The notes beneath the pieces are model-generated. The model was not told the origin of the DNA, made no database searches, and saw only the letters and a program-made list of their open reading frames with translations. From the NCBI GenBank assembly GCA_947034885.2, contig OZ019759.1:5024501-5088500 (forward strand): a stretch of 64,000 nt of DNA, read 5' to 3'. The translations under genes and the position numbers were made by a program. Origin of the DNA: Thuidium tamariscinum. Lineage: Eukaryota; Streptophyta; Bryopsida; Hypnales; Thuidiaceae. Positions 1 through 64,000 of the stretch are shown piece after piece; positions within the stretch are counted from its first letter, which is position 1, and every line of letters starts with the position of its first letter.

Positions 1-2264
1 AAGATAATAGTTGTAGAAGTTCCAGAAAAAGTTGGGGGGCTCTACCTATGCATATTGGATGCCACATTAGAATTGAATGAAATTGAAGATTGAAAATTGA
101 TCTTTGGTAGACATTTCTCATTCCTTAACTATATTGTATTCCTTTTTTTCAATACTAGGATATGGCTATAAGTTCTTAACCATCTTCCATTTTTATTTTT
201 TTAAATTAGAATAAAAGTTTAAAGTTTAAAAGTAAGTTAAAGTTTTACCTAAATTTTTATTTTTATTTTTTACTTTCGAATTCGGAGACAACTTTACGTC
301 TTACCTCATTTTTTTTTGAGGTAGCCATTGGTTACTTGTTTGATAAATATGAGATCAATTAGAATTGTGCAATACATAGGAAAAAGAAGTAACTATAGAA
401 AGAAGTAGGGAATGATTCTAAACATTTGATTGGTATGAATTAAATTATGAAAATGAAAAATGTCAATCTTGCCAATGGTTTCATATTTTAATAACTAATC
501 CACACGCTATGATTTTATTTTTTTTCAAAAATATTGAAAATTGAATAAAATAAAGGACTTAAAAGTTTATTTTAGAGTAGAAAATCCCAAACTAGCCGCT
601 CACTAAAAGTCCTTATAACTTTTGATTCATTGATGAAATTCAAATGATTTAAAGCTTTTTACAAACAAATGAATATAATGAACAAATTTCAAATTCTTCT
701 TTAAGAAAAGAATTTCTTAAGAACTTGTTCAATTGCTCACCAAATGCTAGAATTACATATCATACAATAACTTTTTAGTCACTTCGTCAAAAGATATGAA
801 AATTATAGGGCCGTGTGAGTGCTTCTAACTCCACCCTTGAGTTAAAAGTTTTTCACACGGGTCCTGTGTCTAATTGAGTTTTCTCTCTAATCGGGTGTTC
901 AAAGAGAGCCTTTCAAGCAATGAACTCTTTTAGTCACGTCTTTTTAAGTGTCAATTTTTCTACCTGATTCGTTGTTACTCCAAGCTTTCGTGGTAGATAT
1001 TCCTAAGTCTATTTCGGTGTCTAATTAATATTTCCTATTCTAATCTACTTGTCAATTGAAATCATACCTAATCCTAATTCCAAGCATTCGGTAAAAAGAA
1101 ACTTAGTAACAAAACAATGAGAATAAAAATCAAATGGGATCGATTTACCTCCTCTGTGTAAGTCTCCATAGTCCCGTCGTCAAACATCATCATGTGAAGA
1201 TATTCTCCCACAACCTCGCCATCAAAATCATCCCAGCTCCCCATCTAATCCATAGTAATTCTCACGTTGTTGGTCAATTAAATCTATCTTGGTTGAAAAG
1301 AAACTAAAGGTTATGTAGCACTAATTTAATTGCGTAATTCTTTTTATTCCTAATTTCCCGGTAATTAGAAAATACTGCAATTTAACTTAGTCTACCTATT
1401 TGGTCAAATCCTTAACAAATACTTTATTCTAAGAAATCAAATGGAATTTAATGGTTAGTTAGTTTTAGTTTTTCATTTGGTTCTAAATTAATATTTTAAA
1501 TTCAAGTTTATTCAAGTTAAAATTAATTATTTTGAATCAGAAATTATCATCAAATCTTTTCAAATCTAATTAATTTTTGAATTTGCATTAATTCCCTAAA
1601 GAAATTAGTTGTCAATTTGTCCTTTTCCTTTTGTCTTATTAAAATATTTTAAATCAAAAACTATCATCAAATCTTTTCAAATCTAATTAATTTTGAATTT
1701 GCGTTAATTTGTAAAGAAATTGGTTGTCAATTTGTTTGTTTCCTTTTTGGCTTATTAGGCCCAATAAAACAAAACCAACAAAATCCAAACCTTCTAAGAA
1801 TCTAATTAATGACTAACTACCAAAGAATGTAGAACATTCCTAAAGAACGAGAATAATTTCAATAGTAATATTCTAAAGAAATTAGTATTTTATTCCCAAA
1901 GGCCAAAGGCCGAGAATAAAGAATCTAACTCTATAGTGTTATTCCTTTAAATTAATTTTTTAATGTTAATGTTCTCACGTGGGTCGATTTCGCCACGATA
2001 ATTCTCCTAATTCGTTATCTCTACCCCCATTCTTGCTTGGTTGTGTTTTGCAATGTTTTTCGAGGGAGAGAGCGGCTATAGAGTTTGAGGTGGAAGAATT
2101 TTAGTGAAGACGCGTTGGTGTTGCAATTGTTAGATTATTGGCATAAAATTGAATTTAAAGGTTGGAAGTTCCTTTGATAACCTCTTTTTAATTTTGCCCA
2201 AAATCTATCCTTTGCAAGACCAATTAATAAAGGAGTATTAGACTCTTACTTGACTTGAGTTTAG
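1..2264. other. AT-rich non-coding stretch
   Basis: No convincing coding frame on either strand. The DNA is AT-rich with many short A/T runs. It contains one local duplication, listed separately. Nothing else recognisable was seen. Confidence 0.6.
1525..1755. repeat. Two-copy tandem duplication, about 115 bp
   Basis: The phrase ATCATCAAATCTTTTCAAAT recurs at about 1547 and 1662, and the surrounding text (AATCTAATTAATTTT, GAAATT.GTTGTCAATTTGT) repeats in the same order. This gives two diverged tandem copies about 115 bp apart. Confidence 0.8.
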
Positions 2265-2525
2265 ACTCCCTGGACTCCCTGGCTCCCTGGCTTGCTCCGG
2301 CGCCCCAGCAGACAGCCGACTCCCAGCCCCAACGGACAGCCTAACTCCCCCGTCCAGCGCCTCGAACTAGCTCTTGACGGACAGACCCTCGGACCAGACC
2401 CCCGGAGCACCCCAGCGGACAGCTCCCGACGGACAACCCACGGACAGAACCCCCGGCTCCCTGCTCCTCAGCCAACTCAGGCCTTCCTTTGGCTGGCTGG
2501 TCAGTCGGAAGACTGGTTGGCTGGC
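2265..2525. other. GC-rich low-complexity island
   Basis: A sharp GC-rich block in AT-rich DNA. It opens with CTCCCTGG repeated about three times and continues with repeated GGACAG / GACGGACAG words. Frames are open on both strands here, as expected for GC-rich repeats, so no gene is called. It could be part of an old element or a promoter-like CpG patch. Confidence 0.5.
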
Positions 2526-2529
2526 TCAT

Positions 2530-5500
2530 TTTTTTGGTTTTTGACCAAAATTTGGAATCTAAAATTCAAACTATTTTGGTCTAATTTTTATCTAAACACA
2601 CAAAAACGGAATTTTGCGTGGAATGATGGAAAATATAAGTGGTTGGATTCGATGCTTTTGTTTGATTCCCAAATGTCATTCGGATGTTCAAGTGAGGTTC
2701 TTAGCTTTCAGAGGTTCAAAGCTTCGCCATTTGATTTGGTTGGTTCCACAGTACAGAACTCTCCAATGGTATTTTGGGAATTTTATTCGCAAAAGGAAGT
2801 ATACATGACAGTGTTTAACCGGACTTTCACTTTAAATCCTCAAAATTTCCTAATATTTCAAAATCTTGCTGCCAAAAGAGGTACACATGACAGTGTTTGA
2901 ACCGAACTTTGGTGCTTAATGTTTGAAATGTCATGAGTGTTGTTCAAGCGATATGTTGAGACTGGATCTCTAATGCCAATAGTAGAAAATAAAAACTAAT
3001 TGAAGAGGCCCTAAGCCTTCAAAATTCCAAAACATAAACAAAACTTGGCCAAAGTCTTTTGGTCCAAGTGGTGCTCCGACTACGTCGGTAGCGCGTGGGA
3101 AGAACAAAGTGTCAGTGCGAGAAATAAGGGTACTGGCAACCTCGAGGGGGGCCCTTATATACCCGAGGCCGGGCCCCTCTCGGTAATTGCTGGTGAAAAC
3201 ACTTTGTTACTTCTTATCCTAAACTACCCTAATGTAATTCCAAAATAATACTTGTTTAATGGTGGAAATTTCTAAAAACATCCCCATTTGGCTAATGAAA
3301 TCTTGGCCAAATCAAATCCAAGATCTTAACCCAAGATATTTTGGAATTAATCCTAATTTATGTAGATATTTTGCAAATTAACCAAAAGTCATTTTGAAAA
3401 TTGTCTTTCTTTAGCCCAAAGATGGCTTTTTACGCAAGAAAGAGATCTTGACCAAATCCAATCTTTGATTTTCCAAGAGATATTTTCAAATTCACTCTTA
3501 ATTAACCGCAATTAACGATTAAAAAGTCAAACTAAGAGCTGACCCTCTCTATCTTTTAGGAAACAACTCGAAACGGAAAACCGTCTGTGCCATTGTCTTC
3601 AGAAGATCCCAATTAGCATAAGGGACCCCTTACCCCTCACTCCTAGGCCGTTTGCATGCCCAAATTGGAATTACGGTAACTCGAACTAAAAGTCAAAAAT
3701 CTAACTTTTAGGATTTGCGCATTTTGATGAATCTGTCAGGCCAGGGTTGTTAGAAATGTCTGTGAGAGTAAGGAATGACTCCTTATTTGCGACAATTGGA
3801 CATCATTCGCTCCTGATACGCCGGTCAACCCGCCGCCAACTTGTAAATTCCATTGAAATTCGATGTTGATGTCGGTTCTGGTAGTTGGGAATGTTGGAAT
3901 GTCTTCAAACTTAACTGGGCGTTTATTAAGCACACAAAAACCTATCCTAATTTTTAGTGAGATTTTACTGCATCATACGTAATTTCTAGGAATTTACGAA
4001 CAATTCTATATGCGGTTGACTTCCCATGGAGTCAACGTGGGATTTCGGAAAAATCCGAAATAAACTAGAAAACATCTAGGGCACTCCTAGATTCTTAGTG
4101 TAAGTTCCACGCGACCTTGCACTAGTCTAATTTTAGTAATTTGGAATTACTTTGCCCAATTGGACAATTTAATTCCTGATGCCCGGGAATCTTGGTCAAT
4201 TATTTAATTCTTGTTCGCTCTTGGCATGCTCCTACCCTTGGAACACCTTTCTGTAGTCTTCAATCTCCAATCCTTCATCTTTCATCTTGTGAAATACCAA
4301 TTCTTCAAGTCATTTGTAATTGTTTACTTTTAAATTCAATTTGTTCCAAAATTGAATTTGAGCCTTGGTAAATCTTCTCGGTTCGTCGTAGATTCTTTTG
4401 GCTTAGTCAGTATGTCATGTGCATCCTTAAAAGGTTGATTTTGCACAGACAAACACTAGGACTGACTAACTCTCAATTCCTCAATTCTCTCGGAACTACT
4501 AAATCTTCACACAAACTTACTTTGGAGACTTAGAATGATTCAAATTCCTAGAATTAGGAATTTTCCACCTTTTAAGTTGGTTTTCCACCATTTTGGCATA
4601 GATTGACACCAAAACTCCTTCAACACTTTTTATATGTTATTTTCTTGTATATTTTAGCTAATTTTCGCTACTTAATCGCAAAAAATGGATCCAGAGTCCT
4701 GAGTGCCATCTTGAGGGCTCACAGGCCGTAAAGCTACTCCTTTGACACATGTAGTATGACAAATTCAAAGAAAAAAGTAAAAACACCATTCTTACTGAGC
4801 TACCTAATATCACTATGTTGCCAAAAAACTGTTTTACTTGGTCCTTTAGGGAATAAGTTTCATAAATTGGATCATTTCATTTTAACACTAAATCTCTCTG
4901 CACACTACTTTGCCCTCATTTTGCAAGCAAAATTAGAAAGTGAGGTGCAAGGTGCTCTTTGAGTGAATTTTTGATTAAAGAAAGTGATGAGTTTTTCTTA
5001 ATATTCTAAAGGATATTTGGCAAACTTTTCTTTTTACTTATGAGAGGATGAATCATTGAAAGTGCTCAAATCTTAGGATGGTGTTTGTCCATTTTGGATG
5101 AATGTACATCAATCTAGATCTAGATGAATAAATGACTTTTCATCCATAGATTGCAACTTTCATCCATTTCCGTAGATATAAATGGCTTCCTCGATCCTCT
5201 CAGTGATTACTTTTAGATTTCTACACTACCTCATATATATGAAAAGAAAACCCTGGTTAGTTGATATCCACACTAAAATATGTGATAAAAAACATTGCAA
5301 ATTCACTAAAACCATCTCATATTCATACATATATAACCCCCGCTGTGAAAAATGTTCATATAGGGTACATGGATTGGTGTGGGAACATCTACATACCTTG
5401 AGTGCATAATTTTTCATAGAGGGGACTTTCATAGAAGCTGACTAGATGGCATGGGCTTGGGCTAATTGAATGTTGACTGGACGTTTCAGGCCAATGGCAT

Positions 5501-5560
5501 GCGGCCATTAAATGCATGGAAACTAGCTGGCTCCATGTAAACGCCTTGGCAGGGTCTCCC
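2530..5560. other. Non-coding, no gene seen
   Basis: Only short, unconserved frames. Two similar phrases built on ACATGACAGTGTTT lie near 2803 and 2887, hinting at a small duplication. Otherwise nothing recognisable; it may contain remains of old repeats. Confidence 0.45.
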
Positions 5561-5569
5561 AGTGCCTCA

Positions 5570-5775
5570 TTCGTCACTCTGACTCTGTCGCTTTCGGCCA
5601 TTTGCCACCGACGTATGATCCCAACTGATGGTTGGATTTAGAGTTATGAGCGTTCAATCAGCACGTATGCGGAGCCCGAGTGAACGATTGTCCTCGTTGG
5701 ATTTAGTTCTTGAATGTTGAATGCACGTATGAGCCCAAGTGAGCGATTGTCCTGGTTGGATTTTAATTTTGCGCA
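5570..5775. repeat. Imperfect direct repeat, about 60-65 bp unit
   Basis: GTTGGATTT starts at 5631, 5696 and 5755. Each unit contains variants of CACGTATG..GAGCCC.AGTGA.CGATTGTCCT. The array sits just upstream of the zinc-finger gene and could be part of its promoter region. Confidence 0.7.
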
Positions 5776-6071
5776 CTGAATGTACAGTTCGTGTGGAGTC
5801 GGGAAGCAAAGTGCAAGTAGCCGCAGAGGTGGGGACAAGTAAGCGATGGGTAGAGCGTCGCAAGTAGTTCACCAGATTGAACTGGTAGGCTACAAACTCG
5901 ATCAACCAAGTTTACGGAATGGCGAGGACTCCATGTACTCCGCAGTAGTGCAAGCGCCTTCGAAGACTATCGGCACAATAGGAGTCGTAGCCGTCGGCGG
6001 TAGGCGAAGCCAATGGAAGTGCGGGAACTCCAGAACGACAACACGACCCTACTCCGCCCTTCAATGAAATT

Positions 6072-7824
6072 GTGCTTCTACGATTTACAACAAGGGCAAA
6101 CCAACAATTCAAAGATGTTGATTTCAGTGCTTTGCCTCCTCACTTGAAAGCCCGAATCAGTTCAAGGGCCCCATTCGTCCTTGGAATTGGGGAAGCCCAG
6201 TACAACAAAGAGTTCTTCAACCAAGTGGATGGACTCTGTGCAAATTGCCCCCACCCCAACGACATTACCGAAAGGATGATGCCAAGATCAAAATGGGCAT
6301 GCAACTGGGGAGATGCTGTGACAGATAGTACTTCCAGAATTTGGCTAAAGGATGCTGCAACTGATGACATTCGTGAGCGGTATGGGTCTTTGTATTGCGC
6401 CGTTTATGGCAATAAACCTGACAATGGAGGCATCGCAAACTTCTTTGTGAGAGCAGCAACATACTTCCTTGAAGAGAACCACTTTATTAATTGGGCAGCA
6501 TTAGCGACTGAGGTTTACCAAAAGCGTATTGCAAATCACAAACTCAATCCACAGAAGTTGGTGCCTCCATGTCTAACTAAGAAAGTACAAGGAATGGTGG
6601 ATGAATTTGCAGCAACTCTAGCCGCCTCTGTACGTATTGCTCCGGGCCCAAAGGTGATGAATGCAAGCAACATTGGCAGACCAGCTTCCCTACATGCAGC
6701 CAAGGAGAGACTGTCCCTTGCTCGAGAAGACAAATTTCAGGCAGTGAAGGAGTTGAGTATAAATAGCCTTCTTTTCTATGTGTTCAACTTTGTTTCCACT
6801 TTCGATGTGTTTAGAGTTGTTTCGACTTTGGAATTCTTTTCAATCAGTTCAAGCAATACTTATCATTAATAGTGAAGGATTCAATCTACCTGTTAGCAAA
6901 TGGATTATGAATGTGGATTCTAAAGATACAGTGTTGTTGGCTCCGCCCTCAGTGAATGCTGTTAGTTGTTTTCATCGAACTGTCTATTGTTTCCAACCGA
7001 ATTATTAGTGAAAGAATATTGGCAGTCGGTAGGTTTTCTGAGCCATGCAAGCTCAAACTAATCACCAACTTATAAATGGTATGCTGCCACAGGTAGTGAA
7101 CCTGAAAAACATAGTGAATCTGGACTTGTCGGAAGCCTTGTTGAAGGCTGATAAAGCACAAGCCTGTCATACAATTGATCTTGAGCATTTATTTGAAACC
7201 AAAAAGGAAGCTGAAAAGCATGGAGCCAACAACTATGTTGAACGAGCAAAGGTCCAAATCATTGCTGTTGCCCAGACAATTTGTGATATCACTAAGCAGC
7301 AACAGGATCTTCAACACCAACTGCAAGTGAATACGGATAGCCTTGTAGCAGCAGAGTAAGAACTCAGCTTGAAGGAGTCTGCTGTCCAAGATGCTCAATG
7401 CAATCTCCTTGACTCCATCTTAGAGGTTGGTTTGTTCCCAAAACATGCCTTGTGGAAATTGCCTGCGGGTAGTCCAATGGAGCAGGGATGCCCATATTGT
7501 GCTCGATCCTGGATTCAAAATACTTTCATCCCTTTATCATGTGGTTGTTGCTACCATCCCCCTTGTATGCGGGCGCTCATTCTTAGTGGAGATACGCATT
7601 GTATGAGATGTGGTAAATTTACACATGGCACTTGGATGGCTTATTGGGGGTTTCCATTGGATAAACGAATGTCCAAGCAATTGAAGGATCATATTGAAGA
7701 AGGCTTCAATTCTGACCAGTGGGTGGAGGCTAACAGTGCAAGAATGGGAGGACTGTCTTGTTTCACTAAGGAGCCAGTACACCTCAATAGTGATGATAAT
7801 ATGGTTTTATTTGGCCGGCCTTGA
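6072..7824 (+). pseudogene. Coiled-coil plus RING-like zinc-finger gene, broken
   Basis: I do not recognise the full-length family. The first part (6072-6750) encodes a mixed alpha/beta region with a CANCPHP motif and a charged stretch near its end. After a probable intron (acceptor near 7038) a second exon encodes an alpha-helical, probably coiled-coil segment rich in K, E and Q. It then has a zinc cluster: CPYC, twelve residues, SCGCCYHPPC, eleven residues, CMRC. This spacing matches a RING finger (C-x2-C-x12-C-x-C-x2-H-x2-C-x11-C-x2-C) in which the usual HCYH histidine is cysteine, so an E3-ligase-like role is possible. One in-frame TAA (about 7357) separates coiled coil from RING. A further open stretch, 5846-6067, lies upstream in another frame. 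The start codon is not fixed. Confidence 0.5.
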
Positions 7825-7829
7825 ATGGG

Positions 7830-9840
7830 AGTATGGTTTAGTGTTTGAGTCTTCAAGATGATACTTGGAGTTGGAACTCATCCGCTTTTGTAAATGCTTT
7901 ACTTCAAGATAATATTTTGTGCATTAGTACATAGCCAAGCTTGGACTTGAAAAGCTTCATGTATAGTGAAATAGGCCTCTAGACCTTTATTACTATTATA
8001 GGTTGTGAAATATTTTGCTATTTTGCTTTCATGTTTTTACATGTTGAACTTCTTTCTAAATAGAACTTTGACTATTTTGCCACTTATTTTTTGTAAGCCA
8101 CTCATCTCAATATTTAGTGAAGTGGTGCAAGTTTGTAGTCAATGTACGTGAACAATATCAATTTATTTGAATGAAATGCATTTCATTACAAGACAAGAAA
8201 TAATGAAGCAGTGAACAAATAAAATAAAAAACTAATAGATTTCAAAATAAATTACCAAAATTGTGAATGTCTATTGTACATTGGCCAGGCCTGGACATAA
8301 AGAAGGTTTCATATAGTACAATTTTTTTATACGGATCCTAATTGCCCCGGTGTACATTAAGTTGTGAAATATTGAGCTATTTTCCTAATTGTATTTCATA
8401 TTTTCATGTACTAAACTTCTTTGTGAATGTTAACTTTGGCTATTTTGCCTCTCATCTTCTATACATAAAGCTCTTGTACTTAGTGAAGTGCTGCAATTTT
8501 GTTGCCTATAGAATTGTAGATATAAAGGAAGAAATGGACTTTGCAACAACCACTAGGACTTAGAATACAATTGGATCACCCTACAAAATTTTAGATATAA
8601 AGGAAGAAATGGACTTTGCAACAACCAATAGGTATTAAAGATTCAGGGTCACCCAATACGTATACCCGATACACTCACCAAAGAGAAATTTAAATAATTA
8701 AGAAGATTAGTCAATGTGTATAGGCCAATGTTGAAAGATTAGATGTAGGAATTAGAATACAATTATAGGGAATTCATCAATACAAGTTTGTACTGAAACA
8801 AATTTTTCATATTATATTGAAAATATTATTCTTGGATTTCATGCTTCTTTAATTATAAAATTGTCTATACATGATTAAAAAAATCAAGGCTCATTGTCAT
8901 ACAATAATGGTAGTTGCGTAATTTGCACAAATGAACTACTGTGAGACTAATGAGAGTTTGCAACTTTACATGTATAGGATGTATTATGAATGTTTTCAAG
9001 TACTTCTTCTTGTTTTATCCTGAGGTACATGAGTCATATGAAGTACATTCATCCAAAAATGGCCAAACGCTTTTTATTTACAAGGAGTATTTCTCAACAA
9101 TGTGACTTACACCATGAGTGAAAGCTTTCTCATTATTATGCAAGGGTCCCTATTTTATCTTGTAAGGATTAGAAGAGTAGAAAAAAGTCATGTAAATATG
9201 AAGATTTGATGTGTAATTTTTTCATCTTCATTTTGCCAGAAAAGTTCAAATCTATGTCTCCCTCTTATAAAGTTAAAAGAAAATACAAAATCCTAAGGAA
9301 CTAGGGGCTAAAATGATTCTTCCTTGAGCTCCTTCAAAGAATTAGAAATCTCCATTTTGGACGCAATATTGCAATTTTTATACAAGGATTAAAAATCTCA
9401 AAGATACCAATTATCAAATTGAATAAAAGATCATTTGTAAATATTTAGTTTTACATTAATGAAATTAAACTAAACAAAAGCCTATAATTGGTTAAACATA
9501 TTGATGAAGAAATAATTTTCATTCAATAAAAATAAAGAATATTGTGTACACTGTTGTGAGTATTGTGGTAGTGGAGCCTCCTTGTAGTAGTGATTTCCCG
9601 TTGCCTTCAAAGCAAGTACAGAACCGCTTGGGCCAACTTAGTACGTAGTTTACATCATGGCTAGTTGCTGGTGCTCCACAGTTGCAGCAAGAAGGTGCAA
9701 TAGAATGATCACACAGTGCCTTTAGCAAACCTTCACTACTAACAGTTGATCATCGGTTTCTAAGTATTGTTGATTTGTTGGATCCCTCTGATTTCCTTGC
9801 CTCTCTTCTCCTTTGTCGCATACATTGTTGTATCCACTAA
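7830..9840. other. Non-coding, AT-rich with local repeats
   Basis: Apart from local repeats, listed separately, no coding frame, RNA gene or mobile-element end was recognised. Confidence 0.5.
7995..8640. repeat. Local duplications downstream of the RING-like gene
   Basis: Text near 8007-8150 (GAAATATT.TGCTATTTT, GAACTTCTTT, ACTTTG.CTATTTTGCC, TTAGTGAAGTG.TGCAA) returns near 8367-8500. A second, tighter duplication starts at 8517 and 8592: TAGATATAAAGGAAGAAATG and the 16 bases after it are the same in both copies, 75 bp apart. Confidence 0.75.
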
Positions 9841-10859
9841 CCAAAGATGCGTCCATCATGCCGACCCCGGGATACTGTCCAATCCCTCTTGATCCACAAT
9901 CAAATGGATAAGGGTGGTCGTTGGATAGGCTTGAAGATAGAGAAGGGATTGTGGGTAAATTTGCAAGCAACAAGGCGTGGCCCATGGGGAGTCTTTGATT
10001 CCATTTCAGGTGTCGATGGCTCTAGTATGACGGGTGCTTGGAAAGCGCAAGTGATAAATTTCCAATTCAAAGTTGCTAGCACCTTGGGTACAACAACAAC
10101 GAAACCAGTTCTCGTTGCGATTCTCGTCAGGCATGCTTACACGAGAAGTTAAATCAGCGTAGAGCCAACATAAGCCCCTTTGCTCGGTCCTTGCAACTGT
10201 AAGTTTCCAATACTCATCCCTTTATACTTCATGTAACTCTTTTCCGTTTCACACGTCTAACTACTTCTCATGCTTCAACCATTTCTGCAGATTTGTATCC
10301 TTCTTTTTTTGAAGACTGGGTGGATGTACGCTCTGTTTTGACAATCATCTGGGTGGTGCATGCTGAAATTGGTGAAAAACAGAAAGGGGCGCGCACCTAC
10401 CGAGAACTTCGAGATGTTGGTATTGTTTTCTACAATCACAACTATGTTCCACCCACTCCAGGGCAGCTTTACAGGCAATTGTAGTATGTTCCTTTGCCGA
10501 ATTTGGATAATCCTGCTTGGAGTTTGCTTGATATGATTACTTCAGAGGCGTTTAGAGCCAAGCTACATTTTGACTTTCAACGAGTGACGAAGGCAACAAC
10601 AGGCTCTCGGATGGGGCACATCCAGTGGTTTGTTCCAATCCATGTGTTTGTTGATTTGTTTTGCATTTCCAACAACTTGAAGACACCAACGTTGTTGAAG
10701 ATTACTAATCCAGAAGACAATCTCTTTGAAAGTATAATGGATTGTGGCTGGGACGAGAAGATATATGCTGGGCGTGGCATCATCAAGTGTGTCACAGTCC
10801 GAAAATATCATGTAAGTGAATAGGAAGATAGTTTATAGAATAGTTCAATTTTTCAAAAT

Positions 10860-13800
10860 TTTAGGGTTAGATATGGGGAGAAGAAGACAATTAGAGTCTT
10901 TTTTTACCTTGGGATCCGTCTGAACCGGATTGACCAAGGAAAGTTTCCGGATTATGAGTGTAAGTTTCCGAATCCGGATTCCTTAGTATCCGGAACGGAA
11001 CTTTCCGGAAGACGGAACTGGCCAAGGACGGATCCGGTACACTCCAGGACAAATCCGAACTAGTTCCGGATGGTTGGCACCTACGAGTCTATGCCGCTGA
11101 CCTACGAAAACTAGCGTAACGGCCGGGGAACGTCACGCCGTTCTGATGAGAACTGGGAACGCAGGGTATCGACTGGTATATAAACCCTTCCACCCCACTT
11201 CATTTTCCCTTTTCGATTTGGCAAATCGAGGTACGACTTGTGTGCAGGTTTTTGGAGCGCGTGTAGGGAGAGAAAGAATGGTGAGCAGTAGAGATCGGTT
11301 CCGGGTTTAGTTCAAGGTCGGTGCCGACTGCACCGACAAGTTCCAACTCAGGCGGAGAGATGGCGAGCTCCTCCAATCCGAAACGGATGGTAGTGACTGC
11401 CAAGGCGATTTCGCCACTCATTCCTTCCGATCCGCAACATCGGAAGGAGTTAGAGGATGATTTAGTCTTCCTAGGGTGTCATGGGTTGATCCGGCGCCCG
11501 TGGAGTGTGAAGAGTGACGAGATGGTGCAAGAACTCCTCACGGGAGTTCCGAATCAGTACCAACTCACGGTGAGGGGTAGACCGCCTGCTTGGTCGCCGG
11601 AAGTTTGGGCGGAAGTATACGGGTTTGAGAAAACCGGATTAGGTATGGCTCTTCGAACGGACAAGTTTAGTGTCAATAAATTCCGGAATCCGCCCCACCC
11701 TAAGGACGGATATTCAGTTTCGGAATGTACGAACGATTAGCATAGACGAATGTTGGAATTCCTGATTCCCATCCTCTACCCGGAAAAGCCTACCCGTGTC
11801 ATTGTGACAGTAGCAAACACCATCTTTGGGTGTTTTGAGAAGCGGATAGTCAACTGGAGCCTAGTCCTCCAGTATGTAGTTAATCGGCTAGCCGAACATG
11901 TGGAACGGGAGAAGACCAACCCTATCAGCACCTACTTGTTCCATCTGTACCATCACAATGACGTACTGAGCGGGCCGGAAATCCTCTCCTATAAGACCGG
12001 AGTTCAGATACTCAAGTACAGCTTGACGAATGAGGTGGAGAAGGATACGGAGGAACCAAAGGACGAGTGGATGGAAGAAGATCCCTAGGAGCTGAAGCCG
12101 GCCAGCCAGCCGGAATGGAAGGCGGAACGGATGAAATCCACGACGCCGGATAAGAGGGGCAATCTAGACCCGGATCCACCCGGATCCACCCAGGGTGAGA
12201 AGAAGAGGAACCACTTCGACACCATCATCCGACACGCCATGTTGGCACATGCAGATAGCAACCACAACCAAGCGATACTCGAGCAGATCTGCCTCAAGTT
12301 GGGCGGAGTGAAGATCGAGGACATTCCGGAAGTCCTGAACCATCTTCCGACTCAGGAGGTGTTGCGGAAGAAGGACGAGGAGATCCGGCGGTGGGAGGAC
12401 GAAGCCCGGATCCAGGCGGATCGGATTCGGCAAGCGGAGGATCTGACCCGAGCGGCGGAAGAAGGGCGGAAGAGGAGAGGAACGGGCTCTAGAGCACGGT
12501 GAACTACCTAAAGAGTGACCTCAGTGTCGCCAACGGGAAAGTCACCGAGGCTACCACCTTAGTCCACAACCTGAAGGAGTTGGTTTCCTAGCCGGCGGAA
12601 GCAGTGGTGAGGGCCCAACTGTTTTCCGCCCGGCTGGTAAGAGTGGGGCACGTCACCGGATCGAAGCTCCTCACCATCTTGGTGGATTACCAGGCCAAGA
12701 TGGAGGGGGTGTTGAAGGAGATGAGGGCCTTGGTTGGGGCCCTCAATCCAGAAATGGGAGAGGGCCTTTCGAGTTTGCTCAACCAGCACGTTTACACTGA
12801 CTTTAGCCCCGGAGCACAAGGACGGATGTCGACAGATCGGAAGCTGCTCGGTAACTCGTTGGTCATGAAGAACCTCGGCGAGCTCGGATCAGATCCGAAT
12901 GCGGCCGGACCGTCAAACACACCTATGGAGCCACAAGAGAAGAGGGCAATACCGCGACTTGACTTGGAGATCCGGATGAAGGCCCTACCGAATCCGGCCA
13001 GGGAGAATCCGGAGAAGTTTGCCCACATGAACAAGCCAGACAAGGTGCCGGACAAGGTTCCGCGCAACACAACAGTCATCCTGGACGACTCGGATAAGGA
13101 AGACAATCCGCCCCTCATCATTCGTGATGAAGTTGGGAAGCAGGGCGGATTCCAGGAAGTGGAGCAGTCGGAAAGCTCAGAGGCGGAATCGGATGAGACC
13201 TCAACCAGAAGACAGCGGAACGCCACCAGTTCCGATTCAGAAGAGACAGACCCGATCCGCCACCAAGAAGGCTCCACCTCCCAAGGCAGTGACGCGTAGG
13301 AGTTCAGTTCCGCCCGCAGGTACTACATCGAAGCGGGCGCGTAAGTAGGACAGAGTTGAATAGTTAGGTAGGATTTTTGAGATTTTGGGACGGAAGTTTC
13401 CTAGACGGATTTCTCGGGTGTGGGCCCCGATCTGGAACTTTAGGAACAATTGGCTGGACCTTTCCGGATAATCCGTTTGGGCTCCGATTGGTTGTTTCGG
13501 ATTTTCTTTTGCCTAGTTAGCATTCCGTTTCTGTTTTTAGGCTTTGACTTTCATTTTGTTTTGAGCTTTTAAGGGGCAGGCAAGTTAGTTGGCCTGTCAT
13601 TCCTTCCTAGCGCATATTCATGTATTTTCATTCCTTTCTTTAATCTGAGCCGGCAGGTGAACATTCCAGCTCTGACTTCTGTGTTTGGGATTCTCTTGGT
13701 TTGTTTGTTTGAAGTGTTGGGAGTTAGAAGAGACGGGTGAGGAGAAATCCGGATTCTTAGGGAACTGAGATCTGAACTGAGTGATCAACTTCCCAGAGCT

Positions 13801-14590
13801 AGGGTCTTGATTCGTGAGTTTGAGCGTGGAGCCTTTAATTTGCCGGAACGGTGATCCGGTATGAGTCCAGGAGTGACGCGGAGGAGGTTCTGGAACTGCA
13901 GGGGTGGGTCCATGCAGAGTTAAGCAACCGCCATAGGAAAGTTCCGTCCGCCGGAAGGTTTGCCAACCATTGAGTTGATCCGCGGAACTAGGAAAGTGCG
14001 TCCTTTCAGGTTTTGGCAGTCTTTTGATCTATCGTTGTAGTAAGGGCAAGTGAAGTAGTCTTGGGTGACCTGCTAACCGGATTGGCTCAGAGCCATCCGG
14101 AAAGTTGTGAAGACCCGGATCCACCTCTACTGCAAAATCAGATACATTTGGTGTCTTTGTGTGTTTTGTGTATTTTGTTTGAGGAAAGAGAGTGTGAAGT
14201 TTATGAGTGGTAAGTCCCTACCCCTCAGAAAGATCAAGAGAGGACCCCCTGAGGGTAAAGCAGGGGTATCTAAAACCGATAAATCAAAGTGACGGAACCA
14301 AAATCCGGATTGGGACGGATCCGGGTGGAAGTGAACTCCGGATCCGAGAAAGGAATCCGGCAATAGTTGAGAGATGGATTCAGAAAGAAACGACGGATCC
14401 GGAAAAGAGTTCCGGAAAACAAGTTGGTATTCCGGATTAAAAGTAGTAACTTTGGTGTTTTGAGTTGGGAAACCTAGAAACCAGAAAACGCAACTATTAG
14501 TAACGTCTGGAATCTCCTGGGACGATATTCCGTGTCATATTATCACATTTGGGTGTGATAAAGGTGCTTTCTGCTAGACTGCGCGTACGA
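10860..14590 (+). mobile_element. TCCGGA-rich element copy T1
   Basis: A GC-rich island of about 3.7 kb inside an intron of another gene, saturated with TCCGGA, ATCCGGAT, GGAACGGA and GATCCGG words in both leader and coding sequence. It encodes the same protein family as T2 (about 16.7-20.2 kb), which lies in the opposite orientation. I found no reverse transcriptase, integrase or DDE motif, so the class is open; it may be a non-autonomous element and a link to LTR kin cannot be excluded. The copy is old and broken in several places. Ends are approximate because no clean terminal repeat or target duplication was seen. Confidence 0.55.
11321..13348 (+). pseudogene. T1-encoded protein, broken copy
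   Basis: The coding region matches the T2 protein throughout: a basic N-terminus, a globular domain with paired words VYGF and AEVYGF, HPKDG, PEKPTR, ANTIFG and TYLFHLYHH, an acidic middle, a helical coiled-coil region, then a disordered tail rich in acidic, Ser and Lys/Arg residues. Function is unknown. The conserved core plus coiled coil would suit a structural or DNA-binding protein. The coding region is interrupted by several breaks. Confidence 0.55.
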
Positions 14591-16699
14591 CAAAGTGCAA
14601 AGTGATCCGCCTAAGCGTCCAATTCAAATACCACCTTGGTCAACAAACCTTGTACACAAACTTCCAGTATCAGCGTTTCAAGTTACTACCTGATGGTAGA
14701 AGCTAGGAATCAATCGACCAAGTAGTCAATGAGTAGTTGGGTTCGGTTGCATGCAAAATGGATGGTGACTCCTTGGGTCGTTTCGAAGTGGGTAGAACTT
14801 GGCTGCTAAATCACATTCGACAAGAGATTAACATAGGCTTTCAATCGGATGTTGTGGGTGACGATTTCAAGTTCTGGATCGAACACCCCAATAAGCTACC
14901 CGTGAAGGTTTGAACGCAGTCGTACTATAGCTTTTTGCAGTGTACTTGTGATGCTTCTAGCTTTACGAGTATTATCTTTTTCTTCTGTAACGACAATTCT
15001 CACTAAACTTCCATTCGTGTTGTGTACATATAGGTGAATAGGAGGCAAGAGAAGGAGACTGCTTGTGGATTAGTAATGGAGCCCGCAGTCTTGATCATCT
15101 GTCCAGCTCTAGAGTAAAGATACTTCAATTTCAGTTTCCTGCTTTTGTTTTCATTGTTGGAAGCCATTTCCACTTTGTAATGGCAGTATCCAAGAGTAAA
15201 GGTTGAGCAACTTTATTCCATCCCGAGTTTATCATTTTGTCTATTTTGTGACATGCTTTTGACTAGAATATGTATTAATGATACAACAGCATGTGCCATT
15301 TACAATTTAAGCTATCACTGCACTATTCTCCATAAATGACAGTGTTGCTTTCCCCAGTAAAAGATCCCAAACTCGAAAATTCTACAAAAGTGGTCAGTCG
15401 ATCATCTCTTTAACATGGATTTGTATTATTTCCACCTCCTCACTGCGTAGACCAACCCTCTGTTGGCTCTGTAGACTCTAAAGTGTTGTCTTCAGTCTCG
15501 GAAGACACAGTGTCGATGGTGCTAGGGTCTTCATGCATGACATAGCGGCTACCCTTACGTACTCATTGTGCTCGCCAACGGTTTCTTCCTTCAATCACTC
15601 CAAGTGAATTGCTTGCAATACGTCGACGGTTGACATTGCCGATTGCAGTCTGATCTACAGGCATTGCTCACTCCTAGGCAAGTCGCTCGTTCCGAACAAA
15701 CCTATGTTGGATGTTCCGATACCAATGTTCGTACTGCTGTACAATTGCACTTGTTCTGGACTTGGTGCCGGAGTGTTGAGTGTGGTTTTGATTTGTTGCT
15801 TTAGCAGCATGATGTGTCTTTTCTGTCCGTTGGTAGTTCCATACTCCCAAGCTACCATACTTTGTTGAAAACCATGGAGCATGATTCACAAGAACATGCT
15901 GCATATCAACAAACAAATCCAAGTTAAATTGTGAAGTGAAACTGTAGTCACATTGGTGCCACAATGCTTCTAGCATGTAGTGACACCTACACTTTTCAGT
16001 TAGAGTATGCTCACCACATAATGAGTGACATGTTCCTCGCCAAAGCACTTGACAAATAGTTGGCCCCAATTCCGCACTTTGGTTCTAAAATCTAAACCGG
16101 ACTGCCCAGGTTTTAGGACCAAACCTGTCAAATAAGGAACTACTTTCTCAAATGCCTGCCACATCTCTATCTTGACAAGATAACCGGAACCTCTACCAAC
16201 TTGATTGTTCTCTAACCTGAGTACATCCTTCCAAACTCTATCTTGCCCTAACCAGGAAGACGGTTGAAACATCTTCAATGCATTGGCCCCATTATGTGAT
16301 GGTTTTAGTGGCACTAAATTGTTGGCCCCAGACAAGTCTTTGTCTTTAAATAGCGTCACATTGCCACCATGCACATTTGCTGCTGACAACGATTTTTCCA
16401 TCCTCTCAATGGCTTGTTCTTGCTTAGTTCGCTCTGTCATATATTCCATATAAACATGAAATGGAGGTGAAGAATCTTTTCTGTCACTCTTACAAGCAAA
16501 TGTAGAGTACAAATGTGCACTCTATGAAGCAAAATTGCCAAAATAGGTAACCAACGGTCACTAGTTCCATCAAGCATAGGCTCCTCAGCATAGCTCTTGC
16601 TAAATAGACCACCCTCCCAACTGTGTTGTCGCAATACAGGGTAAGTAAATTCCCCATTATACTCACAAAAATCACTGAAGAGTATAACTAAGTGACTCT

Positions 16700-19600
16700 A
16701 AAGATCGAACCCACGAGATTCTGTGAAGTATCTGGCCTTGTTAAGTGATTAAGATAGGTCAGTCCCAAAAACTCTACAATCCGGTTCTAGATTTAGAACC
16801 GAAAACACCAAAACAGCCCAAGGACAATCAACCCGCTATCCCGTAAAAACTGGTATTCTAACAACCTGGTCCGGAACGAATCCACTCCCTGACTATTCCG
16901 GTTTCCCAGAACTTATCCGTTCCGTCAAACTGCAACAGATCTGTACCCTAACGGATTCCGCTCCTGATTTCCTCTCTGAACCAATCCGTTCCGGATAATC
17001 CGTACGTATCCGTTCCTTAATCCGGTTTAGCTTTGCCTTTGTTTTACCATCAGAGGGGTCGCCGCTTGATTTTGTGAGCGGTAGGCCCACCGCTCCTTTC
17101 GTGATTTATAGTGGCTGAAGACCCACTTTCTACCCGTTAACTCTAAAGTTACTTCAGATCCGGTTTGATCTCTCACAGCAGCACGGATAGAAACCCGGAC
17201 TGTAGGTCACACAGAGATCCCCCGTACGATCTTCTCATACTACAACGACTTTGGAACTACTTCCCATTCCTGTGGAGTCAGGTGGTTACAAGTATACCCG
17301 TCCGTTCCAACGTTAACCAGAACTCTTCCGTTTGTCACTAGGACGGTGAGACCTCACAGGAGATCGGACACTCAACTAGATTTCCCACCCAGGAGCTCTA
17401 GCACGACTAAGGAATCCCTCCCTATCGTCTAGCCTAACAACGGCTTTCTCACCCGGAATCTTAAGTTCTAGAAGCACAAAGGCACTAGAAATACACTCCC
17501 AACTCTTCTCTACCCGTTCTCATACACTTTAGACACGGAAAATAAACACCAAAGGGAGAATGTCGTCTGCAAAACCACTTGCGCCTTCCTAACTCCACGT
17601 CACGCCGCCCTGCCAAACTCGGGAGATACACGCGCAAAGCAAGAGAGAATAAAATACACAAGGAAATGCAAAAGAAAGACTCCCAGTCCACCGCGAGGGG
17701 ACTGACTTAAATAATGGGCAAAAAGAAAAAAGTGCCATACAAGTCTGCCGCGATTAACGCTCGGCGGATTCGTTCCTACCTACTCTTGAACCGGAACGGA
17801 TTCCAACCCGTTCCAAGTTCCTAATCCGGACCAGATTACTTCCTGATCCGATTCTAAGTAAAAACTAAAAATACAAGAAATCCTAACACCTAATTCTCTG
17901 CCTCCGCTACTCTAGAGCCTATAGTTGGGCTTTCCGCCCTTCTTATCTGCTCGAAAACCTCAGTGAGGTTCCGATTCCGTTCCCCGTCCACTGCAACCGG
18001 AGTTCCAGCGATCGGGTTTGCAAGAGACTCCGACAATTGGATTGCCTCTCGCTGTTTACCGATCGACGCCCGCTCCGACTTCTTGGACTGTGGCGTCTTG
18101 TCCTTCCCTGGCCTCTGAGGTAACCCTTCGGAAAGATCCGGAAGAGTCAGATCGGAGAGTCTGATCGGAATTTTTGTTAGTCTCCGGCTGCAGTCCTCCA
18201 TTCGTTCGGCAGCCTTCCAAACCTCTACCAGAGTTGTCTCCACCTGCTCGGAGAAGTCGGAGAGGGTCCGGACTATCCGGCTTCCGGATAGTTTCTTCTC
18301 CTTATGGATCTCCTTGTCAAATAACCGAGGCTGAATGGCAGCCGATCCGGGTTCTCCGAATATGGCCTTCACGTGCTCAGCCAGCTTGACGGTCTCCGCC
18401 GCCATCTCCTTAGTAGCGGCCTCGTTGTCCCTCAGGACAAGGAGTTCCGCTTTCAAACCGTCAACTTCCTCCTGAAGTTTCCGGTTTTCCGCCTCCTGCT
18501 TAGTGAGATCCGTGGGTGAGGCGATGCAATTCCCTACTACACCCGAAAGAGAACTATCCGGTTGGCCATTGACCATATCCGTGATAGACTCCAGGGTGAT
18601 TCGTTTGATCTCCCAATCCGCTCGGATGTTGCACAGGATGATTGTCAACTTCTCGAACGGATCTTTGGGATCCGTTTCTTCTACTGCCGGTTCGGATGGT
18701 CCCGGTCTGTCTTCCACGGCCGGATTCTTACGGACCGGAGGCGATCCTCTCGTGTTCGGCGGTGTGGTCTTCTGTCGCTTCACGAGCGGAACTTCGGGTT
18801 CTTCGTTCTTGTCCTCGTCCTCCGCTTCCGTTTCGGATTCGGAATAGACCTCCTCATCATCCGTTTCCGACTCCCCGTACTTCAGGACTATCTCCTGAGC
18901 GTTCCACGTCTTCTCCTCCGTAGCTGTGAGGAGCAGCAAGTGGTGGTAGAGGTGGAAGAGGTAGGGAGAGATTGGAGTCACCCTACTCTTCCCGATGTTG
19001 TTCAGCAACCGGGCAATCAAGTCCACCACGATCCGACCCCAATCCACCTTCCGTTCTCTGCTCAGGGCGCCGAAGATCGTGTTGGCTAGGCCGACCGTCA
19101 CCCGGGTCGGCTTTTCCGGATGAAGGACCGGAAGTAGAAACTTCAACAGGCGTCTATGCCTGTCGTCGTTGCAGTCCATCACCCGGAATCCGTCCTTTGG
19201 GTGAGGGGTGCCGTGGAACTTATTCTGGAGGAAGTCTACCTTCCTCCCGGCCGGTCCATGCCTCTGGTGCTTGAACCCGTAAACCGCTCTCCAGTGCGCT
19301 TCCGTCCATTTGTGTGCCATTCCCCGTTCCGTGTTGTCAAACTGGTTCGACACCTTCCCCAACAACTCCTTGACCATCCGCTCCTCCTTGAACCCCTAGG
19401 GTATCTCTGCAAACCCTAGGCACCCCATGGTGGTCAAGTCCGCCATCAAATTGCCTTTCTCCGGTTTTGTGGAAGGGATGAGCGGAACTACTTTTCTAAG
19501 TTTCACTCCTGCGGGCGGGGGTGTAGTCGACTTATTCCTCTTCCGGCGTAGCTGCGGCATGGCAACTATCCGGAAACCCACACTACCTCACTTCCCTCCT

Positions 19601-20190
19601 AGCCGCACGTCCCGTTCCTCACACTCACAACATAGACAGCCTGAAATAACCACCTGCACAAACACACACACACCTCCCGCGCACACCAGCGCACCGGCGC
19701 AGCCGTCTGAAACCCGCGCACACTAACAACCGCCCACTCTGACAAATACCAAGTACTACCACTGACAGCCGCGCCACAGAAAGTTGCGCCACAAAACGCA
19801 CACGGAAAACTAACTCACAGAAAGGCAAATGAACTCAAAACGCTGAGGGTTGAAAAACACACAACGGAGCGCCTAAGAGCAAATGGGCAAACTGAAAATG
19901 TCAGGCTTTATATAGTCTCCAAAAATGGATCCAATCTTCCGTTCCTGATCTTCCGTTTCCGTTCCCATCCAATCTGTATCAAGCCCGGAAAGGATCCGTT
20001 CCGTTGTGGAACTGAATCCGGATAGGATCCGCTCCGGTTCTATAGGGGTCCGAAATCATTTCCGTTCCGGTTTTCCATTGTCATGGACCGGATTTGTTCC
20101 GCTACCAGTCACTACAGCATTATCTGGTATCATTGCAGGATCTTACCCGTTCCATGAGAAAGTCCGGTTGCTAAGTTCCTGACTTCCGCT
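16700..20190 (-). mobile_element. TCCGGA-rich element copy T2
   Basis: Second copy of the T1 element, inverted relative to T1 and lodged inside the transposase-like gene, which resumes on either side. It is GC-rich and full of TCCGGA / ATCCGTTCC / GGAACGGAT words. Besides the main reading frame, a short downstream region (about 16,900-17,090) matches the T1 region at 14,200-14,290 (shared phrase pattern LPL.K....P..GK), so both copies share layout to the 3' end. Family unassigned; class uncertain. The coding part looks nearly whole, with about one break. Ends are approximate. Confidence 0.6.
17890..19581 (-). pseudogene. T2-encoded protein, nearly whole
   Basis: A 495-residue frame (19377-17890) with an upstream in-frame extension to 19581. 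The basic N-terminus is followed by a globular domain (HWRAVYGF, HPKDGFRV, PEKPTRVTVGLANTIFG, SPYLFHLYHH) shared with T1. After it come a very acidic stretch near residues 170-200, a predicted coiled coil around 280-320, and a Ser/Lys-rich tail. No catalytic motif was seen. The conserved first domain suggests selection on the protein in the past. Unknown function; a nucleic-acid-binding or Gag-like structural role are both conceivable, neither is shown. Confidence 0.6.
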
Positions 20191-21965
20191 CCCAAAACTT
20201 GCTTAAACAGAAAAAAATCAAAAATATGCCTTGCCACATGTGTGCCCTTGCCTTAGATACCTTATGGGCTTGTGCATTAGAAACTAGTTGTACCAGCCGA
20301 TGACGTTCTTGGAGACAGTATATACATGAATGCTTAGTGTTTGCACCATGGCGCAAACCATACATACATTTTATGGTTTTCATGTCAGTAGTGAGGTGCC
20401 ACTCAACCTTGAAGGAACCAACATCCCGAACTTGTAATTCCTTTCCATCTCCTTGAGACCAAATGATGGCAGGAAACTGGGTTTGTTCAAACACCCACTT
20501 CAAAATTTTGTGTGTTTCCTTTAAAACTTGAAAGCAGGCAATTGGCCAGATTTCCTGCTCGCTTTGCACTAAAAAATACTTTTCATTGTCTGTAGTCATC
20601 GATGGATCCAATGTACGGTTCATTAGCGTCATGCTTACACGTTCAAATTTTTTGCCATGAACTATCTCAGCCTCGTCAAGCTTTAAAACAAAGACTAACG
20701 GGTTGGATCCAAGCTCTACACACACAACAAATAGAATTTTCATTGCCATTCATGAAAATGCTACAACCAATCACTAACAACAATATGTAGGCTTTCATTC
20801 TAACTGTTGTTACTAGTGCCTATCACTTACTTATTGCCCCTCAAATTACTACAAACGTTACTTAATTATAGACAGCAAGAGTTGGAATTGAAAATACCAT
20901 CTTGGGTGATGCTATATAGTTTGACCATTGTTCTTTGAACTGCCTCAATGTCAACAAACATAGTATTTTTGTCATTAAGAACAATCTTCTCTATTTGCAG
21001 ACCCTTCCCCTTGGACTTGTCTTTAGAATTCTTTGAGCTTGTTGGAACCTCCAAGATGTTGTTGACGTGTTGGTAGTCCCCAACCATGTCCCTCAAATTT
21101 CCATTCAACTTTCTTCGCAGCAAACTGACCTGGAGAAGTAGAACATCACATTTGATGAATCCGGCATCCATTAGGAAAGCATATAATGTTTGAAATTCTT
21201 TATTGCAAAAAACAGTACAAATTCTACATGGAAATCTCACCTGAAATGGATTCAGTAGTAGTCCATGCCCGTTTAGCCTCTTATCTGCCAATGAGATCCG
21301 ATTTCGTACTGCCTTCACAATTAGACCGTAGCCTCTTTGAGACACCCCGGATTCATCACAAGCTGCAAGCATGGCCTTCGCATTAATACTACCTCCAATG
21401 TTCCCAATTGTATCATTTGCAATTTCAGTGGCTACAAACTGAAATTTAGGCGAATCAAGCAATGAACGTCTTTCTTGACGTGACAACATTCTTGCAAGGG
21501 TAGTAGCACTAACAACTTGACTTCGATTGTCTCCCCAAACACGCTTTCTCTTTTTAGCCTCCCTGTTAGCTTCTTGTGTCTCTTCCACTTCCTGAGGATT
21601 CAACAAAGTTCGAATCTCAATCCTCCTCTTCTTGGCATTTCCACTATTGTTCCTCCAACAATAGTTGCGGAGAGGCATCTAGGAGAGGTAATGCTTTTTG
21701 TAGCTTAATTCTAGCCTTATCCAACAATAATGCAAGAATTTCCCTGTTTCTCTTTCTTTCTATCCTATTCTCATTCACCTACTCCCACATCCATTGTTGA
21801 TTTTGCTCCTAAACCTAGAAATTCCTTTCATTAATTCAAGCTTGCTCTATGTAGTTTTTCTCTCAATCTTCTTGCAACTACGTTATTTCCACCTCTTGCT
21901 TTTGTTGTTGTATTTGACTTTAGAGCTCGAGGTTATTCATATTCTCCATGTGTGCCTTTTGCATA

Positions 21966-24900
21966 TTAGCCATCTCCTTCATGTAAGTTGCCATGGGGTC
22001 CATTTTCCTCTTTTTTTCTAGTCGATTGGCAGGCCAGGGCGGCTTTGGTGTTTGAGTAGCTGGCGACAATATAGAGGATACCAGAGAGTCTAGAACATCT
22101 GGTGCTAGACGATTTGTTGGTTAGAATGTCATCAAGCCCCTCGTCATCATTGAACTCATCGTCATCATCCTCCTCTTCAGATGTATCTTCAGAATCGTGG
22201 AAGATAGGAATTGGTTGCCTTATTTGTTGAGTTGGAAGAGAATCTTGACTAGACCGAAGTGACTTTGATGAAGTGGGATCTAAATGCGTTCCAGGTGGAG
22301 CATCTGTAGACTGAATTTGATATCCACTTCCAAGGAAGTCACTCCTGTCAAGCGTCATTACCTTAGAACAAATGTCTTCCCAGTATGAAGAATCGTCTAG
22401 TAAGCCGGAGGCAAACACATCGACACAACTCATCTGCTCTTAGAGAATTCATTATATTAGTTTAGCATTCACAATATTGACTTTGAATTTGCTCAAATTG
22501 AGATAAAAGAAACATTGTTAAATTCTAAAAAATAACAATTGAATTGAAAACATGCAAATCAGCTCTATTAGAGCTGAATTACAAGAAGGATGCTTACCAT
22601 AGCAGCACATGTTAGCTTCCCGCCAGCAAATCCAAAGAAAACGCACATGTTCAGAGTACAGAACTTCCTAATTAGCCACAAGTAGAATTCCATTCGAAGT
22701 TCAAGATTGTTTAACCAGTACTCGAGCTCACTATATGCCCTAGCCTTCATATACCTCACAGTCTCTGGACATAAGAACTCTTTAGGGATTTTCACTTGCA
22801 CAAGATTCTTGGGATTCTGAAGGAACATCAGAAAAACTTTCTTAGGTGTTTTTGAGGCCGCCATATCTCCAAGCCGGTCATTTTTCCCTGCATAGTATTC
22901 GGCAAACTTCTTGTTGTATGTGCCTAGAGTCTTGTTTGTCTCCACATATTGTAGCACCTTGGCTTGCTCCTTCTCGTCACTACAAACACTAGAAGAAAAC
23001 TACACTATTTATGCCAAAAACTGCATTAAACTTGCCAAACTTGCATTTTATTTAACAGAGACTGCGTTGGGATTGCGTTGCATTCAATGTAACGTGTGGA
23101 GTGGATTATGTTGAGTTCTCCCTTCATAACACAAAATTTTGCGTTTCAACGTGTCAACACAAAATTGAACAAGGAAAACGTAGAATTTTGTGTTAGAATG
23201 AAAAAATCAACATGACAAATCAGGACTTCAACACAATCCACTCTATGCGTTACGTTGAATGCAACACAATTTCAACACAATTTTTGTCAAATACAATGTA
23301 GTTTTCTTCTAGTGAAATGAACAGCCATGAAGTGACTTCTTCAACTTTAGGTTCTTTTTTAAACATGGAGGCCATAACTATATTAAAATATGGATTATCT
23401 AGAGTGGACTTTTCTTTGTTGTCAATCCCTGGCAGCCACTGAAAGTCTACAACTCCAAATCCCATTCGCTTGACCGTTTTGGTTGTCTATGCACCCGAGG
23501 TCCACCCAGAGTGCTTGTTTGTATTTAAGTCATAAGTCTGATAATACCTAGTTGATGTTGGCTTCACAAACTTGGTTTTGTGCTCCAAGAAGACCTAAAA
23601 GAAAGCAAATGCATCCTTCGATAGTTGGACACATGTCTTGTTTCTTAATCTGACCATTTTTGCCTCAGCAAAATACTTTTCCCTGGGTCTATGAAGGAGG
23701 ATGTCCATGGTGGCTCTCAAGAACATTAGGTCGTTCTTGAAAGTCTTCCAATTCTCTACAATGATTTTGTTCTTGGCATTCATCAAACCGAGTTTAGGCT
23801 TTACTTGATGAAGCTCCTTCTTCACCAGGTGCATTTGTTTTCGCCTCTCCGCCCACTCTTTTGTTGTGTAGCAACTATTAAGCACCAAGGTTATTGCTTT
23901 GATTGTCACCTTTAGATAGGAATACCTCCACTTTTCTCTAGACTGGTTCACTAAATGGTTGGCAAGCTTTGCCAATTTGTCATAGCTAAGATTGCCTAAG
24001 AATTTTAAAAATTCACAAGAAAGCATGCAATTGTCTAGGTTCCAATCTGCCCTAGCATTAAAGAACTTATTAGTCTCCGAATTCAAAAGCTCTCCATGAG
24101 CGGATGTATTAATAACCTCTCTCCATAGGTTATAAATTTCATCTGGGGTGGTGATAAGCTTTAGTTCATTTACGAATTTCAACTTCTCTTCTTTATCTTT
24201 TGTCTTCGATATCTTCAAGTTCTTGTTTACATCAATCATAGAGAATCGTACGTAGACAACTTTCTCAAACTCCTGAGGTTGAAGTGAAAATATTAGAACT
24301 AGCATTATTAATTTATTTAAATTTGAAATTTCATTTAAATGGGGTAAAAAGACTTGCTTAAAGAAATGAAAACCAGAATAGTGATTCAACTCTACTAGAG
24401 CTGAATTGCTTACATTGAATTTATCTCTATTCCGGAGGTTTTCTGTCGTCCTTCTAATTGTTGATGTGGTTCCAACGGATGACACATCTTTGGGATTCTT
24501 TGGCCTACCCATGGCTTCCCGCACTGTCCGGGCTCCGAGAATGTTCGTAGCCCATGATAGTTGTGTTGCTATAAAGTGATTTATCCGATTGTAGTATGCA
24601 GAAATATTCCTCAACTTCTCTACATCATCCGACCATACAATGAAGCATTTCCATGTCCTGAAATATTTCTTCATTTCTTTGTCTATACCATTTGCATTGT
24701 TGAGAATCCACTTGCTTGCCTCAACACTATGTTGACTGTTGATAATATAAAACTCGCCGTCCATGACATCCTCCCATTTGGTGGGCTTCTCTGATAGACC
24801 AATAGGCATTACACACAAGTTTTGTTTGTTAGCCTTATCTAGAATATTTATGAGCTATGTTACCATGTCGTCAAGAATGCGGTTATCTTTTGAACGTATA

Positions 24901-25902
24901 TTGAAAGTGGAGGGTGTTGCAATGAGTTTGGAGATGGCAATCTCTTTCTTCTCCCCTATTGGCAAAATGTATGCATCCTCGCATGAAGTCCAAAATCTCT
25001 AGTAGACCTCACTAACTAACTTATAGTCTTGTTTCTTCTTAGTCTTCCGCGAATGAGTCACATTTTGTATTTCCTCAAAATAACTGCCCTATGTGATTTT
25101 GGATTGCTTAGTTGATTATGATGGTATTATTTGGTTTGAAGCCGAGGCAGGCTTTTTTCCCTGCTTTTGAGTTGGTGTTTTTGCTTGCTTTTGACTACTA
25201 CGTTTTCCTCTATCAGACCTCGTCTCAATTGCAAAATTACACCTTGAACTCTCACTCCCACCAACGTTTTCCATCTTTAAGGACACAAAGCGAGCTTTCT
25301 TCAATTCATCCCTCAATTGCAGCTTTCCTTTTAGCGTACTGAAATCAGTAAACATATACCGAAGCTTGGCCACAAGACGTCTCCCATTTATGGGTGTCCC
25401 GTTGGAGTCTTTCCATTCTTTGTTGTCCAATTTCTTTTCAAATTCTTTTATTTCATCAACAAACATAGAAGTCTCTAAACTCTTGACAAAGGGAGTGAAT
25501 GTGAAGGGAATCTACAATGAATCTAGAATTATGGTAAAGTGATACGGCTTTTTGTTGGGTTGATCTAGGTCTGATGCCACACTTCATTCTAATGGTTGGA
25601 TGTACATCCGCCTCACCATCTTTCACTTTTTCTTCGAAAAAGAGCTGAATGTAGACAATGGATTTTTTAAACTTGTACGAGAAAGCCATGTCATTTCTAA
25701 ACGGGATCATGTGGAAGCTCCAACTCTCTACTTGCTCAGGATCCTTGAATTCCCAAATCTCACTGTCACTTAGCATCATGTCTTCTTCCACATTTTCGAC
25801 AACATTTTCTATCTCACATTGTTTAAAATACTGCTCCAAACTTGCGACTTGTTCTTCTATCTTGTATTCTTGTTATTCAAAAGAAAGGTTAGATGTTCTC
25901 AT
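21966..25902 (-). pseudogene. ParB1: ParB/DGQHR-like plus DNA-methyltransferase-like protein
   Basis: Three exons read on minus: 25902-24414, 24272-22598, 22433-21966, with GTAAGC donors at 24413 and 22597. Order of parts: an N-terminal domain (IWEFKDPEQVESWSFHM) shared with ParB3; a Lys/Ser linker; a ParB-like core (LCVMPIGLSEKPTKWEDV, then FYIINSQHSVEASKW, then WKCFIVWSDD and ISAYYNRINH) like the GxxHR..A and asparagine motifs of ParB; and a long helical region. The C-terminal half looks like a beta-class amino-methyltransferase: motif IV degenerated to FGVVDFQWLPG, motif I as FFGFAGGKLTCAA, then VDVFASGLLDDSSY. An acidic tail follows. A CACTA MITE sits in exon 2, and joining its flanks after removing one target copy keeps the frame open through WLFICSDEKEQAK. 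A few in-frame stops near the start and before the ParB core suggest a recent pseudogene. Identification is by motif pattern only. Confidence 0.65.
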
Positions 25903-26464
25903 TTTCAGGTCAAATTGAGCTGATCTGAGCGTTCTATATTTTTTTCACTATTTTAGCAGTCTTTCATTAAATTTACAAAGTTGGGCTTACAAATTTTTTA
26001 ATATATATACCGTAATCTTGTTGTGCCATTCAACTCAATTGGAGCTGAATGGTAGTCTCCTGTTAATAATTTATGATTTTTTCATATGTCTTAGTGGTGT
26101 TTATTGATGAATATCTTGAATGTAATCATTTTTTACATTGTACATGATTCTTATTAGGAGTCTTTTTAGTATTATTTGGAAATTTCAAGAACATAATAGG
26201 ATTTTTTAAACGTTTGAATGTGAATAATTTTTTTCATACTTCAACCTTGTCACACTTGAAGCAATCCGGTGTTTGTTTTTAAGGTTTTTATTATAAGGTT
26301 TACAATTTACCTCTAGTAGAGCTAAATTGCAAAGGTGGAATTATGGGGACCGCTGGTAAACATTCGTTAGTTTATCTCGATTGGAGCTGAATTTCAGAGT
26401 GTTTACTAAAGGACCAAAAAGTTCTTTCCTTGCAATTCAGCTCTACCAGAGCTGAACTGCAAGG
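22557..26464. repeat. ParB1-associated palindromes, six copies
   Basis: Imperfect palindromes around the core CAGCTCTANTAGAGCTG, usually extending to GCAATT..AATTGC. Copies lie at 22557-22580, 24384-24406, 26026-26052, 26302-26330, about 26375-26393 (weak) and 26428-26464. The last is a 37-bp palindrome with two mismatched pairs. Four lie upstream of the start codon; the other two lie in the two introns, one within a few bases of its donor GTAAGC and the other about 15 bases past it. None was seen elsewhere in the window. Confidence 0.88.
22987..23314. mobile_element. CACTA-type MITE in ParB1 exon 2
   Basis: 328 bp, starting CACTAGAAGAAAACTACA and ending with its reverse complement (TGTAGTTTTCTTCTAGTG), flanked on both sides by AAA, the 3-bp target duplication typical of CACTA elements. 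The arms pair further in (GCGTTGCATTCAATGTAACG against CGTTACGTTGAATGCAAC). No coding capacity. It interrupts coding sequence, so it arrived after the gene. Confidence 0.92.
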
Positions 26465-27709
26465 TGTTATTTTAGACAAATGTATGACATTTTTCTTCAA
26501 AAATTTTAGGGTTTAAGGTTTTTTAGCGTGTTCTCTCTCTCTCTATGTTAGGATTGCCTCTTACATGCATAGGGTTTAGGTCCTAATCTTCGGGTGGCAT
26601 TCAATCTCAATAATTAATTTCAGAGCCTATATCATTTGTCTAGTGTAGGCCTGTCTCATTGACTATAAATCCAAAAATTGTAATGTTAAAAACTTACACC
26701 CTGCACCTACATGTAGATGGAGAATACTTGCCACATAATTTTGTGCATTGGTACAAATTGAATTCCACTGAATTACAAAAAATGAGGCATACCTTGTGTT
26801 TAAGGGAGCGGTTTCAAATAGCACCCTCTGAGTACAATAGCAACTCCAAGTGCAGGAACTTCAAAATTCTATAGAGAAGGAGCCAGTCAAACATTGCTAA
26901 GATTAATAAATTTTCAAGGTTTCACACAAAATTCAACGTTGCTGAATACAAGACCTAAAAAAGCCCCACACACAGTTCTTCAACTTCCGTAAATTCAATA
27001 CTCACATGAGATTGATTGAAAGCTTTATTACAAATACTACACAATTATAATATAGCATTTGGGGTTTCCAAAATAATATGAATGCAATTCAAAAACCACA
27101 AGTGCCTTCAGTTACAATTCAACAATGATATCACCTGTATGACACTTGTAGCAGTTGCGAATTCCTGGCTGCAGCAACCTTAGAACCAATTTAACCCTTA
27201 ATCTGCATAACCTCGTTCAAAACCAGAACCTTGATGCATCCACTTTGCACTCAAACCCTAAACCTGCAGCAATCCAATTTTCAACACAACATGAGCAATG
27301 GAAAAAGAACATTCAAAGTCTCAAATATACACCTAAAGCAAGCCAACTCTTAGCTGAATATGCGCAAGGGATGAAGAACACTCAACGTCTAAAACATACA
27401 CGTGAAGAAAGCCACTTCTCAACTGAATATGCACAAGGGTAAAAAGAAGGTGTTCATTCCGCTCCCAAACTACCGCATTGATGCTCATTTGGCACTTCCA
27501 TTCAAAAAAACATTATGAAGTCATTGCAAGGATTTCTCAAAATCACCAGAGGGGGACCAAAACTGCAAACGAAAATGCGTTGAAAATATTGTTGCAGCAT
27601 GGAGTTGGAGACCAACTAATGGCTTCAAATGAGGCAAATAGTGTGCAATCCGAATTGGAATACACAATAAATCTATATTTTTAAGCTATCCAGAATGACC
27701 TAAACCCTT

Positions 27710-27927
27710 CACTAGAAGAAAACCATGTTAAAATTGCTGAAATTACGTCATGTGGTTTGTGTTGAGTCCCTGTTTACGAACGCAGTGAAAACGCAGTGAA
27801 AACACAAAAAAACGCAGAAAAAGCATTTTTCTGCGTTTTTTTGTGTTTTCACTGCGTTCGTAAACAGGGACTCAACACAAACCACATGACGTAATTTCAG
27901 CAATTTTAACATGGTTTTCTTCTAGTG
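27710..27927. mobile_element. CACTA-type foldback MITE
   Basis: 218 bp, starting CACTAGAAGAAAACCATG and ending CATGGTTTTCTTCTAGTG, with CTT on both sides as 3-bp target duplication. Nearly the whole element is one inverted repeat, the arms meeting near GCAGAAAAAGCATTTTTCTGC. It shares the first 14 terminal bases with the MITE at 22987, so both were probably moved by the same CACTA transposase. Confidence 0.95.
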
Positions 27928-30900
27928 CTTACAACTTGCTTGCACGTGAATTCCTACGACCAAACTTGAGGAGATGAAATTCAGCAACCTCTGCACAATA
28001 AAACCTAAAATTTAGCTTCAATGTAACTCAATTTACCAACACCCGAATGAAAGAAAACAAAACAACAGTAACACAATCCTTACTAAATCTCACACCAACT
28101 ACAACATCCAGAAGCTAATTCAAAATTCAAGCTGGAATTGTAAGCAACATACTAAACTAACAACAGATAACCCTCCAAGTGACTAAAGAAGCGATTGATT
28201 ATGCACTTGATCTTGATCAAGTTTTTTTCTTAAATCTGTCTCAATAGGTTGCTATATAGTGGATAGAGCATCCGTGGCGATGGATGGATCAAGGACTTTA
28301 GCAGGAGGTTGATAAGTGATTGTGCAACAACAATAAAGCAATAAAGTGCTACAAGTGGGAATCGTCTTGCTTGCTCCAAAAATGGATAATTTCTCTCAAA
28401 TAAAAAACATCTCCCTATACTAAAAAGTGCATGCAAAAGTAGCTCGAAGAAAACAAATAAAAACCCTAATAACTAATAGCAGCTCAAAATTGGTTTGCAA
28501 ATGAAAGTAGCTCTTCAAAGGATTCCGTAACGAAAGGCTGCTCTCTTCCAAACAAGAACATGACATATTTGGAAATTAAACCACTATTATTAATTCGTTC
28601 TATTACTCTAACAAGTTATCGATTGTGAAAAGGAAAAACTGATCTAAAGGTATTGAACAAGGCTGGGCACTTGTTCCAACAACCAAGTGTGCAACAACTA
28701 CTTGGATTTGCACTCTAGTAATTACTTCATTAAGGGCTTGGGTGGAATATATTAAAATAATGGAGAAACAACATCACACAATAGAGGATGAAAACCGTAA
28801 GTGCAAGCATTGACAGATAATAGAGGATTCAAAGCACAGACTACCACCACATGAATTTACTCACAAAAACAAGAATTCACAAATTCGGGATTGGAACTTA
28901 CTACGGTGGCAATCTGGAAACTCAAGCTCCATAGCGTCCTCGAATTCCAATGCTCTAAATCAAACTCGTGTGTTGCGCATGCCATAGCCGCTCTCAAACT
29001 CTAGCGCATGCCAATGCAACAGGGTGCACCTCTAACATGAACTGAAACCACTACTTTAAGAGATCCCACAACGGAAATTCAGCAAAAGCCTCTCCAACTT
29101 CACATGACAGAAGTTTATTGCAAACCAGCTAGGGTCCACAACGATCTCCAATAAGAATAGACCTCAGTGGCAAAAACTAAACCCGTAGCAAAAGTAAACG
29201 TGCATGTATGTAAAGCTGAAGTGTTTGGCTATGCATGCGCTAGTACACCCCCCTTGCCATACTTGCCCGCTTGTCATTTTAGGAGGACGCAAGGAGTTAG
29301 TGTAGAATTAATCATTTCTAAAATTGTGAGAACCAATGGCCAAAAAATATTCAAGAAAACTCATTTGAAGTCAAAGAAGTATAGAAGATCTCCACTTTTC
29401 ACTCCTAAACTAAAGATGAGAGATTGTTTTTTTGATCTATATGGAAGAATTCCTTGTCATCCATCGGACCATTTTGGTCTTTAACATTGTTATAGGGTTA
29501 ATTAAATTCGTTTAAAGATGTATAGAGTGGCCCTACTTGACCCTAACATATCCGTTCCTCCCTAGTACATGCCCTCGCCTTCTTATGGTGGTTAAATACT
29601 TTCCTTGCCTCATTTCTATACAAAGTTCTTCTATAGAATCAAAAATTTGAATAACCTTGTTGTCCTAAATAAATGTCTAAACAATTTGCAAATTACTCTA
29701 ACTCTTTAATTTGATAACTACATTTACTCTACAAAGTAAAAACCCTTTTATACTCAAAGATTCTATAAAATGCATAATTTGGTTCCAACTCTAAATCTTC
29801 CAATTTCAAGCAAATATTACAATAATCATTATTTTCACTTTATCAAACATTTTTTTCATGATAGTGTGATCATCAACTTTTAAAATATGAAAACAATCAT
29901 TAATATACAAATGACAGTAGAACACCTTTCTTTTTCAAAAACTAGATTTTAATAGAAAACAATTGTAGGTTCTTCAAAGAATTATTAAAAAGAATTTCAT
30001 ATTTCAAATTCTATAATTTTTTGTCTACAAATTATGTACTTTTGGATCCCCTTATTTCAAAAGTCAAAGATTTGAACAAAAGTCAAAAGAATTGGACTTT
30101 AAAAGTTGTTCCATGATCTAAAATTCATAAATAATTTATTGTCAAAATTCATAGTAGAATTCATTGAACTTTATAATGATACCAAATAAAGTTATAGCCC
30201 TTATTTTAGTGCAATTCAAAAAATCCTATAGTCAACAATCGAAAAATTAAAATGATTCAACCCTAAGCCACCACTATATTGAAAATTACAATAATTTCAA
30301 ATTCAAAAAATAATGAACTCATTAATGCATGGTACTATATCTATGAATGAAAAATAGAATCTACAATAAAAGCAACCTCTACTCTACTTTACTAAATTGT
30401 TATATTGGAGGAATATAAATTTCTATAGACTTTCAATGTGACCAAAATTTACAAACTTGATGGAATTGGAAATGAATTAAACCTTCATATTAATTGCATC
30501 TTCTTTTCAATTGACAGAATAGTAACCAATACTCCTACATTTTTCATGCTATAAGGATTGTAGAGAACATATTGACCTTCATGTTGTATTCTTTATTTAT
30601 TTCACCACATTCTAGATTTTATAACCATTGTTTTTAATACAAATGATTGTCTCTATCATTTATTCCTTAAACTATGTTCTCTTAATTAAACCCAAAATTT
30701 GGATCCTATTGTCATTAATTTCTTTAAAATTGTACAGGCTTCAACAAATTTAAAAAATGAATACAATGGGTTTAGAAGAAAGAAATAGAACTTGTAAGTA
30801 TGATTTTTACATAAAAATAATTGTCAGTACTATTCAATCTTTGGGCATGGTTCCTTTAAAAACAACAAAAATGTCGAGGATCAAATTCTCAATCATTTTC

Positions 30901-30999
30901 TAAAACAATGTACACATTTTGACAAATTCTTAAAAAATCCAAATGGATTAGTGTTCAATTTTAAGTGGAGGTTTACTATAGTGTAGATGAATGAATCAT

Positions 31000-31420
31000 T
31001 CAAATGCTTTAAAGAGAAAGCAAGCCTCATTACCATTTTCATCCTAGAAATCTAAAACCTATAAATGTCATGAAATTCAGCAAAATCATCCAAAACAAAT
31101 TTGTCAAAGTTGGAATGTCCTAAAACATTCACTCTTCAAGACTAGTTTTAATGGCAATTGAAGTAAATTCAACATATTCTAATTGATTTTTAGGAAAAAA
31201 ATGGCAATGAGGCATGTTTTCCTTTAAAAAATGAGAATGGCCAATTAGTGGTCATGCCATTGAAATTAGTCTTGAAATGCAAATGTCCTAGGGCATTCCA
31301 ACTTCTCCTAACTTTTTTGGCCTCTTTTCATATGAATTTCATGACATTTATAAGTTTTTGATTTTTAGGAAGAAAATGGTTGTCTTGCCCAATTTCCTTC
31401 AAAAATTGAGATTGGCCATT
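31000..31420. repeat. Foldback (inverted) repeat
   Basis: The arm near 31060-31160 (TATAAATGTCATGAAATTCA, then GTTGGAATG.CCTA, CAAGACTA.TTT.AATGGCA) returns as reverse complement near 31243-31360. Pairing continues outward through ATTTTC.TCCTA.AAATC. No terminal target duplication was identified, so the family is unknown. Confidence 0.75.
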
Positions 31421-31599
31421 CAGTGGTCAGGGTTGCTAGCAGGCAAGCCTATGAGTGTGAGCCCATGAGCCTATGAGCCTGTGAACATGGAAAAAAATGA
31501 CAAAAAAAATGATGAAGGTTCTATAACCGTGGATGTACCTAAGACCGTGGTTGGACAAATATATTTTGTTTTAGGATACTTTGATTATTCTTTGACACT

Positions 31600-32035
31600 G
31601 TTTTTAAAACCTCAAACTTCATTGTAATTCTTCTTGTTTTTAAATTTTGCATGAACAATAATTTCCTTGTAATTCTCAATTGATTATAATACTAAGAAGG
31701 GGCATTGAATTTAAATTTAAAATGCTAGTAGAAAGCTATATTTATAGCCACAATATTAAATCAAAGAAAGATGATATAAAAGATTTAATGTTGTTTAATT
31801 TTTTTTTTCTATAGCAATTTGTTCTTAAGACCCCAAACTTCATTATAAGAGTTTAGGGTTTCAAATTTTGCATGAGCAATATTTTCCTTGTAATATCCAA
31901 TTGATTATAATACTAAGAAGGGGCATTGTGTTTTCAAATTCAAAATCCCTATGGAAAGCAATATTTATAGTCACATTAATAAATGAAGAAGGATGACATT
32001 AATGATTCAATGTAGGATATTAAAGTGGTAGAAAT
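31600..32035. repeat. Two-copy tandem duplication, about 225 bp
   Basis: AAATTTTGCATGA.CAAT and ATTGATTATAATACTAAGAA followed by GGGGCATTG appear near 31655 and again near 31870. Flanking text (CAAACTTCATT upstream, GAAAGC.ATATTTATAG downstream) repeats in the same order. Confidence 0.8.
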
Positions 32036-33299
32036 TAGAGGGGATTGCTATATTAAAAATAAAATATCATTTGACTTAAAACAGATCAATAAAGAACCAA
32101 AATAATGTGGATGTGGAAACTAAGGAAATAAAAAATGAAACAAGCAAATTGAAAACACATATGGCAATTTAAGAAAATGACATACAAGAATATAGCAATG
32201 TGGTGATCACTATTAAAAATAATGAAAACGTAGCAATGTCATGATCACTATAAAAAAGATTGAAAATATAGTAATGTAGTAATTACTATAAAATAAGCAT
32301 ATAAAAGGTACTATAAGATTAAGATATCTGATAGGGTCTTAGAAAACTAGAAGATCCTTCATTCCGTAGTATAAGAAGAATCTCAGGCAGACTCTCCACT
32401 TGAAGAAGTGGCCTCAACATCCAAGAAATCCAAGGCACGAGGGTGCACTTGTCCATAATGAGAAGAAGTACTAGTACCGCCATAAACTTCAAATGGTGTA
32501 GCCATCATTTTAGCATAAATAGGCAAGTCAAAAGACTTTTTAGGACTCGGAAAAAAATTAGGTCTTTAGAACAAAGGAATAGTGGATTGAACTTCACCGC
32601 TCACAAATTTGAAACAAACAACATAATTTAGCCAAATATAAATAGGCATTATGAACAAAAAGAATTGAGAAGTGCAAGGTTGATTTACGTATTGAATCTG
32701 GATTTCTTCTAGATTGGTTCCACAATGCCAACATCATCATTGAGGTCAACAATTTCTTGTGCTACTGATATTGCAGGAGTTGCAACCACTACCGGTGCAC
32801 GAATAAGAGGCTTAAGGACATTTTCAAATAATGCCTTGTCCTCTTCAATAGCAACAATATGGCGACCAGAAGTTCGACAAGCATGGATAGAGGCACCTGA
32901 AAAACAAAAATTATTAGATAGTAGCCTCAAGAATGTGACTTAAAAAAAGAGTAAAATATTAAAAAAACAAATTAAATTAAAAGGGTTCCAAGAAATCACC
33001 TGTACTTGTAGTGGCATCTAAAACAACGTGACTAGGTAGTGTGTACGATTTGATCAACATATTAAAAAGCAACGAGCTTTTCTGTCGAGCTCCACGCCAA
33101 GGGCAGTCACCATTCATAATCAAATCATTCTCATAAACATAATTGTAGAAAACATCATCTCTCTCCACATCAACTCTGCGTGATACAAGATCGGAAATAT
33201 GCTGGAATGCAAACTTGGAGTTTGGAAGAGAAGGAATCTTCCTCACCAGTAAAGTAATCCCAAATTGTTTAGTCTGCATCACAAAATTTATTAGAAACA

Positions 33300-33435
33300 G
33301 TAATTCAATAATTCAATCAAACTACAATTCAGTAATTCAATCTAATTATAATTTCACCAATTCAATCAGAGTATAATTCAATCAATTCAATCAAACTATG
33401 ATTCAATCAATTCAATCAAACTATAATTCAATCAC
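33300..33435. repeat. Short tandem repeat, ATTCAATCAA units
   Basis: Imperfect runs of AATTCAATCAAACTA / TATAATTCAATCAATTC, roughly 26-28 bp apart, in the ParB2 intron between the exons at 33488 and 33273. Confidence 0.75.
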
Positions 33436-36400
33436 TTCTAATTTTTGCCTCTAGAATACAAAACGCCTTCAATAGTTCAATTCTCACCGTTCCTCTCAAG
33501 TTGGCAAGATTTGTTAAATATAGCTTATTAACACCCCACCAATCAAGCTTCTTTTAAAAGGAATATGCATTCGTATGCTGCAATAATGTCTTCTTAGCTT
33601 GTAAGCTATGAGGGTGAATGACAATGAGGCGCCATCATCATGAAGATGCATATTTGCAAAGTCAAATATAGGTTCTAACCAAGAGGCTAGTAAGGCATTC
33701 TAGGAAGGAATACTGGATTCTGGGTCACTTACTCCAATTACTAGAAGACCCTCTGGCATATCTACCAAGATAAGGTCAAAGCCGGGGTGCTTATCCACCT
33801 GCCCACGATAAGACCTTTTCTTTTTTGATGCATTCTGTGAAAAAAACAAAGAATTGATTAGTGATAATGAAAGAGAGGTATACACAAAAAATACAATTGA
33901 AAGGATAAAATTACTAATAGAATTGGATATACCTTTTGATAGAATGTCAAAATGCGGCTGTAGTCTGTTGGACGGTCACCAGTCATGCCACTAAGAACCA
34001 AATCCACATTTGTATTCAAAATGAGTTCGGCCACATCTGCAACATTTGAATCCACCGATCTTTGTATAGGTGCACGAGTTTGCACTTCCGTAAGTTAAGC
34101 ATAATGCGATGCCACAACTATACCAGTCGAAGGTTGCACCTCCAAAACTGATAAGTTGTCCACTAATGAAGTAGGGGCATCTGCAATAGGAGTTGGCTTC
34201 TTTTCCTTGCCCTTCTTTTGAGTCTCTTTTGCTGCAGCCTTTGCAGCAGCTTTCTTCTTCTTTTCTTCTTCTCGTGCAGCTGCCTTCTCCACATCTTTGT
34301 CTTGTTTCTCCATTTTCTTCTGGTCCTCTTCAAGTCGCTTGCGAATTGCTTCTTCCTTGGCACTCTCCTCCAAACCGGCATATTCATCCGTAAAAACCTC
34401 TGAAGGTATAAGAGACTGAAGACTTTGCCAATATGCAACCTCAGATGGAGGTGTAAACGAAGGATCGCATTCCAAATACCATCCACAACCTTGAAGGTGT
34501 GCAGTGGTGTAGGTCTTGATTTGGTATAAAGAGAACATATATTTTGGAGACCAACGGTCTATCCAATCATTCATGAAAGGGAGCAAATCATGCTTGGAGA
34601 TGGCTTTTTTGTTGTACAACTCCAACTTGAAGTACTTGAATCTAATACAAAGATAATTAGAGCACAAATAATTAGAGGAATGTAAAATGAGAAGTGACAA
34701 ATCATTCAATGATTTTATACCTGAAAACAACATGTTTAGTTATGTTGTCGGCTTCAAAATACTTTGAAAAAGAATCTCCTTTTTTGAAAGGTTTTTTTCT
34801 ACCAAGCTCATTTCCAAATGCCTGATCCCAGATCCGCATGCGCCATTTTTCAATGTAGTCTTGTATAGTCATAGGCTCCAAAGGGCTTGTTATATCAATT
34901 GTCAAATTGTCCCGAGTAGATATTAGGTCTACCTCTGAAACCACAGAGGCTTCAATCTGCACAGAATCAAGAGGAAATTTAGTATTCAATTTTTGCAACC
35001 AGTTGTTAAAAATAAAGGTACTTTAACCAAAGCACTTATCCCTGCCCATCATATTGCCTTCTAAAGAAAAGCCGTAAGTTTATCATCATTCATAGGCTTG
35101 GCTAAAAACTTTCTTGCTTCCCTTGAATGTTTGGAAAGATTCCACCATTTTAACCATTTCACTTTGTAGACAACATCTGAACTTGAAGTTGCTATAAGTT
35201 GAAGCTTATCAAGAGTCATCTCGGGCTCAGCATTCAAACTCCAATGCCTTTCAATCTAAACATGAAGAAGAAAAAATCAATATTTGCAAAATAATAGAGG
35301 ACTATGAAATGTAAAGAAGATTAATTAACATCCAAATTTTTACCTCTTGAAACCACTCAGAACCAAGGGCTGGATTAACTACGGTGACCATCTTTTCCAT
35401 TTTGTAGTATAAATGTGACAATCTGTCTTTTGCCCCTTTCTGCATTGTAGCTACAACTCCTTTTTCAATAACCTCCCCCTCTGGAATACATTCATTGTAC
35501 ACCCTTGCAGCTATGTCATCCGCCTCTGCAATCTCATGCTGAAGTAATATCCAACCCAAAAAATCATTAGAAAAGGTCAAAATTAGAGCCAAAATCAAAG
35601 ATGAAAAACAAAAGTTGAAGATATTAAAAAAATAAAATCATAGGACAAAATATAAAGGAAAAATCGAAGGACAAAATAAAAAGTAAAATGAAATGTCATA
35701 ATCAAACATTGACAAAAAAACAATTACCTGAAAGATGAACAAGGTAAAGACCTCTAAAGTCATGCAATACCATGTTTTTTTAGAATTTTGTTGGCACTTC
35801 CTATAATCAAACTCGGTCAGCAACTCCTGGAATTCTTTTAGAGGCATTTCACCATACCTTCTCACTTGATATAAAGTGTAGATCAACTTCGTCTTGACAT
35901 GTGACTCTTCCGTATGCCTGTAGTAAAGAAGTGAGCCCAATTCACCAAAACACAAAAAGAAAATCAAAAAAATCAAAAGATGTACTTACTTATTAATATC
36001 ATGCATAGCTTGTATGAGAGTCCCATTCCGTCCTTTTGTCTCCAACAAAATACAATCCACCTGAATATGCCAATCTGGATCATTGGGATGTTTTGAATCA
36101 ATGTGGGACATCGACGCGATGTAACGGTGGTTACCATCACAAATAAAAAACTTCAGGTTTTTGAGGCAATGGAGTTCCGGTGTACGTTCAAGCTTTTCTT
36201 CAAACTTTAGGACTTCTTCCTTCCAAAGAAAACTGAAGCTTGCACGCTCATCTAGGGATGAAAGTTGTGTTTGTCCCTCTGCATTTGTGGTAGATACGTA
36301 AAAAATAGCAAATCCTTCACGATAGTTATGAACATACTCTTGATCCAATTTTGTCAAATCACACGTCAAGGTAGGCCTCACAATAGGCATTGGAAATAGA

Positions 36401-37565
36401 AGGCACAATAGAATGCCCATTCGAGAAAGGGCAATAGTTTTAAATCGCATGTTGTTTATTATAGAATTTGAATCAATCTTGTGCCTATGGCGAAGATCAT
36501 CTTCATCAACATCTTCTTTAACCACTTGTTCATCACCAATCTCCAAAACCTCCTCACTGTTTGTATCACCAATTTCTGGTTGGGTTTCTTGTTCTGATTG
36601 GGGTGTGGTATCTTTTGACAAGGCTCTTTATGCAGAAGTAGGCATAATTGGTTCCTAAATCAAATTGCATTAACTCAGTTAAAGCCAAAAGCATACAATT
36701 CAAGAAAAGAATCATTGGATCAATGTGAACTAGTATAATAATGACATTATATATGTGAATGCAAATTGACAGAAAAGAAATACAATTGTAATAAGAATAT
36801 TGACCATTCACTATCCATAATAAGGCCATCAAATATATTGTCTTTAAAGTTGTACATTGAGATCTTTTATTCATGATTACAAATAATTGAAAGCTAAATC
36901 ACAATCATGATTGCTAACATATTCCTTGGGCTTAAAGGAGAGATAAGTTTTCCTTTTATTCACTGAACTCCACCTTTCAACTTGTAATCCAAAAAATTGA
37001 AATATCCATCAAATATATCAAAGATTGTATCCAAACTTACCGATCCCTCTGGTTGAAGATTGTCCGTAGTTCTCATAGAATCCTAAAACTAGGAATCAAT
37101 CACTTTAGAATCCTGGAAGGAACAACAAAGGAATTAGTCATTATCAAATTGATTTACTAATGAAAAAAATACAATTCAAGAAGTTTCTCACCTGAATATT
37201 CTCTTGAAGGTTTTGACCCTCACAACCCATAGGTGTTCGCAACTCAATCTACAAAAATGAGGACCAATTTATGGAATTACTCAATTAGAATGATAACAAT
37301 ATAAGAAGGAATTCTCTACTCTTCAACAAAATTAAAATAGATTAAAAATAAATAAACCAAATAACAAAACTTTTGAGAACTAAAATAACAAAACTTTTGA
37401 AAACAAAATGAAGACTTAGATCACAAGGAAAGCATTTGAAAACAATTTAAATTAGGTGCACCATGTGTTAAAGGTCTTAGCATCAATTGTATGGAAGGAA
37501 TACTTGATTTTAAAAGGCAATCTGCGGATCCAAAAATTATGAAAACAAAATAGTCTTTACCCCTT

Positions 37566-38931
37566 TTGCGGTTTAGCAAGGGAACTAGAAGAGGTGGGTG
37601 CACACTTGGAGTTGACCATCTCCAAAATCAATCAATTTGAGCTTTCTGTCTCCCCATTGCGGCACCGCAAGGTTGCCAAAGGAGAATTGTTTTTCTCAAT
37701 CCTCACGGAATACTACTGAAGATTCAGATTTGGATTTTCTCTTCTCGTAATTGCACAATCAATTCTCAAATCTACGCTCCCAGAGTTTCTGTTCTAGGCT
37801 CCCAAAGTCTCGATTTTGTAATTGTAGCTTTGTGATCTCGACCATCTTTTAAATTTCTCCGAAATCATAATGGCTCACTTCCCAAATCAACAAGGATTTG
37901 TGCTCGAATTGTAAGTTCAGAAGCAGTATAATCAAATCTCCCCGCCCCTCTTGCGGTACCGCAAGGGAGCCATGAGGGGTAGATAATTCCCAAAAGCGCA
38001 ATTAGGGTGTGTTGGTGCATACACCAACATAGGGTGCGTTGGTGTATGCAGTGCGTCGTTGCCACCAACTCCGACATTCACTTCATCTCAAAACTCATTC
38101 CCCTCTTGCGATACCACAAGGAGTCTGATGGAAGTTTGTTTCTTGAAATCTATCTGCAAATCGTAGCTAAAGACTGAGATCCAAGTTTTCTGATACCGAA
38201 ATGCGATCAAAAAGCAAAAAAGATCTCGTCCCGACCCCTCTTGCGGTACTACAAGGGAGGCAGGAGGGATTGTACAGTTCCAAAGCATGTTCACTTATAA
38301 GAACAGGGTGGAGATACAATCTTGTGAATTGATTAGTTTCCAACTTACCCCTGCATCGGAATTAAACAAGACAAATTTCAACACCCTTTCTCCCTCTTGC
38401 GGTACTGCAAGAGGGAGAAGGGGTGTAGTATTTTAAGCAAAAAATTGACTTTGTCCTTGCATCAAATTCGTCTTGGCTTTTAGTTTGGAGCACAAATTTG
38501 CTCCGACTTTGACGCGGTTGAAACTTAATAGCCACCTCCGCGGCCCACAACGACCCTCACTCGCGGCCAACAAAGAATCGACTACAAAATTCCCCACCCC
38601 TGTTTCTGATTCTTGCTCTGGTTTTTGACTTTTGGAGAATTTGAGTGGAGCCCAGCCACTGTCCACGGTAGGATCTTACTGGTTCACATTTCCTTGCGCC
38701 GGAAGCCAGCCTAAGAAGGCTAATGCGACTAAGATCAGCCAGACTCCTGCGACTGAAGACCAGGGTGAGAAATCCGAAGAAAAAAAAATGCCCCCAACCC
38801 TCTTGCGATACCGCAAGAGAACCGGGGGCGATTCAACCGCGTGGTGAGTGGCGCTCAAGATGCTTGCCATCTGTCTTCCTATTGCTGTTGCATGCTTTGC
38901 AGTTTCAAATCTCTCCCTTGCGGTACCGCAA
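37566..38931. repeat. ParB2-associated palindromes, eight copies
   Basis: Core palindrome TTGCGGTACCGCAA, often flanked by CCCTC and GAGGG. Cores at 37566-37579 (weak), 37657-37670, 37951-37964, 38106-38119, 38241-38254, 38397-38410, 38803-38816 and 38918-38931. At 38397 symmetry extends to about 46 bp (ACACCCTT..AAGGGGTGT). The unique sequence between copies differs in length and content, so this is not a tandem array. All lie in the 5' leader intron region between the first ParB2 exon (39437) and the next (37248). Confidence 0.92.
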
Positions 38932-40162
38932 GGGGTCCGGGGGGAGAGATTGAAACACAACTATGCTTAATCTAAAACCTGGATTGCGCTCCTGTCTTGA
39001 TTCTACGCTCCTATCTCGATTCTCAAGTGCGCCCAAGATATTCGGAACAAGATGTTCCAGTCAAACATGTTTGACGCTGAGCGATGCTGGAAGCTCTCAA
39101 ATTGAAATCTGCCGAGTTGGTATGAGCCCTCAGTACGTGCGCTGAGAGAAATTCCTCACGGGAATTAGCCTTACAAGCATCGACTAATTGAGTACTTGAT
39201 CGTATGCTTCCAACTGGAGATTCAAGAGTCGCAAATATCGGAGAGGACAAAAATCGCATGGAATTTCTCTCAATGCAGTAGTCCGAGTCAAATTCAAAAT
39301 TTGCAAATTCACGGGGTCCTTGTGGCATACACGGACTATGCTTGCTAGCCAAAGAGTTAGTGTAAACAAGAAGGAAAATGACACATTCTAAACAAACGAT
39401 AAGCGGAAAAGAGAAATTTGATTTTGCAAAACTCACCTGCTCATCTGGAACAGTCTTCCTTTTCTCTCTGTGAGTGCTTGACTCTCCAACTGTGGAATGC
39501 CCTCGTTTGCTAGCACTCCGTGTTAAATGCCAAGACTCCATAGCGCACTTCACAAGCAAGAAATGGTTTTGTAAATGACCCAAAAAATTTGTCTGACGCA
39601 CAACTAGGAAGAAAGGAGCTCAACAGGGTGGAATGATGGCTTAGTGAGCGAGTTGGTTGGGAGCGACACGGCTCAGCTCAGTGCTGAATGGCCTGACCAG
39701 TTCTCACGGACGCGTTGTTCGGCCCGTCTGGGTACAGCTCACAGTTCTTCAAAGCAAGGTCGGAGATTAAATTTTCTTTTTAATTTATTAAGAAAAAGCA
39801 AGGTTCTTAACTTTCTTGATTTGCAAATGTAACTAAGTTACAAGGTCAGCTGAAAGTAATGTTGCCGTTTAATTGACTGAACTGGTTACTTAGTGTTGTG
39901 ATGAACGATTTGATTTCTACTTGTATTTTGTATAGATTATTCAACAATTATGCTTAGAAAAAATATTTTCACTTCTAAAGATCTTAGCTAATGCATATTA
40001 CATTTATAAGTACTTTTTTCATAAGGAACACACGTCAATTTGAAATTTCACTTACAATGATGTTAGAACTTCTAGCATGAACCGTACTAGCAAAAAACGT
40101 TAAAAAAGAATTGTTATGGACTTTACCTCTTAGATGTCTTCTTCTATAGGTTCAGGGACTCC

Positions 40163-40891
40163 CAGGGTTGTCTATCCCGACGTGACGTGGGCTTTTCCCG
40201 TCCGGATGTCATGACGCGTCAGTCGTGACGAGTCAGGACGCGTCAGAGGCCGTCCCGAATGTTGACAGCGTCGTCGACGGCCTGGATGAAGTCCGTCGAC
40301 CGTCGACAAGGCCGTCCACGAGGCCGTCGACCGTTAACAGGGCCGTCGAGGAGGCCGTCGACCGTCGACAGGGCCGTCGAGGAGGCCGTCCACCGTCGAC
40401 AGGGCCGTCCACGAGGCCGTCGACCGTTAACAGGGCCGTCGAGGAGGCCGTCGACCATCGACAGGGCCGTCGAGGAGGCCGTCCACCGTCGATAGGGCCG
40501 TCGACGAGGCCGTCCACCGATTAGGGTTGGCCGGCTGCAAACTTCAGAGCCTTGTAACTTTTGCAAAAAGTCTTCAAATTGGGCAAATGAGATGTTTTTC
40601 GGCATCTACAGAAACTGTAGATGCCGAAAAACATCTCATTTGCCCAATTTGAAGACTTTTTGCAAAAGTTACAAGGCTCTGAAGTTTACAACCGGCTAGC
40701 CCTAATTGGTTCGATTCTATTCTAGACGGTCCGGTCGACGGTGGACGGCCTCGTTGACGGCCCTGTCGACGATTTTTCATGCTCTGTCGCGGATTCTGTC
40801 GTGAATTTCATCCTGACGGACGCTCGGCTCCCCGTCACGTCAGCGGACGGACATCCTGACGGACGGACGTGACGCGACGGAAGCAACCCTG
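40163..40891. mobile_element. hAT-type foldback MITE with internal repeats
   Basis: 729 bp, CAGGGTTG at the left end and CAACCCTG at the right, flanked by the perfect 8-bp target duplication GGGACTCC (40155-40162 and 40892-40899), as for hAT elements. The left half holds tandem units built on GGCCGTCGACCGT.AACAGG and GGCCGTCGAGGAGG (about 40270-40510). The centre (about 40517-40713) is a nearly perfect palindrome with a tiny loop at ACAGAAACTGT. Long open frames on both strands come from the GC-rich tandem units and are not genes. Confidence 0.93.
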
Positions 40892-40899
40892 GGGACTCC

Positions 40900-41668
40900 A
40901 CTCATTGCTTCCGTTGCTTCCAAGATTGTCTCCATGTTCCTTGTCGCCTCAGTCACCTCCTTAATGCCTTCTCCATAACGAAGTGGTCAAATCCCCAACT
41001 CTGAAACTTGACTATTTTTTGAAACAACTTTCTTTTCCCTCATTTTTGCTCTTCTAAGTGCCTTCAAAGATGAAAACAAGAGTGGCCTGTGATTTCTTCT
41101 GCGCTTCCTATCTACTACTACAAGACCACTCACCCACAAATACATGAAATTGTAACCCTAGAAGATGACGTTCTCTCCTTTCGAGGTGCAACTACAAGTG
41201 AGGTAGAATTGAGGAACTTGTGCTCTCGTAGTCCCTTCTTGGTATGGACTTAACTAGCACTCCATGAAAAGACAGCTAAGCTTTCAAAATTGGTGAATCT
41301 AGTGTCAGACAATTACGTTTTGTTTTGGTTTGAAATAGTTGCATTTAAGTTCTTTGTTGGGCCGGAAAGTACTACACCTATCCTACTCATTAATTTGCCT
41401 GCCTTATAATTCTAGAAATTAGTCTTTATTCAATTATTATCTAGGAGGGGTGGCTGCCCATTATTGTATGTAGTACATATAACCACTCCTATTCCATTCT
41501 GAAGATAGCTTCATCTTAAATGCTTGGTTCAATGAATTGACAACAGTATATTTATTACTATGTATATGCATTAGGTTTTGGTTTTGAACTTTTGAATGCC
41601 TTACCTAAATGTTTCTTTTATGTTCCGGAGATTGATCTTCCTTTACTTGTATCATTCTTGTTCTTGGC
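40900..41668. other. Non-coding, upstream of the Mutator-like gene
   Basis: No supported reading frame. The sequence probably holds the leader or promoter of the following gene; no clear TATA box or splice site could be chosen. Confidence 0.4.
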
Positions 41669-43049
41669 ATGGTGTGTCTAGCCATGGCGTACATACGTGG
41701 GGACGGAGATGAATTTCCTATCCATTTTCCTATTCGAGATGGTACAGTTGCAAGAGTTAGTAATCATTTTCTACACGTACGATTTAAGTTTGTAGAATCC
41801 TCTATCTACATTGAAGAGGAAATGAAGTTTGAGTGTGGTTCCTTACTTCAATTAGTGCCAATTGAGAGGTCAGTTGAGGATAATGGATGCTGTTGGTATC
41901 TTCCCACCGGAAATTATAGAGCCTACGATCTTTCCTTGTCTTTGCTTAGTGCATCTAAAGACATACCCAATCATCATTCTGAAGCTTCTATAGTGGAGAA
42001 GCCATTTCTTGCTCAAAGTAGCTCACCTAGTTTGGATAGAGAGAAGTTTACTACGTTGGGAAGGAAGTCTCTGGTGCGTCCAGTGAAAGTATAAATCTTA
42101 GATCCTATTGTGGAATTGTCTAGTGATTTGGACGAGGGCCCTTCTCAATTGCCTTGTCACACGTAGTCCTTTCCACCACAGTTTTTGCCTGAAGATGTGA
42201 AGTCATTAGACAAACCTATTCAAGCTTGTTTGTTTGAGAGTTCAAAGAAATCAACTGACGTCCAACCTCAAGTTTCAATGGATATTATTGATAATGTTAG
42301 TATACTTACTTGGTTGAGAAGACTTGCAAATATGCACCGTTCTCAGAACAAGTTGTCTACATTGGATATGGATTCGGTTAAGCTGCAACAAGTGAACTAC
42401 GTACCAACGACTTTTGACGGTGATATCATATTTGAATTGCCTCCTCGTCGCTCAAATGCTTCATCCGCGGCTCGCAACTTGGAGGGCATGGACAAGCGTT
42501 ATGATGGTCATCCATGGTGCAAGTTAGTTACAACAAATATACACAACTCCGACTACTTGAAATTTTGTAAGTCATACTGCATTGGTCATCTTGCTTGTGT
42601 AAATCCTTCTTATGATTTCTTGAGAAGAACTGGAAGTCGGAATGAAATAGAGTGGAGTGGGTGTACAACCTTTCCATTTACTACTGGAGAAAAGCCCCCT
42701 AAGGATTCTACTATTGTTTGCAAAGTATACAAGAATCCTCCAATTTGCCTAAACCATTGCTCTGCTCGAATATACTATTGCTACAATGAAAATCTTGATA
42801 TGACTAGGGCTGCTATTCATTTTGGAGATCATGCACATCTTGTTGCAAAGGGTATGTATAGAGACTCTGCTACTGAAATTTCTGCCCTCATAGCAGAAGA
42901 GGTCACGAAAATACCAACGGCCACTAACTCTACTATAGCGCTTTCAGCTAGTAAGGAATCCTATCAAACTATCTTTTTCATCATGGAGAGGGAACAAAGA
43001 AGATGCTAGAAGGTGAAGAACTACAAGAGGTAATAGACCAGTTTCAATA
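41669..43049 (+). pseudogene. Mutator-like transposase gene, left part
   Basis: Encodes an N-terminal region followed by a GCM/FLYWCH/WRKY-type zinc cluster: FCKSYC.GHLAC.NPSYDFL, EWSGCTTFPF, PPKDSTIVCKVYKNPPIC, HCSARIYYC, AAIHFGDHAHLV. This is the DNA-binding module of a plant Mutator-like transposase family. The frame is damaged by two in-frame stops (near 42092 and 42163) and by a one-base slip in a T run near 42972; after it the text continues as HHGEGTKKMLEGEELQEV and IDQFQY. It breaks off at the 20-kb transposon and resumes at 63374 in a matching frame. Confidence 0.7.
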
Positions 43050-43079
43050 TAAGGCCTTATCTCGTTAAAACGAGACAAA
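43050..43079 (+). repeat. Left terminal inverted repeat
   Basis: Begins TAAGGCCTTATCTCG, then GTTAAAACGAGACAAA. Just inside (43130-43165) the related phrase CATTAAATTGAGACT occurs twice in tandem, like subterminal copies of the terminus. Confidence 0.75.
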
Positions 43080-43624
43080 CCGTAGTCTCATTTTTATGGT
43101 TTTCTATTTTAGGATAAAAAAATATTTCATTAAATTGAGACTTTTCATTAAATTGAGACTCAAAAATGTCAAGAATTATACTTTATTATTATTTTCTTAC
43201 TTCTACAAGTATAAAATATCTACAATCAACATCCAATTTTCTTCTTTCAATTATTTTATAAGTAAATGAAGTACCTCAAAACATTTTTAAGTTAGATGTT
43301 TTCAAAATGGAGACCTCTACTTCCTACAATACATAGGTGAAATTTCATGATATCACATTTTGACTTAACAATCTTGTCACCAACTTCTCTATACAAGAAA
43401 ATATTTTTCTATTTACAATGCAGAGATACAATCATAAAAATATATATACTATTAATAGAAATCAATATGAGCTAAGTAATCACCATATTCTGATGAATGA
43501 CATATCCAAGCAAATGTACATTTGGTACATGCAAATATCATTCTGATTATTTATAACTACAACGGAAAAAAATCTAGTACTTGAAATACAACAACAAAAA
43601 TCTACTACTACCATTATAAAATAT

Positions 43625-46480
43625 TCATTCTTCTTCCATAGACTCATCCTCTTCAACAATACGTTCATCCATTGCAAAGGCTGCCATTGATGCCTTTATG
43701 ATACCAATCTCTAAGTTTGGAATTGACACTTTTGGTTTTTTAGTGTTTTCTCGAAAACGAGGCTTCCAAGCCGTTAGAATACAACCCGTACTTAACCATG
43801 TTGGCTTGATCGCGGTGTCTTCACACCACACATTTCCTTTTTTCGTGTCCCATCCTTCATATGTATCCATATTAATGTGCCGATTTGAGGTAGGCATCCA
43901 ATATTGAATCTTGATCAGATGCATATGCCCTGGATCTAGACTTGGAGCAGTGATGGCCCTAGCAAGCCAAAATGGTTTAGGGTCATCATCAGCGGGGCGC
44001 ACTGCGATAAAAGAACCCTCGTGTATATCAGCATTAACACGGAATGAGGGACGCGGACGATCACGTCTTCGTCCAACAAACGGTGCATCTTCAGCGTCTT
44101 CCTCGTGCAATGTGCCATCTCTTTGCATTCGATCTGTCTCGTCAAGGGCAATCCGGGAAGCTGGCCAAAATCCATCAAGTAATGCTTCACGGACTTGAAG
44201 AGGTGCATCCAGAGTCGCGCGAACGCCTTTCCAATAATCTTCCAAGCCGCCATTCTTCCGCCTGAATTCTCCTGTGTAATCATCATTTGACATTTTCTTC
44301 CAATATTCAACAAAACCGTTCAAACCCTTCTTTATATCTAGAAGAGCCTTCATCGGTTCAGGAACTAGAGGTGGTGGACTACCGGTTGGCACTTTAGGAA
44401 GTCCATCTGTTGTCTCGGACCACAATTTAATTCCTTTGCCATCCTTGGGCAACCACTTATCATCCGTACACAAATGTTTATATTCCATCAAAGGCCATCC
44501 ATTAGAATCCTTGAAAAACTTGAATTGTTGAGATCTAGAATGACCCTCTAAGAAGTCCCCACCTGTGCCGAGGTATCCATGTACAAATGCTTTAAAGTCA
44601 GGAACTTCCTCAATAAGATGAGGAATCACAAGAAGCTCTTCAGTATCCATGAAGGACTTCATAAGCCTGGGAAGTGTGGGATAGTTATTTGTCTTCAATC
44701 AAGTGCTCCATCGACCAAAAAGAGCATCAATGTCTTCATGAGTGTGTCCCACAATGAGGAAGTTGATGTACACCTCACGAAAAATGCCTTTGCATACTAG
44801 CATGGAGCAAAAACCAAAAACACAACGGTTCTTGTTGTCCCCTGAACAATTATCAAGCTGCAATATTAATACTGGAGGAAGAGGTTTACTTGGAAGTGGT
44901 TCGTCCAGAGGTAGAAGGAGGGAGTCCAAACACGTTTCTGCTCCATTTAAAAGCGCTTTCGTTAAGGTGGACTAGTTATTTTCTACTGAAAATAACGTGC
45001 GTGAAGAATTCTTTGGCACTCCTTCCAAATCACGCAACAATCTTGCAATTGACCCAATGGTATGATTTGAATCTGTTGGATAAATGTCTAAACCGTAGTG
45101 TACATGTCGCACATCGCCATGCCCATGAGCAATCATACCTGTAACAACTACAGGCATTTTCATAAACGATTCTGTCACTTTGGTCTTATGAGAAAAGTGT
45201 GGTGAAGTGGTCTTTGAATGATCCATCTTGTCATGAATGATGCACAACATCTTTTCTGGAGATCTTACGGATTCATCCCGATTTCCGTAGTAGTACTATC
45301 TATGAGCCAATTGCCCTTGATTATGTGTTTCTTTCAGTTTTTCCCACTTAGATCTTGCCTCTTCACTAGCACAAGCACTTTTCAATTGGTTGTATTTGTC
45401 ACACAACCCACACCTAACAAATGAATCTCCACGAGCCTTTGCAGCGAACTCAGGAAAAGAATCACGACGAATATTGCTCAAACCACTAGAAGAAATGGGT
45501 GACAAATTGAATGTAGCATTGGTTTCATTGATTGTTTTCAATTGGTCACTCCAACGAAACGAAGATGGAAGAACCATGGCAATGACCTTTTTCCCAGACT
45601 CGAGTGTCCTCGTCTTGTGCGGCATCTTATCAGCATCCGACTCACTTAACTTCCGAAGTGTAGCAGTAGCTTGAAGAGTTTGGATACGAGGCTTTTTACT
45701 TCCCAAATTCCCATGTACATCCGCTTGCTTCCCAGTTTTGGCTTGCTCTTTGTACCTATAGTACGTACATTTTGCAATCCCATGAATGATCCACCATGCG
45801 GTAGGACACACTTTTCTCTCTTTCAAGGTGATCCACTCTTTGCCACTAGCGTCCTTGTGGATTTGCCTATGTACCTCTAAGAGTGTCTTGTTTCGAGCCT
45901 TGTAGTCATTCCCTCTATACAAATCAGTCCGTATTGCTTGAATTTGTGCACGTGGAAAAGGTTGTACACAATTATTTTCGCAACAACTCTTTGTGGAAAC
46001 TGTTGTGATTGATTCCATAGTCAAGAGAAGTTCTTTTTTGGAAGGGACCTCAGGGTAAACTCTTACACGAGTTGTTTCATACGATCTAACCCCCTTGCGG
46101 ATTCTCTTGGGAGCAATAGACGCATTGTACTTATGTGTTTCATCATGGTCATACAAAGAAGCACCATCATGAAGGAACACTCTCCTAATGGGCCAAGAAC
46201 GTAGTGACCACATGTTTGCAGAGGGGAATAAGTCCTCATTTAAAGATTCAGCAATATGAATTGCAACTCGGTCATCACCAAGCGACTTCCCATTTTGGTC
46301 AATGACTAACTCAGGGTCAATGTTTTGAATTACTCCCCTCGCAACGTCCACTCCATCTTCACTTTGCAGAGTGACAGGCCGTGTGACCCACTTCGCACGA
46401 GGGGTTCCATCGCACAAACGAACATCCAGTGGAAGTACATGGACTAGATTCGCGAAGTCCTCTGATCCATGGTAATCCAT
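43625..46480 (-). pseudogene. DUF7869 transposase-like protein
   Basis: One 952-codon frame from ATG 46480, interrupted only by three in-frame stops (TAG, TAG, TGA) at the ends of otherwise continuous segments: after QLAHR, after SVENN and after GRWST. The N-terminal half carries the family's cysteine cluster (CCENNCVQPF, TAWWIIHGIAKCTYYRY) and CGLCDKYNQLKSAC. The centre has the signature LQLDNCSGDNKN, REVYINFLIVGHTHEDID and ALFGR, which I recognise as the DUF7869 core, probably an RNase-H/DDE fold (inference). The C-terminus is a substrate- or DNA-binding region ending in acidic residues. It is the best candidate for the transposase of the 20-kb element. Seven copies of the element's palindrome lie just upstream of the start. 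All three stops could come from C-to-T changes in CAG or CGA codons. Confidence 0.8.
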
Positions 46481-46512
46481 TCTGCAAATAATATGTCAAC
46501 AAATAGAGAATA

Positions 46513-47297
46513 TATCACCAAGTCGACGATAACAAATGAATATGCACATCCCCTTGACTGCAAATCAATCCAAAAACGCCACCGATTGATCCACTGAATT
46601 GATTCACATATACCGTTTTTTTTTGTGAAACATTATTAAAACAAGGCAATAAAGATTATATACAATCCCATCTGAAAACTATCCTCGAATCGACGATAAC
46701 GTTGACAAGTCACATATACTCTAATGTACCTCTAGTATGTACGGCTAATAATGATCCTGACATTTGAACATGAACAACTCTCTACTACAAAAGAGTAAAC
46801 ACAAAATGCATATTCACTTAGATATTGAGTTATCCTCGACTCGAGGATAATCATAAGCCGTACACATAGTTTTCAGTAATCGATGTTCCCATTCACTTTT
46901 TGATTTAAGTCTAGTCATGGTAAAAATTACAACAAGATTTACAACTTTATCAAGTATCCTCAAGTCGAGGATAACCCTTACAGAAGGAGGACTAATAACA
47001 AGGGAACCACAATCCGAGCTTCAAGTAAATCTTTAAACATAAAATGATACAATTATCAAATATCCAATATCAATATGTATTAGTACACTAAAGAGATATC
47101 CTCGACTCGAGGATAAGTTCTTCATAAAAATCATGCACAGTACTACCAATGATAGACTTATTCATCCACAAATTCACCTTCAAAATTGAGTTAGAAGTCC
47201 TCAAGGTTCCCGAGTAATAATCTCAATCACTTCTATGTTCTTCCTTATCATCATCGAGTCGATGATATCGACAACTGCTATCATCGACTCAGTGATA
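46513..47297. repeat. Element palindromes upstream of DUF7869, seven copies
   Basis: 19-bp palindrome TATCCTCGACTCGAGGATA and variants at 46513, 46680, 46831 (perfect), 46955, 47097 (perfect), 47249 and 47279. Spacing is mostly 120-170 bp, with the last two adjacent. Variation is mostly at the fifth base pair (C/G or A/T, still symmetric), at the centre, and by CG to TG/CA changes. Confidence 0.93.
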
Positions 47298-47913
47298 CAT
47301 TACATGTGTATGCCGCAATTTTCGGCTACAAATTAGGAAGATACACCAGACAATAACTCCATCAACAGCTCGGTGGAAGTCATTGTAAAATGCATTGCAC
47401 AACTTCTGAATGAATACAGAATCTCAAAGAATACAGAAGTGCGCACAAACATACGTCAAACATGCAATTCATAGAAAACACTACTTGCTACTTACTATGC
47501 AGGATGATGATTTTGCAGACGATGCAGAGAAGTACCTGAATCCGAAAACGTATTTGGTATCCACAGATGAAATAGCTCCAACAAGTTGAAAGAAGTTGCA
47601 GAAGCGAATGCAAGATTGAAAAACAAAAAACGAAGCGTGGTAGCAACAGGAGAGCATACAGTCAATTGTTTGTGCATGACGAAATGAGTGCGGTCTCAAG
47701 AAGAGAAGCGGGAGCTTCAAGACAGGAAGGGCGGGAAAAATAGGCGCGTAAGGGACATTATTTGAATTTGTCCAAATACCCGCCCTCGGACGCAAAAATT
47801 TGGGCAAGTGGAACGGAACTTTCGGCGATGCCTTCCACAACTTTCGCGCACCGAATAAGCGGTCCGAAGTTGTTAATACTGAAATTCCGTGTATCTCCTG
47901 ACAGATTGACGGC

Positions 47914-47921
47914 ATCTTATA
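47914..47921 (-). promoter_or_regulatory. Possible TATA box of the DUF7869 gene
   Basis: Reads TATAAGAT on minus, next to a GC-richer stretch (47,690-47,890) like a promoter or leader exon. It lies about 1.4 kb before the start codon, with the palindrome cluster between. Position fits, but the match is weak. Confidence 0.3.
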
Positions 47922-48172
47922 GTCAGCTCCCTATTTTATGACCCTCCATAGTTGTAAACACTAAATGTAGTTCGTTGACTTCCGAACTCCTACAACTAGA
48001 ATCTGCAACTTTTCCAGCCAACTTTCACAGTGGCTGCCCACGCCTTTTAGTGAATTCCAATAGCAGTAAATTAGTCCTACGCTTTCACTTTTTTTAGATT
48101 GTAGGGTTCAACTTCTTCCTTTAGTGTTGAACTTCCAGCTGTAGGGAACTGAACTCTAAACCCTACATCTGG

Positions 48173-48198
48173 ACCCTAAACCCTAAACCCTAAACCCT
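48173..48198. repeat. Interstitial telomere-type repeat
   Basis: 26 bp of ACCCTAAA repeated without error, nearly four units of the plant telomere repeat. Single AAACCCTA-like units also occur just upstream (about 48157). Confidence 0.9.
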
Positions 48199-50390
48199 CC
48201 TTTTTTGTTTTAAATTAGGAGTGATATTATGGTGAAAGCACAAACCTATGAAAAATCCTGAAAAATTGCTAATTATCAAGGATAATTAGAATAATGGGAA
48301 ATGATTGTGAGTATGTAATGAGAAATTAAGGATTGGTTAAATCTTTCCCACCCTCCCTCCCTTCCATTAAGCCCCAATAATATTTTTCTTAAAGAGCTTT
48401 TTTATTTTTTTAAAGAGCTTTTTTATTTTACTTTGGAAAAACTTTAGTCAAAAACTCCAAATTAGTCCTGATTCAATGGGATTAAGGATCTAAGTAACTC
48501 TGTAACTACCAAATCATGCAGCCTGTGTAACTACCAAGTCATGCTGTGTGTAACCACCAAGGCAGGTAATTTCCAGTACCACCAAGGCAAGCCAGACTGG
48601 TACCATTGAGTAAGCATGATGGGCTGAAATTTTGAGCATGACCAAGTTAGTCACCAAATTCAGAGACCAGATTATGTGAGGACATGCTGAGTCACGTATT
48701 TTGACCTGTTGAGTCACTTGTTTGACCTGCTGAGTCATTTGAATGACCGAGATTATAAAGCCAACTTGCAAAAGTGCCGTAGTATCTGGCTTTTGAGCTA
48801 CAGTGTGGCCGTCTCGACTCAGCGTGAAGCAAAGAGTTACTGGAGTCTTCGGGGAGAAGGATGACGACTTCACAGGTCCCAAATTATGATGGTTTCTATA
48901 GTTAGTCATTTGTGAGGATGTATTTGGATTATAAGCTCTGTTGTTTGATATATTAGAATTTGTGACAGCGATAACAAGCTGCTAGTGGGCTGTAGACACC
49001 TTGTCTGCGACTAACTTTACATTGTGATGTGGGGTTTGTCATGGGGACAGGTGAGGCCCACTGCTTCAATGACTATTCTACCAACATGGAGCTTCCAACA
49101 CTTATGACACTTTCACCTGGGGATACTTTGTTCATGTTTTGTTAATCTTTGTGATTAGACATGATTTTAGTTTTACATGGCAAATATTTCATAGAATATT
49201 GCAAATTGTAAAGAGACTGCTGTATAGTTTGTTGAGCAGTGCTAATAAAATGTTACATTTTAGATAAGTGATGAAACTTTAGTATTGGATTCAGATTGCA
49301 TGGACCAATACTTTAATTGCTACTTGCTGCATTGTGATGGAATATTATAGATTGTAAGGATTTGGTAGGAATAGCCCAGCAATGGGATGTCCCACCCACC
49401 CTCCCGGGGGTTTCCTAAATCCCAATTGTGGAAGCCTGTAGGGTTTAGGATTTAGATATGGGGTTTAGAATTCAATTCCTCGCTTTTAGACTTTGGATTT
49501 CAAAGTCTCGAACGGTTCAATTGCAAGGGTTTAAACTCACCAAAAAAACATTGATGATTCATTTGAACATGTGCCTTTCCTAAAGATTTAGAATAAATTA
49601 TTTCCTATGAAATATTGTTAGTTATGTCCCTAGAACTTCTATACTCCATCCGTATTTGTTGTGCATATTTCTTTTCATTTTCTACTATAGGCATAAAATC
49701 TTTGTCTTCTAAAATATTTAAATGTAATTTTGATCTTAAGAGTTCAGGATAGTTATAAGTTTTTCAATTTCTTCGCAAAATTGACTTTTATTACGCTTTA
49801 GCGAGTGGCCATATTTTTAATAACATTAAAGTACACCTAAAATTCTAGAAAAAATTAGATACTATAAGTTCATATAGATAAATACGTAAATGTTTTTTGT
49901 TTTGATAACCCATCTTTGTATTCACATATGGCACATAACACTGAACTTATTCCTTGAAAAACTAAAAATACTATTATTAAAATAGCAAATTTGACTTCAT
50001 TTCATAAAGGATTTTGTATTTTTACAAACTCATATAGTTAGTGCTGCCCTAAATAGTCCACTTGTCTTCCTTTAAATTAGAATCAGATTATTGTAATTCA
50101 TGTAATTTTGGATAGAAGTCTAAAAATATTATACTATAAAACACTAGTAAACCAATTAGTTTTTAAAACATTTCATATAATACCTTCAAGTTCATATTTA
50201 CTTCTTGTAAAAAAGTGTTTTCAAAATAGCTAAGTTTTTCAAATACTTTTCATCGCATCATTGTAGATAAAGAAGCACCTATGAAGAAACTGAAATCCAA
50301 GAACATCTTATACCTTCTATTTTCTAGTGAAAATAGATTTCACACCAAATGGTAAAATAGAAATGGACGAAGAGATTGAAGTCAAAGTTC

Positions 50391-51190
50391 TAGGGCCATT
50401 CCAACTTCTACATATTTTTTTTGGCCATTCCCCACGTGAAAGTGGGCATCATTTCATGCTTGTTCGAATTTTGAGAAAATGGCAAGTTGAGCCATTCTTC
50501 CGAATGGAAATAGAATTGGGCATGCTCTCTTCTGTGAAACCAAAATTCCTCATGGATTCCAATGGTCTAGGGCCACTCCAACTTCTACGTATTTTTTTTA
50601 TCCATACCCCACGTGAAATTCAGCATGATTTGATGCTTGTTCAAATTTTGAGAAAATGGTAGGTTTAGCCATTTTCCCGAATGGAAATAGAATTGGGCAT
50701 GCTCCCTTTTGCGAAACCGAAATTCCTCATGGATTCCAATGGTCTAGGGCCATTCCAACTTCTACGTATTTTTTTTTGTCCATACCGCACATGAAATTCA
50801 GCATGATTTGATGCTTGTTCGAATTTTGAGAAAATTACAGGTTTAGCCATTCTTCTGAATGGAAATAGAATTGGGCATGCTCTCTTTTGTGAAACCGAAA
50901 TTCCTCATGGATTCCAATGGTCTAGGGCCATTCCAACTTCTACATTTTTTTTGGCCATACCGCACGTGAAATTCGACATGATTTGATGTTTGCTTGAATT
51001 TTGAGAAAATGGCAGGTTTAGCCATTTTTCCGAATGGAAATAGAATTGGGCATGCTCCCTTTCGCGAAACCAAAATTCCTCATGGATTCCAATGGTCTAG
51101 GGCTATTCCAACTTCTACATATTTTTTTTGGCCATTCCCCATGTGAAATTCGGCATGATTTAATGCTTGCTTGAATTTTGAGAACAAGAG
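50391..51190. repeat. Short satellite array, about 177-bp unit
   Basis: TCTAGGGCCATTCCAACTTC or a close variant begins units at about 50389, 50567, 50743, 50921 and 51096, giving periods of 175-178 bp and about 4.5 copies. Each unit also carries GAATGGAAATAGAATTGGGC and CCTCATGGATTCCAATGGTC. The first copy is the most diverged. Open frames across it are by-products of the repeat. Confidence 0.92.
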
Positions 51191-53858
51191 AGGTTTACCT
51201 TCCAATCCTTTTTAATTGGAATGTAATAATTTTCATGAAAACATAAATTCATATGCGTCAACTTCATGTTCTGTTATACAATGTATTACATCTTTACAAT
51301 ATTTTTAAAGAAGGTTGATTACAAATGAGTTGAGGGTTAACAAAGGGATTTACCTTCTATGCTTACATTCTAGGTATTGCAATTTCTTACCATACATTTG
51401 GGCAATTCAATGTGTTTTGTGAGCTCCTCTGAAGTTAAAATTCCAAAAACTATGCTAATGAAATTTTAAACATTGTGTACTTCTTTAACTAGGTAGGAAA
51501 CATGATTTTATTTAAGGACCCTAAAATAGCAGATGCATTGGAGGTTTACTGAAAATGTTCAAATAAAACAAGTTGGTACAAGTATTTTGAGGTTGCAAGT
51601 GTTTGAAATCTAGAATATAGTGAGGCATTCGATGATTTACGAGAGTTCTAAAATATTATAGAAAGTACTATAGTTTAATTTTTTGTTTTTAATATTGTTG
51701 TTCAGGTGTAAATTGTATCCTTCTTGAAAATGATGGCATTGCTAAATGATTCACTTATAAATATTACAGAAGAAACCAATCATATGCTTTCATAAGAAAT
51801 GACAGAGAAGTTGTTTTACATAAATTTTTCATGAAAAGGGATATCTTTTTCTTTCAGAGCTTTTGAAATGTTTTTGTTTACAAATTTGGAAGCCTAAACA
51901 ATGTAATAGTAAAAGATTGAACAAACGAGAGTCATCATTCATTTCGATTCTTTCAATACTAGTTTAAAGTGTGGAATTGTACATCATCAGGACTAATGAC
52001 AATCATGTCTCATGATTGTACAAGTGTATAGTTATTGAGTATGCTAGATGTTTGTGTCACCACAATGCAATGACCATGCCTTGTATAATAGAGGCCATCA
52101 TTGATTTGAAATGAAGCGAACATGATATTTGTCATAATTATACACTAGTGAAGACTCTAAATGCTCATGACTTATGCCTTAGTTTAGGATTTCATGTCTC
52201 TTTCTTTTTTTATATGTTACATGAGAAGGTGGATGAGGAATTCATAAGGGAATATAAAAATCTAAATTTGAAGAGAAGTTTGCAGTAGGTAATTAAAAAG
52301 TTGAAATCAAAATTTCTTAACTTATTATAATTTTTGTTTTGTCACCAGACATCATTCGTGCTATCATTACAAGTTCAGAATATATTTCACAAATGAAGTT
52401 TTCAAAATTATTTTAAAATACATCTAGTACTATATTGAAGGGGTTTAGGGTATTTTATAATTAAATCTCAGTCTCTTTCATAATCCTAGAAAAATGTTTG
52501 GATGAAATTTTTTTTATCATCTTTTGATGTTTAACTTGTTCAAGTTTCCTAATGACTCTAAGTTTCATTTATGAATACCTAGCATTGATTCAAATGTTTG
52601 AATTTGCAAATGCACAAAACTTAGAAAAAGAGAATGGAACTCAGATGTCTAATGTTTCAAATTCTTTTTCTATGACCGTACGCTCTTTGAACTGGAAGTA
52701 TGTGGAAGGTAAACTCCTTTAAATAAATAGTATTTCACATATATTTTTTTTGTCACTTAGACACAGTTAAACTTTATATCGACTAGGTGATCTACAAAGA
52801 CATCACATGTAATCCCTACTCCTTTCATATCCTCGAAAACTTAAATCATTAAAATAATCTTGAACTAACCTCTAAACACTTGAGGTCTGTTTTTTGGCAT
52901 TATAAAGTTTTCGGGTAGTTCACTACTCATAGAGTTTTTTTTCTTCTTTGCACTGCGTACACAAGATGTGCCCAAGGAGTAGCTTTAAGGCCTAAGCATA
53001 TCCGTAACTTTCGACTTTGTGGTTCAAAAGGTATGGCATGAATTGTCGTTTTCTTTACTCGGAGGGTAGCTCGGGCAGCTGAGAAAACTTCTTTAGAAAA
53101 CCTTATTTTTCAAAACTGAAATTCCAAATTGATTCTTTAGGTTTGTATAGACATGAGAAGCTTTGTTTCATTCCATTTAAATTAAGGAGTGAAAAGTTAT
53201 GAGCAATTTTAGTTTGTAAGTAGATTTGAATTTTTTGAGAACCAACCCTAGGCTTGCTGTCTTCTAATTGTAGGTTGCATCGCAACATTGTGAAACACTG
53301 GTATACTGTATACTTTGTAAGCGTGTCATTTTTCCCTCAAAATAATGTAGTTGTTTTAAAATGAAGATTTAGAAGATAATGGTAAAGACTGTTAAGTGAT
53401 ATGAAATATTCAAATACATGTGAAGTATTGGCCTTTGCAGCTTTGAGTTTTAGGGTGAATTTGTAGAGCAGGTTTTTACTACCAAACAGGATTTGGATAG
53501 AAAACATCTCCATTTTTTTTAGTACATCCCCAAACAACTTTGAAATAAAGAAAAATATTAGATGAATTAGCCTAATTTTGGATGAAAATAATGAAAAATA
53601 TTAGATGAATTAGCCTAATTTTGGATGAAATGCATCATACTTTTTTTCGCCAGAAAAGTATTGAAAAAAGTAACCTTTCTTCGCCAGAAATTTACCATTT
53701 TCATGAAACCGTGGATGACATTGCCAAATTTAGATGATATAGTGTATGAATATAAATATAAAGTATTTTTTAGTGCAAAAGTTGGATGAATGTAGAAATA
53801 CAATGCTTCACTAGTTTAAAAGAACGCCATGTTGGCACTTTCACAAAAAAAAAAAAAA

Positions 53859-54010
53859 GGGCTGGCCGCAACCCGGACGTTAGGTTCGGGAAGTTTTTTG
53901 GTGGCTTGGGGCTGCCTGCAACCCGGACGTCAGGTTCGGGAATTTTTTTGACGGCTCGGGGCTGCCCGCAACCCGGACGTCAAGTTCGTGAATTTTTTTG
54001 GCGGCTCGGG
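53859..54010. repeat. Three-copy 50-bp GC-rich tandem repeat
   Basis: Units start with GCTGGCC / GCTGCCT / GCTGCCC at 53861, 53911 and 53961, each containing CGCAACCCGGACGT and GGTTCGGGAA followed by a T run. A partial fourth unit follows. It lies directly upstream of the presumed ParB3 promoter. Confidence 0.92.
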
Positions 54011-54221
54011 GAGGGTCAGCTGGCGGCTTGGGGTGCGGTATGGTGGATCATCTTCCTCCGCGCGCAATTCTCTCATTGTGTGCTTTCGAATTTGCGTGGG
54101 TGTTCTCGTTCATCGGGGTTTACGGAGATTTGTTTTCTTCCGCTCTACTTCACAACCTTCTCTTGATTTGTCTCGCGAGTAGGGGCAGGCGAGTTCTCGC
54201 GAGTTGAGGCGGGCCAGATCC

Positions 54222-54228
54222 TATAAAT
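54222..54228 (+). promoter_or_regulatory. TATA box, probable ParB3 promoter
   Basis: TATAAAT preceded by a GC-rich stretch and followed by a likely leader exon; GTGAGT near 54298 could be its donor. The first ParB3 coding exon is about 1.5 kb downstream, with five palindromes between, the same layout as the other ParB genes. Confidence 0.5.
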
Positions 54229-55058
54229 CCCGAAGCTTTCATTGAGAGCAACGGGAATTCTTGTCTTCATTCCTAGAGCTGTCATTTGGGTTTACGGTGA
54301 GTGCATTCAGGTGTGCATCGCGCAGAGGGGTCCGATCGGTTGTGCATCGCGGTGGAGTGGTCCCGTTAGGTAGCTCTCTTGCAGCATCGGAGAGCATTGC
54401 GGAGCTGCTAGGGTTTTCAAGTTTTTTATCAGACCCGTGAGCGTGTGACTACTACACGGTTTGGAGGCGCTGTCGGATTTGTTGCACCAAGGATTTCTGG
54501 ATTCCTTGTACAGGTGATTTTGACTACCTTTATGTGTGTCTGTTGAACTGAGATGTGTTGCATTGTTGAAGTTCCAATCCTACCTCATTGTTTGGGCTTC
54601 AAACCGCAATTTGTACTGCCTTTCTACAATTCTGTTTTCGTAGTTCCTGTTTGCAGTCCTTCGAAAGTGAGTGTCTGTTTTTGGAACAGTAGTGTGTAGT
54701 TTAGGGTTTAAGCAAATTATGTGAAGACTTTAGCTGATTGAATTCACTAACAAAAGCTTTGAACTATCCAGGATCTTCTGTTTTGTAATCGACATAGTTC
54801 TGCATGCTTTAGCCCTCCAATTGCAGAGGTTTTTTACAGTATTTCTCACATTCGGTAAGCTATTACAGAACCTTTCTACAATTCTGTTATTCGATTGAAT
54901 ACCTTTATGTTGTTTCGCAGTACATGGGTGTGGAATGTTTTTTCTTTCTACTGTAAATTAGGGTTTAGGCACGGGGTTTAGGGTATAAGTGTATTAAAAA
55001 ACAGAATATAACAACATAATTTTTATGGAATTAGGGTTCGGGGAGAGAAAATAGCCAG

Positions 55059-55661
55059 TATCCTCGTATCGGTGATAAAATTAAAAGCACAGAGGTGAAG
55101 CCAAACTAAATACTTAGGGTTTTAGGACAGAGAAAATGTTATCCTCAACCCGACGATACAACCAAAGGTGTGCATTTGAGAATTTTATCCCAGAGTGTAG
55201 TTATCGTCGAATCGAGGATACTACCCAAACACGCTAACCAATGAACCTGAACACTAAAACTGTACAAATGTATTAGAAAAAAGTAACAAAGTAATATAAA
55301 TCTCAAATCAACATAAATATCCGAAATTCCATTGCGTTCCTCACTTCGATAACATGATTTCAAAGTTTGCTCTCTATACATTATATCGTGAAGTAGTGTA
55401 GTTATCCTCGATACGATGATAGATCCTACATTCTGTTAGAAGAATTAGTTCATATTAAGAATCTGTAGACAGATCTCTCGTGGTACAAACTGTAGAGTGC
55501 AAGAAGTAACTTATAACTAAATCCCGATATTATGAATGCTGGATGTGAGAATGTAACTTCCTTCTCGTTCAAAATGGATTAAGCTGGCATTCTTCCATAG
55601 CTTTTTGGTTAGTGAAACACTTATTAGTAAAGTATTACGTCTTATCATTGAGTCGACGATA
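55059..55661. repeat. Element palindromes in the ParB3 leader, five copies
   Basis: Variants of TATCCTCGACTCGAGGATA at 55059, 55140, 55202, 55403 and 55643. None is perfect; differences are mostly CG to TG/CA or one altered half-site. Confidence 0.88.
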
Positions 55662-57134
55662 ACATTGTCATGACTAACGATACATGTGCTCATAATGATG
55701 TAGAATTTCAATAGGGACAGTAGAGGACTACGATTACTCCCTCACGGCTGACCATCTTCAACCGTTCATTAACCCCTTACAGGACGAGCCATTCATTTCA
55801 GAAATGCAAGAAACTTATGGGACCCTGTGGGAGTTCAAGAGTCATATCCACACCTGGTGTTTTGGGGTGAACCGGTTTAGGAACTACGTGTACCTGCGTT
55901 ACCGTGTTGAAGGATCCACTGTGTATATGCCCTGGAATACAAAAGAGAAGGTGACTCTCATTGAAGAGCATCACAAAGACTTTGTTGTGATCGTCTTGCA
56001 AGAAGTAGACGATGCTGGCAACGTCAAGGATCACAGTCATTCCATCGTTTTGAACGTGAATTCATATCACGGGAAATTCGATATAGACAATTTAATAACA
56101 TTCCTGGAAGGCTCGGCGATGGAGTCATTGAACGTGCATTTTTTGAAAGCTGGGTATGTTCCTTGGAAGAACAGCACTGCTAAGTCCAATGCCACTCGAC
56201 TGCGTCTCATTTTCCAAACATTGGATCGTTACGCTATGGAACACGTGGAGAAGCAACCTGTCATTGGTCGTCCCACTAAGCAGAGACAACGTCCAGTGAA
56301 CCTTGATCAAGGTAGAAGAACTGCGACTAGTGCCGGGTCAGGGAGCAGAGCTTCAAAGCCTGGTCAGTCGAGATCTGAACCCAAGAAAAGGAACCCTCCT
56401 CCACAAGAAGGTGAGTCAAGTAGGAAAAGAAAGAAGAGCCTTTCGTCTACAGCAGCTGCTGCCAACAGCTCCGCTTCCGCACTCACTATCGTATCAGGGG
56501 GTACAGCAAAATCTGAGCCCGAGATTCCAGACTTTAAGAAGTTTGACGAGATTCAGAAGAAGTTCTGGACTGAGCACAGAAAGTGCTTTCTGTTTGATGA
56601 AGAGACAATGAAAGTTGACATCAAATAGTGCGATGAGGCGCGTCCCGAGTACGTGATTTGTACTCTTCAGAGAGACATTCTGGAGGCCGTGAAGAGGGAG
56701 CTCATCCAGCTTATAGACGTCAAACAAAGGCAGAAAGTGTGCCTTATTCTAGTGGGTTTGGATGGAAACCTATTGCCCCAGAAACCAAGGAAGTGGGATG
56801 ATATTAAGGCTGGCTGCTTCATGATTATTAATGGCCAGCATAGCATAAAAGCTTCTCAAGAGCTGCAACTAGGCGGCTGTGGGAAAGCCAGGAAGGTGGA
56901 ATTAAAGACCTGGGATGCTTACATCGTATGGTTTGTGGACGATAACCAATTAAGAAACATATCGAAGTTCTATAACTACACCAATCACTTAAACCACGCT
57001 CAACCGACGTGGGGCAACCAAGTAATTAGTTGTAGAAAGATTTGGGTTACTTACGGTCGTCCGACTGACACGGAATCAGAGGATGGGACACGAAAAAATG
57101 GAGCAACAGTTGACCTGGTGAAATATAAGGTGAG

Positions 57135-57272
57135 TATCATCGACTCGATGATATCTTAGGTTCAGTGTAGGTGTTCAATCTTGCATTCTTCATGGTGAAG
57201 AAGTAAAATTCTATAAATTTTTTCACAGATGGTAATCGTACAAATGCTTGGATTATCCTCAAGTCGATGATA
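57135..57272. repeat. Two element palindromes in ParB3 intron 1
   Basis: TATCATCGACTCGATGATA (57135-57153, perfect) begins five bases after the exon end, overlapping the GTGAGT donor by one base. A second copy, TATCCTCAAGTCGATGATA, is at 57254-57272. The matching ParB1 intron also has a palindrome right after its donor, of a different sequence. Confidence 0.93.
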
Positions 57273-58678
57273 TGGCATGATCACCTGCAAAATGTTTGAC
57301 AAATTATATTGTGAACCGTTTTGTAGAATTTCACGGACGTTGTCATCGAGCGGTTCAGAAATATAAACCCGGACCGGGATGGCGCTTCCATTAGTGGAAC
57401 CTCAGATCTCAAGAATGAGATCCAAATAATCACCCTACCAGACAACCTGTGGGAGTTTTGGGAGAGCTTTTTGACGAAGCACTCCGACGGTGACTTGGTT
57501 GACCCCGTGACTTTGGAGCCATTTAAAGCGAACAAGCTCTTCAAAGCAAAGAGCATGTCATTGAAGAGGGAGTTCTTCAAGCACTGTGGACACTTCACGG
57601 ACGAGGACTTCGGTGTCAACGCACAACACCTGCTTGGTTTGACCCCAGGACGGATTTCTAAATATCCGAAGGTCTCCATCTCGTCGACCAAAGTTCTAGT
57701 TCCTGACAACATGACCCACAAGGAGTGGGTCGAGCGCAAGAAGCATAAAAAGGTTGTGCTACAAGATCTAATGGCAATTAACCCAAGCTTGAAGTTCATC
57801 ACAGTTGGTGGTGAGGTTCTGAATGAGATCTGGAAGTCTTGGAAGGCCAGACATCAGTTCACCTCAACTTCATGGGACTTCCTGCTAATGCACTCGAGCG
57901 CTGATTACTTCAAGAGGCGATTGAGGAACGACGCATGGTTGAAGCGCGCGAAGGACCTGGAGAACCAATTTCCCGCGATTCTGCACATGTTTCAGTGTTT
58001 CATGAAGCTGAAGTATCAGCTTCCTGATCCGTCTGGTGGTGTTCAAATTAGAGGCGTGGACTACTCGAAGATGGCACTCGTAACAAGCTCCAATTATCGA
58101 TACGTGAATCGAGAAGTGAACTTCGCCCTCGTCGATTTCAGGGTGGCTCCAAGAGAGAAGCCCACAAACACAAGCAATGCCATAGGTCGTTTCCTGACCT
58201 TTCTGTGGGAGAATCTTTCGCCAAAAATGAATGAAGCCAATGTGTGGCTCTTCATTTTGCGGGGATCAGATGACATCGAAGCCGCGAAGGCCTTTGCGTT
58301 GCTTCATATGACAGAGTATGACAGCGTTTTGTCCACGTACCATCCAGCTAAAGCTGAGCTTCTGGACAATGTGACCTCTCGAGGGACGGCTCCCAACGTG
58401 CCCCTCCTCTTCCTATTCAAAAAGAATAACGAGTTCGCGGCGTCCAGTCAAGCGCTCCTGAAGTCAAGTTATTTGACCGTCCCAACTAATGTATATTACT
58501 CGGATTGGGGGAAGAATACTGAAGCGAAGTGGAGGATTAATCCCACCGAACTCTTTATGGAGTTTTATTTGGACATCCTTCATGATTTTGCGAAGTCAGA
58601 GGAGAACGTCCTCAGCATTTACGTAGGGGCAAAGTTCATGCTCGTAGCTAAGGTGAGTACCTGACCCTTTCTGGAAGT

Positions 58679-58782
58679 TATCCTCGAATCGATGATATCG
58701 TCTTTTGTTTTCCTCTGAATTATGCAAACATCGGGTGTTGGTAACTGGCTTAGTGAAATCTGGTATCATCGACCCGATGATA
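58679..58782. repeat. Two element palindromes in ParB3 intron 2
   Basis: TATCCTCGAATCGATGATA at 58679-58697 and TATCATCGACCCGATGATA at 58764-58782, inside the 200-nt intron that separates motif I from the rest of the methyltransferase-like fold. ParB1 has its own palindrome in the same intron. Confidence 0.92.
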
Positions 58783-59983
58783 CCCGTCGCGGCGGCCACA
58801 ATATCAAGTTCCTTGATGATGTTCTAATAGAACTGGTTTTCGTATTTTGCAGATGTTTGGGGCCTTCTACTATGGATTCATTGACAGGAGTGAGGTGAAG
58901 TCCTACAAAGCGATCTCTTCTCTAGCAGAGAAGATGGATAAAAAGGACTTCATGATTGGGAATTCGCCATACTCCTTGAATTACGTGAAGCCTCAATCAC
59001 GTGGTCCAATTGTAGTACGATCGGACTCGCCACCATCGCCGGCTACTACTTTTGTCTCCCTAGCTTTAGTAGTTCGACCTTCTTCTCGGGTGACAGAAAA
59101 CGTTGGCCCGCACGTAACACCAGATCCGGGGGTCCAGGGAATTGACGAGTATGGAACAAACACGTTCCAGATATATCTCTGGACGTCAGTACCTGCTGCT
59201 GGCGACAAGGCTGCACAACCCGCTGTGCCTGAACCTAATGAGATGGAGGTTTTGGAGATTGTGGAGCATCAGCCTTCTCCACGAGCACCGTTGAATTTTG
59301 CTGCAGCTGAGCATGACGAGTTCCAGGATGACGAAAGTATGGAGACAGACTCAGAATTCAAGCGGCAACAGGCGGAGCGGAGAACGAAACTTCGGGAGGA
59401 AGAGGACTCCCTGGGCTTTGAAAGCAAGGAAGACTCGTTCCTAAAGTCGCCTGTGAAGGAAGGGGACGACGAATCCGAAGATGAAGATGTAGTCATGCAA
59501 GAAAGGAGGCTTCCCATCGGTGAGGTGGATGCAGAAGGGAGGCCTCTCTTCTATGATTTTGGGGATGATGACGACCCCATGGACCATCCCCACAATTCGG
59601 ATCATGACAACAACGACCACGATGCTCCTCCGAAGCAGAAGGAACTGAAACCCTTAGTCCTCCCCGACGGCAGAACGATCAAAGTGGAAAAGGACTACTG
59701 GGCAGAGCAAGAGGAGGTGAGAAGAAAGCGGATCGAGAGGACAGAGGAGAAGAAAGCGAAGGACAAGCTGTTGGAAGAAACAAACACCAAACTCATCGCT
59801 GTCACGCAAGAGTCCGTGCAGTCGAAGGAGAAGATGTCTGCGCTGGAGCTGAAGTTGCAAAGGCTCTCTCAATTGGTAGAGAGTCAGTTTGGTCCAACGG
59901 CTATCCAATTGCAGCTTCCCTCGCCTGCCCCACCTGCTGTCCTAGTTCCTCCTCCAGTGCAGCAGCTGGTTTCTGGGCCTCCG

Positions 59984-60170
59984 TATCCTCGACTCGAGGA
60001 TACCTCCCAAGTCATTTCCTTAGTCGACACTGAAGTCGTCGAATGCACTCCTACATCCCAGCTCAGGGTGAGGATGGCATCTCCGCAGGTGGCTGCATTT
60101 GAGGTGGCAGTACCTCAACCGCGAGGACTTGCTGAAGAACAGGCTCAAGATTATCGTTGACTCGACAATA
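59984..60170. repeat. Element palindromes inside ParB3 coding sequence
   Basis: A perfect TATCCTCGACTCGAGGATA lies within exon 3 (59984-60002), read as YPRLEDT. A decayed copy, TATCGTTGACTCGACAATA, lies at 60152-60170, where its CGA-to-TGA change makes the in-frame stop. Confidence 0.9.
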
Positions 60171-60781
60171 TCGTTAAAGTCGCGAAGGAGCAGCCCTTGA
60201 GTTCAGTATCGGCGCCTGAACTTGATACGACTGAACAGGTGCATGAGCCCATGCAGACCTCCTCTCCGATCGAAGAGGAGGAGAGATTGGACTATGGGGA
60301 GAACGACCCCGATGAAATCGTCCTCGAGGAAGGGGAAGATGAAGTTGTTGCGATGGAGATTGAAGATCAAGGTCCTCTCAACCCGGCACAACCAGTGCTG
60401 GTACAATCCTTTGGTCCTTATGCTTTTGATTGAATATGAAAACACGAGATAAGGTGCCTTACCCTCTAGAAATGAGATGTTCTTCAGAGAATTGTAATTC
60501 TTATAATGATCTATCATGTCTCACAGGAGGGAGTCGCCACTCCTTGACATCCTGGCGCTGACAGAGAACCCGTTTGTGGCGGACAGAATGTAGTATAATG
60601 TAGAGTAGTCCTGGAGTGTACAGCCTTGACGGCATTAAAATTTTGAAAATGTATTTTATACACCGTGTAAATAAAATCTCGGAATTTACAATCTACACAA
60701 GTGTGTATGTCTAATTGAATTCCCTTGTCAATGTTTTTGGTTCAGCTCAAGGTTAGTGTAAGTTTGCATCACCCACTACCC

Positions 60782-61695
60782 ATGAAGCCAATTCCTAAAG
60801 AAAGGGTGCAGTCCAGTAGCGAGTTGCAATGCGTCTCTCTGCATTTTGGCTTTACCAGTCCTACAATTATTCAGGTAACTCCAATTCTTTGTTGTTTTGG
60901 TTTGATCAGGTAGGATCGGAGGGAGGAAAGGAGGTCATGCGGACGATTGAGCGTCCAATCATGCCTCCGCCGAGGAGGAAGTGGCTGAACATTGTCTTCG
61001 ACCTGAACGAGGTGCTCTGTCACTCCTCGTCGGCGAAATTCGGCAAAGACTTCAAGCACTACAAGGTCAAAGACAATGTTCTCAGCCATCGGTACCCGAC
61101 CATCATCGGATCCAAGGCTGTATTTGCTAGGCAGGACGTCGGCGAATTTCTGAAACAGGTGTCTGAAATCGCGAATAAGGTCGTGGTCTGGTCTTCAATG
61201 TACAAGTATAACGCGGTAGCCATCGCGGGACACTTGTACTTGAGGTGCAGACCTCCCTACAAAGTCCTAGGACAGGAGAACTGTACCAAGATAGAGTACA
61301 GTCCCGAGAAGTTCTTCCACCGTGGTCCGAAAGAATTGAACATGAAAGTGCTGAAGTATGGTCTGTTCGACACTATCGGTAATGCAGGGTCGTCGTTTTC
61401 GACGGAGGACACCTTGCTCATTGACGACTCTCCCGAAAAGAGTGTCTGCAATGAGACCAGGAACTCCATCTTCCTGGAGACCTGGAGCTACCTTAATCGG
61501 AGGGATGACGTCCTCATGGGACAGCTGCGATACGTAGACGAGAATAGGATAGGCAATAACCCCCTCTCCCGCAACCATTTTCATTTCACGAAAATCCTTG
61601 AGGTCATGAGGGAGTCAGCGGATTGCATGAACACTCATTTCAAAGTGCCCATTGTAGGTCTCACCATCGAGAGATGCCGTCGTTGTAGAAAATAG
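60782..61695 (+). CDS. FCP1/SCP-like HAD phosphatase-fold protein
   Basis: A probable first exon (ATG 60782, MKPIPKERVQ) ends at a GTAACT donor (60874) and joins in phase to VGSEGGKEVM at 60910. The body carries the FCP1/NIF-type HAD pattern: motif I FDLNEVLCH (normally DxDx[TV]), then ARQDVGEFLKQ and KVVVWSSMYKY for motif II, and motif IV LLIDDSPEKSV. The nucleophile aspartate and the DD pair are kept, but the second motif-I aspartate is asparagine, so phosphatase activity is doubtful. Related plant and animal enzymes dephosphorylate RNA polymerase II tails; here a regulatory or binding role is as likely. The C-terminus ends ERCRRCRK. It lies inside the 20-kb element between palindrome clusters, on the ParB3 strand, with no break seen in the HAD part. 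The start and a possible upstream exon are uncertain. Confidence 0.7.
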
Positions 61696-61842
61696 ATTTT
61701 TTTGATTGTAGAATTAGGCATCGAGGGAGTCCACGCAAATGGTAACTAATTTTTTATGTACGTAACATTTTTTTGTAAAATAAATATAATGTTTTTTCAT
61801 GGCATTCTACGTTCATCTTGAAAATCTTATGCTTCATCGATC

Positions 61843-62828
61843 TTGATGCATAGCAAGTTCCAGATGTATCCGTGTACTTATAGCAAGGATCGTCTTTGGA
61901 TTTGCATCGTTACTGTTTTATTGCAGTTTGGAGCTTTGCATTCTATTCCAACGCCCAGAAAAGAGAAGCTCACTAGGAGCCTCCTCTCGAGATCAGAGAT
62001 TTCGCCCTCCACCGAATCTGATTTTGGCGGTGGGAACTGCGAATCGGTTCCAATATCCAAGCCCTACATGTTGCGTTCAGCCACAGATGCGGCGTCAGCC
62101 GCCATAGACTTTTCTAAGGGGAACATTGAAGATGGAGTCGTCGATAGCCCTCCAAGTCGCACTACGGGCAGGACTCCCATCTGCTCGCCGTCGTCGTTGA
62201 GACGAACATCCTCGAGCCGAGGAAGGTCCTGGTCGCCACTCCGCAAAGGGATGGAGCGACCAGTCAAAAGCTCGAACTCCCTGTCGAAGACGCTCTGGGG
62301 CATCCTCGCCTCGAGGATAATGTCCCGCCTTTGAATCGGTTCTCTAGTAACCTTACCATGGCTGTGGGTTCCCAACTTGAACCTGGTGCTCCTAATGTCC
62401 CTGTTCGCTCACCTCAACTCCAGGACAATCCAACCCGTTCCTCCAATTCGACAGGGGGAAGGCGCCTGCCTTCCACGGATAGTCTTTTTTGTCAAAGATT
62501 TTTTAGAGAACATCGACGCTATCTAGACACCGTGTCTACCGGAACTACTCTTCCCTTATCAAACAATGAGAAGGGCCCTCTGCCTAAACCGCCCCCATGG
62601 AATTCCAAATCGATTTCCACTTCGGCAGTTCCTCAGAGTACGCGATCATCGAAACGGAAAGCCAACGAATCTCATAGTCTGAGTGAGACTGGAACTCCGT
62701 ACAATGAAAATGGGTCACATTATTCTTCTCGACGCGAGGATATCTTAAGAGGTCTTGCAAAGCTGAAAGCCGAAGAGGCAGGGAAGGTTGTATATGTAGT
62801 TCAGTGCGAAGCTGCTAAAAAAGATTGA
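61843..62828 (+). pseudogene. Broken gene for a Ser/Arg-rich disordered protein
   Basis: I do not recognise this. Two overlapping frames share the region: 61843-62334 gives a Ser/Arg-rich protein (SLLSRSEISPSTESDF, SSLRRTSSSRGRSWSP); from about 62145 to 62828 another frame gives KVLVATPQRDGATSQKLE, LEDNVPPLNRF and a Lys-rich end (DILRGLAKLKAEEAGKVVYV). They look like two parts of one disordered protein joined by a frameshift or missed splice. Three palindrome variants lie within. It is the last gene before the right terminal repeat. Confidence 0.4.
62207..62742. repeat. Element palindromes in the last gene, three copies
   Basis: CATCCTCGAGCCGAGGAAG (62207-62225), CATCCTCGCCTCGAGGATA (62301-62319) and a weaker one at 62724-62742 ending CGCGAGGATA. 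All match the 19-bp element palindrome with one to four changes. Confidence 0.8.
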
Positions 62829-63344
62829 AGCTCTTACTAGCTGTAAGAAGGTAAGATGCGATATTTCTTACTAAAAATAGAATGTTCCATAACCATAACT
62901 TAGATTTACAAGGTCCATGCCTTCCATATTGTGCAGTCTATAATTAGTATGGAAATGGACATAGAAAAGTAGGTTCAAAAAGATCGAGGCTGCCAGGGCT
63001 ACACATTGAGTACGTAAACTTTTTGGTCAAATTTAAGCCAATCGTAGAATTTCATGACTTGTTCTCTTTAGTGGAAATTGCATGTGGTCCTTGGATCCAA
63101 TCACTTTTTAAGTTTGCAAATGCCCAAAGGCTGTATACCCAATTGAAAATCTACGTTCTTCATTCTACTTTGTTCTGCTCATCATCCTCATGCATCATCT
63201 GAATGACCATCTTTAATGGAAATGCCTCCATTGGAATGTATAAGCGAATTCTCAAATCACCATCATTCATTTATCGTTGGATTCAACAACTTTTACTTCA
63301 AATGATCATTGCATAATCATTTCTGCAAGTCTCAAAATCACCAT
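62829..63344. other. Non-coding right end of the 20-kb element
   Basis: AT-rich, no frame, no full palindrome. Probably 3' flank of the last gene and subterminal element sequence. Confidence 0.5.
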
Positions 63345-63373
63345 TTTGTCTCAATTTAACCAATAAGGCCTTA
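63345..63373 (-). repeat. Right terminal inverted repeat
   Basis: On the minus strand it begins TAAGGCCTTATTGG, then TTAAATTGAGACAAA, matching the left end at about 25 of 30 positions with one gap. One of the differences is a CG to TG change. Confidence 0.75.
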
Positions 63374-64000
63374 TATTTGAGCAGCCCAAGTATAAGGAAT
63401 GTGATTTCATCTTTTCGCACAAATAATCGTAGAGGGGTCCTGGATCACATTATGACAACGAAGAAGAATTCCAAATTTGAGTATATACATGACAGTGTGT
63501 TTCCCGGACAAGGCAAGGAGAAGGTTTACTTGTTCAAGATGTTGATTGAGGGACTAGGTAGTAGGGTAGACATAGTCAATCGCATGCAATTCGGAGGAGA
63601 TTTGGCAAATGCATGGATGATGTTCGATCACGTGAAGCGTGTGAAGGAATGGACAACCATGGCATGCCATGTTTACGACACAAATTATAAAAGAGTCATG
63701 ACAATTGCAACATGCGATATGCAATTAGAAGACATCAAAATTCATGTACAATTTTGGCGATCCTTAAATGCAGTCATGGGTTGTTATGGAGTGGATTCCC
63801 CTAATTTTAAAGGTTTTATGGCAGATAATGCCATGGCCAATTGGAGGGCAGTTCGAATTGTCTATGGAAGTGGGTCTCCTGAAGAGCAAATGAAAAATCG
63901 AGAGAGAACTTGCTTATTGCATTGGAGCACATCTCTACAAAAGCACACCCAAAAGTATCTACAGCATCAACACACTCTTTTGTATAAGCAATATAAAGAT
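63374..64000 (+). pseudogene. Mutator-like transposase gene, right part (runs off the window)
   Basis: Open to the last base. It starts at the transposon edge with LSSPSIRNVISSFRTNNRRG, then VLDHIMTTKK, DSVFPGQGKEKVYLFKM, WMMFDHVKRVKEWTTMA, and the catalytic-type segment NFKGFMADNAMANWRAVRIV followed by YGSGSPEEQ and NRERTCLLHW. This belongs to the DDE domain of the plant Mutator-like family whose zinc cluster lies at 41.7-43.0 kb. The lesions in the left part make the whole gene non-functional. Confidence 0.75.

Follow-up and report, generated by a model that had tools for sequence, protein, structure and literature searches.

ParB-like proteins of Thuidium tamariscinum transposons appear to have diverged together with their own palindromes

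We analysed a 64,000-nucleotide stretch of Thuidium tamariscinum DNA (contig OZ019759.1, positions 5,024,501 to 5,088,500; here called the window) in which three ParB-like genes, ParB1, ParB2 and ParB3, are accompanied by palindromes. Comparison with relatives suggests that ParB1/ParB3-type proteins and their palindromes have changed together down to one base, and because the two appear to have done so, each family may recognise and control its own DNA. The in-silico evidence for self-recognition by ParB1/ParB3-type elements is strong, and it is very probable that the ParB-like protein binds the palindrome of its own family. A previous sequence-only reading of the window had proposed that protein and palindrome diverged together. 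That proposal has strong support in the ParB1/ParB3 superfamily from one half-site base (base 5), site clusters, gene copies and the protein tree; such support is limited to this superfamily, and at ParB2 the evidence is consistent with self-recognition.

The palindromes are real and far exceed chance. In the window, ParB3-type sites occur 17 times at up to three mismatches (0.04 expected), or 19 times with the better consensus, TATCNTCGANTCGANGATA, at up to two; ParB1-type sites occur six times at up to three mismatches (0.19 expected); and ParB2-type sites occur seven times at up to two mismatches (0.08 expected), with an eighth, more degenerate copy visible at about 37570. The sequence-only reading had counted 21, six and eight, respectively, and the groups that it placed in 5' leaders are present. 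Its claim that each family is confined to one locus did not survive a search of the 363-Mb genome, where the ParB3 palindrome was found within one mismatch at 997 places (control 0), the exact ParB2 palindrome at 58 (control 1) and the ParB1 palindrome within one mismatch at 20 (control 1). All three palindromes mark multicopy elements, and the ParB genes are transposon-borne and multicopy.

The ParB3 element is a 20.3-kb DNA transposon (43051-63372), as delimited by breaks in its relatives, its end sequences and the alignment of its two ends. The aligned ends form terminal inverted repeats, each some 28 bp long and starting AAGGCCTTAT, and ATAT stands on both sides (43047-43050 and 63373-63376) as a 4-bp target duplication. 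Alignments of loci L016, L024, L007 and L019 break at the left edge (43047-43051), that of L015 breaks at the right edge (63375), and L031 represents the empty site, with window position 43050 joined to 63373. The element is nested inside the ParB2 element. It carries a DUF7869-like transposase gene with in-frame stops (43625-46495, minus strand), whose C-terminal ORF matches Pfam DUF7869 with E=0.008, below Pfam's cut-off, and the ParB3 gene lies on the opposite strand. Homologues of this transposase adjoin palindromes in L007, L009, L013, L016, L019, L021 and L024.

Palindromes of the TATCNTCGANTCGANGATA type stand at several places in the element. Seven (at up to two mismatches) lie upstream of the transposase gene (46513-47297), five in the ParB3 leader (55059-55661), two in intron 1 (57135-57272, the first starting 5 bp into the intron), two in intron 2 (58679-58782, the first starting 26 bp into the intron) and one inside the ParB3 coding sequence (59984-60002), where it reads YPRLEDT; sites within the exon-3 match are also present in L001, L008, L015 and L020. 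The assignment of the palindromes to ParB3 thus needs qualification, as five of the 17 sites found at up to three mismatches (46680-47267) precede the separate transposase gene rather than the ParB3 gene, yet lie inside the same element. In the window plus the loci, 182 ParB3-type sites were found at up to two mismatches, compared with one in reversed sequences, and 174 of them fall outside coding matches, which make up 33% of the bases (p ~4e-21). Short tandem runs of sites also occur, for example at 2625-2709 of L014.

Base 5 of the half-site is T in some of these palindromes and A or G in others. Exact sites number 219 for T/T and 324 for A/G genome-wide (control 0 each). The ratio of T to A/G is 66:2 in one protein lineage and 2:113 in the other, counts in which sites of one element are not independent of each other. 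None of 24 clusters on contigs C1-C2 mixed exact T/T and A/G sites, while 10,000 permutations gave a mean of 13.2 mixed clusters and a minimum of 8. A search for ParB3-type genes, with 95 of 457 candidates scored, showed the same division: among the matches listed, 13 of 13 gene copies at least 59% like ParB3 had A/G sites only, and copies on C1-C2 at most 56% like ParB3 had T sites only in seven of nine cases and neither type in the other two. Palindromes joining a T half to an A/G half numbered two of 182 in the fetched sample, where random pairing of halves predicts 21.9. Sites close to the transposase gene match the linked ParB type (L013/14 and L007/8). On the protein tree the T label corresponds to three changes, at least two being demanded by well-supported branches. 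Relatives in other genomes are represented by predicted ORFs (P0001-P0061), their site types read indirectly from peptides continuing into the intron. Homologues lacking palindromes, which the sequence-only reading had named as counting against it, were not encountered for ParB3: exact sites lie within 15 kb of all 13 genes listed on C1-C2.

The relationship extends to ParB1. This gene (21966-25872, minus strand) is a diverged ParB3 homologue, 25% identical over about 1000 amino acids (E=6e-65) and degraded by in-frame stops. Two of its six palindromes CAGCTCTANTAGAGCTG (22560-26454) stand in introns, 10 and 21 bp past predicted exon ends, and four in the leader. The core CTCnAnTnGAG is common to the ParB1 and ParB3 motifs, which are further linked by sites close to YAGCTCGANTCGAGCTR in a ParB1 relative, L023. 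The motif YAGCTCGANTCGAGCTR, derived from this single relative, has 225 exact genomic sites (control 0), and of the 11 clusters in the 50 sites listed, five hold a ParB1-type gene and one sits 2.5 kb from such a gene; most of the distant ParB1 relatives (38-48% identical) had no exact YAGCTCGANTCGAGCTR site nearby among the matches listed. The three palindrome families had been called unrelated, a description that does not fit ParB1 and ParB3; the ParB2 motif alone of the three looks unrelated to the others.

The ParB2 gene (32700-36654, minus strand) encodes a ParB-like DGNHR box and a degenerate N6/N4-methyltransferase (MTase) domain (Pfam N6_N4_Mtase, E=0.0035, below Pfam's cut-off) and gives no significant BLAST match with either ParB1 or ParB3. 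Its seven palindromes TTGCGGTACCGCAA (37657-38931) are restricted to the intergenic spacer between two divergent genes, ParB2 and a partner gene of the element (41636-43009, plus strand) that is kept in all four of the ten-kb loci L030-L033.

The predicted ParB3 exons lie on the plus strand. Exon 1 (55804-57129) encodes an N-terminal PH-like region and a ParB-like domain at about residues 265-398, with a single in-frame stop at 56626; exon 2 (57327-58652) encodes a beta-class DNA-methyltransferase fold that lacks the (D/N/S)PP(Y/F/W) motif; and exon 3 (58853-60433), with one in-frame stop, encodes the MTase tail and an acidic and coiled-coil-like region. A NIF/CTD-phosphatase-like domain follows (60820-61695, plus strand; Pfam NIF, E=2e-11), and in the Ceratodon homologue P0008 NIF (E=9.7e-12) is fused to the ParB-like domain and MTase fold within one gene model. 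The ParB N-terminal and beta-class MTase folds of the ParB3-type protein were predicted by structure models; Pfam scans of single window ORFs matched neither ParB nor MTase, and a sequence-profile search against solved structures gave nothing useful for this protein. The sequence-only description of the genes as methyltransferase-like is incomplete in that the fold is missing its catalytic motif. Active beta-class DNA MTases carry (D/N/S)PP(Y/F/W) as motif IV. This PP motif is absent from all 28 aligned sequences, and the last G of FxGxG is K in 25 of the 25 with letters there, so methylation by the ParB3-type domain is unlikely. In bacterial ParB, GERR/GxRR is the CTP-binding box; neither the window copy of ParB3 nor eight aligned homologues has it, the box reading GQHS in the window copy and seven of the eight and GQHR in P0008.

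What the palindromes do can be explained in several ways. The ParB protein might mark or repress its own element, either by methylating adenine or cytosine at or near the palindromes or as a copy-number repressor. The predicted ParB plus DNA-MTase architecture would suit such a role, and the hypothesis is in print for algal ParB-MTase transposons in the available text of PMC12477816; the altered catalytic motifs described above argue against methylation, and we regard this explanation as unlikely, if the most credible of the alternatives. We consider it more doubtful still that the palindromes are internal repeats bound by the transposase for transposition, with the ParB protein doing another job. 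Palindromes do precede the transposase gene, and the transposase tree divides the same groups as the sites (L009, L013 and L021 versus L007, L019, L024, L016 and the window copy). However, many palindromes lie within the ParB gene, in its introns and leader, and ParB1 and ParB3 are related in both protein and motif, whereas no similarity to the transposase of the ParB3 element was seen in the transposase-like fragments near ParB1 (20171-20749 and 16000-16521).

The position of one intronic site, which starts 21-29 bp past the predicted end of exon 2 in 13 of 13 copies with protein identities of 39-100%, would fit a role as RNA hairpins governing how the ParB and transposase transcripts are spliced. 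We judge this very improbable, since base identity is kept rather than pairing: outside base 5 there was one symmetric change versus 131 one-sided or unequal ones, at base 5, 104 of 182 sites are symmetric (59.5 expected), and palindromes also occupy intergenic spacer, those of ParB2 exclusively. Least probable, by a little, is an origin of the palindromes as inert repeats that descend from a family founder or were spread by duplication, as the tandem runs might suggest; even where copies are only 39-45% identical in protein, the sites at corresponding intron positions hardly vary, and the dispersed sites within an element have a common base-5 preference.

A plant system of this general kind is known, contrary to the sequence-only reading. 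In the available text of PMC5735166, the VANC proteins of Arabidopsis VANDAL (Mutator-like) transposons are anti-silencing proteins (see also PMC10398659) that co-evolve with their own motifs; the VANC21 motif, the 9-mer YAGTATTAY (PMC5735166, PMC10398659), is located within its own element, in introns and between genes (PMC5735166). As far as these sources describe VANC/VANDAL, the present system resembles it in having a multicopy DNA transposon that encodes a protein besides its transposase (found here for the ParB3 element), a short family motif repeated in the element's own introns and intergenic and terminal non-coding parts, and related proteins serving different families with different motifs. 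Unlike the VANC21 9-mer, ParB sites are palindromes of 17-19 bp, and VANC has been tested by ChIP, EMSA and methylome analysis (PMC5735166, PMC10398659, available text) whereas the ParB system is known from sequence alone. ParB, MTase and NIF domains occur here and none is named for VANC in the available parts of those papers; the predicted ParB and MTase folds argue against the ParB3 protein belonging to the VANC family.

A second known system is the accessory gene of Sola1-1_Ec32 of Ectocarpus, whose protein, in the available text of PMC12477816, joins a ParB-like domain to an N4C/N6A methyltransferase domain; the gene lies in a giant DNA transposon and is transcribed opposite to the transposase; self-binding is suggested there for the algal protein, and green and red algal cases are cited to Iyer 2011 and Petroll 2025. 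Both domains as predicted folds in one gene, the DNA transposon and the opposite orientation recur here, but the catalytic motif is missing, so that an N4C/N6A-making domain was not found in any of the 28 sequences, a NIF domain follows and the transposase is DUF7869-like. Palindromic sites and co-divergence are seen here, whereas palindromes are not mentioned in the available text of PMC12477816. ParB-methyltransferase genes in algal transposons are thus already known, and we found no report of paired palindromes in the open-access library searched. Bacterial ParB/Noc/KorB proteins and parS-type operators resemble the present system in the predicted ParB fold and in palindromes that cluster close to the gene, but differ in that GQHS replaces the GERR/GxRR box here, the context is a eukaryotic transposon, and Pfam scans of 20 window ORFs detected no ParA. 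The beta-class N6-adenine/N4-cytosine MTases (M1.HpyAVI, CcrM, RsrI; bdelloid N4CMT) differ in having the PP motif and the last FxGxG glycine.

The explanation that we favour, with somewhat better than even confidence, is that of a transposon-encoded ParB-like protein acting on its own palindromes in VANC-like anti-silencing or auto-activation. Each family would be a large DNA transposon encoding its own recognition protein, composed of a ParB-like domain and a beta-class methyltransferase fold without the catalytic motif, to which the ParB3 type would add a following or fused NIF CTD-phosphatase-like domain. The protein, which we infer to dimerise, would bind as a dimer to several to about 20 copies of the family palindrome located in the leaders, at intron starts and in the spacer of the transposase and ParB genes. 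Once bound, it would keep the element's own genes transcribed despite host silencing, a sequence-specific activity working like that of Arabidopsis VANC and evolved from other proteins; anti-silencing as the output is an evenly balanced proposition. Protein-palindrome pairs would diverge so that each family serves itself only. We tentatively suggest, at slightly less than even odds, a second, independently evolved plant transposon system of self-recognition and anti-silencing, built from a bacterial-type ParB, a dead DNA-methyltransferase and a Pol II CTD-phosphatase-like domain, with a natural code comprising five or more protein-palindrome pairs in one genome and one recognition base that changed at least twice along the protein tree. 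The half-sites of the five pairs may be TATC(C/A/G)TCGA, TATC(C/T)TCGA, YAGCTCGA, CAGCTCTA and TTGCGGT, a reading held as a whole with the same reserve.

Should binding be confirmed, a single plant genome would hold a large natural series of paired recognition proteins and palindromes (at least 95 matches in the ParB3 search and at least 151 in the ParB1 search, partly the same genes), from which single-base specificity switches could be read. Under the same condition, sequence-specific self-recognition by transposons would have arisen in land plants more than once, a testable function would be available for the ParB-methyltransferase genes that giant transposons carry, palindromes at fixed intron places would have a reason, and the series would supply orthogonal DNA-binding pairs, possibly able to reset chromatin.

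The window holds 6, 7 and 17 matches to the ParB1-, ParB2- and ParB3-type palindromes against 0.19, 0.08 and 0.04 expected, so that the three sets are present, far above chance, where the sequence-only reading had placed them. That reading had also confined each set to one locus, which did not hold genome-wide: in the 363-Mb genome, where the window occupies 5.02-5.09 Mb of contig C11, the ParB3 palindrome occurs in 997 places with at most one mismatch (none in the control, reversed sequence searched the same way), the exact ParB2 palindrome in 58 (control 1) and the ParB1 palindrome, with at most one mismatch, in 20 (control 1). A better ParB3-type consensus, TATCNTCGANTCGANGATA, yielded at two or fewer mismatches 182 sites in the window and the loci compared with it (L002, L003, L004, L026 and L028 being left out as overlapping) and 1 in the reversed sequences. 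C11 (17.5 Mb) carries 42 of the 95 listed ParB3-type exon 2 matches (the best 95 of 457) on 4.8% of the genome, and is perhaps a non-recombining or sex chromosome.

Nor are the three palindrome families all unrelated, as had been supposed. A ParB1 relative of about 70% identity (L023) carries the imperfect sites CAGCTCGAAACGAGCTG and TAGCTCAACTCGAGCTA, and the motif predicted from them, YAGCTCGANTCGAGCTR, has 225 exact genomic copies and none in the control. Fifty listed YAGCTCGANTCGAGCTR sites form 11 clusters. Five enclose a ParB1-type gene (64-72% identity), a sixth is 2.5 kb away from a 48% copy, and 5 have no such gene among the matches listed. YAGCTCGA is thus a link between TATCCTCGA of ParB3 and CAGCTCTA of ParB1. 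The ParB1 motif of the window is itself rare, with 14 of its 20 places on C11; three belong to the window copy and five to the 81% copy at L029, which leaves 12 dispersed places, some of which fall within copies of ParB3 type or YAGCTCGA type. Among ParB1 relatives of 38-48% identity, many had no motif nearby among the sites listed, and may use other motifs. Near ParB1, a CCGGA-rich element (13600-20150 and 11285-13348) seems to split transposase-like fragments; it includes two similar-looking gag-like genes, at 11285-13348 on the forward strand and 17890-19395 on the reverse.

The central proposal, that protein and palindrome diverged together, is strongly supported in silico by base 5 of the ParB3-type half-site, the sole freely variable position besides the centre, with some variation at base 9 as well. 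Base 5 is C 74, T 66 and A 2 times in L005, L006, L013/14, L017, L021 and L022; C 75, A 68, G 45 and T 2 times in the window, L001, L007/8, L012, L015/16, L018, L019/20 and L024; and C 30 and G 2 times in L009-L011. Loci were picked through exact C/C sites, which over-represents C and leaves the contrast of T with A/G unaffected. Exact sites number 219 for T/T and 324 for A/G genome-wide, with none of either in the control. Both listings are complete for contigs C1 and C2, whose 87 exact sites form 24 clusters, 12 T, 12 A/G and none mixed, the nearest T and A/G sites being 392 kb apart; 10,000 rounds of label shuffling gave a mean of 13.2 mixed clusters and never fewer than 8. The proteins divide in the same way. 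Copies with 59% or more identity to ParB3 exon 2 have A/G but no T sites within 15 kb (13/13; ten on C1-C2 from the protein search, two on C3 within reach of the A/G listing, and L008), whereas among copies on C1-C2 at 56% or below, 7 of 9 have T sites only and two have neither exact type, namely L005, whose less exact sites contain T half-sites, and L010, which like L011 belongs to the C-only group. A gene on C4 (55% identity) with one T site stands outside this count, having been noticed through that site, on a contig that the A/G listing does not reach. Genes found on C1-C2 by protein search alone, in which the best 95 of 457 exon 2 candidates were scored, all have exact sites within 15 kb (13/13). 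In a 40-row protein tree the T label requires three changes, at least two of them by well-supported branches, gains and losses being alike possible. L034 (T-type, this genome), P0015 (T-type, a predicted ORF from another source) and P0027 form a group (100/99) inside the A/G part of the tree and separate from the L005-L014 group. Only 37% of the columns are covered by L034, the P0015 label rests on one peptide-coded site, and the A/G label of P0027, from one half-site, runs contrary to the pattern. For evidence obtained in silico, this picture of apparent protein-site co-evolution is unusually clean. At 19.299-19.310 and 19.334-19.346 Mb of C2, two groups of T-type sites and genes mirror each other at a distance of about 24 kb.

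The sites also keep to particular positions. Of the 182 ParB3-type sites, 174 lie outside coding matches, that is, tblastn-matched stretches, which make up 33% of bases and are a lower bound for true coding sequence. Since the copies compared were found through palindromes, site position rather than presence is the test: the first site of intron 2 falls 21-29 bp past the predicted exon-2 end in 13/13 copies with a matched end, and that of intron 1 after 5-136 bp in 11/11. Sites stand 10 and 21 bp past the same exon ends in ParB1, and 10 and 22 bp past them in L029. Some ORFs of other genomes that continue into the introns spell the same palindrome as peptide (e.g. YRRLDD, YPRLED). ParB3-type sites also precede the transposase gene. 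ParB2 sites lie between ParB2 and a second, divergent gene (41636-43009), both in the window and in 4/4 ten-kb loci (L030-L033); at a further place of 3 kb (L025/L026) five sites accompany a match to a ParB2 exon. The window further contains a 31-bp tandem array and then a 96-bp inverted repeat (95%) at 40293-40710, and an 86-bp inverted repeat (99%) at 27710-27927.

ParB3 is carried by a 20.3-kb DNA transposon nested in the ParB2 element, as follows from its breakpoints, an empty site, inverted repeats and ATAT flanks. Four loci (L016, L024, L007, L019) break from the window at 43047-43051 and one (L015) at 63375, and in L031, where the ParB2 element lacks the insertion, 43050 adjoins 63373 directly. 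The ends are inverted repeats of about 28 bp starting AAGGCCTTAT (end-to-end alignment), with ATAT on both flanks; a second such insertion, of which L015 and L016 are taken as the two halves, is flanked by ATAA. The left part holds the transposase gene, whose match to DUF7869 is weak (E=0.008) and falls short of Pfam's cut-off. The right part holds the divergent ParB3 gene, downstream of which a NIF phosphatase-like domain occupies 60820-61695 (E=2e-11); in P0008, the homologue from the moss Ceratodon purpureus, the NIF domain is fused to the ParB-MTase protein. Active CTD phosphatases have the motif DxDx(T/V); the domain reads DLNE here and DLNG in P0008, and the phosphatase, like the methyltransferase, may therefore be inactive.

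If the palindromes acted as RNA hairpins, pairing would be kept. Outside base 5, however, one symmetric change stands against 131 one-sided or unequal ones in the 182-site set; base identity is kept rather than pairing, which points to half-sites read in DNA by a protein. A methyltransferase fold without its catalytic motif would suit recognition without modification. The ParB-MTase class itself is already known, from algal transposons (PMC12477816); our searches of one open-access library found no description of palindromes, co-divergence, catalytic-motif loss or a land-plant case for it. The in-frame stops of the 95 exon-2 copies (the best 95 of 457 candidates; TAG 59, TGA 29, TAA 7) are as would be expected if deamination had degraded elements that were methylated at CHG and CG sites. 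Among tested systems the nearest analogue is VANC21, described as binding a short motif in VANDAL21 introns and intergenic parts and lifting silencing there (PMC5735166, PMC10398659). Given this analogy, the fold lacking its catalytic motif, and sites that track the ParB gene and occupy its introns, we infer that these ParB proteins probably license transcription of their own element.
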